Assembly (NCBI RefSeq): GCF_004114955.1
Contig: NZ_CP030053.1
Span: forward strand, 3,720,001 to 3,784,000
Origin: Bradyrhizobium guangzhouense
GTDB lineage: Bacteria; Pseudomonadota; Alphaproteobacteria; Rhizobiales; Xanthobacteraceae
Direction of reading: 5' to 3'
DNA length: 64,000 nucleotides
A model generated the notes under the pieces. It saw only the letters and a program-made list of their open reading frames with translations, did no database searches and was not told the origin of the DNA. Below are positions 1-64,000 of the stretch, piece by piece. A program made the position numbers and the translations under genes. How positions within the stretch are numbered: position 1 is the stretch's first letter; every line of letters starts with the position of its first letter.

Positions 1-354
1 TTGCACAATCGGGTGCCGGATATGGCAGGAACGCTCGGCATTTCCATGGTCGCGGCGATGCAGTCGGCAATATTCATCAAGGTCGAGGGCGCGGCCTGCA
101 GCACGGTGATGATCACCGGTAACATGCGTCAGACCATCGAGAACATCTTCGCGGTCGTCTACGGAGGCGCGCCGCTGGGGACGCTGCGCAGATCGGCCAT
201 CTTCTTCGCCCTGTGCGCGGTGTTCGGCTGTGGCGCGGCCATTGGTGCTTTCGCCACCGAGACCATTCCCAACCTCGCGCTCGGCGGTCCCGTCGTTGCG
301 CTGCTGATTGTCCTGCTGCGCTGCGAGGCGACACCGCGCGAGGTGATCACATGA
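1..354 (+). CDS. DUF1275 (YoaK-like) membrane protein, C-terminal part
   Basis: The reading frame is open from the first base, so the true start lies upstream of the window and only about 117 C-terminal residues are visible. They contain the short conserved stretch with MITGNMRQ that is typical of DUF1275/YoaK integral membrane proteins, followed by two hydrophobic segments (about residues 62-83 and 90-107). The family has no settled function; transport has been suggested. The stop codon overlaps the ATG of the SulP gene by four bases (ATGA), which suggests translational coupling and possibly a joint role in anion transport. The family assignment comes from motif and hydrophobicity only. Confidence 0.72.
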   Translation: MHNRVPDMAGTLGISMVAAMQSAIFIKVEGAACSTVMITGNMRQTIENIFAVVYGGAPLGTLRRSAIFFALCAVFGCGAAIGAFATETIPNLALGGPVVALLIVLLRCEATPREVIT

Positions 355-2057
355 TTACGCCATCCGAACCGAAATGGACGCGGTTCTTTCCACCGGCCGA
401 CTGGCTTGCCGCCTATCGTCGCGAATGGCTTCCAGCCGATGCCGTCGCCGGCGTCACACTCGCCGCTTACGCCATTCCGGTCTCGCTGGCCTACGCGGCA
501 CTTGCCGGCCTGCAGCCGCAGATCGGTGTCTACGGCTACATGCTCGGCGGCATTGGTTATGCCCTGCTTGGGGATTCGCGGCAGTTGGCGATCGGCCCGA
601 CGTCGGCGATCTCGCTGATGATCGCAGCGACCGTCGGCGCGCTCGCCGGCGGCGACGCCGTGAAGTATGCCCAGATTGCAAGTCTCGCGGCGTTCGGCGT
701 TGCGGTGCTCTGCTTCACGGCCTGGCTGTTCAAGCTCAGCGTGCTGGTTCGGCTGGTCAGCGACAGCATTCTGGTCGGATTCAAGGCCGGTGCGGGGCTC
801 ACCATCATCATGAGCCAGTTGCCGAGCCTTTTCGGTGTCGCCGGCGGCGGGCACAATTTCTTTGACCGTGCCTTCAAGCTGGCCGGGCAGCTCGGTCATC
901 TCGATCCCCTGGTGCTGGCGATCGGTGCTGTCGCGCTCCTGCTGCTTCTGCTCGGCGAACGGCTCTTGCCTGGCAAGCCGGTCGGTATCACCATCGTGGC
1001 TCTCGCGATCGTGGTGGCGACGCTATCAGGCTTTCCCGGCCGCGGTGTGCCCGTGACCGGGAAGATCCCGGAGGGCCTACCGGCGCTGGGCATGCCGACC
1101 TTCGGCCTGCTTGAATTCGACGATTTGTTTCCGCTCGCCGCCGGCTGCGTGCTGCTGGCGTACATCGAAGGCGTTTCGGCGGCCCGGAGCTTTGCCGCCA
1201 AGCACGGCTATCCGCTCGACGTCCGCCAGGAGTTTTTGGGGCTGGGCGCCGCGAACCTCGCCGCCGCCTTCGGTCATGGCTATCCCGTCGCCGGCGGCCT
1301 GTCGCAATCGGCGGTCAATGACAGCGCGGGTGCGCGAACACCTCTTGCGCTCGTGATCTGTTCGGTCACGCTCGGGCTCTGTCTTCTGTTCTTCACGGGG
1401 CTGCTGACCAACCTGCCGAAGGCGGTACTCGCGGCCATCGTCTTTGCCGCGGTCTACAAGCTGGTCGATATCCGAGCGCTGGTGCGGATGTGGCAGGTGA
1501 GCCGGATCGACTTCTACGCTGCGTCGATCGCACTGATCTCGGTGCTGTTGCTCGGCATCCTCCAGGGCGTCTTGCTGGCCTCGATCGCGTCGATCATCCT
1601 GCTGCTGGCGCGCGCCTCGCGGCCCAACGTTGCCTTTCTCGGCCGCTTGCCGGGCAGCGGCCGCTATTCGGACAGCGCGCGACATCGGGACGTCGAGCCG
1701 CTCGTCGGCATCATCGCGTTTCGTCCCGAAGCTTCGCTGCTCTACATCAATGCCGAGACGATTCTGGATACGGTGCTGACCGCGCTGCGTAGTTCGCCGG
1801 GCGTCCATCTGGTCGCCTGCGACCTTTCCGCGTCGCCCACGATCGATCTGGCGGGCGCGCGCATGCTGCACGATCTCCATGACGAGCTTGCGTCGCGCCG
1901 GGTGACCCTCTGCATCGTCGGCGCGCACGCGCAGCTTCGCGACCTGCTGCGCGCCGAAGGGCTCGGGGAGAAGACCGACAGCGGTCAGTGGCTGCGCTCG
2001 CTCGACAGCGTGCTCGGCGAAAACACCGGCGGTCCGGCGGCCCAGCGAACGGCGTGA
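351..2057 (+). CDS. SulP family inorganic anion transporter with STAS domain
   Basis: A 568-residue SulP/SLC26-type permease. The N-terminal two thirds holds about ten to twelve hydrophobic segments, starting with the family block around residues 36-60 (AYAIPVSLAYAALAGL), and the glycine-rich AGAGL and GYPVAGGLSQSAVNDSAG motifs are present. The C-terminal 120 residues form a STAS domain (from about residue 445, with VACDLSASPTIDLAGA as its core). Such proteins move sulfate, bicarbonate, dicarboxylates or other anions across the inner membrane; the substrate cannot be read here. The ATG at 351 was chosen because it overlaps the upstream stop codon and starts exactly at the family's N-terminal region; longer extensions run antisense-like into the neighbour. 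Confidence 0.9.
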   Translation: MITPSEPKWTRFFPPADWLAAYRREWLPADAVAGVTLAAYAIPVSLAYAALAGLQPQIGVYGYMLGGIGYALLGDSRQLAIGPTSAISLMIAATVGALAGGDAVKYAQIASLAAFGVAVLCFTAWLFKLSVLVRLVSDSILVGFKAGAGLTIIMSQLPSLFGVAGGGHNFFDRAFKLAGQLGHLDPLVLAIGAVALLLLLLGERLLPGKPVGITIVALAIVVATLSGFPGRGVPVTGKIPEGLPALGMPTFGLLEFDDLFPLAAGCVLLAYIEGVSAARSFAAKHGYPLDVRQEFLGLGAANLAAAFGHGYPVAGGLSQSAVNDSAGARTPLALVICSVTLGLCLLFFTGLLTNLPKAVLAAIVFAAVYKLVDIRALVRMWQVSRIDFYAASIALISVLLLGILQGVLLASIASIILLLARASRPNVAFLGRLPGSGRYSDSARHRDVEPLVGIIAFRPEASLLYINAETILDTVLTALRSSPGVHLVACDLSASPTIDLAGARMLHDLHDELASRRVTLCIVGAHAQLRDLLRAEGLGEKTDSGQWLRSLDSVLGENTGGPAAQRTA

Positions 2058-2115
2058 CGAGCTTGTTGCGTTGCGAATGGCACCGCACGCGGCCTGCCGA
2101 GAATGAACGCGACCG

Positions 2116-2129
2116 TTGACTTGGATCAA
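2116..2129. promoter_or_regulatory. FixK/FNR-type box (TTGACTTGGATCAA)
   Basis: Near-perfect dyad TTGAC-N4-ATCAA located 66 nt before the decarboxylase start codon. It fits the FixK2 consensus TTGM-N6-KCAA known from Bradyrhizobium. It would control the decarboxylase-exchanger-secreted protein operon. Confidence 0.7.
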
Positions 2130-2195
2130 TGGAGCGACCGGCGCCCAAAGCACGATCCCGCATCATTTTTCGCTTGTAAGGATCGGGAGAGATAT

Positions 2196-4949
2196 ATGTC
2201 CAAGGACACCAAGGCCGCGCAGAAGCGCATCGATCAGTTCTTCTCCGGTCCCGGCGCGCGCGCGGACGATTGGCGCGATCTGGTCGAGGCTGCCAAAGTC
2301 TGGGCGCGCGGCGGCGATCGCGCACCTTATGACGAGGCGCTGGCCAATCTGTCGGTGACGGAAGAATTCCACGGCTATCCCGGCCTGCAATTGATGGCGG
2401 CCCTGCGCGAGGCAGCCTCGTCAGGCGATGCGGCCGCCTCGCGCTCGCTTGCGACCCGGATCACCCAGGCGTTGGCCACGCGATCCTTCCGCCAGCATGC
2501 CGGCGATTGGAATGCGAAGGATGATGGCAATGGCGATGCGCCCGAACTGGCGTCGCCCACCTTCGCCGGGCATAAGGCGCGCCGACCCTATTTCGAGACC
2601 TTGATCGTCACCGGCGTGTCATCCAGCCAATGGCCGGCTCTCGCGGCCGAATGGCGCAAGCTGCGCCGTCCAGAAGACGGCTTCATTTACGAGCCGGTCA
2701 TCGTCGGCAGTCTCGAAGACGCCTTCTGCGCGACCATGCTCAATCCGAATCTGGGGGCCGTCATCATCAACGAGGGCTTTGGCCTTCGTTCCCGGCACGA
2801 TGCGCCGGTGCTCCGTTCGCTCACGGCGACGGCCGGTCTCAAGGACGAATCCGATGCCTCCGCGCTGCGTCTCGCCCAGATCATCAAGCGCGTCAGGCCG
2901 GAGCTCGATCTCTACATGATCTCGAACCGCGACGTCGAGGAACTCGCCGGCAATCCCGAGGCCAACGTGGTTCGCCGCATTTTCTATTCGGTGGAAGAGC
3001 TGTTGGAACTGCATCTGTCGATCCTCGAAGGCATCCAGGACCGCTACGACACGCCGTTCTTCGACAATCTCAAGAAATACGCCCAGCGCCCCATAGGCAC
3101 TTTCCACGCGCTGCCGATCGCCCGCGGCAAGTCGATCTTCAAATCCGACTGGATCCGCGACATGGGCGAGTTCTATGGCCCGAACCTGTTCCTGGCCGAG
3201 AGCAGCGCGACCACCGGCGGTCTCGACAGCATGCTGGAGCCGACCGGCAACATCAAGAAGGCCCAGGAGAAGGCGGCGAGGGCGCTTGGCGCCGACCGCG
3301 TCTTCTTCGTCACCAACGGCACCTCGACCTCGAACAAGATGGCGGTGCAGGCGCTGCTCGCGCCGGGCGACATCGCGATCGTCGATCGCAACTGCCACAA
3401 GTCGCACCATTACGGCATGGTGCTCGCCGGCGCGCAGCCGCTCTATGTCGAAGCGTTCCCGATGACGGAATATTCGATGTATGGCGCAGTGCCGCTCAAG
3501 ACGATCAAGCAGGCCCTGCTCAACGCCAGGGCCGAGGGCCGGCTCGATCGCGTCAAGATGCTGGACCTGACCAACTGCACCTTCGACGGCCACATCTACA
3601 ACACCCGCCGGGTGATGGAGGAATGCCTCGCCATCAAGCCGGATCTGATCTTCCTGTGGGACGAGGCCTGGTTCGGCTTCGCGCGCTTCTCGCCGTTCCT
3701 GCGCCGCCGCACCGGCCTCGGCGCCGCCAACGACATCGAGGCGTGGATGCGTGATCCCAAATCGGTCGATGCCTATGAGAAGCAACAGGCTCAGCTCGGC
3801 AAGACCCCGACGGACGAGGTGCTGCTCAACACGAGGCTCGTTCCCGATCCCAGGAAGATCCGCTTGCGGGTGTACCAGACCAACTCGACCCATAAGTCGA
3901 TGTCGGCGATCCGGCAGGGTTCGATGCTGTCGGTCAAGGACGTCGAATTCCACACGGTCGAGCAGCAATTCAAGGAGGCCGTGTTCACGCATGCCTCCAC
4001 CAGCCCGAACCAGCAGCTCATCGCCAGCCTCGACATCTCGCGGCGGCAGATGGAGCTGGAGGGCTATGGCCTCGTCGCCAATGCGATCGAGATCGCGTTC
4101 GCGATCCGGCAGGCGGTGAACAACAATCCGCTGCTCTCGAAATACTTCCGCATCCTCGGCGCCGACGGCATGGTGCCGGCGCAGTATCGCCAGACCGGCT
4201 TCACGGATTATCTCTCGGCTGGCGTGAACTGGGCGACGACACTGAAGAGCCTCGACGAGGACGAGTTCTGCCTCGATCCGACCCGCATGACGCTGGTGTG
4301 CGGCATGGCCGGTTTCGACGGGACCCAGTTCAAGGGCATTCTCGCCAACGACTACAATATCCAGGTCAACAAGACCTCGCGCAACTCGGTCCTGGTCCAG
4401 TCCAACATCAACAACACCCGCAGCGACGTCGCGCATCTCATTCGCGTCCTCGCCGAGATCGCAGGCGAGGTCGATCGGGGGCTGGTGCAAGGCGGCGAAA
4501 ATGCGCGCAAGACGTTCGAGGCGCGCGTCAAGAGCCTGATGAAGGACGTGCCCGACTTGCCGAACTTCTCGCACTTCCATCCGAGCTTCCGCGGTGATTC
4601 CGGCACCAGGACCAACGAGGGCGACATCCGCAGCGGCTTCTATGCCGCCTATGACGTCGCCGGCTGCGAGCATATCCGCCTCAACGATCCCGAGATCGAC
4701 CGTCGGCTGAAGGCCGGCCCCGAGCTGGTCTCGGCGAATTTCGTGATCCCTTATCCGCCGGGCTTCCCGATCATGGTGCCGGGCCAGGTGATCACCCAGG
4801 AGACCATCGACTTCATGCGCAAGCTCGATGTGAAGGAGATCCATGGCTACGACGCCAAGGAGGGGCTCAAGCTCGTGCGCACGGAGGCTCTGGCGAAGCT
4901 CGGCCGGCCCAAGCCCGGCACGCAGCCGAAGCTCAAGGCCGCGTCATAG
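2196..4949 (+). CDS. Orn/Lys/Arg decarboxylase-family PLP enzyme (large form)
   Basis: A 917-residue fold-type I PLP decarboxylase of the bacterial ornithine/lysine/arginine group; E. coli members are about 710-755 residues, so this one is longer, mainly at the N terminus. The PLP lysine is Lys567 in the context STHKS, and the cofactor aspartate is Asp489 in WDEAWFGF. Residues 340-420 carry the substrate-side FVTNGTSTSNK block. These enzymes remove the alpha-carboxylate of a basic amino acid, consume a proton and form a polyamine. Which amino acid is used cannot be decided here. The ATG at 2196 was chosen because GGGAGAG lies 5 nt upstream; a frame open from 2103 would run through the FixK-type box. 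The exchanger gene follows after 18 nt, so the product is probably exported or its substrate imported by that protein. Confidence 0.88.
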   Translation: MSKDTKAAQKRIDQFFSGPGARADDWRDLVEAAKVWARGGDRAPYDEALANLSVTEEFHGYPGLQLMAALREAASSGDAAASRSLATRITQALATRSFRQHAGDWNAKDDGNGDAPELASPTFAGHKARRPYFETLIVTGVSSSQWPALAAEWRKLRRPEDGFIYEPVIVGSLEDAFCATMLNPNLGAVIINEGFGLRSRHDAPVLRSLTATAGLKDESDASALRLAQIIKRVRPELDLYMISNRDVEELAGNPEANVVRRIFYSVEELLELHLSILEGIQDRYDTPFFDNLKKYAQRPIGTFHALPIARGKSIFKSDWIRDMGEFYGPNLFLAESSATTGGLDSMLEPTGNIKKAQEKAARALGADRVFFVTNGTSTSNKMAVQALLAPGDIAIVDRNCHKSHHYGMVLAGAQPLYVEAFPMTEYSMYGAVPLKTIKQALLNARAEGRLDRVKMLDLTNCTFDGHIYNTRRVMEECLAIKPDLIFLWDEAWFGFARFSPFLRRRTGLGAANDIEAWMRDPKSVDAYEKQQAQLGKTPTDEVLLNTRLVPDPRKIRLRVYQTNSTHKSMSAIRQGSMLSVKDVEFHTVEQQFKEAVFTHASTSPNQQLIASLDISRRQMELEGYGLVANAIEIAFAIRQAVNNNPLLSKYFRILGADGMVPAQYRQTGFTDYLSAGVNWATTLKSLDEDEFCLDPTRMTLVCGMAGFDGTQFKGILANDYNIQVNKTSRNSVLVQSNINNTRSDVAHLIRVLAEIAGEVDRGLVQGGENARKTFEARVKSLMKDVPDLPNFSHFHPSFRGDSGTRTNEGDIRSGFYAAYDVAGCEHIRLNDPEIDRRLKAGPELVSANFVIPYPPGFPIMVPGQVITQETIDFMRKLDVKEIHGYDAKEGLKLVRTEALAKLGRPKPGTQPKLKAAS

Positions 4950-4967
4950 GTATCGGAGGGGACCGAC

Positions 4968-6668
4968 ATGCAGGGATTTTTCACGTTCCTTCAGCAGAAC
5001 CCGTATCTGCTGCTGTTCTTCGTCGTCGGCCTCGCCGTCTATATTGGCCGGGCCAGCATCAAGGGTTACGGCCTCGGCATGGTCGCCGGCGCCATTGTGG
5101 TGGGCGCCGGCCTGTCGGTGTGGTCGTCGACCTACGGCGTCAAGCTCGAGCTGAATAATTTTGCCAAGAGTCTGTTCTACTATCTCTTCATGTACGGGGT
5201 GGGCCTGCGTGTCGGGCCGTCCTTCATCAACAGCCTGAAAGGTGACGGGCTGAAGTTCTGCATATTGGCGCTGGTGTCGAGCGTGCTCGGCCTCGCGCTG
5301 GTCGTTCTTGGTGCCAAGATCTTCGATCTTCCTGTTGGTGCCGCGGGCGGCATGCTGGCGGGCTCGCAGACGATGTCCGCGGCGATCGGCTCGGCTGAGC
5401 AGGCAATCACCTCGGGCGTCGTCAAATTGCCCGAAGGCATGAAGCCCGAGCAGGCTTCCGGCATGATCGCGCTGTCCTACGGTATCACCTACATCTGGGG
5501 CACCGTCGGCATCATCCTGATCTGCAAATATCTGCCGCGCTGGTGGGGCGTCGACGCCCGGGCCGCCGCGAAGCAATATGAGCAGGAATTCGGGGTCAAG
5601 GATCTCGAAGGCGGCGGCCTCACCGGCTATCGCCAGTTCGGCCTGCGCGCGTACAGACTGGAGAACCCGGCCACGGCGGGCATCAGCATCGCCAAGTTCC
5701 GCGCGATGAATCCGGAATACCGGATCGTCAACGTCGGACGGAACGGCGAGCCGCAAGGCGCCGATGCCGATCTCGTGCTGCAAAAGGGCGATATCGTCGC
5801 CTTGGGCGGCTCGACCGAGCATCTCACCGACAAGATGGGCCTGATCGGTCCCGAGGTCGCGGATGCCAAAACACTCGGCGTTCCCATGGACCAGGCGGAC
5901 ATCCTCATCACCAACAAGGACATGGTGGGACGGACGTTCGAATCCTTCCGCGATACGGCGATTGCCGGCCAGTTGCAGGTTACCAAGGTCGAGCGCGGGG
6001 GCGTGCAGATCCCGGCCGGTCTCAAGACCAAGCTGGAGCGGATGGACATCGTCTCGGTCGTCGGCCTCAAGTCTGCGGTCAACGAGCTCGGCGACATGTG
6101 GGGCCGCATTGCGCGCACCAACACGTCGACCGACCTGCTGACGCTGGCGACCGGCATGATCCTCGGCTTCCTGATCGGCATGGTGGACTTCCCAGCGTTC
6201 GGCGCCAGGGTTGGCCTCGGCAATGCCGGCGGCCTCCTGCTGTCGGGTGTGATCGTGTCCTCGATCGTGTCGCGGCTCCGGTTCTTCGGCAATACGCCGA
6301 ACGCGGCTCGCAACGTGCTCGAAGATCTCGGCCTCGTCGTGTTCGTTGCCATCGTCGGCGTCAATGCCGGCGCCGGGCTGCTGTCGCAGCTGACGGGTGC
6401 GATTGCCCTCAAGATCTTCATCGTCGGGTTCATTGCCTGCACGATCCCGCCGTTCATCGTCTGGGCGATCGGCTTCCACGTCTTCAAGATCAACCCGGCG
6501 GTGCTGATGGGCGGCGTTGCCGGCGCGCGGTCGCATTCCGGTCCGTGCCGGGAGGCCGCGGTCGAAATTCAGAGCTCCGTGCCCTGGATCGGATTCCCGG
6601 TCGGCTATGCCGTCTCGGGCATCCTGCTGACCATCTTCGGCTATTTCGCAATGCTGCTGGCGCAGTAA
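4968..6668 (+). CDS. AspT/YidE-type amino acid exchanger (AAE family)
   Basis: A 566-residue inner-membrane protein with the duplicated architecture of aspartate:alanine exchangers. A hydrophobic N-terminal half (residues 10-180, with the loop motif GSQTMSAAIGSA) is followed by two cytoplasmic RCK_C/TrkA_C domains (about 205-285 and 290-370), then a second hydrophobic half (about 385-565) with the related motif GVAGARSHSGPC. AspT in Tetragenococcus exchanges aspartate for alanine next to an aspartate decarboxylase. Here the adjacent enzyme is instead an Orn/Lys/Arg-type decarboxylase, so the exchanged pair may differ. GGAGGGG lies 7 nt before the ATG. It is the second gene of the FixK-box operon. 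Confidence 0.88.
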   Translation: MQGFFTFLQQNPYLLLFFVVGLAVYIGRASIKGYGLGMVAGAIVVGAGLSVWSSTYGVKLELNNFAKSLFYYLFMYGVGLRVGPSFINSLKGDGLKFCILALVSSVLGLALVVLGAKIFDLPVGAAGGMLAGSQTMSAAIGSAEQAITSGVVKLPEGMKPEQASGMIALSYGITYIWGTVGIILICKYLPRWWGVDARAAAKQYEQEFGVKDLEGGGLTGYRQFGLRAYRLENPATAGISIAKFRAMNPEYRIVNVGRNGEPQGADADLVLQKGDIVALGGSTEHLTDKMGLIGPEVADAKTLGVPMDQADILITNKDMVGRTFESFRDTAIAGQLQVTKVERGGVQIPAGLKTKLERMDIVSVVGLKSAVNELGDMWGRIARTNTSTDLLTLATGMILGFLIGMVDFPAFGARVGLGNAGGLLLSGVIVSSIVSRLRFFGNTPNAARNVLEDLGLVVFVAIVGVNAGAGLLSQLTGAIALKIFIVGFIACTIPPFIVWAIGFHVFKINPAVLMGGVAGARSHSGPCREAAVEIQSSVPWIGFPVGYAVSGILLTIFGYFAMLLAQ

Positions 6669-6687
6669 AACAAAGGGGAACTTTGCC

Positions 6688-7122
6688 ATGAAAAAATTGA
6701 CCGTCGGAGCTGCGCTGGCCGCTTCGCTTGCGATCCTTGCCGGATTCAGCACGCCCTCGCGTGCCGACACCGGCCAGGTCGCCGTCGTCTTCACCAAGGG
6801 CGGCTTCATCGTCGGCGTCGGCGGCGGGGAGGGCGTGCTGCTCTACAGGGGCCACAAATATCCCTTCACGGTGTCAGGGATGAGCGTCGGCTTTACCGTC
6901 GGCGCCTCGACCACGAAGCTGGTCGGACGCGCGCTCAATCTGAAGGGACCGCAGTCGATCGAAGGCTCCTATGCCGCGGGCGGCGCAGGCGGCGCCGTTG
7001 CAGCCGGTGCCGGCGCCGTGCAGCTGCAGAACGGCAATGGCGTGATCCTACAGCTCAGCGGACCGAAGGTCGGCGCGGAGCTTTCGGCCGCCGTCGGCGG
7101 CGTCACGATCCGGCTCAAATAG
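6688..7122 (+). CDS. Small secreted protein, paralogue of the protein at 15032-15490
   Basis: 144 residues with a clear Sec signal peptide (about residues 1-26, ending ...PSRA-DT). The mature part is glycine- and alanine-rich and carries the blocks VGVGGGEGVLLYRG, YPFTVSG and a C-terminal GPKxGxEL segment. The same blocks recur in the same order in the protein at 15032-15490, so the two form one family. The glycine-rich C-terminal part is reminiscent of EipA/SYLF-type periplasmic lipid- or envelope-associated proteins, but I cannot assign it. It ends an operon with the decarboxylase and the AspT-like exchanger, 19 nt after the latter, and is followed by a strong terminator. An envelope role in acid or anaerobic stress is inference. 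Confidence 0.75.
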   Translation: MKKLTVGAALAASLAILAGFSTPSRADTGQVAVVFTKGGFIVGVGGGEGVLLYRGHKYPFTVSGMSVGFTVGASTTKLVGRALNLKGPQSIEGSYAAGGAGGAVAAGAGAVQLQNGNGVILQLSGPKVGAELSAAVGGVTIRLK

Positions 7123-7150
7123 CGGGAGCGAGGCTTGCACCAAACAAAAC

Positions 7151-7175
7151 GGGCTGCGTCACCGCAGCCCTTTTT
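7151..7175 (+). terminator. Rho-independent terminator
   Basis: Perfect 8-bp stem (GGGCTGCG / CGCAGCCC) with a TCAC loop followed by TTTTT, 28 nt after the stop of the secreted-protein gene. It closes the decarboxylase operon and separates it from the convergent PPK2 gene. Confidence 0.9.
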
Positions 7176-7194
7176 CATATGGCGATCGTGCGCG

Positions 7195-7995
7195 TCAATA
7201 TCGCTCTTCGACGAACTTCCGCCCGCGCAGGCTGGCCTGGTCGTTGTAGCGTCCCTTGTGGGAGCGAGGCGGCAGCTTGACCTTCTCGCGCTTGACCTTC
7301 TTGTAGGGGATCGTCTGCAGGATATGCGAGATGACGTTGAGCCGCGCACGCCGCTTGTCGTCGGAGCGGATCAGCCGCCATGGCGCATGCTTGGTGTCGG
7401 TCGCCTCGAACATCATGTCCCGCGCACGGGAATAGTCGTACCAGCGGCCGAATGACTCGGTGTCCATCGGGCTCAACTTCCATTGCCGCAGCGGATCCTC
7501 GATCCGCGCCTTGAAGCGGAGTTCCTGCTCCTCCATCCCGACCTCGAGCCACAGCTTGATCAGGATGATGCCGGCATCCACGGCGAATTTCTCGACCAGC
7601 GGGCACAATTCCAGGAAGCGCTTGTGGTCGGCCGGCGAACAGAAGCCCATGACATATTCGACGCCGGCGCGGTTGTACCAGCTGCGGTCGAAGATCACGA
7701 TCTCGCCGCCGGCGGGATACTGTTCGATATAGCGTTGCAGGAAGAGTTGGGATTTCTGCCGGTCGGAAGGTGCGGGCAGGGCACAGACACGGAAGACGCG
7801 CGGGCTCACCTTTTCGGTCAAGGCCTTGATGGTGCCGCCCTTGCCGGCAGCGTCGCGGCCCTCGAAGAGGATGATCACCTTGAGTCTCTGCGCTTTGACC
7901 CACTCCTGAAGGTGACACAGCTCGACCTGGAGCTTTTCGAGCTCCTTCTCGTAGACTTTGCGCTTCATTTTCTCCGCGGACTTGTCCTTCGCCAT
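7195..7995 (-). CDS. ppk2: Polyphosphate kinase 2 (PPK2)
   Basis: 266 residues, the usual size of a one-domain PPK2. The Walker A motif GRDAAGKGG lies at residues 46-54, and the Walker B/lid region IFDRSWYNRA at 101-110; the family's SPMD and WY(D) blocks follow (about 180-195). The enzyme transfers phosphate between polyphosphate and nucleoside diphosphates in the cytoplasm, preferentially making NTPs from polyP in most PPK2 proteins. The gene lies 40 nt downstream of a hypothetical gene on the same strand whose promoter region holds a perfect FixK/FNR-type box, so PPK2 may be induced at low oxygen as an energy reserve enzyme. Confidence 0.93.
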   Translation of the reverse strand: MAKDKSAEKMKRKVYEKELEKLQVELCHLQEWVKAQRLKVIILFEGRDAAGKGGTIKALTEKVSPRVFRVCALPAPSDRQKSQLFLQRYIEQYPAGGEIVIFDRSWYNRAGVEYVMGFCSPADHKRFLELCPLVEKFAVDAGIILIKLWLEVGMEEQELRFKARIEDPLRQWKLSPMDTESFGRWYDYSRARDMMFEATDTKHAPWRLIRSDDKRRARLNVISHILQTIPYKKVKREKVKLPPRSHKGRYNDQASLRGRKFVEERY

Positions 7996-8035
7996 GCTTG
8001 TCCCTTCGCCGTTGCGCTCGTCGCTCGTCTCGAAA

Positions 8036-8488
8036 TCACTTGTCCCATGAAATGGTCACGCCGATATCGCCCGGCATGCCGCCCGGAAATTCGATGACCT
8101 GATAGGCAATGCGATAACCGCGCGGCTGAAGATAGTCGGCCCAGAGCTGGAAGATCTCCTTGGGGATCCCGGTCAGCGTGTTTTCCCAGCCCTTTTCCAT
8201 CTGGTTGATGGCGCGTCCCTTGTCGGTGCAGAGCGAGTTGGGGAAGCGATAGACCATCACCTCGGTGAGGCCGTTTCGCACCGCGCGCTGGATGATGGTC
8301 GCCGCGAGCTTGATCTTCTCCTCCTCGCTCTTGCCGGAGGGCTTGCTCAGGCGCTCGATCAGCGCGTGCTTCTCGGCTTCGGCGGCCGCGGCGAGACGGA
8401 CATACTCTTCCGCCTTCTCGGCCTCCTTCAGTGCCGCCTCTTTGCGGATCTGCGTGGCACTGGGAATGAGTTCGTCAAGCCCGGGCAT
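8036..8488 (-). CDS. Conserved hypothetical protein, PPK2 operon
   Basis: 150 residues with no signal peptide and no membrane segment. Residues 15-65 are charged and alanine/glutamate-rich, predicted as a coiled coil. The C-terminal part (75-150) looks globular and contains VMVYRFPNSLCTDKGRAIN and YRIAYQVIEFPGGMPGD. I do not recognise a characterised family, although such proteins seem common in Bradyrhizobium. The gene starts 67 nt from a perfect FixK/FNR-type box that it shares with the divergent DUF3302 gene, and it is followed after 40 nt by PPK2, so the two are probably co-transcribed. Confidence 0.75.
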   Translation of the reverse strand: MPGLDELIPSATQIRKEAALKEAEKAEEYVRLAAAAEAEKHALIERLSKPSGKSEEEKIKLAATIIQRAVRNGLTEVMVYRFPNSLCTDKGRAINQMEKGWENTLTGIPKEIFQLWADYLQPRGYRIAYQVIEFPGGMPGDIGVTISWDK

Positions 8489-8555
8489 GGCTTCGGCTCC
8501 CTGTGATTGTTCGAACGGCGTTCATGGACGCTAGGTCCGGCACGGCCGCGTTCCC

Positions 8556-8569
8556 TTGATTCAAATCAA
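8556..8569. promoter_or_regulatory. FixK/FNR-type box (TTGATTCAAATCAA)
   Basis: Perfect TTGAT-N4-ATCAA dyad in the divergent region between the hypothetical/PPK2 operon (start 67 nt away on the minus strand) and the DUF3302/HlyD operon (start 59 nt away on the plus strand). One symmetric site could serve both directions. Confidence 0.82.
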
Positions 8570-8628
8570 GCAATCCGGGGGGCTTGCCGAACACAGTGCC
8601 GCCCAAGGCGTTTGACCGGGAGAGGCAA

Positions 8629-9087
8629 TTGAACGATCAGCTCAATCCAATGGCTCCGCACCATCTGCCGTTCTATCTCGCGCCAGGGAGCGGGACCGAC
8701 ACCTTGATGGTGATCATGGGGGTCTTCCTGATCGGCACCGTGCTGTGGGTCGGCACGCTCTATTGGAAGCTGCACAGTCTGCCGGAGCGGATGGCGCACA
8801 AGTCGCAGAAGCTCCAATTCGAGTTCGTGGCCGTGCTCGGCCTGATCTCGCTGTTCACGCATATGCACATCTTCTGGATTGCGGGCCTCTTGATCGCGCT
8901 GATAGACATACCCGATTTCGGCACGCCGCTGCGCAGCATCGCCGATTCCGTCGAGAAGATTGCCGACGCGACGCCGGAAGGCGCCGCGATGAGCACGGAT
9001 GCTGGCTCGGCGCCCTCGGCTGCCGAGACGCCGCCTTCAACCGACAAGCCGGGCCCCGCGAAGGAAAAGGAGCACAGCCATGTTTGA
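8629..9087 (+). CDS. DUF3302 (YiaW-like) inner-membrane protein
   Basis: About 152 residues with two hydrophobic segments (roughly residues 22-42 and 65-88) and a hydrophilic, alanine/proline-rich C-terminal tail. Size, topology and the HlyD-type partner immediately downstream match the E. coli yiaW-yiaV pair, so DUF3302 is the likely family. The start is uncertain: TTG at 8629 has GGGAGAGG three bases upstream, while ATG at 8650 lacks a ribosome site and TTG at 8584 is too far upstream. Its end overlaps the HlyD-type gene by 8 nt. It probably acts together with that protein in an export or envelope complex. Confidence 0.75.
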   Translation: MNDQLNPMAPHHLPFYLAPGSGTDTLMVIMGVFLIGTVLWVGTLYWKLHSLPERMAHKSQKLQFEFVAVLGLISLFTHMHIFWIAGLLIALIDIPDFGTPLRSIADSVEKIADATPEGAAMSTDAGSAPSAAETPPSTDKPGPAKEKEHSHV

Positions 9088-10312
9088 GCTGATGTTCTGC
9101 TCGCTGCTCACGATCGTTCCCGATTACCTCTATCGCCGCTACGGCCAGGGCAAGCGCTTCGGCAAGGAGATCACCTTCTTCTCGGTCTGGTACGAGCTGC
9201 GCTGGGGCATCACCGGCTGCCTGATGCTGACGATTTCGCTGATCACCATGATCTTCTACTTCCACCCGGCGACGGAGTCGGCGACGCTCTACTTTCGCAC
9301 CGTGCCGATCGTGCCGGAGGGATCGGGCCGGGTTGCCGAAGTGAAGGTCGGCTTCAGCCAGGCGGTGAAGAAGGGCGACGTCCTGTTCACGCTGGATAGC
9401 TCCAAGCAGCACGCCGCATTCGAAACCGCCAAGCGGAAGGTTGCCGAGGTCGACGCCGCGATGCTGACGGCGCAGGCCGACGTGTCCAAGGCGGAAGCGC
9501 AAATTGGCGAGGCGAAAGCCAATCTTCAGCAGGCCAAGGACGAGCTCGACGTCAAGAGCGAGCTACAGCGCCGCAATCCCGGCATTGTCCCGCAACGCGA
9601 CATCGAGAAGCTGCAGGTGCTGGTCGATCAGCGGCAATCCGGCGTTGACGCCGCGACGGCCGCGAAAGAGTCGGCAAGCCTGCAGGTCTCGACTTTGCTG
9701 CCGGCGCAGAAGGCGAGCGCCGCAGCGGCGCTCGATCAGGCCCAAGTCGATCTCGACAAGACCATTGTCCGAGCCGGTGTCGATGGCCGGGTCGAGCAGT
9801 TTCTCATCCGTCCCGGCGACGTCGTCAACCAGTTGATGCGTCCGGCAGGGGTTCTCATTCCGGAGGAAGCGGGCCGAAAGATGCTGCAAGCCGGTTATGG
9901 GCAGATCGAGGCGGGTGTGTTGAAGCAAGGCATGGTGGCGGAAGCTGCCTGCATCTCCAAACCCTGGGTCATCATCCCCATGGTGATCACGACGGTGCAG
10001 GATTACATCGCCGCGGGACAGTTCCAGGCGGGACAGCAATTGCTCGAGGTTCAGAACGCTCAACAGCCGGGCACGATCCTCGTGTTTCTCGAGCCGCTCT
10101 ACAAGGATGGGCTCGACGGTGTCACACCGGGGAGCAGTTGCGTCGTCAACGCCTATACGAGCAATCATGAGGAGATTTCTGCCGAGCATACCAGCACCAG
10201 CCGGGCCTTCGCGCTCCACGTCGTCGATGGTGTCGGCCTCGTGCATGCGATGCTGCTGCGAATCCAGGCCTTGCTGATGCCCATCAAGACTCTGGTCTTG
10301 AGCGGTCATTGA
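9080..10312 (+). CDS. HlyD-family membrane fusion protein (YiaV-like)
   Basis: 410 residues. A hydrophobic anchor lies near the N terminus (about residues 42-65). It is followed by a barrel-sandwich/biotinyl-lipoyl half motif (GSGRVAEVKVGFSQAVKKGDVLF is the region around 80-102), a long alanine/lysine/glutamate coiled coil (about 110-230) and the second lipoyl half around 235-260. Such proteins bridge inner-membrane transporters to the outer membrane, but no pump or outer-membrane channel gene lies nearby. With the preceding DUF3302 gene it forms the YiaW/YiaV arrangement of E. coli. The ATG at 9080 was chosen because it overlaps the upstream stop and follows AAGGAG. Confidence 0.85.
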   Translation: MFELMFCSLLTIVPDYLYRRYGQGKRFGKEITFFSVWYELRWGITGCLMLTISLITMIFYFHPATESATLYFRTVPIVPEGSGRVAEVKVGFSQAVKKGDVLFTLDSSKQHAAFETAKRKVAEVDAAMLTAQADVSKAEAQIGEAKANLQQAKDELDVKSELQRRNPGIVPQRDIEKLQVLVDQRQSGVDAATAAKESASLQVSTLLPAQKASAAAALDQAQVDLDKTIVRAGVDGRVEQFLIRPGDVVNQLMRPAGVLIPEEAGRKMLQAGYGQIEAGVLKQGMVAEAACISKPWVIIPMVITTVQDYIAAGQFQAGQQLLEVQNAQQPGTILVFLEPLYKDGLDGVTPGSSCVVNAYTSNHEEISAEHTSTSRAFALHVVDGVGLVHAMLLRIQALLMPIKTLVLSGH

Positions 10313-10408
10313 ATGCGCGGATGCCCGCTCTACGGCCTGTTGGAGCGCCGCAATTTTCGCTAGAATTGTGGCCGGAAGCTGCTGGAAAAGGCCGCCGGCG
10401 GAGGCGAG

Positions 10409-12304
10409 ATGAGCGGGCGCAGATCCGGGGTGTCGGTCAAGCCGGGTGCTGTTTGGGTTGCGTGGCTCGGGCTCGGCCTGTTGCTGACGGCCTGCGTTCT
10501 CTCCGGCAGCGCCGATGCCGCCCAGCGCAGCGCGCGCGGTGAGCCCAAGCGTGTGCTCATATTGCATTCTTTCGGCCGCGAATTCCGCCCCTGGAGCGAG
10601 TATGCGCGGAGCATCAAGGCCGGGCTCGAGCAGCGATCGTCCTGGCCGCTCGACATCCAGGAACACACGCTGCTCAGTGCGCGATTCAACAATCCCGGCC
10701 CGGAAGCGCCCTTCGTCGAATATCTCGCCTCGCTCTATCAAGGCGCACCGCCCGACATCGTGATCAGCATCGGTGCTCCGGCGGCGCGCTTCGCGCAGCG
10801 CTATCGCGCCAAGCTTTTTCCCGATACACCGATGGTGCTGACCGTGGTCGAGGAGCGGCTGGTGGATCGCTCCGATCTCACCGACAACGACGTCGTTGTG
10901 TCGGCCCGCCTCGATTTCATGGCGGTGTTTGACAATATCCTGCGCGTCCTGCCGGACACCAAAGCCGTCGCCATTGTGATAGGAGCATCGCCGCTCGAGA
11001 AATTCTGGATCGACGCATTGAAGCGGGATTTGATTCCGCTCGGAAATCGTCTCGAGCTCGTTTGGCTTTCTGACCTGTCGTTCCAGGAGATTCTCGAACG
11101 CGCGGCCAAGCTTCCGCCCCACACTGTGCTGTTCTGGGGGCTGATGTCGGTCGATGCCGCTGGCGTCATGTACGAGGGTGACCTCGCCTTGCGAAGCCTG
11201 CGCGCGGTCGCCAACGCGCCTATTTTCTCCTACCAGGACCCTTTTTTCGGCGGCGGCACCGTTGGCGGCCCGATGCAGCTCACGGCGGAGACGAGCCGCA
11301 AGACGGTCGATGCCGTGATGCGAATTCTCGGAGGCGAGAAACCGTCCGCCATCAAGTACGAGCCGATCGAATTCGGGCGGCCGAAATACGACTGGCGCGA
11401 ATTGCAGCGCTGGGGCATCAGCGAAACTAGCCTGCCTCCCAACAGTGAAATCCTGTTTCGCGAGCCGACCATCTGGGAGCGCTATCGCGGGCAGATGCTG
11501 CTGATTGCTGCGATCATCTTGGTGCAGGCCGGCCTGATCAGCGGATTGTTACATGAGCGCAACGGCCGCCGGGTCGCGGAGATCGAGTCGCGACGACGCC
11601 TCGCCGAGCTTGCCCACGCCAACCGCTATTCGTCCGTCGGAGAGTTGACGACCTCGATCGCGCATGAGCTCAATCAGCCGCTGGGCTCGATCCTGACCAA
11701 CGCCGAGACAGCCGAGCTCATGCTGCAGGGAAATTCACCCGACATCAACGAGATCCGGCTGATCCTCGCCGATATCAGGCGGGACGATCAGCGGGCGAGC
11801 GAGGTCATCCGCCGGCTGCGCAGCGTCCTGAAGAAGACGCCGTTCGAGATCAAGAATATCGAACTCAACGAGACGGTCCGGGAAGCGGTCGGCCTCGCCA
11901 GGGCCGTCGCCGAGGGACGTCGGATCACGCTGATCTATACCCCGGTGTTGGCCGATCTGCGCGTCAAAGGTGATCCCATCCAGCTTCAGCAGGTCGTTCT
12001 CAACTTGATCATCAATGCGATGGACGCGATCACCGATGCGAACGCCGGCAAGCGCGAGGTCAGCGTCTGGACCGTGCGCGCCGGCAAAGAGTCTGAGGTC
12101 AATGTCGTCGATACCGGACCGGGTGTGGCGGCGTCCGATCTCGCCCATGTGTTCGATCCCTTCTTTTCCACCAAGCCTCAAGGCATGGGCATGGGACTTG
12201 CGATCGCAAGGACCATCGTCGAGGCCCACCACGGCACGATCAACGCGACCAACCAGCAGGCGGGTGGGGCACGGTTCACCATCCGGCTGCCGCTCCTCGG
12301 TTGA
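10409..12304 (+). CDS. Sensor histidine kinase with ABC substrate-binding-like periplasmic domain
   Basis: 631 residues. An N-terminal signal/anchor (about 12-37) is followed by a periplasmic region (about 45-350) resembling the ABC_sub_bind family, with ILHSFGREFRPWSEY near its start. A transmembrane helix (about 364-383) leads to HisKA with His419 in SIAHELNQPLG, and a HATPase domain with NAMDAI, DTGPGV and GMGMGLAI motifs (about 530-620). It should sense a small ligand or envelope state and phosphorylate a response regulator. No regulator gene is adjacent, so it is an orphan kinase. A GGCGGAGGCGAG stretch precedes the ATG. The FixK-type box and DUF3300 operon follow immediately downstream. 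Confidence 0.9.
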   Translation: MSGRRSGVSVKPGAVWVAWLGLGLLLTACVLSGSADAAQRSARGEPKRVLILHSFGREFRPWSEYARSIKAGLEQRSSWPLDIQEHTLLSARFNNPGPEAPFVEYLASLYQGAPPDIVISIGAPAARFAQRYRAKLFPDTPMVLTVVEERLVDRSDLTDNDVVVSARLDFMAVFDNILRVLPDTKAVAIVIGASPLEKFWIDALKRDLIPLGNRLELVWLSDLSFQEILERAAKLPPHTVLFWGLMSVDAAGVMYEGDLALRSLRAVANAPIFSYQDPFFGGGTVGGPMQLTAETSRKTVDAVMRILGGEKPSAIKYEPIEFGRPKYDWRELQRWGISETSLPPNSEILFREPTIWERYRGQMLLIAAIILVQAGLISGLLHERNGRRVAEIESRRRLAELAHANRYSSVGELTTSIAHELNQPLGSILTNAETAELMLQGNSPDINEIRLILADIRRDDQRASEVIRRLRSVLKKTPFEIKNIELNETVREAVGLARAVAEGRRITLIYTPVLADLRVKGDPIQLQQVVLNLIINAMDAITDANAGKREVSVWTVRAGKESEVNVVDTGPGVAASDLAHVFDPFFSTKPQGMGMGLAIARTIVEAHHGTINATNQQAGGARFTIRLPLLG

Positions 12305-12339
12305 TCGCCGCGTCGCAACAGCGCGGAGGCTCCGTTTCG

Positions 12340-12353
12340 TTGATCTCGATCAA
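12340..12353. promoter_or_regulatory. FixK/FNR-type box (TTGATCTCGATCAA)
   Basis: Perfect TTGAT-N4-ATCAA dyad, 56 nt before the ATG of the DUF3300 gene, in the short gap after the sensor kinase gene. It likely drives the DUF3300-DUF2950-secreted protein operon. Confidence 0.82.
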
Positions 12354-12409
12354 CAAACGACCGTGCCCCGGCCTGATGGTCGCGGACGGAAAGCTTTGTG
12401 GAGGTCGTG

Positions 12410-14134
12410 ATGTTTCGCTGCGGCAAGATCCTGATGGCGCTTGCGCTGGTGATGGCGGTCCCCGTCGCTGCAATGGCTCAGGCCACTACCCCGGCGGCAC
12501 CGAGTGCGCCGGCCGCGCCCAGCACCCAGGCCCAGCCGTCCGCTCCTGCAGCACCGGCAGCCGAGCTGCTGAAGCCAGAGCAGCTCGAGGCGCTGGTGGC
12601 GCCGATCGCGCTCTATCCCGACGAGCTGCTGGCCAACGTGCTGGCGGCCTCGACCTATCCACTCGAAGTGGTGCAGGCCGATCGTTGGCTGAAAGACAAC
12701 AAGAGCTTGAAGGGCGATGCGCTGAGGGCAGGAGTCGAAAAGCAGAGCTGGGACGACAGCGTCAAGGCGCTTGCCAGCACGGCGGATGTGCTCGCCATGA
12801 TGAGCGACAAGCTCGAATGGACCCAGAAGCTCGGCGATGCCTTTCTCGCCCAGCAGCCCGACGTGATGGATGCAATCCAGCGCTTGCGCAACAAAGCCTA
12901 CGACAACAAGAAGCTGGTCACCACCAAACAACAGAAGGTCAGTGTCCAGTCCCAGGAGGGTAAGCAGGTCGTCGTGATCCAGCAGGCCAATCCCGCGGAG
13001 ATGTACGTGCCATACTACGATCCGGCGACGGTGTATGGCACTTGGCCCTATGCGGAATATCCGCCGTATTATTGGGGCTATCCGTCCTACATCGGTGCGG
13101 GCGTGGTCGCAGCCGGGCTCGCCTTCGGCACCGCCTGGGCGATCGGGCGCTGGGGCAATTATTGGGGCGGCGGCTGCAACTGGGGCAACCGTAACGTCTA
13201 CGTCAATCATCGCACCACCAACATCAATGGCGGTTGGCAACACAATCCGGCCCATCGCGGCGGAGTTCGTTACAACAACACCAACGTCCAGCAGCGCTTC
13301 GGCAACAACAACGTCAGGGCCGGCGCGTCGGACCGCATGGATTTTCGCGGGCGTGACGGCAAAGAGGTGCTGCGTCCGAGCCAGGGCGGCCCGGGAGACC
13401 GTGCAGGAGATCGTGCCGGCGACCGTGCTGGTGATCGTGCAGATCGTGCAGGTGATCGCGGCGGTCCGGGCGATCGGGCCCGAGATCGGGCTGGTGACCG
13501 CGCGGGCGATCGCGGCGATCGAGCGGGCGCTGGCGATCGTGCGGGTACCGGTGATCGCGCCAAGGGCGGCGGCGACCGCGCCAAGGCCGGCAACAAGGCT
13601 GGCAACAAGGGCGGCGGCGACCGTGCCAAGGCAGCGAACCGTGCCGGTGGCGGTGGCGGCAATCGCGGCGGCGCCATGAACGTCTCTTCCGGCCGGTCGG
13701 CAGCGGCGGCATCAGCGCGCGGACGCGAGAGCATGGCGAGCATGCCGCGTGGTGGCGGTGGCGGACCCAGCATGGCCGGGCGCGGCGGCGGCGGAATGGC
13801 CGCACGTGGCGGCGGCGGTGGCTTCGGAGGCGGAGGCGGCCGTGGTGGTGGTGGTGGCGGCGGCCGGCGCTCCGATATCGCGCTGAAGCACGACATCGTC
13901 CTGCTTGGGCATCTTTCGAATGGGCTCGGTTATTATCGCTTCAGCTATATCGGCAGCGACAAGAGCTATGTCGGCGTGATGGCACAGGAGGTGGAGCGGG
14001 TGATGCCCGAGGCGGTGACCCGCGGCAGCGACGGTTATCTGCGCGTCTATTACGACAAACTGGGGCTGACGTTCCGCACTTACCGCGAGTGGCTCGCCGG
14101 CGGCGCGAAAATCCCCACGGAGGTGATGCCATGA
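12410..14134 (+). CDS. Secreted DUF3300 protein with GDRA repeats and S74-like C-terminal domain
   Basis: 574 residues with a signal peptide (about 1-23, ...AAMAQA). After a proline/alanine linker comes DUF3300 (about 50-215). It is followed by an aromatic Tyr/Trp/Gly segment, a low-complexity region of GDRA/GDR repeats (about 325-423) and a glycine-rich tract. The last about 85 residues (from 488) begin SDIALKHDI and contain GVMAQEVERVMP, which closely resembles the peptidase S74/intramolecular chaperone domain of phage tail spikes. The Ser and Lys expected for self-cleavage are present in SDIALK. The ATG at 12410 is preceded by GGAGG at 5 nt. It overlaps the DUF2950 gene by 4 nt; DUF3300 and DUF2950 genes are commonly paired. 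The function is unknown; an envelope or surface role is inferred. Confidence 0.85.
   Translation: MFRCGKILMALALVMAVPVAAMAQATTPAAPSAPAAPSTQAQPSAPAAPAAELLKPEQLEALVAPIALYPDELLANVLAASTYPLEVVQADRWLKDNKSLKGDALRAGVEKQSWDDSVKALASTADVLAMMSDKLEWTQKLGDAFLAQQPDVMDAIQRLRNKAYDNKKLVTTKQQKVSVQSQEGKQVVVIQQANPAEMYVPYYDPATVYGTWPYAEYPPYYWGYPSYIGAGVVAAGLAFGTAWAIGRWGNYWGGGCNWGNRNVYVNHRTTNINGGWQHNPAHRGGVRYNNTNVQQRFGNNNVRAGASDRMDFRGRDGKEVLRPSQGGPGDRAGDRAGDRAGDRADRAGDRGGPGDRARDRAGDRAGDRGDRAGAGDRAGTGDRAKGGGDRAKAGNKAGNKGGGDRAKAANRAGGGGGNRGGAMNVSSGRSAAAASARGRESMASMPRGGGGGPSMAGRGGGGMAARGGGGGFGGGGGRGGGGGGGRRSDIALKHDIVLLGHLSNGLGYYRFSYIGSDKSYVGVMAQEVERVMPEAVTRGSDGYLRVYYDKLGLTFRTYREWLAGGAKIPTEVMP
13395..13560 (+). repeat. 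In-frame 12-nt tandem repeat coding for GDRA/GDR units
   Basis: Degenerate tandem units of about 12 nt (consensus GGTGATCGTGC-like) repeated more than ten times inside the DUF3300 gene. They encode an Asp/Arg/Gly/Ala low-complexity linker. The units differ at third codon positions, so this is a protein-level repeat rather than a CRISPR or microsatellite. Confidence 0.75.
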
Positions 14135-15048
14135 ACTGCGTGACATCGTTCCATCGTGCGATCCTGCCCGGCGTGATCGCGCTCGCGTTGTTCGCCTCGC
14201 CGTCGCTCGCGCAGGAATCCTACAAGTCCCCGGAGGATGCCGCATCAGCACTGGCGGCCGCCGTCAAGGCTGGCCCGAAAGACATCCTGAAGGTGCTGGG
14301 CAGGGCAGCCGAGGACATCGTCTCGTCCGGGGACGAGGTCGCCGACAAGGACATCCGCGCGCGCTTCTCGTCGATGTACGACACCAAGCATGGCATCAAG
14401 GCAGAGGGCAACAAGACCGCGACCCTGATGCTGGGACCGGATGATTTCCCATTCCCGATTCCGCTGGTGAACACCAAGGCCGGCTGGGCGTTCGATGCGG
14501 ACGAGGGCCGCATCGAGGTGCTTCGCCGGCGCATCGGCCGCAACGAGCTCGACGCAATCCAGACTGCGCTGGCCTATGTCGATGCGCAGAACGAATACGC
14601 CGACAAGGACCGCGGCGAGGGCGTCGGCGTCTACGCCCAGCGCTTCGTCTCGTCGCCCGGCAAGAAGGACGGGCTGTTCTGGCGTGACGACAGCGATCCG
14701 AGCCCGCTCGGCCCCTTCGCGGCCGAGGCCTCGCGGGAGGGGTATGAGGCCAGCGACGTCGGGCCCACGCCCTATCACGGCTACTACTTCCACATCCTCA
14801 AGGGGCAGGGGCGTGACGCGCCTGGCGGCACGCTCAACTATGTCGTCAAAGGCAAGATGATCGGCGGTTTCGGACTGATCGCCTGGCCCGCCGAATACGG
14901 CAATTCCGGCGTGATGACGTTCCTCGTCAACCATGCCGGCACCGTCTATCAGAAGGATCTCGGCAAGCGCACCGAGTTCATCGCCGAGCGCACCACGTTG
15001 TTCGATCCCGATGAGACCTGGAAGAAGGTCGATGCCGCAAAACCCTGA
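14131..15048 (+). CDS. Secreted DUF2950 family protein
   Basis: 305 residues with a signal peptide (about 1-28, ...SPSLAQE). The mature part matches DUF2950: an N-terminal helical SPEDAASALAAAVKAG segment, VNTKAGWAFDADEG in the middle, and the tyrosine-rich PYHGYYFHILKGQG and YGNSGVMTFLVNHAG blocks in the C-terminal half. The biochemical role of this periplasmic family is not known. The ATG overlaps the DUF3300 stop (ATGA) and follows GGAGGT, so the two are translationally coupled. The third gene of the operon overlaps its end by 17 nt. Confidence 0.86.
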   Translation: MNCVTSFHRAILPGVIALALFASPSLAQESYKSPEDAASALAAAVKAGPKDILKVLGRAAEDIVSSGDEVADKDIRARFSSMYDTKHGIKAEGNKTATLMLGPDDFPFPIPLVNTKAGWAFDADEGRIEVLRRRIGRNELDAIQTALAYVDAQNEYADKDRGEGVGVYAQRFVSSPGKKDGLFWRDDSDPSPLGPFAAEASREGYEASDVGPTPYHGYYFHILKGQGRDAPGGTLNYVVKGKMIGGFGLIAWPAEYGNSGVMTFLVNHAGTVYQKDLGKRTEFIAERTTLFDPDETWKKVDAAKP

Positions 15049-15490
15049 ACGACGCGCGCACCTGCTTCGCCTGATGGCCATGCTGCTGCTGGCATTCGGG
15101 CTCGCCGCGCCGGCGAAACCGTCCTTCGCCCAGGCGGCCGGCCATGTCAGGGTCAAGATCCTCAAGGCTGGCTTGCTGGTGGGCGGCGGCGCCGGCCGCG
15201 GCGTGCTGACCTATCGCGGCAAGACCTATCCTTTCAAGATCACCGGCCTGAGCTTCGGCATCACGGCTGGCGTCACGGTCGGTCGCCTCGATGGCTGGGC
15301 TTCTGATATAAGCGACGTCAGCGATTTCGCCGGCACCTACAGCTCCGTCGGCGGCGGCTTTGCACTGGTCGGCGGCGTCAACGGCGTTCACCTCCGCAAC
15401 GAGAAGGGCGTCACCATGGTGCTGCAGGGCCCGAAGGCGGGGCTCGAGCTCGCGGCCAATATCAGCCAGATCACCATTGCGCTGAGGTGA
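15032..15490 (+). CDS. Small secreted protein, paralogue of the protein at 6688-7122
   Basis: 152 residues with a signal peptide (about 10-35, ...KPSFAQA). The mature protein repeats the block order of the protein encoded at 6688-7122: a KAGLLVGGGAGRGVL block, TYRGKTYPF, a GxSFGITAG stretch, a glycine-rich centre, and GPKAGLEL near the end. I estimate about 40% identity by eye. No characterised family is recognised; the C-terminal half is vaguely EipA/SYLF-like. The ATG at 15032 lies inside the end of the DUF2950 gene; an alternative ATG at 15074 would give a shorter signal peptide. Both paralogues sit at the end of FixK-box operons. Confidence 0.75.
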   Translation: MPQNPERRAHLLRLMAMLLLAFGLAAPAKPSFAQAAGHVRVKILKAGLLVGGGAGRGVLTYRGKTYPFKITGLSFGITAGVTVGRLDGWASDISDVSDFAGTYSSVGGGFALVGGVNGVHLRNEKGVTMVLQGPKAGLELAANISQITIALR

Positions 15491-15507
15491 GGCGCGTCGG
15501 ACGCGCC
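15491..15507 (+). terminator. Possible terminator hairpin without T tract
   Basis: GGCGCG-TCGGA-CGCGCC hairpin directly after the stop codon of the last gene of the DUF3300 operon. It lacks a T run, so it may only stabilise the 3' end of the transcript. Confidence 0.35.
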
Positions 15508-15665
15508 GTGGAATGGCACGTGGGTTGAGTATTGTGCCGTCGCGCAGCGCGCGTGACAGTCAATTTCGGAATAGTCGCATTTTGCCACTGTTTTGCCCGA
15601 CGCGTCAAATGGTTTTCCCGGACGTGCAACACGATGCGCGCAAGGTGTTGATTCGACCGGGCGCG

Positions 15666-15689
15666 CTACTGTGCATGGGGTTGTTTTCG
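15666..15689 (+). repeat. 24-bp conserved element, copy 1 (core TACTGTGCATGGGGTTG)
   Basis: This 24-bp stretch is identical to the complement of 34642-34665, and flanking similarity (a GACC-G element about 8 nt upstream) is also shared. Both copies lie in gene-poor DNA. It contains ATG followed by codons for Gly-Leu-Phe-Ser, and TACTGT just before it could act as a -10-like box for a leaderless transcript. In this copy the frame ends after nine codons. The role is unknown. Confidence 0.6.
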
Positions 15690-15768
15690 GTTTTCTTCCG
15701 ATGACATGCGGCGGAGGGGCCGCAAGGCCCGAGGTGGAACTTTCCAGTCACCGGCGCGTTATCCGGCC

Positions 15769-15960
15769 ATGACTGAAGACCTTTCCTTCCGACGCAAACC
15801 CCTGACACCGGAACAGCGCCAGGCGCGCGATGCGGCTCGCCGGATCGAGGCCGAGAAGGCCATGCGCGACCATGAAGAGGCGCAGAAGGCGTTTCACGCC
15901 AATCGCGAGCGGCTGAAGGCCGAGCGGCTGGCCCGCGAGGCGGCCGCAGCAAAGGCCTGA
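15769..15960 (+). CDS. Small coiled-coil hypothetical protein
   Basis: 63 residues starting MTEDLSFRRKPLTPEQRQ. From about residue 18 it is an uninterrupted charged helix rich in Arg, Glu, Ala and Lys, so a single coiled coil or nucleic-acid-contacting helix is likely. There is no signal peptide or membrane segment. I chose the ATG at 15769 over an in-frame one 63 nt upstream because the upstream part has arginine-rich shadow composition. The function is unknown. It stands alone between the DUF3300 operon and the zeta-subunit gene. Confidence 0.6.
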   Translation: MTEDLSFRRKPLTPEQRQARDAARRIEAEKAMRDHEEAQKAFHANRERLKAERLAREAAAAKA

Positions 15961-16225
15961 CGGCCCCGGGGCTGCTGGGCACGGCCGGTTCGGCACCGGC
16001 CGGACGGGCGCCAGGCGGCGTCTAAATCCCCGAAGCTCTGCTCATGCGTTGGCTCTCGATGTCCCCGGAGGCCGCGTGCGCGCCGTCGCCAGCCAGGCGC
16101 ACGCGACGGCTTGACGCCGTCGGCCTTCGGCCGGAAGATTTCAAATCATCCTGAGATGACCAGAACCACGGAGACGTTCGCTCCCAGTCCAGATCCCACC
16201 AGCGATAGCGCAAATGGAGCTGACC

Positions 16226-16552
16226 ATGACCACGTTCGACAAGCGCGAGCAGGGCTTTGAGGCCAAATTCGCCCATGACGAGGAGCTCATGTTCAAGGCC
16301 GCGGCCCGATCGAACAAGCTGCTCGGGCTGTGGGCTGCAGGCGAGCTCGGGCTCAGCGGCGATGCCGCCGCTGCTTACGCGACGAAGCTGGTGACCGACA
16401 GTCTGGCGAATCGGACGATGGACGAGACTTTGAACAAGGTTTCGAGCGACCTCGCCGCGAAGGGCATTTCGCGCGAGCATGTTGCGCAGAAGATGCAGGA
16501 ATGCCTGCACCAGGCGCTGGCGCAGCTCGAAGCCGTATCGCGCCAGGCTTGA
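16226..16552 (+). CDS. DUF1476 protein, ATP synthase inhibitor zeta subunit
   Basis: 108 residues beginning MTTFDKREQGFEAKFAHDEE. This N terminus is highly conserved in DUF1476 proteins of alphaproteobacteria. The Paracoccus member is the zeta subunit, which binds F1-ATPase and blocks ATP hydrolysis, the functional analogue of mitochondrial IF1. The N-terminal segment is the inhibitory part and the rest is a four-helix bundle. The ATG at 16226 follows GGAGCTGACC; an ATG 12 nt upstream is less likely. The gene is monocistronic and convergent with the UPF0114 gene, with a 14-nt gap. Confidence 0.9.
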   Translation: MTTFDKREQGFEAKFAHDEELMFKAAARSNKLLGLWAAGELGLSGDAAAAYATKLVTDSLANRTMDETLNKVSSDLAAKGISREHVAQKMQECLHQALAQLEAVSRQA

Positions 16553-16566
16553 CGTCGATCAGCACC

Positions 16567-17142
16567 TCACTCCTGGTGCTTGCGTGTGGTGTCGCTGAAC
16601 CTGTCGACGAAGGCGATCCCGATCGCCGACGCGACGAACGTGATGTGGATCAGCACCTGCCACATCACGCCGTTCTCGGTCAGGCTGGCGCGGCTCGAGC
16701 CGAGATTGCCGGCCTCGATGAAGGTGCGCAGCAGCGCGATCGAGGAGATGCCGATGATCGCCATCGCGAGCTTGATCTTGAGCACGCTGGCGTTGACATG
16801 GCCGAGCCATTCCGGCTCGTCGGGATGGCCCTGGAGGTCGAGCCGGGAGACGAAGGTCTCGTAGCCGCCGACGATCACCATCACCAAGAGGTTGGAGATC
16901 ATCACGACGTCGATCAGCGCCAGCACGCTCATCATGATCTCCTGCTCGGTGAGCTCGAGCGCATGCGATGCGAGGTGCCAGAGCTCCTTCAGGAACAGCA
17001 CGATGTAGACGCATTGCGCCACGATCAGCCCGAGATAGAGCGGCAGCTGCAGCCAGCGGGACCCGAAGATGATCATCGGCAACAGGCCGAGGCGCGGCGA
17101 GGGCGGGCGAGGGCCGGTCGTCGTTTCAGGCTCTACCGACAT
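16567..17142 (-). CDS. UPF0114 family membrane protein
   Basis: About 191 residues with the four hydrophobic segments of UPF0114/YqhA proteins: residues about 33-53 (LQLPLYLGLIVAQCVYIVLF), 75-98, 115-135 and 150-170. The motif SRWLQLPLYLGL and the HVNASVLKIKLAMAIIGISSI block are characteristic. The family sits in the inner membrane and has no defined activity. The start is uncertain: ATG at 17142 was chosen because the downstream sequence matches the family length, but a GTG at 17190 would add 16 residues. Confidence 0.82.
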   Translation of the reverse strand: MSVEPETTTGPRPPSPRLGLLPMIIFGSRWLQLPLYLGLIVAQCVYIVLFLKELWHLASHALELTEQEIMMSVLALIDVVMISNLLVMVIVGGYETFVSRLDLQGHPDEPEWLGHVNASVLKIKLAMAIIGISSIALLRTFIEAGNLGSSRASLTENGVMWQVLIHITFVASAIGIAFVDRFSDTTRKHQE

Positions 17143-17291
17143 GCAAGGTCCGAAGATGGAGGTGACGCTGGTCCCCATGTACCGCGCCACGATGGCCGGA
17201 GGAAGACGTCAGGCCGGGTCTGCTTCTGGAGCTCGTATCGTCTCGTGCTATCGTCCCGGACGGACGGCTGGCGATCCCCAGGAGGCAGACA

Positions 17292-17579
17292 GTGCGCGGC
17301 TTTGGCCAACGGCTCGGAAGGATCGCGCTTGCAAGCGCGATGATCTTTGCTGCCGGCAAGGCCGCGGAGGTGGCGGCGACGCCGCTGACGCCGTTTCGCT
17401 ATGAGGCGCAGGCCCAGCGCCATTGCCCCGGCGACCAGGTGGTCTGGCTGGATTTCAGGAAGGGCGTCTACTACCGCAAGGGACAGAAGTTGTATGGCCA
17501 AGGGTTTGACGGCAGCTTCGTCTGCGCGAATGAAGCGCGCGACAGCCTCTATCGCAGCTCTCGGTTGGGCCTGCGCTGA
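17292..17579 (+). CDS. Small secreted hypothetical protein
   Basis: 95 residues with a GTG start; AGGAGG lies 5 nt upstream, which decides the start. A signal peptide is likely (about 1-29). The mature part has HCPGDQVVWLDFRKGVYYRKGQ and a C-terminal FVCANEARDS. Two cysteines (one in HCPGD, one in FVCAN) could form a disulfide. Similar small proteins appear common in Bradyrhizobium, but I know no function for them. It faces the tiny minus-strand gene at 17602 across a 22-nt gap. Confidence 0.7.
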   Translation: MRGFGQRLGRIALASAMIFAAGKAAEVAATPLTPFRYEAQAQRHCPGDQVVWLDFRKGVYYRKGQKLYGQGFDGSFVCANEARDSLYRSSRLGLR

Positions 17580-17601
17580 GCGGGGCGAGCGCGAGGCGAA
17601 G

Positions 17602-17730
17602 CTATTTCTGCTTCGGCAGCGTCATCGGGACGTGCGGGGAGGTGCTGATGACCCGGGAGCTTCCGTCGGGATAGGTCCGGCCGCCGCGGATCAGCGATTC
17701 CAGAACCAGGATGAATTTCTCGGCTAGCAT
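17602..17730 (-). CDS. Tiny hypothetical protein (42 aa)
   Basis: 42 residues starting MLAEKFILVLESLIRGG, then a Ser/Thr/Pro-rich tail ending VPMTLPKQK. AAGGTGA lies 6 nt before the ATG, a good ribosome site, which supports translation and this start over the longer open frame. The N-terminal helix is amphipathic and could touch membrane. There is no known family that I can name. Confidence 0.6.
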   Translation of the reverse strand: MLAEKFILVLESLIRGGRTYPDGSSRVISTSPHVPMTLPKQK

Positions 17731-17879
17731 GTTCGTCACCTTGGCTGGTGGTGGCCTCTTGAAATTACGTCGAGGCGCCGAACACGAGAATTCAATCAAC
17801 TAAATGGGAGCGGAGTCTGTCGCGCATGCTGCGCTGCGATGCGCAGCGATCTGAAAATGCAGAAGGGTTGGTCGGAGGA

Positions 17880-17978
17880 TCAGGCGAAGGCCAACGCCAC
17901 GAGGCTCGAGCAGAGCAGGACCAGACCGCCTGCGGTCAAGGCCAGAAAGCCATCGGACACGAGGTCATGTTTGCGCAT
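17880..17978 (-). CDS. Tiny single-span membrane protein (32 aa)
   Basis: A 32-residue frame: a short charged N terminus (MRKHDLVSDG), then one hydrophobic helix to the end (LALTAGGLVLLCSSLVALAFA). AGGTG lies about 5 nt before the ATG. Together with the 29-residue frame at 18082-18171 and the 42-residue frame at 17602 it suggests a cluster of micro-genes on this strand. Without expression or conservation data this is tentative. Confidence 0.45.
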   Translation of the reverse strand: MRKHDLVSDGFLALTAGGLVLLCSSLVALAFA

Positions 17979-18081
17979 GGGACACCTGCTACTCTCGTCC
18001 TCGATGCTCGATCGGATTGATTAAAATTGTCCGAACGTGCCGCTGTGAAGAGGTGATGCAATGTCGCCCGCGAGAGTGCCT

Positions 18082-18171
18082 TCAGGCCCTCGTGCGGTAG
18101 CCTTCAAACGCATGGGCCAGGAAGATCCCCGCGCTTACCAGACCCATCAGTGCCGAAACCGTCTCGATCAT
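18082..18171 (-). CDS. Tiny single-span membrane protein (29 aa)
   Basis: A 29-residue frame, MIETVSALMGLVSAGIFLAH followed by AFEGYRTRA: one transmembrane helix with a short positively charged C-terminal tail. This composition is unlike a random shadow frame. The ribosome site is weak (GGGGCGGGA about 15 nt upstream). The function is unknown. Confidence 0.45.
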   Translation of the reverse strand: MIETVSALMGLVSAGIFLAHAFEGYRTRA

Positions 18172-18536
18172 CGTTAAATTCCAATCCCGCCCCTGCAGGC
18201 GAGAAAACGCGGGCGGCCTTGCACAGTCAAAAGAATTCCGGTGAAGCCAGCGATATCGAGGGTGGAGTGAGCTTTTGCCGCAACAGCTTGTGCAGGACTG
18301 GCACAGACGAGCCGGTGCCAAGGCCTTTGCGCCCCGTAGATCAACGGAGAATTGCGAACGTCCTGTTTACCATCCCGGTGCGTACATTATGAACTCCCCA
18401 TTTCCGCCGTGTTCGGGTTGCGTTATCGTTACCGCCTCTGGGTCGGTGGTGGGCCGCCTCGGAGCTTGAGGTCCGGAGGGCGCCCCCGCAGACAAGCGGG
18501 TTGGGTTCGGCTCCGGCGAAATGGTATTTGGGGCGA
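18172..18536. other. Gene-free stretch before rlpA-like gene
   Basis: 365 bp with no convincing coding frame. It should contain the promoter of the RlpA-like gene, but I cannot point to a clear -35/-10 pair or a terminator. Confidence 0.5.
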
Positions 18537-19466
18537 ATGGGGATCCGACGGTCAGATTCGGTGGTGCGGGCGGCGCGGTGCGTTGCGGCGGTCGCCACCT
18601 GCCTAGCGCTCGCCAATTGCGCCTCGTCCAACAAGTTCGCCGGCCGGGTCGATCCCAAATATGGCGTGTCGTCGAGCCCGCGCGTCGTGGCCTGGGGCGA
18701 GCCCGTGCCCAAAGGCGGCGGCACCTATCGCGTCGGCAAGCCTTACGTCGTGGCCGGCCGGACCTATGTGCCGGAGGAGGACGTCAACTACCGGGCCGAG
18801 GGCATGGCCTCCTGGTATGGTGATGATTTCCACGGCCGCCTGACTGCCAATGGCGAGGTCTTCGACATGGGCTCGCTGACGGCAGCCCATCCGACCCTGC
18901 CAATGCCGTGCTATGCGCGGGTGACCAATCTCTCCAATGGCAAGTCGCTGATCGTCCGCGTCAATGATCGCGGTCCCTATCACGGCAACCGCCTCATCGA
19001 CGTCTCGAACAAAGCCGCCGAACTGCTTGAATTCAAAGGCAATGGCGTCGCCAAGGTCCGCGTCGAATATGTCGGCCGGGCGCCGCTGGAAGGCTCGGAT
19101 GACCGCCAGCTGATGGCGACACTGCGCACCGGCGTGCCGGCGCCGTCGCCCTCGATGGTGCGGGTCGCCTCGGCGCGGCCGTTCGTGCCAGAGCTGCCCT
19201 CGTCGAACCGCGGCGCCATCAGGGGCGAAGTCCCGATGCCGGAGGGGCGGCCTTACAGCCTCGGCAACACTTCAGCGGACGTTGCCTCGATCAATGCGAC
19301 CTCCGAGATGTCGGCATCGAGCCGCAGCCGGGGCCGGGCGCTGCAGAATGTCCGGCAGGTGTCTTATGACCAGGACGGCCGCTACGCCTCCGATAGCGGT
19401 CTTGCCGCCTCTGACGACGGTGCAGCCGAGGCCCGCAGCATCCTGACTGGCCGCGGCCTGTACTGA
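18537..19466 (+). CDS. rlpA: RlpA-like septal ring lytic transglycosylase lipoprotein
   Basis: 309 residues. A signal peptide with lipobox LANC makes Cys28 the lipidated residue. The double-psi beta-barrel domain lies at about residues 85-180, with GMASWYGDDFHGRLTANGE, TAAHPTLPMPCYARVTN and the catalytic-loop sequence VRVNDRGPYHGNR typical of RlpA. In Pseudomonas RlpA cleaves naked glycan strands at the septum. No SPOR domain follows; the last about 110 residues are low-complexity Ser/Ala/Arg-rich. It stands alone, with the convergent hydrolase gene starting 15 nt after its stop. Confidence 0.88.
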   Translation: MGIRRSDSVVRAARCVAAVATCLALANCASSNKFAGRVDPKYGVSSSPRVVAWGEPVPKGGGTYRVGKPYVVAGRTYVPEEDVNYRAEGMASWYGDDFHGRLTANGEVFDMGSLTAAHPTLPMPCYARVTNLSNGKSLIVRVNDRGPYHGNRLIDVSNKAAELLEFKGNGVAKVRVEYVGRAPLEGSDDRQLMATLRTGVPAPSPSMVRVASARPFVPELPSSNRGAIRGEVPMPEGRPYSLGNTSADVASINATSEMSASSRSRGRALQNVRQVSYDQDGRYASDSGLAASDDGAAEARSILTGRGLY

Positions 19467-19481
19467 TCCCCGTGCGCCCGC

Positions 19482-20441
19482 TTAGTGCGACGACGCTTCG
19501 CGCAGAAATGCGACCAGCGCGGCGTTGACCTCGCCGGGCCGCTCCTGCTGCACCCAATGGCCGGCGCCCTCGAGGATCAGTTTTCGCGTCAGATTCGGCA
19601 GCACGCGCTCCAGCTCGTTGACGCGCTTGGCGCCGATCAGGCCGGTGATGACAGCGTCCTGCGCGCCGGCGATGAAGAGGGAGGGTTGGTGGATCTGCGC
19701 GTCCTGCCAGGGTGCGGTCAGTTCCCAATTGCGGTCGATATTGCGATACCAGTTCAGACCGCCGCGAAAGCCGGACCTGCGGAAGTTTTCGGTGAAATGA
19801 GCCAGATCGTCCTCGGTCAGCCACGCCGGTAGCGGCCCCTCGGCGGTCGCATGGCCGAGAAAGCCCTTGCCCTCCTGCACGAACATCGCGGCATCAGGGG
19901 CGGCAAGTCCGCGGCCGCCAAGCACGATGCGCATGGTGCGAGCAACGTCCTGCTCGAACTCGGCCTCGGCGACATCAGGCGTCTGGAAATACTGCCAGTA
20001 GAAATTGGTGATGCCGCCCTGGCGCAGCAGCTCGAGCGGCCGACCGCGTCCGCGGAACGGCGGCGGCACGCTCAGGCCTGCGACGGCCGTGAAGATATCG
20101 GGACGGAACAGAGCCGCATGCCAGGCGACGGGGGCGCCCCAGTCGTGCCCGACCACCATGGCTTTGGTCTTCCCGAGCGCCTGGACCAGACCGACGACGT
20201 CGCCCACCAGGTCAAAGATCGAATAGGCTGATACGTCCGACGGCGCAGCGCTCCGGCCGAAGCCGCGCATGTCAGGGGCCACGACGTGAAAGCCGGCGGC
20301 CGCCAGTGCCGGGATCTGATGTCGCCACGAATAAGACAGTTCCGGCCAGCCATGGCACAGCACCACCAGCGGTCCCTGGCCGGTGGCTTCGCGGATGAAG
20401 AGGTCGATCCCATTGGCCTTGATCACACGAGTCGTGGACAT
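19482..20441 (-). CDS. Alpha/beta hydrolase, epoxide hydrolase-like
   Basis: 319 residues. The oxyanion motif HGWP is at 30-33 and the nucleophile elbow GHDWG at 99-103, making Asp100 the nucleophile as in epoxide hydrolases and haloalkane dehalogenases. The catalytic His is near 295 in EGAGHWVQQE. A cap-domain region with tyrosines typical of epoxide hydrolases (FYWQYF, NWYRN) supports hydration of an epoxide to a diol; the substrate is unknown. The ATG at 20441 gives the normal family start; longer in-frame extension to 20600 lacks family similarity. It is divergent from the D,D-carboxypeptidase gene. Confidence 0.88.
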   Translation of the reverse strand: MSTTRVIKANGIDLFIREATGQGPLVVLCHGWPELSYSWRHQIPALAAAGFHVVAPDMRGFGRSAAPSDVSAYSIFDLVGDVVGLVQALGKTKAMVVGHDWGAPVAWHAALFRPDIFTAVAGLSVPPPFRGRGRPLELLRQGGITNFYWQYFQTPDVAEAEFEQDVARTMRIVLGGRGLAAPDAAMFVQEGKGFLGHATAEGPLPAWLTEDDLAHFTENFRRSGFRGGLNWYRNIDRNWELTAPWQDAQIHQPSLFIAGAQDAVITGLIGAKRVNELERVLPNLTRKLILEGAGHWVQQERPGEVNAALVAFLREASSH

Positions 20442-20593
20442 CGCTTTTCCGCCTTGTTTCAGGGATTTGGTCGGGAAACATAAGGTGCCACGATAGGGAT
20501 GCGGCGAGAATCGTGCAATCTCGCGGCAAGCGCTGATCCTCATGTTGTTCGCACCGGTTCCGTTTGTTAGAACGCCGCTCTCAGGGCTTCGCC

Positions 20594-21856
20594 ATGGCAT
20601 TTGGTCTGATCTTGCTCCGCCATCCCCGGTTCACAGCCGGAGCGCTGGTGCGCGGGCTGGTCGCGGCGGCGCTTGCGGTGAGCCTCGGCTGGGGCGGGGT
20701 GCTCTATGCCGCCAACCAGAGCGTCCAGGGCGCCAAGAAGACTGAAGATGCCGGCTTCGACGGCGATGCACCTACGGCGATCCTAGTCGAGGCCTCCAGC
20801 GGCAGCGTGCTGTTCGAGAAGAACGCCGACGAGCTGCGTGCGCCCTCCAGCATGATGAAGCTCATGACCGCGGAGGTCGTGTTCAACGCGATCAAGAAGG
20901 GCGACGTCAAGCTGACCGACGAATACCGGATCAGCGAGAACGCCTGGCGCAAGGGCGGGGCACCCTCCGGCACCTCGACCATGTTCGCGGCCATCAACAG
21001 CAAGGTCTCGGTCGATGACCTGCTGCACGGCGCGATCATCCAGAGCGGCAACGACGCCTGCATTGCGCTTGCCGAGGGCATCGCCGGCAACGAGAAGATC
21101 TTTGCCTCCGACTTCATGACCAAGCGCGCCCGCGAGCTCGGTATGACGAAGTCGACCTTCGCCAATTCCAACGGCTTGCCTGACCCCGGCAACAAGATGA
21201 CGGTGCGCGAACTCGGCATGCTCGCGCGGCACATCATCCTGGACTTTCCGGAGTTCTACAAACTGTTCGGCGAGAAGGAGTTCACCTGGAACAAGATCCG
21301 CCAGCCCAACCGCAATCCCCTGCTCAATTCGATGGAAGGCGCCGACGGCCTCAAGACCGGTTACACCAAGGAAGGCGGCTATGGCATGGTCGGCTCGGCG
21401 GTGCAGAACGGCACGCGGCTGATCGTGGTCGTCAATGGGCTTGAAGATGTCGAGGATCGCGCCACCGAAGCCAAGAAGATGCTGGAATGGGGCTTTCGCA
21501 ATTTCGAGACCCGCACGTTGATCGCGGCCAACCAGCCCGTCGGCTACGCCAAAGTATTTGGCGGCGATAGCCGCTCGGTGAAGCTGGTTGCGAAAGAGCC
21601 GGTGAAGGTGATGGTGCACAAGAGCGGCGGCGACAAGCTGATCGCGCGCATCGTCTATAGTGGTCCCGTGCGCGCGCCTGTTCAGGAAGGTCAACAGGTC
21701 GGCGTGGTCAAGGTCTGGCGCGGCGGCAATATCGCTGTGGAAACGCCGGTCTACGCCGCGGAATCGATCGGCACCGGCTCGACCATACGGCGCGCGATCG
21801 ACGGCGCCAGCGAGCTCGTGATCGGCATGTTCCGCGCGGGCGCCGAGAAGCTCTGA
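20594..21856 (+). CDS. D-alanyl-D-alanine carboxypeptidase (PBP5/DacA-C type)
   Basis: 420 residues. An N-terminal hydrophobic anchor or signal (about 10-40) is followed by the penicillin-binding fold with all three active-site motifs: S86MMK89, S151GN and K254TG. A C-terminal PBP5_C-like beta domain and a last amphipathic helix (about 395-420) that could hold the protein to the membrane follow. It trims the terminal D-Ala of peptidoglycan stem peptides in the periplasm. It begins the conserved dac-tmk-holB-metG series; tmk starts 2 nt after its stop. Confidence 0.93.
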   Translation: MAFGLILLRHPRFTAGALVRGLVAAALAVSLGWGGVLYAANQSVQGAKKTEDAGFDGDAPTAILVEASSGSVLFEKNADELRAPSSMMKLMTAEVVFNAIKKGDVKLTDEYRISENAWRKGGAPSGTSTMFAAINSKVSVDDLLHGAIIQSGNDACIALAEGIAGNEKIFASDFMTKRARELGMTKSTFANSNGLPDPGNKMTVRELGMLARHIILDFPEFYKLFGEKEFTWNKIRQPNRNPLLNSMEGADGLKTGYTKEGGYGMVGSAVQNGTRLIVVVNGLEDVEDRATEAKKMLEWGFRNFETRTLIAANQPVGYAKVFGGDSRSVKLVAKEPVKVMVHKSGGDKLIARIVYSGPVRAPVQEGQQVGVVKVWRGGNIAVETPVYAAESIGTGSTIRRAIDGASELVIGMFRAGAEKL

Positions 21857-21858
21857 TC

Positions 21859-22545
21859 ATGAGTGAGAGCACGGGACAGCGGCCGTCCGGACGCGGACGC
21901 TTCATCACCTTTGAAGGCGGCGAGGGGACCGGCAAGTCGACCCAGATCAAAAAGCTCGCCGAACGTCTCAACGCGACCAGACTGCGGATTTTGGTCACAC
22001 GCGAGCCGGGTGGCTCGCCGGGCGCCGAGATTATGCGCCATTTGGTGCTGTCGGGGATGGGCAAGCTGCTCGGGCCCGAAGCCGAGACGCTGCTATTTGC
22101 CGCCGCGCGCGACGACCATGTCCGCACCGTGATCGAGCCCGCGCTCAAACAAGGCGTTTGGGTGCTGTGCGACCGCTTCGCCGACTCGACGCGAGCCTAT
22201 CAGGGCAGCCTCGGCAGCGTGCCTGCCGGACTCATCAACGCGATGCAGCGGGTCACCATCGGCGATCTCAAGCCTGATCTCACCATGATCCTCGATCTGC
22301 CGGTCGAGATTGGGTTGGCGCGTGCGGCGGCGCGGCGCGGCAGCGGCACGCCTGACAGGTTCGAGGGCGAGAAGCTCGCCTTCCACCAGGGTCTGCGCGA
22401 GGCCTATCGCAAAATCGGCGCGGACGATCCCGCGCGCTGCGTCCTGATCGACGCGAATTCCGACCCTGATACGGTCGCCGGCCGCGTCTGGACCGCATTG
22501 CGCGATCGCCTCCTGCCGACGCCTGCTTCGGTGATCTCGGCATGA
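21859..22545 (+). CDS. tmk: Thymidylate kinase
   Basis: 228 residues. The P-loop GGEGTGKS lies at 20-27, the DR(Y/F) motif as CDRFADSTRAYQG at about 108-120, and a lid region with arginines at about 150-165 (RAAARRGSGTPDRFE). The enzyme phosphorylates dTMP to dTDP for DNA synthesis. It overlaps the holB start by 4 nt and follows the carboxypeptidase gene by 2 nt, so the three are co-transcribed. Confidence 0.97.
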   Translation: MSESTGQRPSGRGRFITFEGGEGTGKSTQIKKLAERLNATRLRILVTREPGGSPGAEIMRHLVLSGMGKLLGPEAETLLFAAARDDHVRTVIEPALKQGVWVLCDRFADSTRAYQGSLGSVPAGLINAMQRVTIGDLKPDLTMILDLPVEIGLARAAARRGSGTPDRFEGEKLAFHQGLREAYRKIGADDPARCVLIDANSDPDTVAGRVWTALRDRLLPTPASVISA

Positions 22546-23588
22546 GCCCGCGTCAAGCCGAGCGCGAGAGCGCGATCCCGCATCCCCGGGAGACCAGCCT
22601 TTTGTTCGGCCATCGCGAGGCCGAGGCGGCGTTGCTGACCGCCTATCGCAGCGGACGCATCCCGCATGCGTGGCTGATTGGCGGGCCGCAGGGGATCGGC
22701 AAGGCAACGCTGGCCTATCGCATGGCGCGCTTCGTGCTCGCCCACGGCCAGCCGCTGGCGACGGCCGTGCAGGCGGCCGAAGACCTCGCCATTAATCCTG
22801 ATGACGCCGTGGCGCGACAGGTCGCAGCCGGCTCGCATGGCGGACTGCTGACGCTCGAGCGCACCGCCAACGACCGCGGCGTGATGCGCACCGTCATCAC
22901 GGTCGACGAGACCCGCGAGACCATCGCGTTCTTCGGCTCGACGGCTGCAGCGGAGGGCTGGCGCGTCTGCATCGTCGACACCGTCGACGAGCTCAATCCG
23001 AATGCGGCGAACGCGCTGCTCAAGATCCTCGAGGAGCCGCCGCAGCGATCGCTGTTCCTGTTGGTGAGCCACGCACCGGCGCGCGTGCTCGCCACCATCC
23101 AGTCACGTTGTCGCAAGCTGCGTTTGCGAGCACTGTCGACCGACGAGGTCATTGGCGCAGCGGCTGCAGCCGCCGACGTCGCGCCGACCGATTTGGCGCT
23201 GCGCGAGGCAGCGGAGGCCTCGGAGGGCAGCGTCTCGCGCGCGCTGACGCTACTCGGTGGCGATGCGCTGAAGCTCCAGCAGCGCACGGCGGCGCTCCTG
23301 GCGCGATTGCCCGAGGTCGATCCGCGTGATCTGCACACGCTCGGTGAATCCCTCGGCACCAGCGACCGCGTGGCGCTTGCCGCCTTCGTCGACGGCATCG
23401 ATCGCTGGATCGCGGACCGCCTGCATGCCGACGAAGCCAATGCCAACCAGAACCTGCCGCGCCTTGCGCGCTTGAGCGAGGTATGGGAAAAGATCGTCCG
23501 CGCCGCGCGCGACACCGAAACCTACAATCTGGAGCGAAAGCCCTTGGTTTTCTCGGTGTTCGGCTGGCTGGCGGACGCAACGCGCTAG
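22542..23588 (+). CDS. holB: DNA polymerase III subunit delta'
   Basis: 348 residues of the clamp-loader AAA+ fold. It has GPQGIGKATLAYRMA as a (degenerate) P-loop region at about 46-60, and DTVDELNPNAANALLKILEEPP, the classic delta'/gamma block, at about 147-168. The SRC motif (SRCRK) that supplies the arginine finger is near 187. It loads the beta clamp with the tau/gamma and delta subunits. It is translationally coupled to tmk by an ATGA overlap. The palindromic repeat 23586-23634 begins at its stop codon. Confidence 0.96.
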   Translation: MSPRQAERESAIPHPRETSLLFGHREAEAALLTAYRSGRIPHAWLIGGPQGIGKATLAYRMARFVLAHGQPLATAVQAAEDLAINPDDAVARQVAAGSHGGLLTLERTANDRGVMRTVITVDETRETIAFFGSTAAAEGWRVCIVDTVDELNPNAANALLKILEEPPQRSLFLLVSHAPARVLATIQSRCRKLRLRALSTDEVIGAAAAAADVAPTDLALREAAEASEGSVSRALTLLGGDALKLQQRTAALLARLPEVDPRDLHTLGESLGTSDRVALAAFVDGIDRWIADRLHADEANANQNLPRLARLSEVWEKIVRAARDTETYNLERKPLVFSVFGWLADATR

Positions 23589-23634
23589 AGCATGATCCGG
23601 AAAAATGTGTAGCGGTTTTCCGAGAGGATCATGC
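23586..23634. repeat. Intergenic palindromic repeat element
   Basis: A 49-nt inverted repeat: outer arms GAGCATGATC / GATCATGCTC are perfect, and inner arms CGGAAAA / TTTTCCG also pair. Elements of this sequence are scattered widely between genes in Bradyrhizobium and Rhodopseudomonas genomes (recalled, not searched). It lies in the holB-metG gap and may stabilise or attenuate the transcript. Confidence 0.75.
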
Positions 23635-23696
23635 TCAGAATAACAACCTAAGCAGGTTCGTTTCCAAATTTCGAGAAGCCGGTAAAGGAATTTGTC

Positions 23697-25616
23697 GTGG
23701 CAACACGAGCTAAGAAAGCCGCCAAGGGCAAGCGCAGCAAGAAGGCTGCAAAGAAGGTCGCCAAGAAGGCCGTGAAGGCGCTGGCGCGTAAGGCTGCCAA
23801 GAAGGTCAAGAAGACCAAGAAGGCTGTCGCCAAGAAGGGCGTGAAGAAGAGCGCTGCGAAGACGGTAAAGAAGGCCAGCAAGAAGGCGGCGAAGAAGCCA
23901 GCCAAGGCTCCTGCAAAGAACGCGGTCAAGAAGGCGAAGAAGGCTGAGGCCACCGTGATCGCCGCGCCGGCTCCTGTCGTCGCGCCGCCAAAGGCCGTCA
24001 AGCCCAAACCGTCAAAACCCAGAGCGCCGAAGCCGGTGGCCGCGCCGAAAACGGATGTGCCCGCGGCCGCACGTGGCGACAATGTCTTCTACATCTCGAC
24101 CGCCATCGCCTATCCCAACGGCAGCCCGCATATCGGTCACGCCTATGAGGCGATCTCGGCCGACGTGCTGGCGCGCTTCGCCCGGCTCGACGGCAAGGAC
24201 GTGTTCTTTCTGACGGGCACGGACGAGCACGGCCAGAAGATGGTTCAGACCGCGCAGAACGAGGGCCTGTCGCCGTCGGCGCTCGCGACCCGCAATGCCA
24301 ACCGCTTCAAGGAGATGGACCAGCGCCTGAACGTCTCGTTCGATCGCTTCATTCGCACCACCGAAGAGCAGCATCATCGCTCGAGCCAGGAGATCTGGCG
24401 GCGCATGGAAGCGAATGGCGACATCTACGCCGACACTTATTCGGGCTGGTATTCGGTGCGTGATGAGGCCTATTACGCCGAAGACGAGACACGTCTGAAC
24501 GATGATGGCGTCCGCCTCGGTCCGCAGGGCACGCCGGTCGAATGGGTCGAGGAGAAGAGCTATTTCTTCCGCCTGTCGACCTACCAGGACAAGCTGCTGA
24601 AGCTCTACGCAGACCATCCCGAATTTATCGGCCCGGACTCGCGCAAGAACGAGGTGGTGAGCTTCGTGAGAGGCGGCCTGCGCGATCTCTCGATCTCGCG
24701 CACCACCTTCGATTGGGGTGTAAAAGTGCCCAGCGACGATGAGCATGTGATGTATGTCTGGGTCGACGCGCTGACCAACTACATCACCGGCGTCGGCTTC
24801 CCCGACGAAAGCGACAAGAACTGGCGCTACTGGCCGGCCGACGTGCATATCATCGGCAAGGACATCATCCGCTTCCACGCCGTGTACTGGCCGGCATTCC
24901 TGATGTCGGCGGGCCTTGCGCTGCCAAAACGGGTCTATGCCCACGGTTTCCTGTTCAACAGGGGTGAGAAGATGTCGAAGTCGGTCGGCAACGTCGTCGA
25001 CCCCTTCAATCTCGCCGACCAGTACGGCGTCGACCAGATGCGCTATTTCTTCCTGCGTGAGGTCTCCTACGGCCAGGACGGCAACTACAACCATGAAGCC
25101 ATCGTCGCGCGCATCAATGCCGATCTCGCCAACGATCTCGGCAACCTCGCGCAGCGCTCGCTGTCGATGATCGCCAAGCAGCTGGGCGGCGTGCTGCCGG
25201 AGCCCGGCGCGTTCAGCGACAACGACAAAGCGATCCTGGCGATGGCCGACGCCATGATTGGCGCGTCGCGCGAAGCCATGGCGACGCAGCAGATCCATCA
25301 ATGGCTCAATGCCGTGTGGGCGGTGGTCGCGGAAGCCAATCGCTATTTCGCGGGAGAGGCGCCATGGGCGCTCGCCAAGACCGATCCTGTCCGGCAGAAG
25401 ACGGTGCTCTATGTCACCGCCGAAGTCGTGCGCCAGATCGCGATCCTGGCCCAGCCGGCGATGCCGACCGCATCAGGGCTGCTGCTCGATAGCCTCGGCA
25501 TCCCGGCAGCTGAGCGCAATTTCGCGATGCTCGGCGGCGAGAAGCGGATCGCACCTGGCGCGGCGCTGCCAGCGCCGACGCCGGCGTTCCCGCGCTACGT
25601 CGAGCCGGCGGCCTAA
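23697..25616 (+). CDS. metG: Methionyl-tRNA synthetase with histone H1-like N-terminal extension
   Basis: 639 residues with a GTG start. The catalytic class I domain begins near residue 128; HIGH is at 145-148 (SPHIGH) and KMSKS follows in [10 protein letters not shown] near 425. The anticodon-binding helical domain completes the protein, and there is no C-terminal EMAP/Trbp domain. Unusually, residues 1-84 are an Ala/Lys-rich tail with about 35 lysines, like bacterial H1-like proteins, followed by a Pro/Ala/Lys linker (85-125). Internal translation from GTG 24057 would give a normal-length enzyme without the tail; the ribosome site there is weak. The tail may bind tRNA or nucleoid DNA. It follows holB. 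Confidence 0.95.
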
Positions 25617-25630
25617 CTTTCAATCTCGTG

Positions 25631-25661
25631 GTGATGCGATTCGGAAACCGGATCGCGTCAC
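25631..25661. repeat. Imperfect palindrome after metG
   Basis: Arms GTGATGCGAT / ATCGCGTCAC pair with one mismatch around an 11-nt centre TCGGAAACCGG, which itself is nearly symmetric. There is no T run, so it is not a standard terminator. The TCGGAAA core resembles that of the 23586 palindrome, so it may be a divergent member of the same repeat family. Confidence 0.45.
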
Positions 25662-25778
25662 CGCGCAGCGGTTGCGGGGTACCAAGACCTGCCAACCATC
25701 GCCGATGGCCGAAACCGGTATCGAGATAGGCAGCGTCGCCATGCGAGCGGTGTCAGGCGCGAGATACGATTCGCGTCA

Positions 25779-25792
25779 TTGATCCAGATCAT
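25779..25792. promoter_or_regulatory. Degenerate FixK/FNR-like site (TTGATCCAGATCAT)
   Basis: TTGAT-N4-ATCA with the last base mismatched. It lies 243 nt before the hybrid kinase start, farther than the other boxes, so function is doubtful. Confidence 0.3.
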
Positions 25793-26035
25793 TGCAAACG
25801 AAACGCAGGTCTCTGCTTCTCATACGGGACGAAGTGGCAGGACGACGCTGCTTCGCGTTCGATGGGTGAGGCATCCATCGCGGCGGTGACGCAACGCGTG
25901 CCGATGAGAGATCCGTGCTTTCGTGGCCCCAGTGGGTGCAACCGCGCAGGGACGCAACGTGCCAAGGGAGACGGTCAGCTCGATGTTACGTCGTTCGCCT
26001 GGAAGTGGCCTCGAGAGCCGCATGGTAGGTGAGAT

Positions 26036-28093
26036 TTGAGTCATCCGGGTACCGGAGACGATGACGAGGCTTCCGAAAAACTGAAAACCTCGTTGTGGTC
26101 CAAACTACAGCAGCGATTGCGCGCCCTCAAACTTGGCAAGGCTGGCGCGCATCGGGCGAAGGCGGCAGCCGATTTGCACGCGAGCGAAGTGAGATTCAGA
26201 GGCGTCCTCGCCGCGAGCCCGGACGCGGTGCTGATGGTCAACAACGCCGGTGTGATCGAGTTCGCGAGCGACCGCGTCTTTGACATTTTCGGGTATGCCC
26301 CTGAAGAACTCGTGGACAAGCCCGTCAGCATACTGATTCCGGAGCGATTCCGCGGCGGACATTTGCCGCATTTGAACGCCTATTTTACGCACCCGAAGAC
26401 CCGGATGATGGGCGGCGGTCTGTTGTTATCGGGACGCCGCAAGGACGCGACGGAATTCCCAGCCGAGATCAGTCTTAGTCCAATTGCAATGGCGGGTCGA
26501 TCCGCCGCGATCGCCGCGGTGAGGGACGTTTCGGAGCGCAGGGCCCTCGAAGCTCTCCAGCAAAAGGCGGCAGAAGCCTTGCGGGAGAGCGAAGAACGCC
26601 TGAGATATTTCATCAAGTACGCCCCCGCTGCGATTGCGATACTCGATAAAGAGCTGCGCTATCTCGTCTACAGCGACCGGTGGCTTGCGGACTATGGCCT
26701 TGGCGGCCAGGATCTGCGCGGGCTGTCTCATTATGAGGTGTTTCCGGAAATCCCCGAGCGCTGGCGTCAAATTCATCGCCGTGCACTCGAGGGCGAGACG
26801 CTTCATGCCGACGAGGATTCCTTCACGCGACACGACGGACGTGTGCAATGGCTACGTTGGGAGGTGCGACCCTGGTTTGATACTCTTGGTCGCATCGGCG
26901 GTGTTGCCTTCTTGACCGAGGACATCACGGATCGCAAGCGGATGGAGTCTCAGCTGCTGCAGGCGCAGAAGATGCAAGCAATCGGCCAGCTGACCGGCGG
27001 CGTCGCCCACGACTTCAATAATCTATTGACTGTCATTCTCGGCAATGCAGAGGTCTTGCTCGACGAGCTGAATAGTCACGATGCGCATCGCAAGCTCGTC
27101 GAGCCAATCGTTGCGGCCGCCGAACGCGGCGCAAGTCTGACGCAGCTAATGCTTGCCTTCGCCCGCCGCCAGGCGCTGGAGCCGAGCACTTTTGATCTGA
27201 ATGAGGTCGTGACGCGCATGAACTCGCTGCTACGGCGCACCATTGGCGAGAACGTCGAAGTCGATCTTCGTTTGACGAAGTCGTTATGGACGGTAACCGC
27301 CGATATTCGTCAAATGGAGACTGCAATCCTCAACGTCATTCTGAATGCGCGCGATGCTATGCCGCAGGGAGGCAAGCTGACGATCGAGACCAGTAATGTC
27401 GAACTGTCGGACGACTATGCCGCGCACAGGGTGGAGGTCGATCCTGGCCAATATGTCATGCTGGCTTTGTCCGATACGGGGAGCGGAATAGCACCAGGAG
27501 TCATCGACCGCATTTTCGAACCGTTTTTCACGACCAAGCCGGTCGGCAAGGGGACGGGACTTGGGCTCAGCATGGTGCACGGCTTCGTCAAGCAGACGGG
27601 CGGACACATCCAGATTTACAGCGAGGTCGGACACGGCACCTGCGTGAAGATCTTTTTGCCGCGCGCCAAGGCCGATGCGACGACGGCTGTTCAACCAGCC
27701 CGTGCTCCTGCGACGCTTGCGACGGGCGCTGAATCGATCCTCGTGGTGGAGGACGATCCTCATGTGCGGATGTTCGCGGTCCAGCAATTGCGCCGCTTGG
27801 GTTATACGGTGACCGAGGCCAGCGACGGGCCGTCCGCGCTGCAGCAGGTGACGCGTTCCGGTGCCCCCGATCTCTTGTTCACAGACGTTGTCATGCCTGG
27901 CGGCATGACTGGAAGGCAACTCGCCGAGCGGGTGGGGCAGATGGCCCCCGGCACCAAGATACTGTACACGTCGGGCTACACCGAGAACGCGATTGTCCAT
28001 CATGGCAGGCTCGATCCAGGGGTCCATCTGCTGCAAAAGCCCTACAGGGGCGACAAGCTCGCGCGCAAGGTGCGCGAAGTGCTGGACCTCTGA
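26036..28093 (+). CDS. Hybrid histidine kinase: PAS-PAS-HisKA-HATPase-receiver
   Basis: 685 residues, TTG start preceded by AGGTGAG. There is no transmembrane segment, so it is cytosolic. The first PAS domain is about 45-165 and the second about 190-300, joined by a short coiled coil. HisKA has His325 in [11 protein letters not shown] and the HATPase has NARDAM, DTGSGI and GTGLGLSM motifs. The C-terminal receiver (about 565-685) has phospho-acceptor Asp617 in FTDVVMPGG. This is the FixL-like/soluble hybrid type that passes phosphate to its own receiver. No heme-binding signature can be established by eye. It sits between metG and tatD, genes that are usually neighbours in related genomes. Confidence 0.9.
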
Positions 28094-28249
28094 TCGCACA
28101 GCGACACTTGGTCGTCGCGGCTGAATCGTGCTCCGGAACCAGCCATATGAGCGGTTATCGGTCCCGTTGACGTCCTCTCACGCTTCCCCTACCTGTGAAA
28201 GGCTGGTACCGGCCGGCCTCAGGATGGATTTGGAAAGCGATACTCGGAG

Positions 28250-29026
28250 ATGCTGGTCGACAGTCACTGCCATCTGGATTTCCCGGACTTTACGGAGGAT
28301 CTCGACGGGATAGTGTCGCGTGCCCGCGCGGCCGGGATCGGCCGCATGGTCACGATCTCGACGCGGGTGCGAAAGCTCGGTCAGCTTCTCGCCATCGCCG
28401 AGCGTTATGATGACGTCTATTGTTCGGTTGGCACCCATCCGCACAACGCGGATGAGGAAGACGGCATCTCGCCTGACCAGTTGATCGCGCTGACGCTGCA
28501 CCCCAAGGTGGTTGCGCTGGGCGAAGCTGGGCTCGACTATTTCTACGACGACGGCTCGCCGGAGGCGCAGGCGAGGGGCTTTCGTGCCCATATCGCAGCC
28601 GCGCGGGCCACCGGCCTGCCGCTGGTGATCCACACCCGCGAGGCGGACGAAGACTGCGTGCGCATCCTGGAGGAGGAAGCGGCAAAGGGATCGTTTCGCG
28701 CCGTGCTGCATTGTTACACCGGCGGGCGCGAGCTGGCGCTGAGGGCGGTGTCGCTCGGGCTTTATATCGGCTTTACGGGTATCCTGACGTTTAAGAAGTC
28801 GGACGCTCTGCGCGCGCTCGCCGCCGAGCTGCCGTCCGACCGCATTCTGGTTGAAACAGACTCGCCCTACCTTGCTCCGGGCAAGTTCCGGGGCAAGCGC
28901 AATGAGCCGGCCTATGTGATCGAGGTCGCCAAGGTGCTCGCTGAAACGCGCGGCGTGTCTCTCGAGGAGATTTCGCGCCAGACCAGCGAAAACTTCTTCC
29001 GCCTGTTCTCCAAGGTGAAAGCTTGA
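28250..29026 (+). CDS. TatD family metal-dependent hydrolase
   Basis: 258 residues of TIM-barrel TatD type. The N-terminal metal ligands are in DSHCHLDF (about 3-10); the conserved GEAGLDY block (about 86-92), VIHTREAD (about 124-131) and the final ETDSPYLAP motif (about 202-210) are all present. TatD proteins are 3'-5' exonucleases or deoxyribonucleases and are conserved downstream of metG in many bacteria. The start codon follows GGAG. It lies 13 nt ahead of the MBL-fold gene, with which it forms an operon. Confidence 0.95.
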   Translation: MLVDSHCHLDFPDFTEDLDGIVSRARAAGIGRMVTISTRVRKLGQLLAIAERYDDVYCSVGTHPHNADEEDGISPDQLIALTLHPKVVALGEAGLDYFYDDGSPEAQARGFRAHIAAARATGLPLVIHTREADEDCVRILEEEAAKGSFRAVLHCYTGGRELALRAVSLGLYIGFTGILTFKKSDALRALAAELPSDRILVETDSPYLAPGKFRGKRNEPAYVIEVAKVLAETRGVSLEEISRQTSENFFRLFSKVKA

Positions 29027-29039
29027 GGTTGCAATCCGC

Positions 29040-29837
29040 ATGACGCTGACACTGACGATCCTGGGCTGCGGCTCCTCCGCCGGTGTGCCGCGTCCCGCTC
29101 TCGGTTGGGGCGCATGTGATCCCACCAATTCAAAGAACCGCCGCCGCCGCTGCTCGCTGCTGGTCGAAAAGACATCCCACCGCGGCACCACGCGCATCGT
29201 GATCGATACTTCGCCGGACCTGCGAGAGCAGTTGATCTCGACCGATGTCGACCACATCGACGCGGTGTTCCTGACGCATGAACATGCCGATCAGACCCAC
29301 GGCATGGACGATCTGCGTCCGGTCGTGATGCACATGCGCAAGCGCATTCCCGTTTATTTCAACCAGTCGACCGCGAAAGACATCATGGCGCGGTTCTCCT
29401 ATTGCTTCATCGCGCCGGAGGGCAGCGACTACCCGCCGATCCTCGTCAGGCATTCGATCGAGGCCGGCGGCAGCCAGGTCATCAGCGGCAAGGGCGGCGA
29501 CGTGACCATGAGTGCCTTCCTGGTCCAGCACGGCAATATTCCTGCGCTTGGCTATCGCATCGGCAATGCAGCCTACACGCCTGATCTCAACGATATTCCG
29601 CGCGAGAGTTTTGGCGCGTTGGAGAACCTCGACCTCTGGATCGTCGACGGCCTGCGCTACACCCAGCATGTCAGCCATTTCAGCATCAGCGATGCCTTGT
29701 CGTGGATCGAGCGCTTCAAGCCGAAGCGCGCCGTCATCACCAACATGACGGCGGACGTCGATTATGAGGCGATCCGGCAGAAACTACCCGCAGGCGTGGT
29801 GCCGGCCTATGACGGTTTGAGGCTGGAGACGCATTAA
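29040..29837 (+). CDS. MBL-fold metallo-hydrolase (PhnP-like)
   Basis: 265 residues. The metal-binding motif is HEHADQTHGMDDL (about 80-92). Further ligands are likely in DLWIVDGLRY and in HVSHFSISDAL (about 208-218), as in PhnP-type phosphodiesterases and YcbX/ElaC relatives. GCGSSAGVPR at the N terminus (about 9-18) is the signature of the PhnP subgroup. PhnP cleaves cyclic phosphoribosyl phosphates; here no phn genes are nearby, so the substrate is unknown. It is the last gene after tatD. Confidence 0.9.
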   Translation: MTLTLTILGCGSSAGVPRPALGWGACDPTNSKNRRRRCSLLVEKTSHRGTTRIVIDTSPDLREQLISTDVDHIDAVFLTHEHADQTHGMDDLRPVVMHMRKRIPVYFNQSTAKDIMARFSYCFIAPEGSDYPPILVRHSIEAGGSQVISGKGGDVTMSAFLVQHGNIPALGYRIGNAAYTPDLNDIPRESFGALENLDLWIVDGLRYTQHVSHFSISDALSWIERFKPKRAVITNMTADVDYEAIRQKLPAGVVPAYDGLRLETH

Positions 29838-29861
29838 TTAGTTTAGCAGTAGCGCCCCTCG

Positions 29862-31523
<1,662 letters not shown>

Positions 31524-31547
31524 CGACACCCTCCTTGGCGCCGCGCG

Positions 31548-33437
31548 TTACAGGAATCCGATCGAGATCCAGGGAAAGACTGCGACGACGATCAATCCGG
31601 CCAGAAGCGCCAGCAGATAACCCCAGATCGGCCTGATGCCCTCGGCCGGCTCGACGCGTCCGATGGCGCAGGCGGCATAATAACCGACGCCGAAGGGCGG
31701 CGCGAATAGCCCGATACCCATCGCCAGAATGATGATCATGGCGTAGTGCACCTCGTGCACGCCGACGGCGTGGGCGATCGGAAACAGCAACGGCCCGAAC
31801 AGCACGATCGCGGGAATCCCCTCCAGAACGCTGCCGAGGATGGTGAAGGCCAGGATCGACACGGCGATGAAGGTCGCAGCTCCCCCAGGCAAGCCGGTCA
31901 TGGCGGAGGCCAGCGAGCGCGAAAAGCCCGATTGCGTCAGGCCCCAGGCCATGCCGGTGGCCGTACCGATGATCAGCAGGATCGCACCCGACAGCGCCGC
32001 CGTCTCGACCAGCATCGGAAACAGCCGCTGCCAGTCGAAGCGGCGATAGACGACCAGGCCGACGAGGGCGCCATAGACGATGCCGATGGTGGAGACTTCG
32101 GTGGCGGTCGCAATGCCTTCGACCACGGCGTAGCGGATCACGAAGGGCAGCGCGAGCGCGGGCAGGGCGATGACGAAGGTCTTGCCGATCTCGGACGCGG
32201 TGGCGCGGCGGACATGGCTCATGTCCTCATGGCGATAGCGCCACCACACCAGCGTGCAGAGCGTGAGTGCGAGCACGACGCCGGGCAGCAGGCCGCCAGT
32301 GAAGAGGGCGGCGATCGACACGCCGGTGACCGAGCCGATCGTGATCAGCACCAGGCTCGGCGGAATGGTTTCGGTCTGGGCACCCGTGGCCGCGAGCAGT
32401 GCGACGAGATCGCCGGGCTTGGCGCCGCGCTGCTTCATCTCGGGGAACAGAACGGGCGCGACCGCAGCCATGTCGGCGGCCTTGGCGCCTGATATGCCGG
32501 AGACAAGGTACATGGCGCCCACCAGCACATAGTGCAGGCCGCCGCGGACATGGCCGAGCAGGCTCGCCAGGAACGCCACCATGGCCCGGGCCATGCCGGT
32601 CATCTCGATCAGAAGCCCCAGAAACACGAAGAGCGGCACCGACAGCAGGATGAGATGGCTCATGCCTTCGTCCATCCGTCCGACCAGGACCATGACCGGC
32701 GTGTGCGTGGTCAGTGCCAGATAGCCGAAGATCGCAAGGCCGAAGCCGAACGCAATGGGAACGCCAGCGAAGACGCAAAAGCCAGCGACTCCGACGAAGA
32801 AGATGAGGAGGTTGAGATTTCCGAGCGGCCGCAGGTAAGGCTGCGCCAGCCAGAACAGCCCGACCACGGCAGCGACCGACAACGCGGCCGTCAGCACCTT
32901 CAGGTAGTCGGCCGCACGCACGAGACGCAGCAGCGCGAATGCCGCCATCAGGCAAAGCCCGACCGGCAGCGCGACGGCGCGCCACATGTTCGAGATCTGG
33001 AGCGCCGGCGTGGTGATGAAGCTCTCTTCGTACGCGTAGTCGTAGGCCGGCCAGACGATCATCGCGAGGAATGCCAGCGCGGCACAGACCGCCACCAGAT
33101 CGAGCCAGGCCCGCATCGCAGGCCCGGCGCTGCCGACGATCGCGGTCATACGCATGTGCTCGGAGCGGCGGAACGCCACCGCCGCGCCCAGCATCGCCAG
33201 CCACAGGAACAGGATCGAGGCAAGCTCGTCCGACCAGATCAGCGGCCGGTGCAGGCCGTAGCGTGCGACCACGCCGGCGAACAGGATCACGATCTCGGCG
33301 GCGACCAGGATCGCGGCGGGGATATCGACGGCGAGGCCGAGAAGGCGCTCCAGCGAGGCCAGCCGTGAGCGTCGGCGAGGGGACTGGACAGCCGCCTCGC
33401 CCGCCATTTCGGTCACCTGAACCCCGACCCGAGCCAT
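31548..33437 (-). CDS. TRAP transporter fused DctQ-DctM permease
   Basis: 629 residues. The N-terminal third is a DctQ-type four-helix small subunit (about 30-180, with WSDELASILFLWLAMLG) and the rest a DctM large subunit (about 205-629) with some twelve helices. The DctM motifs SGISGAKAADMAAVAPVL and PPSLVLITIGSVTGVS are visible. TRAP transporters use the sodium or proton gradient to import organic acids captured by a periplasmic protein. The natural fusion of Q and M is common. It lies 15 nt downstream of the substrate-binding gene and before the acyl-CoA ligase. Confidence 0.93.
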   Translation of the reverse strand: MARVGVQVTEMAGEAAVQSPRRRSRLASLERLLGLAVDIPAAILVAAEIVILFAGVVARYGLHRPLIWSDELASILFLWLAMLGAAVAFRRSEHMRMTAIVGSAGPAMRAWLDLVAVCAALAFLAMIVWPAYDYAYEESFITTPALQISNMWRAVALPVGLCLMAAFALLRLVRAADYLKVLTAALSVAAVVGLFWLAQPYLRPLGNLNLLIFFVGVAGFCVFAGVPIAFGFGLAIFGYLALTTHTPVMVLVGRMDEGMSHLILLSVPLFVFLGLLIEMTGMARAMVAFLASLLGHVRGGLHYVLVGAMYLVSGISGAKAADMAAVAPVLFPEMKQRGAKPGDLVALLAATGAQTETIPPSLVLITIGSVTGVSIAALFTGGLLPGVVLALTLCTLVWWRYRHEDMSHVRRATASEIGKTFVIALPALALPFVIRYAVVEGIATATEVSTIGIVYGALVGLVVYRRFDWQRLFPMLVETAALSGAILLIIGTATGMAWGLTQSGFSRSLASAMTGLPGGAATFIAVSILAFTILGSVLEGIPAIVLFGPLLFPIAHAVGVHEVHYAMIIILAMGIGLFAPPFGVGYYAACAIGRVEPAEGIRPIWGYLLALLAGLIVVAVFPWISIGFL

Positions 33438-33452
33438 GACGGCCCCAACGCG

Positions 33453-34484
33453 TTACGACAGCTTGCCGACGGCCTTTTCCAGCAGCTCCCAGGCCTGCTC
33501 GCCGTATTTGCCCTTCCATTCGGCATAGAAGCCGGCGGAGCGCAGCTTGTCGCGGAATGGCGCGATCGCCGGCTGGTTGAAGGTCAGGCCCTTGCCCGCG
33601 AGCTCCTGCTGGAGATTTGAGTTCAGCTTGGCGGTATCCTCGCGCTCCTTGACGGCGGCGGCGTTGATGTTCTTGGCGACGATGGCCTTGATGTCGTCGG
33701 GCAGCGCAGCCCAGGCTCTGCGGTTGGCCAGGAACCAGAAGCCGTCCCACATGTGGTTGGTCAGCGAGCAGTATTTCTGGACTTCGTACAGCTTCGCCGT
33801 CGAGATGATCGCCAGCGGGTTCTCCTGGCCCTCGACGATCTTGGTCTGGAGCGCGGAATAGACCTCGGCGAAATTGATCGAGGCGGGCGCGGCGTCGAAC
33901 GCCTTGAACATCGAGGTCCACAGCGGCGACACCGGCACGCGGATCTTGAAACCCTTGAAATCATCAGGGCCGTTGATCGGCTTGGTCGACGACGTGGTCT
34001 GGCGGAAGCCGTTGTCCCAGATCTTGTCCATCACCTCGAGGCCGGCCTTCTTGATCTCGCCGCGGACATAGGCGCCGAGGTCGCCGTCCATGGCCTTCCA
34101 GACCGTGTCGTAGTCCGGGAACGCGAAGCCGATGCCGTTGATGGACGTAGCCGGCACCAGGGTCGACAGGATCAGGCCGGACAGCGTGAAGAACTCGACG
34201 CCGCCCGAGCGGATCTGGCTGAGCATGTCGGTGTCGGAACCGAGCTGGTTGTTCGGGAAGATCTGGAGGTCGAACTTGCCATTGGTCTCGCTCTTGATCG
34301 CCGCGGCCATCTCCTTGGCGCGGGCGTTCATCGGGTGCGAGTCAGGCAGGTTGTTGGCGTATTTGTAGGTGAACTGCGCGGCCTGGGCCCGGGCCACATA
34401 GGGCGCGCTGACGCCGCCGAAAACGGCGGTCGCGGCAGAGGCCTTGAGAAGCGTGCGGCGGGAAAAACGCGTTGAAAGGACCAT
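33453..34484 (-). CDS. TRAP transporter substrate-binding protein (DctP family)
   Basis: 343 residues. A twin-arginine-type signal (SRRTLLKASAA, then a hydrophobic stretch to about residue 33, ...VARAQA) precedes the DctP fold. Family blocks visible include FPNNQLGSD, the WDNGFRQTTSS region, GFKIRVP (carrying the arginine that binds the substrate carboxylate) and VYSALQTKIVEGQENP. It captures a carboxylate in the periplasm and hands it to the DctQM permease encoded next. The first gene of the three-gene operon, its promoter must lie in the gene-poor region to the right. Confidence 0.93.
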   Translation of the reverse strand: MVLSTRFSRRTLLKASAATAVFGGVSAPYVARAQAAQFTYKYANNLPDSHPMNARAKEMAAAIKSETNGKFDLQIFPNNQLGSDTDMLSQIRSGGVEFFTLSGLILSTLVPATSINGIGFAFPDYDTVWKAMDGDLGAYVRGEIKKAGLEVMDKIWDNGFRQTTSSTKPINGPDDFKGFKIRVPVSPLWTSMFKAFDAAPASINFAEVYSALQTKIVEGQENPLAIISTAKLYEVQKYCSLTNHMWDGFWFLANRRAWAALPDDIKAIVAKNINAAAVKEREDTAKLNSNLQQELAGKGLTFNQPAIAPFRDKLRSAGFYAEWKGKYGEQAWELLEKAVGKLS

Positions 34485-35077
34485 GGGTCTGCTTCCTCAA
34501 AAGTTTGTTCTTGTTGTGAGACGCAAACCTATACGGACGTCAGGTCGGCAGTCATCTGCGATCTCGCGGAGTTCGCTTATTGCAGCCGGACAAGGTCGCG
34601 GCAATATCGGCTTTCGGTGTGGCCGGCCGCGATGGAAAACGCGAAAACAACCCCATGCACAGTAGACGTCTGGTCGGGAAGCGATCGGCGATCGCCGGGC
34701 CCGAAATTGATGCCGGAGCCAAGGTGGCGTGGCAGCAATCCGGCCTAAATAACTGATCTAATTCGACATAAATATATTCCATAATATACCTTATGCGAAT
34801 TACGGATATGGCTGGATGGACCTGGGCCAAGGTCCTGGAGCCCTCGCCAAACGGCACTCCTCCGCTGGGCGGACAAACGTGCCTTGTGTTTGTGGAGTGC
34901 CGTCGAAGTGATTCCAAAAGCGGAAGGCTGTGAGGCAGCAGTTCTCCGGCTCGCGGATATCCGCGCTTGAGCTGGTCTTCGATATGAACCGCGGTGGCCA
35001 ACCGGACCGGGGATAGCCGCTGGAATGAATTCCGGGTTTGGCATCCCGGTATGGTGCCGCAGCAGGTATCGCGGGGC
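34485..35077. other. Gene-free region with AT-rich patch
   Basis: About 590 bp with no credible gene in any frame. It contains the second copy of the 24-bp element (34642-34665). A 60-bp patch at 34741-34800 has only 18 G/C bases, whereas the surroundings are clearly GC-rich. It should hold the TRAP operon promoter. The patch may be a remnant of acquired DNA or a promoter/replication-type signal. Confidence 0.55.
34642..34665 (-). repeat. 24-bp conserved element, copy 2 (complement of core TACTGTGCATGGGGTTG)
   Basis: Identical in 24 bases to 15666-15689 on the opposite strand, again with a GACC-G motif just upstream. Read on the minus strand it opens a 34-codon frame starting Met-Gly-Leu-Phe-Ser. 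Confidence 0.6.
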
Positions 35078-35401
35078 TCATCGATCGGGACGATCGACGA
35101 CGCCAAATTCCGTGACTGGCATGATCCAATAGACGATCCTGGATCCGACAAAGGCCGCCTTCAGCCGTTCGAGCAGTTGCGCCGCCTGTTGTCCCTGTAG
35201 AATGATCAACACCATGAGCTCGTCAGCACGTCCCCTCACCTGTTCCTCCGGCGTCTGCAACCGGACGTCGGGACCGTGGCCGGCGGCGTCCGAGGCCGTG
35301 AAGCCGGAAACGAGATCGCGCTGCTCGCTCAGAAAGTCGAACAATTCGTCGCGGAGCGCTCGGCCCGCGATCAGCGTGAGGCAGGCGAATTCGGCGCTCA
35401 T
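35078..35401 (-). CDS. DUF3240 family protein of RND efflux operon
   Basis: 107 residues, no signal peptide. The fold looks like a small PII-like alpha/beta domain: CLTLIAGRALRDELFDFLSE at the N terminus and a hydrophobic VYWIMPVTEFG strand at the C terminus. DUF3240 proteins are encoded next to heavy-metal RND pumps of the Czc/Cus type. The ATG overlaps the CzcA-like stop codon by 4 nt, so it is translationally coupled. A sensory or regulatory role in the cytoplasm is plausible but unproven. Confidence 0.75.
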   Translation of the reverse strand: MSAEFACLTLIAGRALRDELFDFLSEQRDLVSGFTASDAAGHGPDVRLQTPEEQVRGRADELMVLIILQGQQAAQLLERLKAAFVGSRIVYWIMPVTEFGVVDRPDR

Positions 35402-38400
35402 TTGGGCTCCTTCATGATGCCGCCAAATCGGCGATAAAGGATCGGCAAAAGGATCAGCGTCAAGGCTGTCGAGGAGAGCAAGCCGCCGATCACCACGATG
35501 GCGAGCGGACGCTGGATCTCCGATCCCGGGCCGGTTGCAAACAAGAGCGGGATCAGGCCCAGGGCCGTGATGCTCGCCGTCATCAGGACCGGTCTGAGCC
35601 TGCGCATGGCGCCATCCACGACGATGCGACCCTCCGGTACGCCGTGGGCACGCAGCTGGTTGAAATAGGAGACCAGAACGACGCCGTTCAGCACGGCGAT
35701 TCCCAACAGCGCAATGAATCCGACGGACGCCGGAACTGAAAGGTATTCGCCGGTAAGCACCAGAGCAAACACGCCGCCAATCACGGCGAACGGGATATTG
35801 ACGAGCACCAGCAGCGCTTGCCGGATCGAACCGAACGTCGTGAAGAGCAACACGAAGATCAGCCCGATCGCGACCGGCACCACGATTGAGAGGCGCGCCG
35901 CCGCCCGTTGCTGATTTTCGAACTGACCGCCCCAAGTCAGCCTGTAACCCCCGGGCAACGGCAATTCCGCGGCGACTTTCTGCCGGGCCGCCTCGACGAA
36001 GCCGACCATGTCGCGGCCACGCACATTGGCTCGCACGACGCTCATCCTGTTCCCATTCTCGCGATTGACCACAACGGGACCGTCCACCCGCTGGATGCGG
36101 GCGACTTGCGAGAGCGCTACGTGCTGGCCCGAGGCGAGCGTCAGCGGCAGGCTCGCGAGCAGTGTCGGAGCCTCGCGCGTCGTTTCGCTGCCGCGAACCA
36201 GGATGGGAGTACGGCGGCCCTCTTCCAGCACCGTGCCGATCGTGCGTCCCTCGATCTGGGTGCGCAACGAAGTGGAGATGGCATCCACCGTCAGGCCGAG
36301 GCGTCCCGCCTCCATCCGATTCACGGCGACCGTGTAATATTGGGCACCCTCGTTGAGTGTGGTGTAGACATCCTCAGCGCCGTCGATGCCGGCCAAAATG
36401 GCGGATAGCTTGCTCGCAATCTCATTGAGCTTGGCGATATCAGGTCCAAAGATCTTCACCGCGACATCGCCGCGGACGCCGCTGATCATTTCCTGCACGC
36501 GCATGTCGATCGGCTGTGTAAAGCTGAGAGATAGCCCCGGGAAGTTGCCGAGCACCTGCCGCAACTCTTCGATCAGGGCAGATTTGTCGATTGCCTTTCG
36601 CTCTTCTGCGGGCTTCAAAACCAGGAACGTGTCGGTCTGGTTGGGTCCCATCGGGTCAAGCCCGAGCTCGTCGGATCCGGTTCGGGCCACGATACTCTTG
36701 ACGTCAGGGACCTTCGCGAGAATGGCCGATTGAAGCCTGGCGTTGATCGCGATCATTTCGTCCAGGTTGATCGACGGTAGCGCCTCGACGCTGACGATGA
36801 TATCGCCTTCGTCCATCGTCGGCATAAACGTCTTGCCGAGCTGGGTGTAGGCATAGCCGGCAGCAACGAGGGCCGCCACCGCCGCGATGATGACCTTGCG
36901 CTCATTATTCAGAGCCCAAGCAAGTGCAGGCGCATAAAGTCGCGACGCGATTCGGATCAGCCACGGCTCGTGGTGCGAGGTGCTCTTGAGGAGAAACGAA
37001 GTTGCCACGGGGATGACCGTGAGCGCCAAGAGCAGCGAGCCAGCAAGCGCGAAGATGATTGCGAGCGCCACAGGGATGAATAACTTCCCTTCAAGCCCCT
37101 CCAGCGTCAGCAGCGGCACGAATACGATCATGATAATCAGCACGCCCGAGGCAACCGGCTGAAGCACCTCGGACACCGAGCGATAGATGATATGGACAAG
37201 CGGCGCGGCCTTGCCCTGCGACTCCTTGCTGAGGTTTCCCACGACGTTCTCGACCACCACCACCAGCGCGTCGATCAGCATGCCGATGGCGATGGCAAGG
37301 CCGCCCAAGCTCATCAGGTTTGCCGACATGCCCACGATGCGCATGACGATGAGGGCAATCATGATCGCGAGCGGCAGGCTCAGGGCGATCACCAGAGAGG
37401 CTCGCCAGTTACCGAGAAATAGCAGGAGGAGGACGACGACAAGGACGGTTGCCTCGCCAAGGGCGCGGATAACCGTGCCGACGGCGCGGTCGACCAGTCG
37501 GCCACGGTCGTAAAAGACCTGGATACTGACACTTTGAGGCAGTGATTGCTTGATCTCGTCGAGGCGTGCCTGCACGTCGGCCACGAGTTGACGCGCATTG
37601 GCCCCTCGCAGACCAAGCACGAGGCCCTCGACCGTTTCGCCATGGCCATCCGCGGTGACAGCGCCGTACCGTGTCAGTGCCCCTAACTGGACGCGGGCAA
37701 TGTCCTTGACCCGGATCGGAACCCCATCCTTGGTATCGACCACGATCTGCCTGATGTCGTCGATGGTCCGAATGCTGCCTTCGATACGCACGAGAGCGCT
37801 GTCTTCGCCCTGATTGACACGGCCGGCGCCGTCATTGCGGCTGTTCGTCTCGATCGCGCGCCGAAACATCTCGTAGGAAATGCCGCGGGCTGCAAGCGCA
37901 TCGCTGAGCGGGACGATCTCAAAAGCCCGCACATAGCCCCCGAGCGCATTGACATCGGCCACTCCCGGCACCGTCCGTAGCGCCGGACGGATCACCCAAT
38001 CGAGCAGACTCCGTCGCTCGGCCAGCGAAAGTTCCGCACTTTCGATGGTGAACATGAACATTTCGCCGAGCGGGCTGGTGATCGGGGCGAGCCCACCCGC
38101 CACCCCCTCCGGCAAGTCACGGGTGATGTTGGCCAAGCGTTCGGACACTTGGTTGCGGGCCCAGTAGATGTCCGTGCCGTCCTCGAAATCGACTGTGACA
38201 TCGGCCAGGGCGTATTTGGTGGTCGAGCGCAGGATCTTTTTGTTCGGCAGTCCAAGAAGTTCGAGCTCGATCGGCACCGTGACCCGCTGTTCCACCTCCT
38301 CCGGGGTGAGACCCGGCGCCTTCATGATGACCTTGACCTGGACCGGCGAGACATCCGGAAAGGCGTCGATCGGCAGGCTGGGCAACATGACCAGTCCGGC

Positions 38401-38475
38401 GCCGATCAACAGGAGCACGCCAAGGGCGACGAACAGCCGCTGAGACAGCGCAAAAGCGACAAGGCGTTCGAGCAC
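35398..38475 (-). CDS. Heavy-metal efflux RND pump (CzcA/CusA family)
   Basis: 1025 residues, normal for the HME-RND subfamily. The family start PIDAFPDVSPVQVKV, twelve transmembrane segments and two large periplasmic loops are visible. Transmembrane helix 4 has LGGLAIAIGMLIDALVVVVEN, closer to the Cus/HME4-like signature than to CzcA's DFG motif, so the exported metal cannot be fixed. It uses the proton gradient to move metal ions out of the periplasm or cytoplasm. It overlaps the adaptor gene by one base and the DUF3240 gene by four. An outer-membrane channel gene of CzcC type is not present. Confidence 0.95.
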   Translation of the reverse strand: MLERLVAFALSQRLFVALGVLLLIGAGLVMLPSLPIDAFPDVSPVQVKVIMKAPGLTPEEVEQRVTVPIELELLGLPNKKILRSTTKYALADVTVDFEDGTDIYWARNQVSERLANITRDLPEGVAGGLAPITSPLGEMFMFTIESAELSLAERRSLLDWVIRPALRTVPGVADVNALGGYVRAFEIVPLSDALAARGISYEMFRRAIETNSRNDGAGRVNQGEDSALVRIEGSIRTIDDIRQIVVDTKDGVPIRVKDIARVQLGALTRYGAVTADGHGETVEGLVLGLRGANARQLVADVQARLDEIKQSLPQSVSIQVFYDRGRLVDRAVGTVIRALGEATVLVVVLLLLFLGNWRASLVIALSLPLAIMIALIVMRIVGMSANLMSLGGLAIAIGMLIDALVVVVENVVGNLSKESQGKAAPLVHIIYRSVSEVLQPVASGVLIIMIVFVPLLTLEGLEGKLFIPVALAIIFALAGSLLLALTVIPVATSFLLKSTSHHEPWLIRIASRLYAPALAWALNNERKVIIAAVAALVAAGYAYTQLGKTFMPTMDEGDIIVSVEALPSINLDEMIAINARLQSAILAKVPDVKSIVARTGSDELGLDPMGPNQTDTFLVLKPAEERKAIDKSALIEELRQVLGNFPGLSLSFTQPIDMRVQEMISGVRGDVAVKIFGPDIAKLNEIASKLSAILAGIDGAEDVYTTLNEGAQYYTVAVNRMEAGRLGLTVDAISTSLRTQIEGRTIGTVLEEGRRTPILVRGSETTREAPTLLASLPLTLASGQHVALSQVARIQRVDGPVVVNRENGNRMSVVRANVRGRDMVGFVEAARQKVAAELPLPGGYRLTWGGQFENQQRAAARLSIVVPVAIGLIFVLLFTTFGSIRQALLVLVNIPFAVIGGVFALVLTGEYLSVPASVGFIALLGIAVLNGVVLVSYFNQLRAHGVPEGRIVVDGAMRRLRPVLMTASITALGLIPLLFATGPGSEIQRPLAIVVIGGLLSSTALTLILLPILYRRFGGIMKEPK

Positions 38476-39599
38476 TAGCCTGCTCCCAGCTTCAGCAGGA
38501 TACCGCGGAGCGCGGAGATGCCGCTGACGGCTACCTCGTCGTCGTTCGAGATGGCGCCGGAGACCACGACATGGTCTTGGTCCTCTTCAAGCAGCGTGAC
38601 CGGCACCAGGCGGAAGCCGCCCTGCACTGCCACGAATACGGAAGCTTGCTCGCCGCGGCGGAATATCGCGCTGTAAGGGAGTTCCCAGGCGTTCTCCCGT
38701 TTGGAGGCAAAGGAGATGCGAGCAGCAGCCGTTTGACCCGGCCGCAAATCGCCCGAATTGGGTACTTCGGCACGGACCAGCACCGTTTGCGTCGCCGCAT
38801 CGGCCGTCTCGGAAACCAGCATCACCTGGCCCGGAGTTTCGTAACCATCGACCTCCACCTTTGCGCCTTGTCGAATGGCTTTGATGTTCAATGCCGGAAC
38901 CGCGATCTCGACCCATAGCGGAGAAAGTTGTGCGAGCTTGATCAGTGGCGCCGATTGCTCCACGCGTTGGCCAGGAGAAACGGCAATATCTATGACAGTC
39001 GCCGGCCGCGGAGCGGCAACCGTAAGAGTCGCGCTGATCGCCGCCTCGCTGGTCAGTTTTGCGATGGTCTCATCCGAGAGGCCGCTGAGACGAAGCATCT
39101 GACGGCGCTCTGCTACCGCAATGCTCGCTTGCCGTGCCTCGGCCTGGCTCGCCTCGAGAACGCGCTGCGCGACCGCGTTCCCTTGAAATAGCTGAGTGTT
39201 GCGGTTGAGCTGCTGAGCCGCCAGGACGTCCTGCGCAACGGCATGCAGATAGTCGCGCTGCTGCGACACGAAGCCCGGGCTCTCCATCAAAGCGAGCGGC
39301 TGCCCAGCCGTGACGCGGTCACCTCGCGCCACTGAAAGGTTGATGACCATGCCAGCCACAGGAGCGCTAACGACCCACATTTGCGGCGTCGGGACGACGA
39401 TCTGTGCCGGATAAGGCAGTGTCTTGTCGGTTGGACTGGCGACGGGACGAACGACGCGAATCCCAAGGCTCGTTGCCTGCTCAGGGCTGAGTTTCACTCC
39501 ATCCTCGGCCATGGATATGGATGGCAAATTCAGGAACGCCGTGGCCATCAGGATGCGAGCCCCGTTCCTCCACGAGAGCATCAGTGAATTCAGATGCAT
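38475..39599 (-). CDS. Efflux RND periplasmic adaptor (CusB/CzcB family)
   Basis: 374 residues. A signal peptide is likely (about 1-31, ...SISMAED). The mature part has the first lipoyl half (VVSAPVAGMVINLSVARGDRVTAGQPL, about 77-103), a helical hairpin (about 115-170), the second lipoyl half (APRPATVIDIAVSPGQRVEQ, about 195-214) and a beta-barrel/MP domain. It has no N-terminal metal-binding extension. It bridges the RND pump to an outer-membrane channel. It starts the operon, and a perfect FixK/FNR-type box lies 80 nt upstream of its ATG, so low-oxygen induction is likely. Confidence 0.9.
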   Translation of the reverse strand: MHLNSLMLSWRNGARILMATAFLNLPSISMAEDGVKLSPEQATSLGIRVVRPVASPTDKTLPYPAQIVVPTPQMWVVSAPVAGMVINLSVARGDRVTAGQPLALMESPGFVSQQRDYLHAVAQDVLAAQQLNRNTQLFQGNAVAQRVLEASQAEARQASIAVAERRQMLRLSGLSDETIAKLTSEAAISATLTVAAPRPATVIDIAVSPGQRVEQSAPLIKLAQLSPLWVEIAVPALNIKAIRQGAKVEVDGYETPGQVMLVSETADAATQTVLVRAEVPNSGDLRPGQTAAARISFASKRENAWELPYSAIFRRGEQASVFVAVQGGFRLVPVTLLEEDQDHVVVSGAISNDDEVAVSGISALRGILLKLGAG

Positions 39600-39679
39600 T
39601 GCGAAAATCCCATCGTGGCGACCGAGACCGGAGAATTGGCCTTTCCGGCGAACTGTTCTCCGATCTGCCTGTCTGAGGG

Positions 39680-39693
39680 TTGATCTTCATCAA
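39680..39693. promoter_or_regulatory. FixK/FNR-type box (TTGATCTTCATCAA)
   Basis: Perfect TTGAT-N4-ATCAA dyad, 80 nt upstream of the RND adaptor gene on the minus strand and 103 nt upstream of the small plus-strand gene at 39797. Confidence 0.8.
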
Positions 39694-39796
39694 GTGCGCC
39701 GCCAGTCGCGGCCTGATCAATAAGACACCCCCGCTGACGGGACGCTGTTGGACATTGTCAGCGAATTGTAAGGTCAAATCGGCATAAAGACTGACT

Positions 39797-40021
39797 ATGA
39801 AACCGAAGTGGTACATCTCCTTCGAACCGGCCGCCCCCGGAAAGGACCGAATTTACCGGCGCGAGACCAAGACCTTTCTTACGGAAGCCGAGGCCAAGGC
39901 ATTTGCACGAATGATCCTCGAACGCGCCCTGCGCATTTCCGCCGGGACAATAAATCCCGCTCAGCCGAAGCGAGTGATTGGATCTCCGCGCGAGCTTTCT
40001 GAGTGGCTTTCACGGACTTAA
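39797..40021 (+). CDS. Small conserved hypothetical protein
   Basis: 74 residues starting MKPKWYISFEPAAPGKDRIY. Basic and soluble, without signal peptide. The KTFLTEAEAKAFARMI segment is amphipathic helix. Such KWYISFEP proteins are common in Bradyrhizobium and relatives but have no known function. It lies between the FixK-type box and the two-component operon and is convergent with the sensor kinase (29-nt gap). Confidence 0.65.
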   Translation: MKPKWYISFEPAAPGKDRIYRRETKTFLTEAEAKAFARMILERALRISAGTINPAQPKRVIGSPRELSEWLSRT

Positions 40022-40050
40022 TCAGAATGCTGGTGCCGGCATCTGCGGCG

Positions 40051-41466
40051 TCAGGCGTTCTGCGGCGAAGGCAATGACGCGTTCGATTCTTTCGAAGAAC
40101 TCGATAGCCGGGCCGCCGCAGATTTCGGACCGATTGTCGCCTTCAGCCCACCGAGCTCCGACTTCGAGAGTTCCAGTCCCCACTCGTACGCGTCCAGAAC
40201 GTCCTGAACGATGGCAAGCCCCAGACCCGCAGCTCCTCCGCGCTCGTCGAGGCGAGTGCCGCGCGCGATCACGCGCGACAGGTGGGTTGGTTCAATGCCT
40301 TCGCCGTCGTCTCCGACAGCGAGGGACGGCCGATTGTGATCGGCGGCAATGCGGACGCATCCTGCCGCATGGCGGGCAGCGTTCTCGATCAGATTACCGA
40401 GGATTTCCGCAAGGTCGGTCCTATCCAGCGGCAGACAAAGATCATCGGCGACGAGGTTCTCGAATCTGACTCGCGCACCCTCGGGCGTGCGGGACACAGT
40501 CGCGATGATGGACCCCACGAGCGGTTTCACGGCAACGGATGTCGCTACGCCGCCTCTGGCGCGCCCACGAACCCTGGCGCGGGCAAGTTCGCGGTCGACG
40601 TGGCGCCCCATGGCTTCGCCAACGGCCTCGATATCCTTGGCGATATCATGCTCGCCCCGCTCCCGGAGGCGCGACGAATCGGCCGCGAGGGCCGCCAGCG
40701 GCGTCTTGAGGCCGTGCGCGAGGTCCGCTGCGCGACCGCGGGATCGTTCGATTTCGGTGTCCTGCGCATCGATGAGCGCGTTGACTTCTTCGACCAGAGG
40801 ATGGACTTCGGTCGGGACCGAGGAAGGCAGGTGGCGAATTCGCCCTGCTCTGATATCGGCTACTCCGCGATGCAGTGCGATCAGCGGATGCAAGCCGACA
40901 CCAACCTGGACCCAGGTCGCAAGGGCCAGGACACAACCGAGAAGAGCGAGCGCAATCGAGAGATCCTTGGCGAACGCGGAGCTTGCCTCCGAAACCCTCG
41001 CCAGATCCTCTGCGACGGCAAGGCGGATGGTCACGGGCTTGCCGCCTGCGGAAAGCGTAATGGCTCGCTCGGCCACCAGCACGCGCTGACCATCAGGTCC
41101 TGCCGCTTCGTGCTGGTGCGTTTCGCCGGGCGCGAGCCGATCCGCCGGGAGCGCCATGGCGGAATCCCACAGCGAGCGTGAGCGCAGCAACTGCCCGTGA
41201 TCATCGCCAACCTGCCAGTAAAGTCCGGAAAGAGGATCCGCGAACCGCGGATCGACTGGGGTCTGCGTCAAAACCAGCTTGCCTTGGGAATTGACGTCGA
41301 TATTGGCGAGAAGCTGCTTCAGATGGACGTCGAGATCCTGGGCCAGGGTGCGCGAGACATGACGCTCGAAAACGACGACCAGCGCGACGCCGGCGATCCC
41401 GAGCGCGATCAGGATCGCGACAATGCCGCCGGCGACAAGCCGCAGTCTGAGCGAATGCCGGCTCAT
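40051..41466 (-). CDS. Sensor histidine kinase (PhoQ/QseC-like)
   Basis: 471 residues. Two transmembrane helices (about 8-32 and 170-190) bracket a periplasmic sensor domain of about 135 residues. A HAMP-like linker leads to HisKA with His251 in DLAHGLKTPLAAL. The HATPase domain has NLIENAARHA, GDDGEGI and GLGLAIVQ motifs (about 355-440). The gene overlaps the response regulator by 4 nt, so the two form a cognate pair. Its signal may be redox or metals, judging by the PepSY and cytochrome b genes nearby; this is inference. Confidence 0.93.
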   Translation of the reverse strand: MSRHSLRLRLVAGGIVAILIALGIAGVALVVVFERHVSRTLAQDLDVHLKQLLANIDVNSQGKLVLTQTPVDPRFADPLSGLYWQVGDDHGQLLRSRSLWDSAMALPADRLAPGETHQHEAAGPDGQRVLVAERAITLSAGGKPVTIRLAVAEDLARVSEASSAFAKDLSIALALLGCVLALATWVQVGVGLHPLIALHRGVADIRAGRIRHLPSSVPTEVHPLVEEVNALIDAQDTEIERSRGRAADLAHGLKTPLAALAADSSRLRERGEHDIAKDIEAVGEAMGRHVDRELARARVRGRARGGVATSVAVKPLVGSIIATVSRTPEGARVRFENLVADDLCLPLDRTDLAEILGNLIENAARHAAGCVRIAADHNRPSLAVGDDGEGIEPTHLSRVIARGTRLDERGGAAGLGLAIVQDVLDAYEWGLELSKSELGGLKATIGPKSAAARLSSSSKESNASLPSPQNA

Positions 41467-42131
41467 TCGGGGGCCCCGTGCATCAGATAGCCGAACCCAC
41501 GCCGCGTCTCGATCGCATCCGCGCCCAGCTTCTTGCGTACGCGGCCGACCAGCACCTCGAGCGTGTTTGAATCGTGCTCTTCGCCGTGGCCATAGACATT
41601 TTCATCGATCTCCTGCGGCGAGACGACTCGACCTCGATTGCGGAGAAGATGGGCGACTAATCTGTATTCGAGCGGCGAAAGCGTGATCGGCACGCCGCGA
41701 CGGGTCACCTTCATCTGTCGCTCGTCGAGCGTGATCTCTCCAGCGGTCATGACCGAGGAGCCGTGCCCCACCGATCGCCGCACGATGGACCGCAGCCGCG
41801 CCAGCAACTCCTCCATCCGGAATGGCTTCGGCAAGTAGTCATCCCCACCCGCATCGATGCCATCCACCCGCTCCGCCCAGCTCCCGCGCGCGGTGAGAAT
41901 GAGAACGGGCAAGTTGCGCCCATTGGCGCGCCAGCGCTTCAGGACCGCGAGTCCGTCCATCCCGGGCAGGCCGAGATCGAGAATGACGGCTCCGTAGTCC
42001 TCGGTATCGCCGAGAAACCAGGCGTCCTCGCCGTTCGCGACCGTTTCGACCACGTAGCCGGATGCTTCGAGCGTGCGCGCGACGTCCGATGCAATCCGCG
42101 GGTCGTCCTCGACAACAAGCACGCGCATCAC
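41463..42131 (-). CDS. OmpR/PhoP-family response regulator
   Basis: 222 residues. The receiver domain has the acidic pair in VEDDPRI, phospho-acceptor Asp52 in ILDLGLPGMDG and the lysine in YLPKPF (about 101). A winged-helix DNA-binding domain occupies about 125-220, with SPLEYRLVAHLL and RKKLGADAIETRRGFGYLM. It overlaps the kinase gene and the upstream PepSY gene by 4 nt each, giving a three-gene operon. Its probable binding site is the pair of CTGAC repeats at 42486-42501 in the divergent promoter. Confidence 0.95.
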   Translation of the reverse strand: MMRVLVVEDDPRIASDVARTLEASGYVVETVANGEDAWFLGDTEDYGAVILDLGLPGMDGLAVLKRWRANGRNLPVLILTARGSWAERVDGIDAGGDDYLPKPFRMEELLARLRSIVRRSVGHGSSVMTAGEITLDERQMKVTRRGVPITLSPLEYRLVAHLLRNRGRVVSPQEIDENVYGHGEEHDSNTLEVLVGRVRKKLGADAIETRRGFGYLMHGAPE

Positions 42132-42457
42132 CTCTCCTGGGTCCGTTCGACTTCGCCACTCCTGGCGTCGACGTGGATTTCGAACAGGCGCCCGTGGTCG
42201 TCCACGACACGCAGCTCGTACATCCAGGCGCCGGCTTCGCGTTCGAGCTTCACACCGACGACTTCGCCCGGAAGCTTCCGCTTCACTACATTGAGGATGT
42301 CGGCGAACGGCCGGATCTCGCCGGCCTCGACGGCCCGCCGTGCATCATCGTGATCGCGCGCAACGGACGGCACACCGCTGCTTGCGGCCACAAGGGCAGC
42401 CGCAAGGATCAGGGTACGAATTCGGCGCAGTCCTGAACACATGAAGAAGCTTGTCAT
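42128..42457 (-). CDS. Secreted PepSY-domain protein of the two-component operon
   Basis: About 109 residues from the ATG at 42457; an ATG at 42442 or an extension to 42484 are alternatives. A signal peptide (ending around ...GVPSVA) is followed by a PepSY domain: ILNVVKRKLPGEVVGVKLERE and the paired WMYELRVVDDHGRLFEIHVDA block. Such proteins are often encoded in front of PhoPQ-like systems together with cytochrome b, and may modulate the kinase or an electron-transfer partner in the periplasm. Confidence 0.85.
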   Translation of the reverse strand: MTSFFMCSGLRRIRTLILAAALVAASSGVPSVARDHDDARRAVEAGEIRPFADILNVVKRKLPGEVVGVKLEREAGAWMYELRVVDDHGRLFEIHVDARSGEVERTQER

Positions 42458-42485
42458 CCCGAAGATATGGATACCAGAGATCACC

Positions 42486-42501
42486 TGACAAATAGCTGAC
42501 C
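42486..42501. promoter_or_regulatory. Candidate response-regulator direct repeats (CTGAC-N6-CTGAC)
   Basis: Two CTGAC units 11 nt apart lie in the 130-bp divergent promoter between the two PepSY genes. An 11-nt period is usual for OmpR/PhoP-family dimers, and the regulator gene is adjacent. Confidence 0.4.
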
Positions 42502-42588
42502 CGGCTCAACAGGCGTCGGTCAGGCCGCTTCTGGCAGGTTGCCGCATCGCCGGCGCATGGTGCGGCCGGCCACCGTCAGGAGATACCT

Positions 42589-42861
42589 ATGCGCAAGGTC
42601 GCCATTCTTACCGTTGCCGCCGTGACGCTCGGGGCGGCGTCCGCCCAGGCCGGCAGCTTCGGCAAACCGTGCACGTCCGCTCCCGAGGCCCAGTGGCTGC
42701 CGATGGCTCAATTGCAGGCCAAGGTCGAGGCCCAAGGCTACAAGGTCCAAAAGGCCAAACTCAAGAACGCCTGCGGCGAGCTCTATACGCTCGACAAAAA
42801 CGGCAATCGCGTGGAGCTGTTCGTCGACCCGACCAACGGCCAGATCATCGGCCAGATGTGA
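42589..42861 (+). CDS. Secreted PepSY-domain protein
   Basis: 90 residues. A signal peptide (about 1-21, ...ASAQA) is followed by a short PepSY domain: WLPMAQLQAKVEAQGYKVQK and LYTLDKNGNRVELFVDPTNG. Two cysteines (in GKPCTSA and KNACGEL) may form a disulfide. AGGAG lies 7 nt before the ATG. It is 10 nt upstream of the cytochrome b gene and divergent from the two-component operon; PepSY plus cytochrome b pairs are proposed to be membrane redox modules. Confidence 0.87.
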   Translation: MRKVAILTVAAVTLGAASAQAGSFGKPCTSAPEAQWLPMAQLQAKVEAQGYKVQKAKLKNACGELYTLDKNGNRVELFVDPTNGQIIGQM

Positions 42862-42871
42862 CGGTCCGCAA

Positions 42872-43438
42872 ATGAGAACCGTGAGCAACGGGATCGGAGC
42901 CGGCGGCGTGAGGCCGCCGGCCATGGTCAAGGTCTGGGATCCGTTCGTCCGGATCTTCCACTGGTCGCTGGCTTGCCTGTTCGTCCTGGCCTACGCCACC
43001 GGCGATGAGATCGCGCGGGTGCACATCGCTGCCGGCTACGCCATCGCCGGCCTCCTCGCGATCCGCATCATCTGGGGCTTTGTCGGCCCGCGACATGCGC
43101 GCTTTTCGAAATTCGTTCGTCCGCCACGCGAGGTGCTCGCCTATCTTCGCGACCTCGCCCTGCTCAGGGCTCCCCGCTACATCGGACATAACCCCGCCGG
43201 TGGTGCCATGATCCTGGCCCTCATGATCGCGCTGGCCGGCACCTGTGCGACAGGCTACATGATGACGACGGATGCCTATTGGGGCTCGAAACTGATCGAA
43301 CACGTTCACGAATTCCTGGCCAACCTGAACGTCGGCCTGGTCGTGGCGCATGTCCTCGGCGTGGTGATCGCAAGCTTCGAGCATCGCGAGAACCTGGTCG
43401 CGTCCATGATCTCCGGCCGCAAGAGAGCTGCCGACTAG
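42872..43438 (+). CDS. Cytochrome b/b561-type membrane protein
   Basis: 188 residues with four hydrophobic helices. Candidate heme ligands are His30 (IFHWS), His51 (VHIAAG) and the C-terminal histidines in EHVHEF and VVAHVLG (about 143-162), the pattern of di-heme cytochrome b561/Ni-hydrogenase b-type subunits. It would carry electrons across the inner membrane, perhaps to the PepSY protein encoded 10 nt upstream. The start may also be ATG 42923, since the first 17 residues are not conserved-looking. Confidence 0.88.
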   Translation: MRTVSNGIGAGGVRPPAMVKVWDPFVRIFHWSLACLFVLAYATGDEIARVHIAAGYAIAGLLAIRIIWGFVGPRHARFSKFVRPPREVLAYLRDLALLRAPRYIGHNPAGGAMILALMIALAGTCATGYMMTTDAYWGSKLIEHVHEFLANLNVGLVVAHVLGVVIASFEHRENLVASMISGRKRAAD

Positions 43439-43477
43439 GCACTCTCTTCAAACCCAAACCACTACCAGGAGCGTCCT

Positions 43478-44173
43478 GTGCCAGCCACCCCTCATATCGA
43501 GAAGCACTTCACTGCCTCCGAAAGCGTCCGTGACGTCGTGATCGGCATGGCCGACGGACTGACGGTGCCGTTTGCGCTGGCGGCCGGCCTTTCCGCGGCC
43601 GTCACCAGCACCGACGTGATTGTCACCGCAGGATTGGCCGAGGTCGTCGCCGGCGCGATCGCCATGGGACTTGGCGGGTATCTCGCCGCGCGTACAGACG
43701 CCGAGCACTACGCCGCGGAAGAACAGCGCGAGCACCATGAGATCGATCAGCTTCGCGAGCGGGAGATCCAGGAGGTGGAGCAGATCTTCCGGGAATACGG
43801 CCTCGAAGGAGATGCGCTCAAATCGGTCGTCGGCGCGGTTTCGGCGAACCGTCAGCGATGGGTCGATTTCATGATGCGCTTCGAACTGGGATTGGAGCGT
43901 CCCGACCCGAAGCGCGCGCCGATCAGCGCCGCGACGATTGGAGGCTCATATGTGGTCGGCGGCCTGATTCCGCTCGTGCCCTACATGTTCACCCACAACA
44001 TCGGAACGGCCCTGCAGATCTCGGTCGCCGCGACTGGCGTCGCCCTGCTCTGCTTTGGGGCCGTCAAAGGCCAATTCACGGGCGTCAACAAGGTCAAGTC
44101 GGCGCTGCAAACGCTGCTGGTAGGCGGATTGGCCGCCGGAGCGGCGTTTTGGCTCGCGCATCTGTTCGGATAG
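43478..44173 (+). CDS. VIT1/CCC1 family iron/manganese transporter
   Basis: 231 residues. The first helix pair has DVVIGMADGLTVPFALAAGLS (about 19-39), the family signature. It is followed by TAGLAEVVAGAIAMGLGGYLA, a cytoplasmic glutamate-rich loop (about 80-110, a likely metal-binding cap) and three C-terminal helices. The family exports or stores Fe2+/Mn2+. The start is GTG with CCAGGAG 6 nt upstream. It follows the cytochrome b gene by 40 nt and converges with the P-type ATPase operon. Confidence 0.92.
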   Translation: MPATPHIEKHFTASESVRDVVIGMADGLTVPFALAAGLSAAVTSTDVIVTAGLAEVVAGAIAMGLGGYLAARTDAEHYAAEEQREHHEIDQLREREIQEVEQIFREYGLEGDALKSVVGAVSANRQRWVDFMMRFELGLERPDPKRAPISAATIGGSYVVGGLIPLVPYMFTHNIGTALQISVAATGVALLCFGAVKGQFTGVNKVKSALQTLLVGGLAAGAAFWLAHLFG

Positions 44174-44239
44174 CTTAGTAGCGATCTTCACCTCAACATC
44201 GCGGCCGTTGCTGCCTTGCGACTCATAGCTCCCTCCTCG

Positions 44240-46963
44240 TCATCGCACGTCCGCAAGCCATCCCCTGACGGCCGCGCTGGCTGCCTGCGTGGCGAGCAAC
44301 GGCAACGCACTCGAGACAATCACGATCGACCACATTTCGGCGGTTGGGGGCGCAAGCTGTAACAGATGCGCAGCCGACGATAGGTAGGGCGGTACAGCGA
44401 GTAGTGTTGCACAGAGCAGAAGCGCACCCCAAACCCAGCCGTTCCGCGTGACTTCGTTGACGAAGAACGGCGAGCGCGGATCGCGCATGTTGAACACGTG
44501 CCAAAGCTGGGCAAAGGCGAGCGTCAGGAACGTGGTGGTGACTGTTGAGCGGGCATCGAGAGCGAACCAGGACGATGCAGCCAGCGCCCCGAAGGTGCCT
44601 GCGGTCAACGTCGCCCCGTGCAGGACGATGGCGACCCATTGCCGGCGGCCCAGAATGGGCTCTTTTGGATCGCGCGGCGGACGTTTGAGGATGCCCTCCT
44701 CGCCCTCGCCCATGGCGAGCGCGAAAGCGGGGAAGACGTCGGTTACCAAATTGAGATACAGGATTTGCAGCGGCAAGAGCGGTAAAGGCAGCGCCAGCGA
44801 TACGGCAAGGCCGACCGCCAACACCTCGCTGAGATTGCAGGACAAGAGGTAGGCGACGAAGCGACGGATATTGGCGAAGATCACCCGCCCTTCGTGGATC
44901 GCCCTGATGATGGTTGGAAACGCGTCGTCGAGCAGGATCATGGCGGCCGCTTCGCGGGCCACATCGGTCCCACGCAATCCCATCGCCACACCGATATCGG
45001 CCTGCCGCAGAGCGGGTGCGTCATTCACCCCGTCCCCCGTCATGGCGACAATCTCGCCCGAAGCCTGATACGTCCGGACGAGAGCGAGTTTTTCATCCGG
45101 AGTTACTCTCGCGAAAATTCCGACGTCCCGGAGCGCAGGCTGCCCGGTTTCAATCATCCGCCCGATATTCCTGCCCTCCACGACATTCGCAACGTTCTCC
45201 CCAAGCCCGACGGCTCGACCGATACTTTTCGCCGTCACCACGTGATCGCCTGTGACCATGACAACGCGAATTCCCGATTGCCGGCAGTCCTGGATGGCCG
45301 GTGGCACGTCGGCCCGCGCGGGGTCTTCCAAGCCGACAAGACCAGCAAGCACCAGCCTGTCATAGGGTGCGGCATCGGCCACCTGGTCGATCCTCGTCGC
45401 GCAGGCGAGTACCCGCAGGCCTTCATGGCCGAGCCGATCGGCTCGGCTGAGCCACTCCGCTCGCAAGGCGTCATCAAGCGCGACTTCGCCGCCCCCGACA
45501 GCTACGCGCGTCGTCGCCGCCAGGACCGCCTCGGGCGCCCCTTTCACGGCAATCAGTACACCCTCCCCATGCTCATGAACGGTCGCCATCATCTTGGCGA
45601 CGGGATCAAAAGCATGCTTGCGCACGACGCCGCGCCCTTCCAGCAAGGCTGTCCGCCTGAATCCGGCGCGCAGCCCGGCACGCAGAAGCGCAATCTCCAT
45701 GGGATCGCCGCTGCCGCGCTCCTCGGAAGCATCGAGATGCGCGTCGTTGCAGAGGACCGCGATCCGGAGCAATTCGGCCGCCTGTGGATCGTGAGCGACC
45801 TGCGGCTCCTCGCCTCCCCCTGGAGCGCCGGTCCCGAGCGCGATCTCGCCTGAGGATGTGCAGAGCCGTCGTACCGTCATCCGATTTTCGGTCAGGGTAC
45901 CGGTCTTGTCGGTGAGAATGACCGTGGTCGCCCCGAGCGTCTCGACCGCCGAGAGACGTTCGATCAGCGCATTTTGCTGCGCCATGCGCCACATGCCACG
46001 GGCGAGCGCAAGCGTCGCGACGATGGGGAGACCTTCTGGAATTGCGGCTACGGCGAGCGCGATAGCCGCCTCGATCATCAGGAGAGCGTCCTTGCCACTC
46101 GATAGACCAATGGCACCGATGATGGCGGCGACAGCGATGGTCGCCCAGACGAGTTGCATCGACAGACGCTCGAGCTTGCGCTCGAGGGGCGAATGACCCG
46201 GATCGGCTTCGAGAACGAGCCGCGTCACCCGGCCGAGTTCCGTGATGATTCCGGTCGCGACCACGACACCCGCGCCGGTGCCGCGCGTAATCGCGGTGCC
46301 CTTGAACGCCATCGACGCGCGATCGCCGAGACGGGTGTCTGCGCCGACCGGCTCGATCTGCTTGTCGACGGCGACTGATTCTCCGGTCAGCGACGACTCG
46401 TCCGTTGAAAGACGAGATGTCTCGATGAGGCGCAAATCGGCCGAAACGGCATCACCAGCCTCCAGGACCACGACATCGCCCGGAACCAGATCCGCGGCCG
46501 GGATCACATGAACCCGTCCCTCGCGTCGGACGCGGGCGGTCCGCGTGCCGAGCGCGCGCAAAGCCTCGATCGATCGGACCGCCTTCAACTCGGTCACGAA
46601 GCCGATCAGCGTGTTGATGGCAAGCACCGCAAAGATGGCGCTGCCCTCCTCGAGCTCGCCGAAATAAAACGCCAGTCCTGCTGCGCCGCTCAGGAGATAG
46701 ACGACCGGGCTCTTGAACTGGTGCACCAGCAGGCGCAGCACGCCGGCTGGACGCCGCGAGGCGATGGTGTTCGCGCCGAAATGCTTGCGCCGTGCGCCGA
46801 CCTCGGCTTCGGACAATCCCTCGGCGCCGGACACACGTAACTGCCCCAGCAGTTCTGCGACGGGCAGCGCGTGCGGGAATTTCGGGAGTATCAGCGGGTC
46901 AACGACTTGCTGCTTGGCGATGGCGTACCTCGTTTGCGCCGGAATGGAGAGATGTGTCGCCAG
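44240..46963 (-). CDS. P2-type cation-transporting ATPase (Ca2+/Mg2+-like)
   Basis: About 907 residues. After an N-terminal cation-ATPase domain (GLSEAEVGARRKHFGANTI), the actuator has LTGES, and the phosphorylation loop is ILTDKTGTLTEN. The M4 motif PEGLP of Ca2+-type pumps precedes it, and the hinge is GDGVNDAP. The C-terminal domain has six helices. It pumps a divalent cation or protons across the inner membrane. The start is a problem: the N-terminal domain is recognisable from about 46895. No in-frame ATG, GTG or TTG lies between the preceding gene's stop (46971) and GTG 46834, so I place the start at CTG 46963. ATG 47128 would mean reading 160 nt inside the neighbour. Confidence 0.87.
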   Translation of the reverse strand: MATHLSIPAQTRYAIAKQQVVDPLILPKFPHALPVAELLGQLRVSGAEGLSEAEVGARRKHFGANTIASRRPAGVLRLLVHQFKSPVVYLLSGAAGLAFYFGELEEGSAIFAVLAINTLIGFVTELKAVRSIEALRALGTRTARVRREGRVHVIPAADLVPGDVVVLEAGDAVSADLRLIETSRLSTDESSLTGESVAVDKQIEPVGADTRLGDRASMAFKGTAITRGTGAGVVVATGIITELGRVTRLVLEADPGHSPLERKLERLSMQLVWATIAVAAIIGAIGLSSGKDALLMIEAAIALAVAAIPEGLPIVATLALARGMWRMAQQNALIERLSAVETLGATTVILTDKTGTLTENRMTVRRLCTSSGEIALGTGAPGGGEEPQVAHDPQAAELLRIAVLCNDAHLDASEERGSGDPMEIALLRAGLRAGFRRTALLEGRGVVRKHAFDPVAKMMATVHEHGEGVLIAVKGAPEAVLAATTRVAVGGGEVALDDALRAEWLSRADRLGHEGLRVLACATRIDQVADAAPYDRLVLAGLVGLEDPARADVPPAIQDCRQSGIRVVMVTGDHVVTAKSIGRAVGLGENVANVVEGRNIGRMIETGQPALRDVGIFARVTPDEKLALVRTYQASGEIVAMTGDGVNDAPALRQADIGVAMGLRGTDVAREAAAMILLDDAFPTIIRAIHEGRVIFANIRRFVAYLLSCNLSEVLAVGLAVSLALPLPLLPLQILYLNLVTDVFPAFALAMGEGEEGILKRPPRDPKEPILGRRQWVAIVLHGATLTAGTFGALAASSWFALDARSTVTTTFLTLAFAQLWHVFNMRDPRSPFFVNEVTRNGWVWGALLLCATLLAVPPYLSSAAHLLQLAPPTAEMWSIVIVSSALPLLATQAASAAVRGWLADVR

Positions 46964-46970
46964 ACGGGAC

Positions 46971-49256
46971 CTAAGCCGACACGGCTTCGTAGATATCCTC
47001 TTCCTGGGCGGTGTGCATGCGCACCAGCGTCTCGATCGCCTCGATGACGCGTTGCGCGTCCCGCACGATATAGCGGTCGATCTTCTCCGAGGGCATGTCT
47101 TCGACGATGCGGCTGAGCAGCCGGGCAAGATGCAGGATCTCGCGATGCGCCCGGCTCATGGCGGAGAGCCCATGGCGCTCGCGCAGCACCTCCGCGAGCT
47201 TCGGATAGACGCTGTCTTCGTCGTCGCGCTCGTGCTTCACGACGCTGCTCTGAACCAGAAGCTGGGCCTCGCCGATCAACGTCCCGGCCGAGTCCGGCGT
47301 CACGTCGTCCAGGGCATCGACGATTTTGCGCAGGCGGTCCAGGTCCCTGAACAAGGCCTGATGATCGTGACGCAATGTCAGCCCCTGCTCCGCGGTGATG
47401 CGACGGCCGCCAGCGCCGAGGGCCGGAGTGAGTGCGCGCAGTGCGTTCAGGATGACGGCGACATCGATCACCTCCTGCGCGATCGCCGCCGGCACCGGGG
47501 CGAGCCAACCCAGCGTGGCAGCGACCATCGCGACGAGCGACAACCCGATGCCGACGATAATACTTTGCAGGGCAATCCGCCGCGCCCGCTGCGCAATGAT
47601 GATGGCTTCGCCCACACGGTCGAGGCGGTCGGCCAGGATCACCACGTCAGCCGCTTCGGACGACGCGCTGGCGCCCCGCGCCCCGAGCGCGACGCCGACG
47701 TCGGCTACGGCCAGCGCCGGGGCGTCGTTGATACCATCGCCGACCATGATGGTCGGATGCAGCCGTTGCTCGCCCCGCACCGCCTCGACCTTATCGGAGG
47801 GGACGCGGTCGGCCAGCACGGCATCGAGGTCGAGCGCCGCGCCGATGGCCTGTGCCGCCGCGGCGCGATCGCCGGTGACCATCACCATCCGCGCGACGCC
47901 CGCATCGCGGAGCAGCCGGATCGCCCGCGGCGTATCGGCCCGCAACTCGTCCGCCAGAAGCAACGCACCGATGGTACGTCCATCCACGGCGACAAAGACG
48001 ATCAGCGCCGAGCGCCACGAGGCGCGCCGGATTGCCCGCAGCTCCCACGGCGACAACGCGGCATGCGAAGGAAGCATCTGCCGCGCGCCGGCGGTGACCT
48101 GCCGTCCGTCGATCATGCCGCTCAGACCGGAGCCCATCGCCTCCTTGACCTGTTCGGGGGCTTTCAGCTCGAGGCCGCGCTCGACGGCCGCCGCCACCAC
48201 GGTCTTGGCCAGCACGTGATGCGAGGCCTGCTCGAGCGATGCCCCGAGCCGGAGAACCTCGTCCGGGTCGCCTCCCGGTGCAACCTCGATGGAAAGCAGC
48301 CGCGCCCCTCCGACGGTCAGCGTGCCCGTCTTGTCGAACAGCACGGTATGCGCGCGCGCCAAGGCCTCCAGCGCCGCACTGCCCTTGGCCAGGATGCCGC
48401 GGCGCGCCGCTTGCGCGACGCCGGCAATGAAAGCGACCGGTGCAGCCAGGATCAGCGGGCAAGGCGTCGCCGCCACCAGCACGGCAAGACTGCGGGTCAG
48501 ATCCCCGGAGATCCGCCACGCCACGAAGGCGATCGCAATCGTCACCGGCAGGAGAAGCAGCGCGTAGCGATCGGCCAGCCGCACAAAGGGCGCTTTTGCC
48601 GTTTGCGCCGCCGTTACCATGCGCACGATGCCGGCATAGGTGCTCTCGCCGGCCGGCGCAGTCACGGTCAACTCGAACGTCTCGCCCGCATTCAGCGACC
48701 CCGACAGAACGGCACTGCCACGCGCCTTTTCGACCGGGATCGGTTCGCCTGTCACGGCGGACTCGTCGATGGTCGCCGAGGCCGAGCCAACGATACCGTC
48801 GACCGGCACGATCTCGCCGGCGCGCACCAGGAGTTGCTCGCCGACCAAGACGGCATCGACCGGAACCTCTTCGATCCGTTCCCCGCTCTTGCGGTGAGCC
48901 TGGCGCGGCGCGCGATCGACCAGCGAGCGCAGGTCGCGCTCGGCGCGTGCGACCGCGATGTCTTCCAGCACGTTGCCGCCGGAGTACATCAAGGCGACCA
49001 CGGCTCCAGCAAGCGGTTGGCCGAGCGCCAAGGCCGCGCTCATGGATAGCAGCGCTATCGCGTCCACGCCGAGGCGGCCGCTGAGAAAATCCCTGACGAT
49101 CGAGACCGCCAGTCCTCCGATCACGGGTGCCGTGCCTAACTCCCAGGCGAGATCGGCCAGATCGGGCCGGCCAATCACTCGTGCAAGAATTCCACCGGCC
49201 AGTCCCGCGATGGCGATCGTGACCAGGGCCCATCGCAGGACGCGCTCAAACGACAT
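46971..49256 (-). CDS. nia: P1B-5 type metal ATPase with C-terminal hemerythrin domain (Nia-like)
   Basis: 761 residues. Six to eight transmembrane helices and the P1B core: TGE at 169-171, the metal motif TPCP at 264-267, DKTGT at 308-312 and GDGINDAP later. No N-terminal heavy-metal domain. The last about 135 residues (from about 625) are a hemerythrin-like HHE domain with LRHDHQ, KHERDDE, AHREILH and MHTAQEED, enough ligands for a di-iron site. TPCP plus a C-terminal hemerythrin defines P1B-5 ATPases. Sinorhizobium Nia of this type exports Ni and Fe and is expressed in nodules. A FixK/FNR-type box lies 56 nt upstream, and the P2 ATPase gene follows after a 7-nt gap. Confidence 0.93.
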   Translation of the reverse strand: MSFERVLRWALVTIAIAGLAGGILARVIGRPDLADLAWELGTAPVIGGLAVSIVRDFLSGRLGVDAIALLSMSAALALGQPLAGAVVALMYSGGNVLEDIAVARAERDLRSLVDRAPRQAHRKSGERIEEVPVDAVLVGEQLLVRAGEIVPVDGIVGSASATIDESAVTGEPIPVEKARGSAVLSGSLNAGETFELTVTAPAGESTYAGIVRMVTAAQTAKAPFVRLADRYALLLLPVTIAIAFVAWRISGDLTRSLAVLVAATPCPLILAAPVAFIAGVAQAARRGILAKGSAALEALARAHTVLFDKTGTLTVGGARLLSIEVAPGGDPDEVLRLGASLEQASHHVLAKTVVAAAVERGLELKAPEQVKEAMGSGLSGMIDGRQVTAGARQMLPSHAALSPWELRAIRRASWRSALIVFVAVDGRTIGALLLADELRADTPRAIRLLRDAGVARMVMVTGDRAAAAQAIGAALDLDAVLADRVPSDKVEAVRGEQRLHPTIMVGDGINDAPALAVADVGVALGARGASASSEAADVVILADRLDRVGEAIIIAQRARRIALQSIIVGIGLSLVAMVAATLGWLAPVPAAIAQEVIDVAVILNALRALTPALGAGGRRITAEQGLTLRHDHQALFRDLDRLRKIVDALDDVTPDSAGTLIGEAQLLVQSSVVKHERDDEDSVYPKLAEVLRERHGLSAMSRAHREILHLARLLSRIVEDMPSEKIDRYIVRDAQRVIEAIETLVRMHTAQEEDIYEAVSA

Positions 49257-49312
49257 AACCTTGTTCTCACGGCTGAAGACACATCACATTGTCCCGAATC
49301 CGGCTTTAGCCG

Positions 49313-49326
49313 TTGAGCAGGATCAA
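49313..49326. promoter_or_regulatory. FixK/FNR-type box (TTGAGCAGGATCAA)
   Basis: TTGA-N6-TCAA, 56 nt upstream of the Nia-like ATPase start on the minus strand. It overlaps the stop codon of the HlyD-type gene, which suggests the ATPase pair has its own promoter inside the larger same-strand cluster. Confidence 0.65.
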
Positions 49327-50528
49327 GGCGTTCGTTGCGAGACGCGCTTGCCCGGCGCCACACGATCACTGGGATAGACGATCACCTTTTCCCCCGGAGC
49401 GAGGCCGGACGCGACGGCCGCGACGCGACCCGAACGGCGCAAGAGCTCGAGTTGACGTAATTCGGCCCGCCCATCCTTCTCCACATAGACGTTCCAGCTC
49501 TCTCCGCGGCGAAACAGCGCGCCAGATGGGATGATCGTCGCATCGTCCGCTGCGAAGACGGTGATCTGAACGTCCACCTGATAGCCGTCGCCGAGTCGCG
49601 CCCACTTTTCCGCTGGCGACAGGATATCGACGAGAACATTGACCCTTTGCTCTTCGACGCCGAGGGTAGAGATCTTGGTGAAGGCCGCGGGCTCAACCCG
49701 GCGCACTCGCCCCGTCAGCTTCCCCTCGCCGCCCCAATGGTCGATCGTGACGTCAGCCCCCGCGCCGATCTCGACCGCGTCAGTGCTGAGGACATCGACC
49801 ACGATTTCGAGATCCCTGGCGTCGCCGATGTCCAGAAGCGGCGTACCAGGCTGCACGATCGTCTCGCTTGGCGTCGTCACCTTCAAGACGACGCCGGCGA
49901 CCGGCGACGCGACGCTCCAGCTTTCCGGCTGACCGTCGCCGCCGTTGGCGTAGCGGGCCAGCAACGCGCGCATTTGGCTGATCTCATGCTCGGCGGCGTG
50001 ATCCTGGAATTCTGCCGCACGCAGTTCCCGGTCAGCCAGGCGTGCCGCAAGTTCCGCACGTTCAAGTGTCTGCGTCGTCGCGGCCCCTTGCTGGGCCAGG
50101 GTTCGCGCCCGCGTCAGATCGGCATTTGCCTGGTTGACCTGGGCTTGCGTCCGCTCGACGACGGCCTTGGCCCGTTCGAGGTTGGCTTCGGCCATTCCCA
50201 GTCTTTCCTCGACCTCACGCCGGGTTCGTGGATCCATCAGCGGCGCCGGCGACGGCTCGATCGTCGCGACGGAGTCGTCGACCTGCACCTGGTCGCCGAC
50301 CTTGAAGCGGATCCGGCCCAACCGTCCTGCGAGCGGCGCAGCGACGACATATCGCTCGCGTACGCGTGTCTTGCCGTCTTCATCCACGGTGGCGACGAAG
50401 CGCCCCTTGGTCGCGATAGCCGTCTCGACCGCAACCGGCGCCGGCACCATGAACCAGACCGTGATCCCGGCGACAGCGAGAGCTCCCGCGGCAATTCCGA
50501 TATGGCGGCCAGTAATGCGCATCCTCAT
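49323..50528 (-). CDS. HlyD/MacA-like periplasmic adaptor
   Basis: 401 residues. One N-terminal anchor helix (about 10-32) is followed by a lipoyl half (VVAAPLAGRLGRIRFKVGDQVQVDD, about 61-85), a coiled-coil hairpin (about 100-190), the second lipoyl half (ASPVAGVVLKVTTPSETIVQPG) and a beta-barrel. This matches MacA-type adaptors of ABC exporters. Its start overlaps the permease stop by 4 nt, so ATPase, permease and adaptor form one tripartite unit; an outer-membrane channel would have to be shared. Confidence 0.92.
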   Translation of the reverse strand: MRMRITGRHIGIAAGALAVAGITVWFMVPAPVAVETAIATKGRFVATVDEDGKTRVRERYVVAAPLAGRLGRIRFKVGDQVQVDDSVATIEPSPAPLMDPRTRREVEERLGMAEANLERAKAVVERTQAQVNQANADLTRARTLAQQGAATTQTLERAELAARLADRELRAAEFQDHAAEHEISQMRALLARYANGGDGQPESWSVASPVAGVVLKVTTPSETIVQPGTPLLDIGDARDLEIVVDVLSTDAVEIGAGADVTIDHWGGEGKLTGRVRRVEPAAFTKISTLGVEEQRVNVLVDILSPAEKWARLGDGYQVDVQITVFAADDATIIPSGALFRRGESWNVYVEKDGRAELRQLELLRRSGRVAAVASGLAPGEKVIVYPSDRVAPGKRVSQRTP

Positions 50529-52888
50529 TCCCTGGTCTTGAGGGCTGCAACCAGATCGAGCCGGTCAACGCGCCCCTTGACGATGTAGGCACTGGCGGCG
50601 GCCGCGAGCAGCACGACTCCAGCTGCAATCACGTAAGTCTGCGGTGCGACCACCGCAGGTATCTGAAAGCTTTCGTTGGAGTGTAGCCTGGCGATCAGAT
50701 CGATGACGATGCGGGAAAGTGGCAGGCCGATCACTATGCCCAACGTGATCTCGACGGCGAATTCACCGAAAAGGATGCCCGCAACCTCGCCGCGGGTGAA
50801 ACCCAGCACCCGCAAACTGGCCAATTCCCACGCTCGTTCCTGCAAGCCGATGCGGGCACTGTTGTAGACCACGCCCACCGTGATGATCGTGGCAAAGGCA
50901 GCAAGGATGCCGGCCGTGACGAAGACAAGGCCGGCGATCTTGTCCATGAAGGATGTGAGCGTATACGCCTTCATCGTCACGGATTCGATGGTTGGGAGGT
51001 TCTTGAACTTCCGCCCCAATGCCAACATTGCCGTCGGCTCGACATACAGGCTTGCAGCCGAAACCACGGCGCCCTCGTCCGTGAAACGGTTCAGGGTCTC
51101 GATCTCCATGTAGGTTGCCATCCCGATCGATTCGTCGACGATGGCACTGACCGGAAGATCTCGCTTGCGCCGCCGCCCCTCCATGGCTTCGACCGAGATG
51201 ATGCCGCCGGCCTGTACGTCGAGCCGCTCGGCAAGACGCCGGGTGAGCGTGATGGCGTCGGGCGCGGCCGCGATCGGGCGCAGCATGGCGTCACGCGGCC
51301 GGCGCAATTGGTGCCCGACAGAAAGACCGATCACGGACGTCAGATAGCTTCGTTGCCCGGCGCGAAGCCGCACCGGCACAATGCGCTGTCCTTCCGCCGC
51401 CAGCACGCCCGGTTCGCGGGCCAGATCGCGAATGATCGCGCGATCCATCGGATGCGGAAACGTGACCGTCGCATTGCCACGCTCCACCAGATTGAACTGC
51501 AGATCGATCATCTCACCGATGGCGTCGCGCCAGAATATCCCAAGCACCATCATTGGAACGGCAAGGGCTACTCCGGCCACCGTCAGCAGCGAACGAAGCG
51601 GACGCCCGGCGGTATTCCGCAGGATCATCATCCGGCGCGATCGCGCGGCATTGCGTGGCAGCAGCGCCTCGATCCAGGACCGGCGAAAGTCGAGCGGCGC
51701 GGCGGGCCGCATGGCAACCGCCGGCGCAAGACGGACGACCTGCCGCAACGCGGTCAAAACGCCGAGAGAGGCTGCGGTCACGCTAATGGCGATGCCCACC
51801 GCCGCAGCCCAAGGGACGAGCTCGAACGGGAGTTGCGGCAGGCGAAAGAACCCCTGATAACTTGCGATCATTGCCTTTCCGAAGCCCCAGCCGGCAGCAA
51901 TTCCCAGCACCGCCCCAATCAACACGATGACGAGTATCAGCTTGAGGTAGTGCAGGCTCAGCGCGGTCGTAGGAAAGCCCAGCGCCTTCAATGCCGCGAT
52001 CTGCTCGCGCTGGGCCGCAACCAGCCTGCCGAGCGCGCTGTTGAGCAGGAACGCAGCAACGCCGAAGAAGATGAACGGGATGGTCGTCGACATCACCTTT
52101 TGCTGGTTCAACTCGTCTTCGAGAAACCGGTTGGACGCCTGATCCCGCCGCTCGACCGCGCCAACCGATCCATACGGTTCGAGCAGGCGGTCCAACTCGT
52201 CGATCACCGGCTTGGGGTCTGTGCCCGGCGCCAGAGAAATGACCACGTCGTTGAAGGCCGCTTTCATGTCGAAGCCGGCCTCCGCCGCGCTGCGGTCGAC
52301 CCAGAGAATTGCATAGAGCCGATCGTCGGGAATCGGCAGCCCCGGCTTGACGGCGTAGACATATTCCGGCGAGAGCGCGACGCCGGAAATGTGAAAGGCT
52401 TTCACCTTTCCGTTCAGCAGCACGCGGATATCATCACCGGGATTCACCCCATTCGCTTCTGCGAACGCCTCGTTGATCGCGGCCTCCCTCGAGGAACCCG
52501 GATCGGGCGCCGTGCCTCGGCGTAGACTCAGTCGGGCAAGGTTCTCGTCCCCGGCATGATTGAGCGATACCATGCGGGCCGAGACCGGCTGCGAAGCCGC
52601 CGGCCAGTCGACGATGACTTCGCGGACGATGCGCGGCTCGACCGAGGCGACCCCGGGAATTGCATTGAGCTGCGTGACGATCGACAATGGTGCGCGCTTG
52701 AGCGTCACGAACACTTGCGGAAAGCGCGTCGTCGCGTAGAAGCGCTCCACGGCCCTGCCGAGGGATTCGTATGTCGAGACCGACCCCACGAAGACGGCGA
52801 CGCCGGCGGCGACCAGCAAGGCGATGGTGAGCACCTGTCCCCGCATGGCACTGATGTCGCGCCGCAGTTTTCGATCGAGCAGGCTCAC
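50525..52888 (-). CDS. ABC transporter permease, FtsX/MacB-type, two repeats
   Basis: 787 residues. An N-terminal helix (about 18-40), a large periplasmic domain (about 45-260), three helices (about 270-400), a second helix and periplasmic part, then three final helices (about 665-780). This is the double FtsX arrangement of LolC/YhfK-like and DevC-type permeases. It would pair with the ATPase encoded just upstream to export or extract a lipid, peptide or lipoprotein from the membrane. It overlaps both neighbours by 4 nt. Confidence 0.9.
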
Positions 52889-53628
52889 CAGCGCACCTCT
52901 TCCGCCGAGAGCCGATGTGCATTGCGCTCCTCGGAGACGATTCGCCCGCCGCCAAGCCGCAGCACGCGGTCTGCCATGCCTGCGATTGCGGCATTGTGAG
53001 TGATGATGATGGTCGTCGTGCCCAGTCGTTCATTGGCCCGTGCGATGGCCGCAAGCACCACCTTTCCGGTCTCGTAGTCCAGCGCGCCGGTCGGTTCGTC
53101 GCACAACAGGACATCGGGCGACTTGACGATGGCGCGGGCCACTGCAACGCGTTGCTGCTCGCCGCCCGACAGTTGCGAGGGGAAGTGGTCGATCCGCTTT
53201 TCAAGCCCGACCAGGGCTAGCACTTCGAGCGGATCGAGCGGCTTGTCCGCGATCTCGTTGACCAGGGCAACGTTCTCCAGCACCGTGAGGCTGGGGATGA
53301 GATTGTAGAACTGAAAGACAAAGCCGACATGCTCACGCCTGTAGCGCGTCAATTCAGCGTCGGTTGCGCCGACCAGATTGTGGTCTCGCCAACGAGCCTC
53401 GCCGGACGTCGGGCTGTCCAAGCCCCCAAGGATGTTCAGCAAGGTCGACTTGCCCGACCCTGACGGCCCGAGGAGCACGACGAACTCGCCCTCAAAGATG
53501 TCGAGATCGACGTCGCGCAGCGCATGCACGTCGATCTCTCCCATTCGATAGGTCTTCGAAAGCGCTCTGGCGCGAAACACCGGGGATCCGGTGCTACCCG
53601 TCTTGGGCGGATGGACGTCCATCAGCAT
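52885..53628 (-). CDS. ABC transporter ATP-binding protein (MacB/LolD-type)
   Basis: 247 residues. Walker A is GPSGSGKST (about 54-62), the ABC signature LSGGEQQR (about 154-161) and Walker [12 protein letters not shown] (about 174-184), followed by the H-loop ITHN. The sequence belongs to the LolD/MacB/FtsE group that works with FtsX-like permeases. It drives the exporter with the overlapping permease and HlyD-type adaptor. It follows the universal stress protein gene after 48 nt, so both may share the FixK-type promoter. Confidence 0.95.
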
Positions 53629-53676
53629 AGTCCGCTTACGGCCACCCTTCGGGAATTCGGCCGATGACTGATCGGT

Positions 53677-54513
53677 TCAGTGTGACAGCAGCACGGGAAT
53701 TGGCGGCTTCGTCAGAATGCTGCGGGTCGCGCCTCCCAATATGAACTCTCGTAAGCGGGAATGACCATACGCCCCCATGACGAGCAGATCCGCCCTGCGA
53801 GACGCTATCTGAGCCGCCAGAACATCGCCGATGGACCGTCCTGCAGCGTCGACCTCCTCGACGACCACATCGATGCCATGACGCGAGAGATTCTTCGCGA
53901 GCTCGGACGACGAACGCCGGCTCGAAATCGCCTTCTCATTGGTCACCGTGACGACAAACACCTCTCGCGCCTTCTCCAGGATCGGGATCGCATCGGAGAC
54001 CGCACGTGCCGCCGCGCGGCTGAAGTCCCACGCAACGATCACCCTGTTGAGTTCGGCTTCCTTCGAGGCGGAGGCCTCCGGCAGCACCAGCGTCGGTCTT
54101 CCCGAACCGAAGATGATCGCTTCAGCATGCCATTGGTCGTAGGACTCCGGCACCGGCACGATGGTGAGATCACGCAGCCGAGCATAGTCTATCAGGAGGT
54201 TCGGGACCTCGGACGTCAGGCAACGCTCGAGAATGATCTCGTGCAGCAGCGCCGATTTCGTGGAGGCGGCTTCAAAGGTCGCCAGCAGGTCCTGTGCATT
54301 TTTCCTGCTCTTGTGAGCCTCGCCGGCCACGATTGATCCGACATGGCCGACCCCGGACAGGAAAGTCCCGGGTATCTGCACATGAACTTCACAAGAGATC
54401 GCGGCGATGTGCGCGGCAAATGGCGAGATCAGCGAAACGGCGCGGTCGATGACCGAAACCGGCGTCGGTTCGGGATAGCTGGTCAAGGTGAGTAGAACGT
54501 CCCTGATGGCCAT
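53677..54513 (-). CDS. Universal stress protein (UspA family)
   Basis: 278 residues; the C-terminal half (about 140-278) is a full Usp domain with the ATP-binding signature GAYGHSRLREFILGGATRS near the end. The N-terminal half is a degenerate second Usp fold, so the protein looks like a tandem with one active site. Such proteins rise under oxygen limitation and other stresses. Its start lies 57 nt from a degenerate FixK-like site and 143 nt from a full one. It may be the first gene of the USP-ABC exporter unit. Confidence 0.9.
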   Translation of the reverse strand: MAIRDVLLTLTSYPEPTPVSVIDRAVSLISPFAAHIAAISCEVHVQIPGTFLSGVGHVGSIVAGEAHKSRKNAQDLLATFEAASTKSALLHEIILERCLTSEVPNLLIDYARLRDLTIVPVPESYDQWHAEAIIFGSGRPTLVLPEASASKEAELNRVIVAWDFSRAAARAVSDAIPILEKAREVFVVTVTNEKAISSRRSSSELAKNLSRHGIDVVVEEVDAAGRSIGDVLAAQIASRRADLLVMGAYGHSRLREFILGGATRSILTKPPIPVLLSH

Positions 54514-54570
54514 CGCGTGTGTCTCCGAAAATGCAATTTTGGTACGGTATCAGCGTCGGGTCCGGGTCGA

Positions 54571-54584
54571 TTGATCTAGGTCAG
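54571..54584. promoter_or_regulatory. Degenerate FixK/FNR-like site (TTGATCTAGGTCAG)
   Basis: One half is intact, the other mismatched at the last base, but the spacing to the USP start (57 nt) equals that of the better boxes. Confidence 0.4.
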
Positions 54585-54656
54585 AAGCCTCTGGTTCAAC
54601 CCCGCCGTCAAAACTTTCCGATCGCCGGCCCGCGCTACAACCTCAGGCTCGCCGAA

Positions 54657-54670
54657 TTGACCCAAATCAA
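54657..54670. promoter_or_regulatory. FixK/FNR-type box (TTGACCCAAATCAA)
   Basis: TTGAC-N4-ATCAA dyad, matching TTGM-N6-KCAA, in the divergent region between the USP and AI-2E genes; second site after 54571. Confidence 0.65.
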
Positions 54671-55012
54671 GCGGCCGAGGCTCGGTCTGTCCGATAGAGG
54701 CTCCGGTCGTCGCACCCTTGCTCGTAACGGCTAAAAATGGAAGCTGGGCCGGATTATCCAAACGCACCTCGCACTCACGCTCCCCCTTGAACCGCTGGCA
54801 GAATGCACGGCGCATCGTCACGCTGCTGATCCTTGGGTTCGTCAACCTGGCTCTGCTCCGCGTTCGATTGCGGCAGAGGCGATCGAATGAAGCCATCGTG
54901 CGCGTCCAGCTATGGATATCCTCGCCGGCCTCGTCACATGCATGGCTGCTGATAGGTGGCACGCTGGCCTCGCGACAGCGCATTCGATGGAAAATTGAGG
55001 CAGACCCGATCA

Positions 55013-56068
55013 ATGCTTTTAGGCCCAAAATCTCCCGATCGAGCACCGGCTTCGGTCCCTCTGGCGGTCGCCATCTCGCTAGGCGTTGTCATCTCTGCCG
55101 TGATGGCGGCGCCATTTCTGGGAGCTCTCGTCTGGTCGACGACGATCGCGGTCCTGTTCACGCCATTCGACCGCGCTGTAAGCAGCCGCGTCAAGTCCCG
55201 CAATCTTTCGGCATTGATCACGGTCATGGTGACCGCCTTTATCGTGGTCGTTCCGGCCATCCTGGTGACAGGCACCTTGCTCAACGAGGCCGGGCGCAGC
55301 GCAGCGATTGTCGTGCCGATGTTCGACGCCGACGACTGGACGCGTCTCATGGACGAGCATCGCTGGCTTGCCCCTGCGCTGCAATGGGTCCATGACAAGG
55401 TGGATTTTCCGGATCTGATGCGAACGGCGACTTCTGCGCTCGCGACGTGGAGCGGCTCCGTGCTCCGCGCGTCCTTTTCCGGAATGGCCAACTTTCTGCT
55501 TACTTTCTATTTCTTGTTTTATCTCTTGCGCGACCGGGAGGCGATTGCGGAGGCCGCGCGGCTCCATCTGCCGCTTTCGGAGCTGGAATTTGCGCTGATC
55601 GCCGGGCGCTTTAGCGATACCATTTTCGCGACCGTCTTCGGGACCGTCGCCGTCGCGGCGCTGCAGGGCGGGCTGGGAGGCCTGATGTTCTGGTGGCTGG
55701 GCCTGCCCGCTCCGGTGTTCTGGGGCGTATTGATGGCCCTTCTGGCTGTCGTTCCGTTTCTCGGCGCCTTCGTCATCTGGGCGCCAGCCGCCGTCTATCT
55801 CGCGTTGAGCGGCAGCTACACGTCCGCAATCATTCTAACGGCGTGGGGGACTTTCGTCGTCGGGCTCGTCGACAACGTCGTGTACCCGATCCTTGTCGGC
55901 AGCAGGCTTCGCATGAACACGATGCTGTCTTTCATCGCCGTCGTTGGCGGGCTGGTCTTGATGGGAACACCCGGAGTGGTGCTCGGTCCATTGCTGCTCG
56001 CCCTCACCCTGACCCTGCTGCAAATCCGGCGCGACCGGGCGGCAACCGCGGCGGGCGTTACGTCATAG
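55013..56068 (+). CDS. AI-2E family permease-like membrane protein
   Basis: About 351 residues. Hydrophobic helices near the N terminus (about 15-60), a soluble cytoplasmic/periplasmic middle region, then five or more helices (about 130-345). PFLGAFVIWAPAAVYLALSG and DNVVYPILVGSRLRMNTMLSF are signatures of the AI-2E (TqsA/PerM) family. Members export autoinducer-2 or act as Na+/H+ antiporters; the substrate here is unknown. The start is uncertain: ATG 55013 lacks a good ribosome site. It stands before the Spy-like operon. Confidence 0.87.
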   Translation: MLLGPKSPDRAPASVPLAVAISLGVVISAVMAAPFLGALVWSTTIAVLFTPFDRAVSSRVKSRNLSALITVMVTAFIVVVPAILVTGTLLNEAGRSAAIVVPMFDADDWTRLMDEHRWLAPALQWVHDKVDFPDLMRTATSALATWSGSVLRASFSGMANFLLTFYFLFYLLRDREAIAEAARLHLPLSELEFALIAGRFSDTIFATVFGTVAVAALQGGLGGLMFWWLGLPAPVFWGVLMALLAVVPFLGAFVIWAPAAVYLALSGSYTSAIILTAWGTFVVGLVDNVVYPILVGSRLRMNTMLSFIAVVGGLVLMGTPGVVLGPLLLALTLTLLQIRRDRAATAAGVTS

Positions 56069-56098
56069 CGGCGGGGATACGCCGGATCGGCATCTCCA

Positions 56099-56112
56099 TT
56101 GATGTATCTCAA
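56099..56112. promoter_or_regulatory. FixK/FNR-type box (TTGATGTATCTCAA)
   Basis: TTGA-N6-TCAA with one central half-site mismatch relative to FNR, but within the FixK2 consensus. It lies 70 nt before the Spy-like gene. Confidence 0.55.
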
Positions 56113-56182
56113 CGCGATAACCGCATACCCGGTTAGGCTTTAAAATAGCCCCTGAGATTGACGGCAAGGGAGGACAGACGCC

Positions 56183-56689
56183 ATGCGCAAACTCAATCAG
56201 CTCGCTGCGGTTGCTTCAGTAGCGACCGCGATGCTTGTCGCGACCGCCACCGCGCAGCCCTTCGGACCCGGAGGTATGGGATCGGGACGCGACATGATGG
56301 GACCCGGCATGATGATGGGGCCGGGATTCATGGGCCGAGGCGGCCATGCGGGCGCCTGCAGCCCCACGGCTGCCGGCTTTCTCGGATGGCGTATCGATCG
56401 GATCGAGCAGGTCATCAAGCCGACAGAAGCGCAGCGCGCCAAGTTCGATGATCTGAAGGCAGCCTCGGACAAAGCCTCCGAAGCCCTGCGTCTGGCTTGT
56501 CCGACCGAGGTACCGACCACCGCGGTCGGCCGAATGGAATTCATGGAGAAGCGCATGGAAGCCATGCTGCAGTCCGTCAAGACCATGCGCCCCGCGTTCG
56601 AGGCCTTCTACGCGACGCTCAGCGACGAGCAGAAGGCTCGACTGGATTCGCCAACCGAACGCGGCCGCTTCTGGCGACACCTTTGGTGA
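56183..56689 (+). CDS. Spy/CpxP-like periplasmic protein with LTxxQ-type motif
   Basis: 168 residues. A signal peptide (about 1-25, ...TATAQ) precedes a methionine/glycine-rich stretch (GMGSGRDMMGPGMMMG, about 30-50) that could bind metal. The helical Spy-like part follows, with IKPTEAQRAKFDDL and the LSDEQKARLD motif. Spy and CpxP-type proteins chaperone periplasmic proteins or bind metals. It is the first gene of a unit with the DUF302 and metallophosphoesterase genes and has a FixK-type box upstream. Confidence 0.83.
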   Translation: MRKLNQLAAVASVATAMLVATATAQPFGPGGMGSGRDMMGPGMMMGPGFMGRGGHAGACSPTAAGFLGWRIDRIEQVIKPTEAQRAKFDDLKAASDKASEALRLACPTEVPTTAVGRMEFMEKRMEAMLQSVKTMRPAFEAFYATLSDEQKARLDSPTERGRFWRHLW

Positions 56690-56770
56690 AGCTCCAATCG
56701 GGCTGAGACGACGCCGTCGTGTTCAAAGGCAGCGATGCTGTCCACGCACGTGACGAGGAGGAATTGCAAG

Positions 56771-57157
56771 ATGACCTACTATTTCGGCAAAACCCTGCCG
56801 GTCAGCTTCGAAGCAGCGTTGCAGCGCGTAACGGAAGCCCTCAAGCAGGGTGGCTTCGGAATCATCACGGAAATCGACGTCAAGCGAACATTCAAGGAAA
56901 AGCTCGGCACCGATTTTCGAAACTATCGCATCCTCGGAGCATGCAATCCGAAGCTCGCTTACGAGGCCCTGCAACTCGAGGACAAGGTCGGCACAATGCT
57001 GCCGTGCAATGTCGTGGTGCAGGAGGTCGCTCAAGATCGCACCGAGATCGCGGCCATTGATCCCGTCGCGTCGATGCAGGCAATCGACAATCCGGGGCTC
57101 AAAGCATCAGCCCAGCATGTCCAGACGCTGCTACGGAAGGTGATCGAGAGCTTGTAG
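56771..57157 (+). CDS. DUF302 family protein
   Basis: 128 residues starting MTYYFGKTLPVSFEAALQRV. The blocks ITEIDVKRTFKEKLG, YRILGACNPKLAYEALQ and GTMLPCNVVVQEV are diagnostic of DUF302, a compact alpha/beta fold in the cytoplasm or periplasm with no known activity. The conserved ACNP cysteine and LPCNV cysteine are present. GGAGGAATT precedes the ATG by about 9 nt. It follows the Spy-like gene by 81 nt. Confidence 0.9.
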   Translation: MTYYFGKTLPVSFEAALQRVTEALKQGGFGIITEIDVKRTFKEKLGTDFRNYRILGACNPKLAYEALQLEDKVGTMLPCNVVVQEVAQDRTEIAAIDPVASMQAIDNPGLKASAQHVQTLLRKVIESL

Positions 57158-57379
57158 GAAGCCCTTGATGACTGCTGGGTCTCGCTAGGCGAACTTTGCT
57201 CCGCGCTGGCCTCACGAGGGATTTCGGTCCCCGACGGCTTGCGATCACGACCGACGCCAATCGCGAGGCGCTCTCGCTGGACGGCGTCGCAGATGCGTTC
57301 CACACCCTCCTCCTCCGCCGCCAGAACGACGAACCAGTGCGGGTACGCAGTTGATTGCCACGAACCGAAAGGCGCCCTA

Positions 57380-58345
57380 GTGGAAGACGAACTGCTTTCG
57401 ACATTGGAGCAACGCCTGGGCCGGATTCACGCCCGGCAGCGACTCGGAATCGAAACGGATCATGAAGCGCAGATCTTCGGCCAGGGCCTCAACTTCTTCC
57501 ATATCGAGAATTGGTACTCCATTCATTCGCTGATCCGAACCATTCTGAAGCTGTCGGGGCTTTACTGGCGCGGGCGCCGAAATGCCGAGCGGATTGCCGT
57601 AAAATACAACAGCATCGAATGCGCGAATTTGCCGGCCTCGTTCGAAGGATTCGCGATACTTCACATCAGCGATACCCACGTGGATATGAGCCAGCGCGCG
57701 ATGCGGCGCCTGGCCGAGGTGGTGCCTGGCCTCAACTACGATCTCTGTGTCCTGACCGGCGACTATCGCGGCAAGACCTTCGGAGCGTTCGACGCCGCGT
57801 TGGAGGGCATGGTCCGGGTCACCGCCCACCTGAAGCAGCCGATTCTTGGCGTGCTCGGCAATCACGACACGATCAGGATGCTGCCCGGCCTCGAGGCGAT
57901 GGGCATACGGATGCTTCAGAACGAGTGCGCGGTCATCAAGCGCGACGATCAGGAGATATTCGTCGCAGGAATCGATGACGCGCACTACTTCAGGGTCGAC
58001 AACATCGAGAAGGTCGGATCGGAGATCCCCGACGGAGCCTTCTCGATCCTGCTGTCCCATACACCGGAAATCTATCGGCAAGCGGCGCATGCCGGCTTTG
58101 ATGTACTGCTGAGCGGGCATACACATGGAGGGCAGATCTGCCTTCCGGGGTCAATTCCGCTCACGCTTGACTCGGTGCTTCCGCGTCGGATGGGCGCCGG
58201 CGCGTGGCGCTATCGAGACATGGTCGGGTACACATCCGTGGGCGCCGGATCAAGCGTCGTAGCCGTTCGATTCAATTGCCCGCCGGAGATTACGCTGCAT
58301 CGGCTGTGCCGTCCGACCGATCGCGTCAATACGGCTGATCCCTGA
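57380..58345 (+). CDS. Metallophosphoesterase
   Basis: 321 residues with a GTG start (AAAGGC about 7 nt upstream). The calcineurin-like metal motifs are SDTHVD, GDYRGKTF, LGNHD and SGHTHGGQI, in order between about residues 93 and 255. They coordinate two metals and hydrolyse phosphoesters; the sequence resembles YkuE/YaeI-type enzymes. The N-terminal 85 residues hold no signal peptide. Its end overlaps the CarS-like gene on the other strand by 20 nt. The frame is open to 57239, but the upstream part looks like noise. Confidence 0.87.
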   Translation: MEDELLSTLEQRLGRIHARQRLGIETDHEAQIFGQGLNFFHIENWYSIHSLIRTILKLSGLYWRGRRNAERIAVKYNSIECANLPASFEGFAILHISDTHVDMSQRAMRRLAEVVPGLNYDLCVLTGDYRGKTFGAFDAALEGMVRVTAHLKQPILGVLGNHDTIRMLPGLEAMGIRMLQNECAVIKRDDQEIFVAGIDDAHYFRVDNIEKVGSEIPDGAFSILLSHTPEIYRQAAHAGFDVLLSGHTHGGQICLPGSIPLTLDSVLPRRMGAGAWRYRDMVGYTSVGAGSSVVAVRFNCPPEITLHRLCRPTDRVNTADP

Positions 58346-58814
58346 TGCGCAACATGTACAGCAGGCGGGAGATCACAAGCTCGCCGACAAAGAACATCAA
58401 GACGACCATGAAGACGTCGGCGTAGCTCAGAGCGAGGCTCTCCCGGCAAGCCAGGAGTGGAAACAGAGATTCCGGAACCTGGTCCAAACCCAACGCCTGG
58501 CTGCTTGGCGGCATGTTCATGCGCCGTTTCACGAAGCTGGAAAACAGGTCTCCCACCATCGCGACCATGGCCATGAGAGCGCCCAATTCATAACCCAGCC
58601 CAAGAAGCCTCCCGCCAACGGCGGTCACGACGATTGACGCAACGATGCCGCGGACGGTCTTCGAGGCGCCGAATATCGGTCGGCCATCGAAGAGCAATAG
58701 CCCTCCATCCACCGAGAGCGCGAAACGAGAGCCGAACATTTTCTTGGCCACGACCGGCGACCCGTTCGCGAGCGTCAAAAGAGCAATTGAATAGAAGATC
58801 GGCATCGCGGCCAT
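58326..58814 (-). CDS. CDP-archaeol synthase-like (CarS/DUF46) membrane protein
   Basis: About 162 residues with five hydrophobic segments. DGGLLLFDGRPIFGASKTVRG and GDLFSSFVKRR...LDQVPE are the conserved active-site blocks of CarS/CDP-diglyceride synthetase relatives. Archaeal CarS uses CTP and unsaturated archaetidic acid; bacterial homologues are uncharacterised and may make CDP-diacylglycerol-like lipids. The start could be 58814 or 58805. It is downstream of, and same-strand as, cytochrome b561 (64-nt gap), and thus under the FixK-type box at 59491. Confidence 0.84.
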   Translation of the reverse strand: MAAMPIFYSIALLTLANGSPVVAKKMFGSRFALSVDGGLLLFDGRPIFGASKTVRGIVASIVVTAVGGRLLGLGYELGALMAMVAMVGDLFSSFVKRRMNMPPSSQALGLDQVPESLFPLLACRESLALSYADVFMVVLMFFVGELVISRLLYMLRIRDQPY

Positions 58815-58878
58815 CGAGCATCTCGCGCACAGCACCGAGGTATGAGCAGGCAGACACGTCCGCGGCTCGTAAGACGTC

Positions 58879-59445
58879 TCAATCTTTGGAGTGGGGCAAC
58901 ATCCGGATGAGGGTTCGGTCCCGAAATACCCAATGATGAATGAGCGCAGCGATCGCATGAAACGCTGCGATAACCACCAGCGCATGCGCCAGAACTTCGT
59001 GCACTTCCTTCACATTGTGAGCAAAATTCGCGTCCTTGAGCCAGGGTGACGGAATGGCGGCAAGACCGAACAATGGCAATGCATCACCCCGCGCGAACTG
59101 AAGCACAATTCCGGCGACTGGCACTGCGACGAGCAGCGCGTAAAGAGTATAGTGCGCGATCGCGGCGGCAGGATCGCCCCACTTCCCGAGCCAGACCCCA
59201 AATTCGGTCGTTTCCGAAACGGGGGGTGGATTGATCGTTCGCCAGATCAGGCGAGCCACAAGCAGGACGAGAATTGCGATCCCGGCGCTGACATGGACGG
59301 CAAGGCCCGTCTGCCGGGATTCGCCCTTTGGCAAGTCATCGCCAAAAGTGCCCAGTACCCAAGCAAGAATGACAAGAACCACCGTCAGCCAGTGCAGGGT
59401 CTGCGCAATAGCACCATAGTTCCTGTTCGAATTGAGCAGCTGCAT
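58879..59445 (-). CDS. Cytochrome b561
   Basis: 188 residues with four transmembrane helices. Heme ligand candidates are His18 (TLHWL), His about 51 (VHVSAG), and the pair in KEVHEVLAHAL and FHAIAALIHHW (about 148-175), the pattern of bacterial cytochrome b561 (CybB). It moves electrons between quinol and a periplasmic or superoxide acceptor. ATG 59445 was chosen because GAGAGG lies 7 nt upstream. A perfect FixK/FNR-type box is 45 nt upstream, the tightest spacing in the window. Confidence 0.93.
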   Translation of the reverse strand: MQLLNSNRNYGAIAQTLHWLTVVLVILAWVLGTFGDDLPKGESRQTGLAVHVSAGIAILVLLVARLIWRTINPPPVSETTEFGVWLGKWGDPAAAIAHYTLYALLVAVPVAGIVLQFARGDALPLFGLAAIPSPWLKDANFAHNVKEVHEVLAHALVVIAAFHAIAALIHHWVFRDRTLIRMLPHSKD

Positions 59446-59490
59446 GTCGGAGCCTCTCAATCATGATCTTCCAAAACGCAATTCAATGCG

Positions 59491-59504
59491 TTGATGTGAA
59501 TCAA
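59491..59504. promoter_or_regulatory. FixK/FNR-type box (TTGATGTGAATCAA)
   Basis: Perfect TTGAT-N4-ATCAA dyad, 45 nt upstream of the cytochrome b561 ATG. Confidence 0.82.
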
Positions 59505-59540
59505 GCTGGCCGAGGCGCAGCCGTTACCCTTCGGCACACC

Positions 59541-59578
59541 CATAAAAACGCCGCCTGCTTAAATGACCGCAGGCGGCG
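59541..59578 (-). terminator. Strong hairpin with T run on the minus strand
   Basis: A perfect 10-bp stem (CGCCGCCTGC / GCAGGCGGCG) with a 10-nt loop. Read on the minus strand it is followed by TTTTTA, a canonical intrinsic terminator. No gene precedes it on that strand, so it may end a small RNA or read-through, insulating the cytochrome b561 promoter. Confidence 0.65.
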
Positions 59579-59698
59579 GCTTTCCAGCCCCGGGAGGACA
59601 ATGCAAAACCCGGTATGTGACATCCTGCACGACCTGGAGCGGCTGTCACTTTGCTCTAGATCAAGACTCGTCCGGCCACAGAGCTGCAATGTGTAACA

Positions 59699-60901
59699 AT
59701 GGTTCCGATGCCGCGTGCGGACCGGTTCCCGCTACAGCAAGGTCACGCGGCGTGGCAGATTCGAATTTTGATTGCTTTGACAAAAGCTCGAGGGAGGTCA
59801 CAGATTTCCGGCGATGGTCGTGACTTGCGGCTCGACGTTTGTCGCGGGCTGGCGCTCTGGTTTGTTTTCATCGACCACATCCCCGGCAACGCCTTCGACT
59901 GGTTGACTATTCGCAATTACGGATTTAGCGACGCCTCCGAAGTATTCGTTTTCGTGTCGGGCTATACGTGCATGGTCTCGTATGGCGGCACGCTGCGAAG
60001 TCGAGGTTGGCCAACCGTCATCGCACGCAGCTTGCGACGCAGCTTCGAAATCTACGTTGCGTTTCTACTGCTGGTCATCATCTATCTCGTTCTGGCCTGG
60101 CTGAGCGGTTCCTATCTCGACGAAACCAACACAAAGCACTTCTTCAACGATCCCGGGACAGCCCTCGTCCACCTCCTGGCTCTTCAGTACGCTCCCGTCA
60201 ACACCGATATCCTGCCCACGTTCGTCATACTGCATCTCGCATTTCCGCTGGTGCTGTGGCTCATGGCTCGCAATGCGGCAATCGCGCTCGCTGCATCATT
60301 CATGCTTTACTTGATGGTGCAGCTCTACAGTTGGCAAATGCCGGCGTGGCCGACCGGAGAACTCTATTTCAATCCATTCGCCTGGCAGGTATTGTTTGTC
60401 GTCGGCGCCTGCTGCGCCGGTCCGGGCGCTCCGTATTTTGCTGCCTTCTTGCGACACCGGGGCACGATACCGCTCGCCGCCGCTTATGTTTTGTTCAGTC
60501 TCATCGTCGTCTTGAGTTGGCGTGTGGACGCCTTCAAGTGGCTAGTCCCGCAAATGATAGAAGGCTGGCTGTATCCAATCTACAAGAGTCATTTGGATCC
60601 GGCTCGGCTCATCCACTTCTTGGCAATCGTTGTTTTGTTGACGCGCTTCGTGCCGCCGGGCGGCCACCGTCCACCCGGGCCCTGGATGAAGGCGCTGATC
60701 CGTTGCGGCGAAAACTCGCTATCCGTTTTTTGTTTCAGCGTGCTAGCTTCCTTCGTTGCGTTCGTCATATTGAACCGGGTCTCCGACGGGCTGCCAATGC
60801 AGGCCGCGGTCAGCGCGCTTGGTATCGCCTTCATGATTACGATTGCCAACCTTTTCACATGGGAGGCCAAGCTCGACCGGCGGGGGCCAGCGCTATTCTA
60901 G
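59699..60901 (+). CDS. OpgC-family membrane protein (glucan modification)
   Basis: 400 residues with about ten hydrophobic helices. RLDVCRGLALWFVFIDHIPG (from about 43) and FSDASEVFVFVSGYTC are the OpgC signature; the histidine in DHIPG and the SEVFVF block are typical. OpgC adds succinyl groups to osmoregulated periplasmic glucans. The start is uncertain: ATG 59699 or 59705, both weakly supported by upstream sequence. It is convergent with the chrA gene; no mdoGH genes are nearby. Confidence 0.9.
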   Translation: MVPMPRADRFPLQQGHAAWQIRILIALTKARGRSQISGDGRDLRLDVCRGLALWFVFIDHIPGNAFDWLTIRNYGFSDASEVFVFVSGYTCMVSYGGTLRSRGWPTVIARSLRRSFEIYVAFLLLVIIYLVLAWLSGSYLDETNTKHFFNDPGTALVHLLALQYAPVNTDILPTFVILHLAFPLVLWLMARNAAIALAASFMLYLMVQLYSWQMPAWPTGELYFNPFAWQVLFVVGACCAGPGAPYFAAFLRHRGTIPLAAAYVLFSLIVVLSWRVDAFKWLVPQMIEGWLYPIYKSHLDPARLIHFLAIVVLLTRFVPPGGHRPPGPWMKALIRCGENSLSVFCFSVLASFVAFVILNRVSDGLPMQAAVSALGIAFMITIANLFTWEAKLDRRGPALF

Positions 60902-60968
60902 GCGCCAACAGTCGACCTCGATCGGCTGCGGGCCAGACCATCCCGAGCACCGCGCACATCGCCACCCC

Positions 60969-62156
60969 TCACTTGAGTCCTGTGAGCACCCATGCCGGCT
61001 GCAGGATCGGATAGGCGATCAGCCCGACGACGGCCGTGACCGCAATCAGCAAGGGATTGCTGACCTTCCAGCGGAACAGCACGGCCAGCGACACGATGCC
61101 GATCAGTGCGGTCAGCCAGTCCCCGATCGCGATCTTGCCCAGCAGGAAGCTCGCTCCCACGATGGTTCCGATCGCGGCCGCGTAGGCCCCCTTCACGAAC
61201 CCCTGCACGTTCGGATTCTTGCGGTGGCGCGCCAGCAAGGGCGCCACGATCAGGACCAGCAGGAAGGACGGGAGGAAGATGCCGACCGTCGAGATCAGCG
61301 ATCCCCAGAAGCCCGCCACCAGATAGCCGACGAACGTCGCCGTGATCACGACCGGTCCCGGGCTCATCATGCCGATCGCGACAGCCACCAGGAATTCGCG
61401 CTCGTTGAGCCAGCCATACTGCTGGACGAGGCCCTGTTCGAGGAACGGAACGATCACCAGGCCGCTGCCAAACGTGAGCGAGCCCGCCTTGAGGAAGAAC
61501 AGCAGCAACTTGCCCAGCGTCGAGCCGGTCGCCACCGGTGCCGCTGCGGGCGCCGCCGCCGGGATCACAGCGAGCTGGAGGGCGACCGGCGCCCGCTTGA
61601 TGTTGCCGTAGTAGATGATCCCGACGATCCCCGCCCCGATGAACAGCAGCGCGACCTCGGCCTTCAGGATCACGGTGACGGCCAGACAGACGGCGGCGAT
61701 CACCCACTGCAGCCAGTCTTCCATGCCGAGCTTGGCGAGCCGGTAACAGGAGTGTAGGATCAGAGCGATCACCGCAGGGCTTACGCCATAGAAGATCCCG
61801 GTTACCGCCTTGAGATCCCCAAGGTGGACGAAGAGCGCGCCGAGCGCCGCGACGATGACGAAGTTCGGCAGGATGAACGACCAACCGCCGGCCCAGGCCC
61901 CCCAGAATCCGCAACGCAGATAGGCGATGAAGATTCCGACCTGGATCGCGAGCGGGCCGGGAAGCGACTGGCAAATGGCGATGGTCTCGCGCATCTGCTC
62001 CTTGGTGAGCCACTTCTTGGCGTCGACGAGCTCGCGCTCCATCTGGCCGACCAGCGCGACCGGTCCGCCGAAGCCGAGAAAGCCCAGCCGCAGGAAATAG
62101 CGCACCAGTTCGCCCATCTTTCCGCGTTCGATGTCAGTCGTTGTCGTCGTCATCAC
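60969..62156 (-). CDS. chrA: Chromate transporter ChrA
   Basis: 395 residues, two homologous halves as in long-chain ChrA. The first half has FLRLGFLGFGGPVALVGQME and SLPGPLAIQVG, and the second FLKAGSLTFGSG and MSPGPVVITATFVG. About ten to twelve helices span the membrane. ChrA exports chromate in exchange for protons or sulfate. It is the last gene of a minus-strand operon with DUF1259, PepSY and a broken rhodanese-type gene, all of a chromate-resistance type. Confidence 0.94.
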   Translation of the reverse strand: MMTTTTTDIERGKMGELVRYFLRLGFLGFGGPVALVGQMERELVDAKKWLTKEQMRETIAICQSLPGPLAIQVGIFIAYLRCGFWGAWAGGWSFILPNFVIVAALGALFVHLGDLKAVTGIFYGVSPAVIALILHSCYRLAKLGMEDWLQWVIAAVCLAVTVILKAEVALLFIGAGIVGIIYYGNIKRAPVALQLAVIPAAAPAAAPVATGSTLGKLLLFFLKAGSLTFGSGLVIVPFLEQGLVQQYGWLNEREFLVAVAIGMMSPGPVVITATFVGYLVAGFWGSLISTVGIFLPSFLLVLIVAPLLARHRKNPNVQGFVKGAYAAAIGTIVGASFLLGKIAIGDWLTALIGIVSLAVLFRWKVSNPLLIAVTAVVGLIAYPILQPAWVLTGLK

Positions 62157-62223
62157 TTGTCCCCATCGCCGTGATATGCGGGCTGCAAAATCGATCGAGC
62201 GGCTCCTTCGCTCAATCCTTGGC

Positions 62224-63135
62224 TCAACTCTTCGTGCTGGCAGTCTTGTCGAGCGCCGCGCGCAGACCTTCGGCGAGCTTGACGGCGTCGTCGTTCGCCC
62301 AGAAGTGCATGAAGAACAGCCTGGGCTGCTCGTCGAGCATGTGGCTGTGCAGCGCGGTCACCTCGATGCCGTGTGCCCGCAGCGCCTGTATGACCGGGTT
62401 GACCTCGTCGCCGGTCAGCACGAAATCGCCGGTGATGGCAGCCTTCCCGCCCCCGGTCGGCTGGAAATTGATGCCGATCGCGACGCCCATCGGGCCGACG
62501 GGAGTCAACGCCGTGCCGTCCTGTGTGATTGGGTCTCGCCGCTTGACGTTGAACTGGTAGACGCCGCCGTTGGCCTGGCCCTTCACGCCGATGATCTGGT
62601 CGAGCTTCGCCGTGTCGAGATCGACGGCCGGCGGCGGGCTCGCCGGCGCTGCGACCGTCAGCGGCGTCTTGCTCTCGGCCAAGGCATCGTGGATCGCCGA
62701 GGCCAGCTTGACGGGGTCGCCCTGGCCGGCGACGTGCATGTAGAAGGTCGCCGGGCTCGCGCGCAGCAGATGATTGTGCACGGCGGTGATCTCGAGACCG
62801 CCCGCGATCATCTTCGCCATTACGGGATTGATCTCGGTCTCGAGCAACACAAGGTCGCCCATGACCATGACGCCGCCGTGCCCCGGCTTGAACGCGACCC
62901 AGCCGCCAAGCGCCAGCGCCGGCTTGATCGTCACGCCGTCCAGCGTCACGGAAAGATCGGTCCGGGGGAAGCCGTAGCGATGGACGTCGTCCGAGACGGC
63001 GGGCTTGCGTCCCAGCGTCTGGTCGACCTTCTGCCAATCGACATTCTGCGCATTTGCCGCCGAGACGAAGGAGCCGGAAGCAGGTGCCAAGAGGCATGCG
63101 CCGAGCGCGATCAGCGCGTGAATTGTCAGTTTCAT
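62224..63135 (-). CDS. Secreted DUF1259 (LppY/LpqO-type) protein
   Basis: 303 residues. A signal peptide (about 1-29, ...SAANAQ) precedes two tandem copies of the DUF1259 unit (about 35-155 and 175-300). Each copy has a glycine-rich strand, MGDLVLLETEINPVM or TGDFVLTGDEVNPVI, and a His-x-His pair (VHNHLL; LHSHML). The histidine pairs suggest metal binding. The family's role is unknown. It lies 67 nt upstream of chrA in the same operon. Confidence 0.9.
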   Translation of the reverse strand: MKLTIHALIALGACLLAPASGSFVSAANAQNVDWQKVDQTLGRKPAVSDDVHRYGFPRTDLSVTLDGVTIKPALALGGWVAFKPGHGGVMVMGDLVLLETEINPVMAKMIAGGLEITAVHNHLLRASPATFYMHVAGQGDPVKLASAIHDALAESKTPLTVAAPASPPPAVDLDTAKLDQIIGVKGQANGGVYQFNVKRRDPITQDGTALTPVGPMGVAIGINFQPTGGGKAAITGDFVLTGDEVNPVIQALRAHGIEVTALHSHMLDEQPRLFFMHFWANDDAVKLAEGLRAALDKTASTKS

Positions 63136-63152
63136 CGTACTGCTCCTCGAAC

Positions 63153-63386
63153 TCAGTTGCGTTCTTTGATCTGGCCGCTGCTGTCGACGACGAGCGTCAC
63201 CGGCTTACCGTCCTTCAGCGCTTTGGCGGTGGTACCTTCGGCCGTCGACTTGACGTCTTTCACCTGCGAGTAGCCGGCCGCCTGAATCTTGGCGACCAGC
63301 TCTTCCTGGGTCAGGGCGCGGGCGGGCGAGAAGCTCGCCGCTAGCGCCACGAAGAGCGCTGCCCGATCAATCGTCGATGTTCGCAT
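63153..63386 (-). CDS. Secreted PepSY-domain protein
   Basis: 77 residues starting at ATG 63386, which is preceded by AGGAGAT. A signal peptide (about 1-24, ...ARALT) and a minimal PepSY domain: EELVAKIQAAGYSQVK and GKPVTLVVDSSGQIKE. It lies 17 nt upstream of the DUF1259 gene. The role in the chromate operon is unknown. Confidence 0.85.
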   Translation of the reverse strand: MRTSTIDRAALFVALAASFSPARALTQEELVAKIQAAGYSQVKDVKSTAEGTTAKALKDGKPVTLVVDSSGQIKERN

Positions 63387-63435
63387 GTCTGATCTCCTGG
63401 TTGTCACTGCCCCAGAAGTCATCAGTGCTCCGGCC

Positions 63436-63697
63436 TCACTTGACCTTGTTGGTCGGCCAGTTGCGTGTCTCCTTGGTCGCGTCGCGGCACCATCGGTAGA
63501 ACACGTCGTAGAGCTGGAGACCGGCGTCCAACTGCTCGAGGTCGTCCTGGAACATGCGCGACCGGCCGAGCGATGCCGCGAGCAGGCCCGCGCCTCCGGC
63601 GCTCGTCGATGCGGACATCAATGAGCGTCGGCGCGGCTGCCGTGCCTACAAATCGAGACAGTTTATCCGGGGAAATGGAGGGATACGATGCTGACAT
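63436..63697 (-). pseudogene. Broken rhodanese/ChrB-type chromate-resistance gene
   Basis: The ATG at 63697 has AAGGG 6 nt upstream and starts a normal rhodanese N terminus (SISPDKLSRFVGTAAAPTLI, then DVRIDE), which then turns into arginine-rich nonsense. In another frame of the same strand, from about 63600 to the TGA at 63436, comes a credible C terminus: LAASLGRSRMFQDDL, QLYDVFYRWCRDA, NWPTNK, as in the sulfurtransferase/chromate-resistance proteins next to chrA. The two ends are out of frame and the whole middle (about 200 residues) is missing, so an internal deletion has destroyed the gene. Confidence 0.72.
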
Positions 63698-64000
63698 GCT
63701 GCGCCCTTGGTGATCAGGACGCGATTCTTTGGCATGACGCCTCGCGGGGAGATCGCACATCCCCGTAGCGCAAATAGAACGCCTCAGGCGCGAGCTGTCA
63801 ACGGCGTTTGCCTTGGGTGCGCCCGAAAACCATCGATGGAGCGTCACGAAGATTTCAGCACACGATAGGAACGAAATCGAGATCGCCCCGGGGTCACACC
63901 TCTGGCGGGGAACCCCCGCTTGAAGGAGCCACGCAATATCACATACACTGGTCGTCCGGGATCAAGCAGACTCCCGGCGAGACTTCGGTCCAAGTTCTGC
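63698..64000. other. Gene-free end of window
   Basis: About 300 bp with no credible gene and no clear regulatory element. It should include the promoter of the chromate operon. Short inverted repeats occur (CGCGGGGAGAT...), but none is convincing. Confidence 0.45.

Follow-up and report, generated by a model that had tools for sequence, protein, structure and literature searches.

Clustered FixK/FNR-type boxes in Bradyrhizobium guangzhouense point to a predicted low-oxygen regulon that includes the DUF3300-DUF2950 operon

In B. diazoefficiens, FixL/FixJ raise FixK2 when oxygen falls, and oxidation inactivates FixK2 through its redox-active Cys183. DUF3300 and DUF2950 are known from another direction. 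The relevant passages of a 2015 survey describe them as compelling, universally paired proteins that have signal peptides and whose gene neighbourhood gives no hint of function, and report their over-representation in root nodule bacteria and induction in two symbiosis transcriptomes (PMC4653623). In the genome analysed here, fixLJ-fixK2-fixNOQP is intact at C1:5.27 Mb, away from the window (the whole 64-kb stretch of DNA that was analysed). FixL and FixJ exceeded the NCBIfam cut-offs (models run on the fixK2-adjacent pair), and FixK2 matched PDB 4i2o (E 4.5e-140). Divergent genes for a FixK2-type paralog and a FixJ-family regulator lie 4-6 kb upstream of the window.

An exact search of the window for TTGA-N6-TCAA gave eight matches, at 2116, 8556, 12340, 39680, 49313, 54657, 56099 and 59491; all eight sites listed in a preliminary description of this DNA were present, with no further exact ones. 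In 100 dinucleotide shuffles the mean was 0.47 and the maximum 3. The earlier chance estimate of 0.2 was somewhat low. By codon-bias gene calls, 88.7% of the window is coding. Seven boxes had 0 nt of coding overlap and box 49313 shared 4 nt with a gene end, in agreement with the description of seven intergenic sites and one at a gene end. The described spacing to starts also held: box centres stood 51-87 nt from the start codon for seven boxes and 150 nt for box 54657, the distance for box 56099 being taken to ATG 56183 of the LTXXQ gene (caller's choice, 56231). Gene starts are approximate because the gene caller was a custom codon-bias script.

A genome-wide motif scan, proposed in the same description, was run with the exact pattern and found 155 sites vs 33 for the reversed pattern, or about 1.2 per 64 kb. 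The Poisson probability of at least eight is 4e-5 for a single 64-kb window, uncorrected for the about 127 such windows in the genome; the cluster statistics use the genome total of 155, and individual sites were listed up to C1:2.93 Mb. The cluster continues past the window, with 14 boxes in about 97 kb; the outside boxes lie at -20893, -8355, -7196, -403, +74395 and +75759 in window coordinates. A search for six mismatch forms gave three one-mismatch boxes between genes (25779, 54571 and 59651). Across 60 Bradyrhizobium genomes there were 8561 sites vs 1726 reversed-pattern controls, with a lowest per-genome ratio of 3.0. The motif, with its TTGATC..GATCAA preference, is that of FixK/FNR class II target promoters. 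The left part of the window contains the following features.

2116..2129, + strand: FixK/FNR box TTGACTTGGATCAA before the decarboxylase-exchanger operon (motif search, 73/80 orthologs)
2196..4949, + strand: Orn/Lys/Arg-type decarboxylase, 917 aa (PF01276)
4968..6668, + strand: AspT-type antiporter (PF06826; TIGR03802 372.9 bits vs cut-off 546.95)
6688..7122, + strand: small EipA-like protein, apparently exported (PF06577 21.8 bits, under cut-off 30.8)
7195..7995, - strand: PPK2 (PF03976)
8036..8488, - strand: 150-aa protein, first gene of the PPK2 operon (no Pfam match)
8556..8569, unstranded: FixK/FNR box TTGATTCAAATCAA between divergent genes (motif, conservation)
8650..9087, + strand: DUF3302-like protein (PF11742 20.5 bits, under cut-off 32)
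9080..10312, + strand: HlyD-type periplasmic adaptor (domain match; under NCBIfam cut-offs of the families matched)
10430..12304, + strand: sensor histidine kinase without adjacent response regulator (HisKA and HATPase_c; gene calls)
12340..12353, + strand: FixK/FNR box TTGATCTCGATCAA before DUF3300-DUF2950 (motif, 58/58 orthologs)
12398..14134, + strand: DUF3300 protein (PF11737)
14131..15048, + strand: DUF2950 protein (PF11453)
15074..15490, + strand: small paralog of the 6688-7122 protein (no Pfam match)
25779..25792, + strand: one-mismatch box TTGATCCAGATCAT before a PAS hybrid kinase, 26228-28093 (mismatch search; kinase domains)

The decarboxylase scored under the NCBIfam cut-offs of all seven families matched. 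The signal peptide of the EipA-like protein was assigned by eye, and this protein and its paralog at 15074-15490 share 41% identity over 129 aa. The right part of the window contains the features below.

35398..38475, - strand: RND efflux permease (PF00873)
38475..39599, - strand: RND periplasmic adaptor (PF16576)
39680..39693, - strand: FixK/FNR box before the RND operon (motif, 2/2 sampled orthologs)
46971..49256, - strand: heavy-metal P-type ATPase with C-terminal hemerythrin domain (PF00122, PF00702, PF01814; TIGR01525 over cut-off)
49313..49326, - strand: FixK/FNR box before the hemerythrin-ATPase, 4-nt overlap with the end of the 49323-50522 gene (motif, 10/17 orthologs)
53677..54513, - strand: universal stress protein, USP (PF00582)
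54571..54584, - strand: one-mismatch box TTGATCTAGGTCAG centred some 65 nt ahead of the USP start codon (mismatch search)
54657..54670, - strand: FixK/FNR box, centre 150 nt before USP (motif, 3/3 sampled orthologs)
56099..56112, + strand: FixK/FNR box before the LTXXQ/DUF302 genes (motif, -10-like score)
56183..56689, + strand: LTXXQ (Spy-like) protein (PF07813)
56735..57157, + strand: DUF302 protein (PF03625)
58879..59445, - strand: cytochrome b561 (PF01292)
59491..59504, - strand: FixK/FNR box before cytochrome b561 (motif)
59651..59664, + strand: one-mismatch box TTGCTCTAGATCAA before OpgC, 59699-60901 (mismatch search)

For box counts, a gene qualified as an ortholog if identity and coverage each reached 50% and its start fell within 25 residues. 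The box was the best-conserved of 207 registers in 8/8 orthologous upstream regions. It was present in 415 of 482 orthologous upstreams where our own gene has one, and in 42 of 743 where our own gene does not. For the decarboxylase, the best 80 of 409 loci were used (70 titled Bradyrhizobium; near relatives included); the box preceded 73 of these 80 orthologs and was absent from seven distant ones. It preceded 67/67 orthologs of the 150-aa protein gene, 66/67 of the DUF3302-like gene and 58/58 orthologous DUF3300 loci (60-90% identical; the record title names Bradyrhizobium for 57). For the right-hand side, loci were taken from 17 of the 21 other genomes in which a hemerythrin-ATPase matched at 77% identity or more (G007, G016, G033 and G045 omitted). 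Here the box was kept in 10/17 hemerythrin-ATPase orthologs, in 2/2 sampled orthologs of the RND operon and in 3/3 of USP. DUF302 had one ortholog in the sampled loci, with a box 60 nt before the gene; the LTXXQ gene and cytochrome b561 had no ortholog among the sampled loci. Conservation across orthologs was found for four of the eight boxes in the window, each footprinted over 17-80 loci, with the box kept in only 10/17 for one of them. Two more were footprinted in 2-3 loci only, and boxes 56099 and 59491 were assigned by motif and position. Outside Bradyrhizobium, the DUF3300 box occurred in 5/16 gene-called loci from other genera of the family and in 1/9 class-wide; three of the five boxes from other genera stand 168-256 nt from the called start, farther than in Bradyrhizobium. 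DUF3300 loci left without gene calls numbered 8/29 in the family set and 5/15 in the class-wide set, and one of these 13 (L224) had a box anywhere.

As a set, the boxes have a TA...T -10-like element at class II FNR/FixK spacing. The A...T pair, with its A at position +29 and its T at position +33 relative to the box centre, was present at the exact register in 35% of 302 fragments, one base on in 20%, and elsewhere in about 1-7%; in the own-genome subset (n=56) it reached 30% and 25% at the same two registers vs 0-11% elsewhere. The mean -10 profile score was 1.23 at the right offset vs -1.35 elsewhere, a set mean scored on its own training fragments (the window was excluded from training). 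The set shows class II geometry, the boxes being centred near -41.5 of predicted starts and followed by a -10 element some 29 bp past the box centre. Among the seven one-way window boxes, the -10-like score was higher toward the gene for six at the exact register and for five allowing +-1. Scores in the gene direction were 2.58 vs -3.55 for box 2116 and 2.60 vs -1.42 for box 56099, and the score of box 39680 was likewise higher in that direction. Box 8556, between divergent genes, scored 0.51 and 1.65 for its two directions at the exact register, and with one base of slack both were within the top 4% of the null. The direction was ambiguous for box 59491, and -10 profile scoring found no -10-like element toward the USP gene at box 54657.

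A genome with 155 sites can be expected to hold some clusters, so chance clustering of the palindrome was considered. However, the shuffles, the intergenic bias, the box conservation and the -10 spacing are all contrary to it, and its probability is negligible. For the footprinted boxes, these four lines rule out a chance origin.

Judged from sequence, the boxes very probably function as class II promoter elements bound by FixK2-type Crp/Fnr members, through which low oxygen would switch on the island. An oxygen drop would lead FixL/FixJ to raise FixK2; FixK2 and/or the island paralog would occupy the boxes, some 41 bp ahead of the transcription start, and bring in RNA polymerase; and the island genes for envelope, ion, metal, polyphosphate and stress functions, the DUF3300-DUF2950 operon included, would then be switched on. 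A predicted low-oxygen regulon, as first suggested in the preliminary description, is well supported by sequence: the boxes belong to the FixK/FNR type, are not randomly placed, are for the most part conserved where testable and have class II geometry as a set, in a genome with FixL, FixJ and FixK2. The oxygen response, direct binding and the choice of acting regulator are inferred. The DNA itself does not tell the candidate regulators apart, because a single motif is expected for FixK2, FixK1/FnrN-type proteins and the paralog alike.

The island FixK has a Crp/Fnr fold with an E--SR recognition helix. It is 72% identical to our FixK2 over 193 aa, and the helix (LETVSRAL) is identical. It has no cysteine and therefore no iron-sulphur motif; the position of Cys183 is Ser. 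In island-type FixK of 41 other genomes (G022 without DUF3300; linkage not visible in G001 and G013), this position is Ser in 29, Cys in 11 and Thr in one. FixK2 orthologs have Cys there in 19/19 sampled, as does our own copy. The named loci (n=68) gave 49 Ser, 18 Cys and one unread, four rows being other paralogs (L081, L084, L089 and L187). Island-type FixK was set apart from FixK2 at E at most 1.1e-91, a cut chosen after the list was seen. The FixK trees were midpoint-rooted and do not fix whether Ser or Cys came first, and the residue tree was not fully converged. By analogy with published C183S data, the serine should spare the island FixK the oxidative inactivation to which FixK2 is subject. 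Identity of the island FixK with FixK2 was rejected on both points tested, the Cys183 residue and adjacency to fixLJ (which lies at C1:5.27 Mb beside FixK2), and the protein was filed as a FixK2-type paralog.

FixK2 alone, acting via FixLJ, might activate all boxes, with the linked paralog a feedback regulator or unrelated in role. We regard this as a substantial possibility, though short of even. FixK2 is intact with FixLJ and fixNOQP, and the FixK-like bll3466 of B. diazoefficiens, RegR-controlled, is proposed in the passages concerned to exert negative feedback on fixK2 (PMC4064962; orthology is not implied). However, the island FixK and DUF3300 occurred together in 41/41 DUF3300-bearing genomes (60 sampled), within 35 kb of each other in 38/41, and the LETVSR helix is usually kept among the linked paralogs. 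Moreover, in seven DUF3300-bearing genomes (G004, G010, G031, G042, G044, G049 and G051) the linked FixK was the sole match at E <= 1e-50; in five of these it has Cys and groups weakly with FixK2, and may therefore itself be FixK2. The decarboxylase and FixK were linked in 25/25 genomes, 5.8-12.6 kb apart.

The island FixJ-family regulator is 42% identical to our FixJ; its best solved relative is 1yio, followed by FixJ 5xso. In the region that separates the FixK gene from the divergent FixJ-family gene, inspection by eye found no clear FixJ-type box. The same intergenic region has a conserved CATTG-N10-CAATG inverted repeat.

We inspected 25 of the 28 Crp/Fnr matches in the genome (19 over cut-off), plus L026, a match over cut-off without the E--SR helix. 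An iron-sulphur FnrN/FixK1-type regulator at C1:2334141 has an N-terminal Cys-rich motif and the E--SR helix. This protein, or another Crp/Fnr protein, could read the boxes; FnrN and FixK sites are described as very similar, with one profile used for all in Rhizobiales, in the part of PMC4999443 that deals with them. But its gene lies 1.4 Mb from the island, beside a box cluster of its own and with no sign of linkage, and such a role is unlikely.

The reported over-representation of DUF3300/DUF2950 in nodule bacteria and their symbiosis induction (PMC4653623, same passages) would also suit a nodule-specific (symbiosis) gene set. nodC was found in 26/41 genomes with DUF3300 and 6/19 without (p 0.028; genomes counted irrespective of phylogeny). 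It was found in 16/25 genomes with the decarboxylase and 16/35 without (Fisher p 0.20). nodC over cut-off was missing in 15/41 DUF3300 genomes and 9/25 decarboxylase genomes, and nodC and nifH of this genome are on contig C2 while the island is on C1. We consider a nodule-specific set improbable. The role in nodules suggested earlier is thus weakly supported, by a modest association for DUF3300 and no significant one for the decarboxylase.

A further reading, put forward tentatively as one possibility, takes DUF3300-DUF2950 and neighbours as a self-contained low-oxygen module with its own FixK2-type activator, mostly Ser for Cys183 (29/41 and this genome). Two FixK copies would divide oxygen and redox control between them, and the DUF3300 and DUF2950 proteins would be envelope proteins of microoxic life. 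If so, the serine that replaces the redox-sensing cysteine at position 183 would keep the module on under low oxygen plus oxidative stress, when FixK2 itself is inactivated, and DUF3300/DUF2950 would be seen in nodules on account of the microoxic conditions there. The island neighbourhood suggests a testable reason for their nodule induction. The boxes at 58/58 loci and the linked FixK give a testable control hypothesis for the operon, low oxygen rather than plant signalling, and the natural Ser of the linked FixK offers a test of the importance of the FixK2 redox switch.

A close counterpart of this locus is the B. diazoefficiens FixK2 regulon, with which it shares the box, the FixLJ-FixK2 cascade present in the genome, and similar gene content (USP, CBS, chaperones, RND, DUF302). 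Two other clusters of this genome (C1:2.08-2.13 and 2.32-2.33 Mb) resemble, by gene products, microoxia-induced clusters in Table 2 of PMC6515984. In that table, the RND pair bll5771/bll5772 and the DUF302 gene blr5777 are induced in RNA and protein at 0.5% O2 and are not marked as direct FixK2 targets; we liken them to the window RND and DUF302 genes by gene kind, not by orthology. The hemerythrin-ATPase shares, by domains, a C-terminal hemerythrin on a heavy-metal P-type ATPase with P1B-5 ATPases such as S. meliloti Nia, described as expressed in the nodule in a title cited in PMC9388753. What sets this cluster apart from the B. diazoefficiens regulon is that it comes with a FixK paralog and a regulator of the FixJ family of its own, and that paralog shares the recognition helix of FixK2 (PDB 4i2o) but has Ser for Cys183 and no fixLJ neighbour.

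An exact-pattern search of the 64 kb window (C1:3720001-3784000 of the two-contig, 8.14 Mb genome) found exactly eight TTGA-N6-TCAA boxes, all at the coordinates reported in the preliminary description (2116, 8556, 12340, 39680, 49313, 54657, 56099 and 59491). Dinucleotide shuffling of the window (100 shuffles) gave a mean of 0.47 sites and a maximum of 3. Gene calls covered 88.7% of the window; seven boxes had no coding overlap and box 49313 shared 4 nt with a gene end, which agrees with the earlier assignment of seven intergenic boxes and one at a gene end. Across the genome, the exact pattern occurs at 155 sites vs. 33 reversed-pattern sites. The 60 Bradyrhizobium genomes, including this one, contained 8561 boxes vs. 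1726 reversed-pattern controls. One-mismatch boxes were observed at 25779, 54571 and 59651, upstream of genes for a PAS hybrid kinase, a universal stress protein (USP) and OpgC, respectively, suggesting that the exact pattern undercounts the regulon.

Conservation of the boxes was analyzed in orthologs from 112 loci. A box was present in 415 of 482 orthologous upstream regions where the B. guangzhouense gene has one, and in 42 of 743 where it has none. Counts for eight window genes were as follows.

Boxes in upstream regions of orthologs of window genes
Decarboxylase (2196-4949): 73 of 80
PPK2 operon: 67 of 67
DUF3302: 66 of 67
DUF3300 (12398-14134): 58 of 58
Hemerythrin-ATPase: 10 of 17
USP (53677-54513): 3 of 3
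RND adaptor: 2 of 2
DUF302: 1 of 1

None of the ortholog upstream regions counted for these genes contained the reversed control motif. The decarboxylase sample comprised the best 80 relatives in named genomes (70 titled Bradyrhizobium; identity up to 98%). Its seven box-less orthologs were distant ones (70-73% identical), none of them titled Bradyrhizobium. One decarboxylase 94% identical to ours, with boxes placed as in Bradyrhizobium, came from a record titled Frankia sp. RB7 (L064), an assembly that is probably contaminated or wrongly labelled. The 58 DUF3300 orthologs were 60-90% identical, and 57 were from records titled Bradyrhizobium. Among called loci, a DUF3300 box was found in 5 of 16 from other genera of the family and in 1 of 9 class-wide; the link between box and DUF3300 is therefore lineage-limited. 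For boxes 56099 and 59491, the sampled loci contained no orthologs of their first genes. In all eight upstream regions footprinted (six distinct boxes, four of them inside the window), the box core was the best conserved of 207 registers (0.75-1.00 vs. 0.26-0.64 elsewhere). Judged by sequence, the boxes appear to behave as promoter elements.

Alignment of 356 non-redundant box-to-gene fragments revealed that positions +28 to +34, counted from the centre of the box, form an A/T-rich element. In the 302 fragments whose gene start is 45-150 nt away, the A +29/T +33 pair occurred in 35%, the pair one base on in 20%, and other offsets in about 1-7%; the corresponding values for fragments of the own genome (n=56) were 30%, 25% and 0-11%. 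In a class II FNR promoter the box lies near -41.5, and the spacing of the A/T-rich element is that expected for this class. When a -10-like promoter profile was trained with the window boxes excluded, the gene-facing side outscored the other in six of seven one-way boxes at exact register and in five of seven with one base of slack. Box 8556 reached the upper 4% of null scores in both directions only when one base of slack was allowed, and profile scoring gave an ambiguous promoter direction for box 59491. Box 54657 failed the gene-facing promoter-element test; the one-mismatch box 54571 has a better distance to the USP gene.

A helix search of the genome for Crp/Fnr regulators gave 28 matches, 19 of them above cut-off, and four of these 19 carried an E--SR recognition helix. 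One is FixK2 (match to 4i2o, E 4.5e-140), with Cys at position 183; its locus reads fixNOQP-GHIS, USP/CBS, fixL, fixJ, receiver, fixK2 (order and names partly by eye), and its FixL, FixJ and ccoN products exceed their cut-offs (NCBIfam for FixL and FixJ). Another E--SR protein has an N-terminal Cys-rich FnrN/FixK1-like motif, and the one at C1:3947940 has no box in its 20 kb stretch. A FixK2-type paralog is encoded just upstream of the window.

Features preceding the window, in window coordinates
-5745 to -5062: island FixK, with 72% identity to FixK2 across 193 aa; helix LETVSRAL; Ser at 183
about -5061 to -4763 (L049:14939-15237, the own locus upstream of the window): intergenic stretch with CATTG-N10-CAATG

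Encoded next to island FixK are a regulator of the FixJ family, which shares 42% identity with FixJ, and a receiver-only protein with 34% identity to its counterpart at fixK2. No kinase was detected among ten neighbouring genes scanned; a partner may be the kinase encoded at 10430-12304. The inverted repeat, between the divergent FixK and FixJ-family genes, is strongly conserved (aligned in 47 relatives) and may be a control site of the pair.

The decarboxylase was present in 25 of 60 Bradyrhizobium genomes, all 25 with a FixK paralog 5.8-12.6 kb away. DUF3300 was present in 41 of 60, and all 41 have a FixK match scoring above the FixK2 group, within 35 kb of DUF3300 in 38; in the other three the two genes are on separate contigs of fragmented assemblies. 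One genome (G022) has an island-type FixK without DUF3300. Position 183 is Cys in 19 of 19 sampled FixK2 orthologs. Among the 41 island-type FixK proteins of other genomes, 29 have Ser at this position, 11 have Cys and 1 has Thr; thus Ser is common, not universal. Seven DUF3300 genomes (G004, G010, G031, G042, G044, G049, G051) had a single FixK match at E <= 1e-50 and may lack a separate fixK2. That sole copy is island-type, with Ser in G031 and G051 and Cys in the other five, which group weakly with FixK2. C183S FixK2 is described as resistant to oxidation and of higher activity in vitro (PMC9104804). By analogy, natural Ser copies might act likewise.

nodC was above cut-off in 32 of 60 genomes: 16 of 25 with the decarboxylase vs. 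16 of 35 others (p 0.20, kinship ignored), and 26 of 41 with DUF3300 vs. 6 of 19 others (p 0.028, kinship ignored). In the own genome the island is on C1, and nodC and true nifH are within G000:C2:477130-520307, suggesting that C2 is a separate symbiosis replicon. That the boxes mark a low-oxygen regulon, as first proposed, is well supported at the sequence level; the nodule role proposed with it is weakly backed by the nodC counts. The results agree better with a general role at low oxygen than with one confined to nodules, although, given the DUF3300-nodC association, the island may also contribute to symbiosis. PMC4653623 describes induction of DUF3300 and DUF2950 in nodules, notes that both carry signal peptides and always occur as a pair, and gives otherwise no functional hint; low-oxygen control would explain this induction. 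No paper in our literature search mentions FixK2 and DUF3300 together, and no island-linked or Cys-less FixK paralog is described among the matches listed (titles and abstract openings; subscription papers mostly outside scope).

Two small, apparently exported paralogs (6688-7122 and 15074-15490; 41% identical) are the last genes of two different FixK-box operons. Two AspT-type exchangers also lie near each other (L049:17852-19540 and window 4968-6668); the upstream one scored 538.6 vs. a cut-off of 546.95 with the Asp/Ala antiporter model, and its own box is kept in 45 of 45 orthologs. Gene calling of 264 kb around the window placed further boxes at -20893, -8355, -7196 and -403 upstream and at +74395 and +75759 downstream (window coordinates). 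The cluster therefore extends beyond the window, with 14 boxes within about 97 kb (Poisson P 1e-8 for a single interval picked post hoc). Promoter geometry, phylogenetic depth, this larger extent and the linked FixK2-type paralog go beyond the preliminary description. Two further box clusters, at C1:2.08-2.13 and C1:2.32-2.33 Mb, resemble, by gene products alone, clusters that PMC6515984 (Table 2) lists as induced by microoxia.
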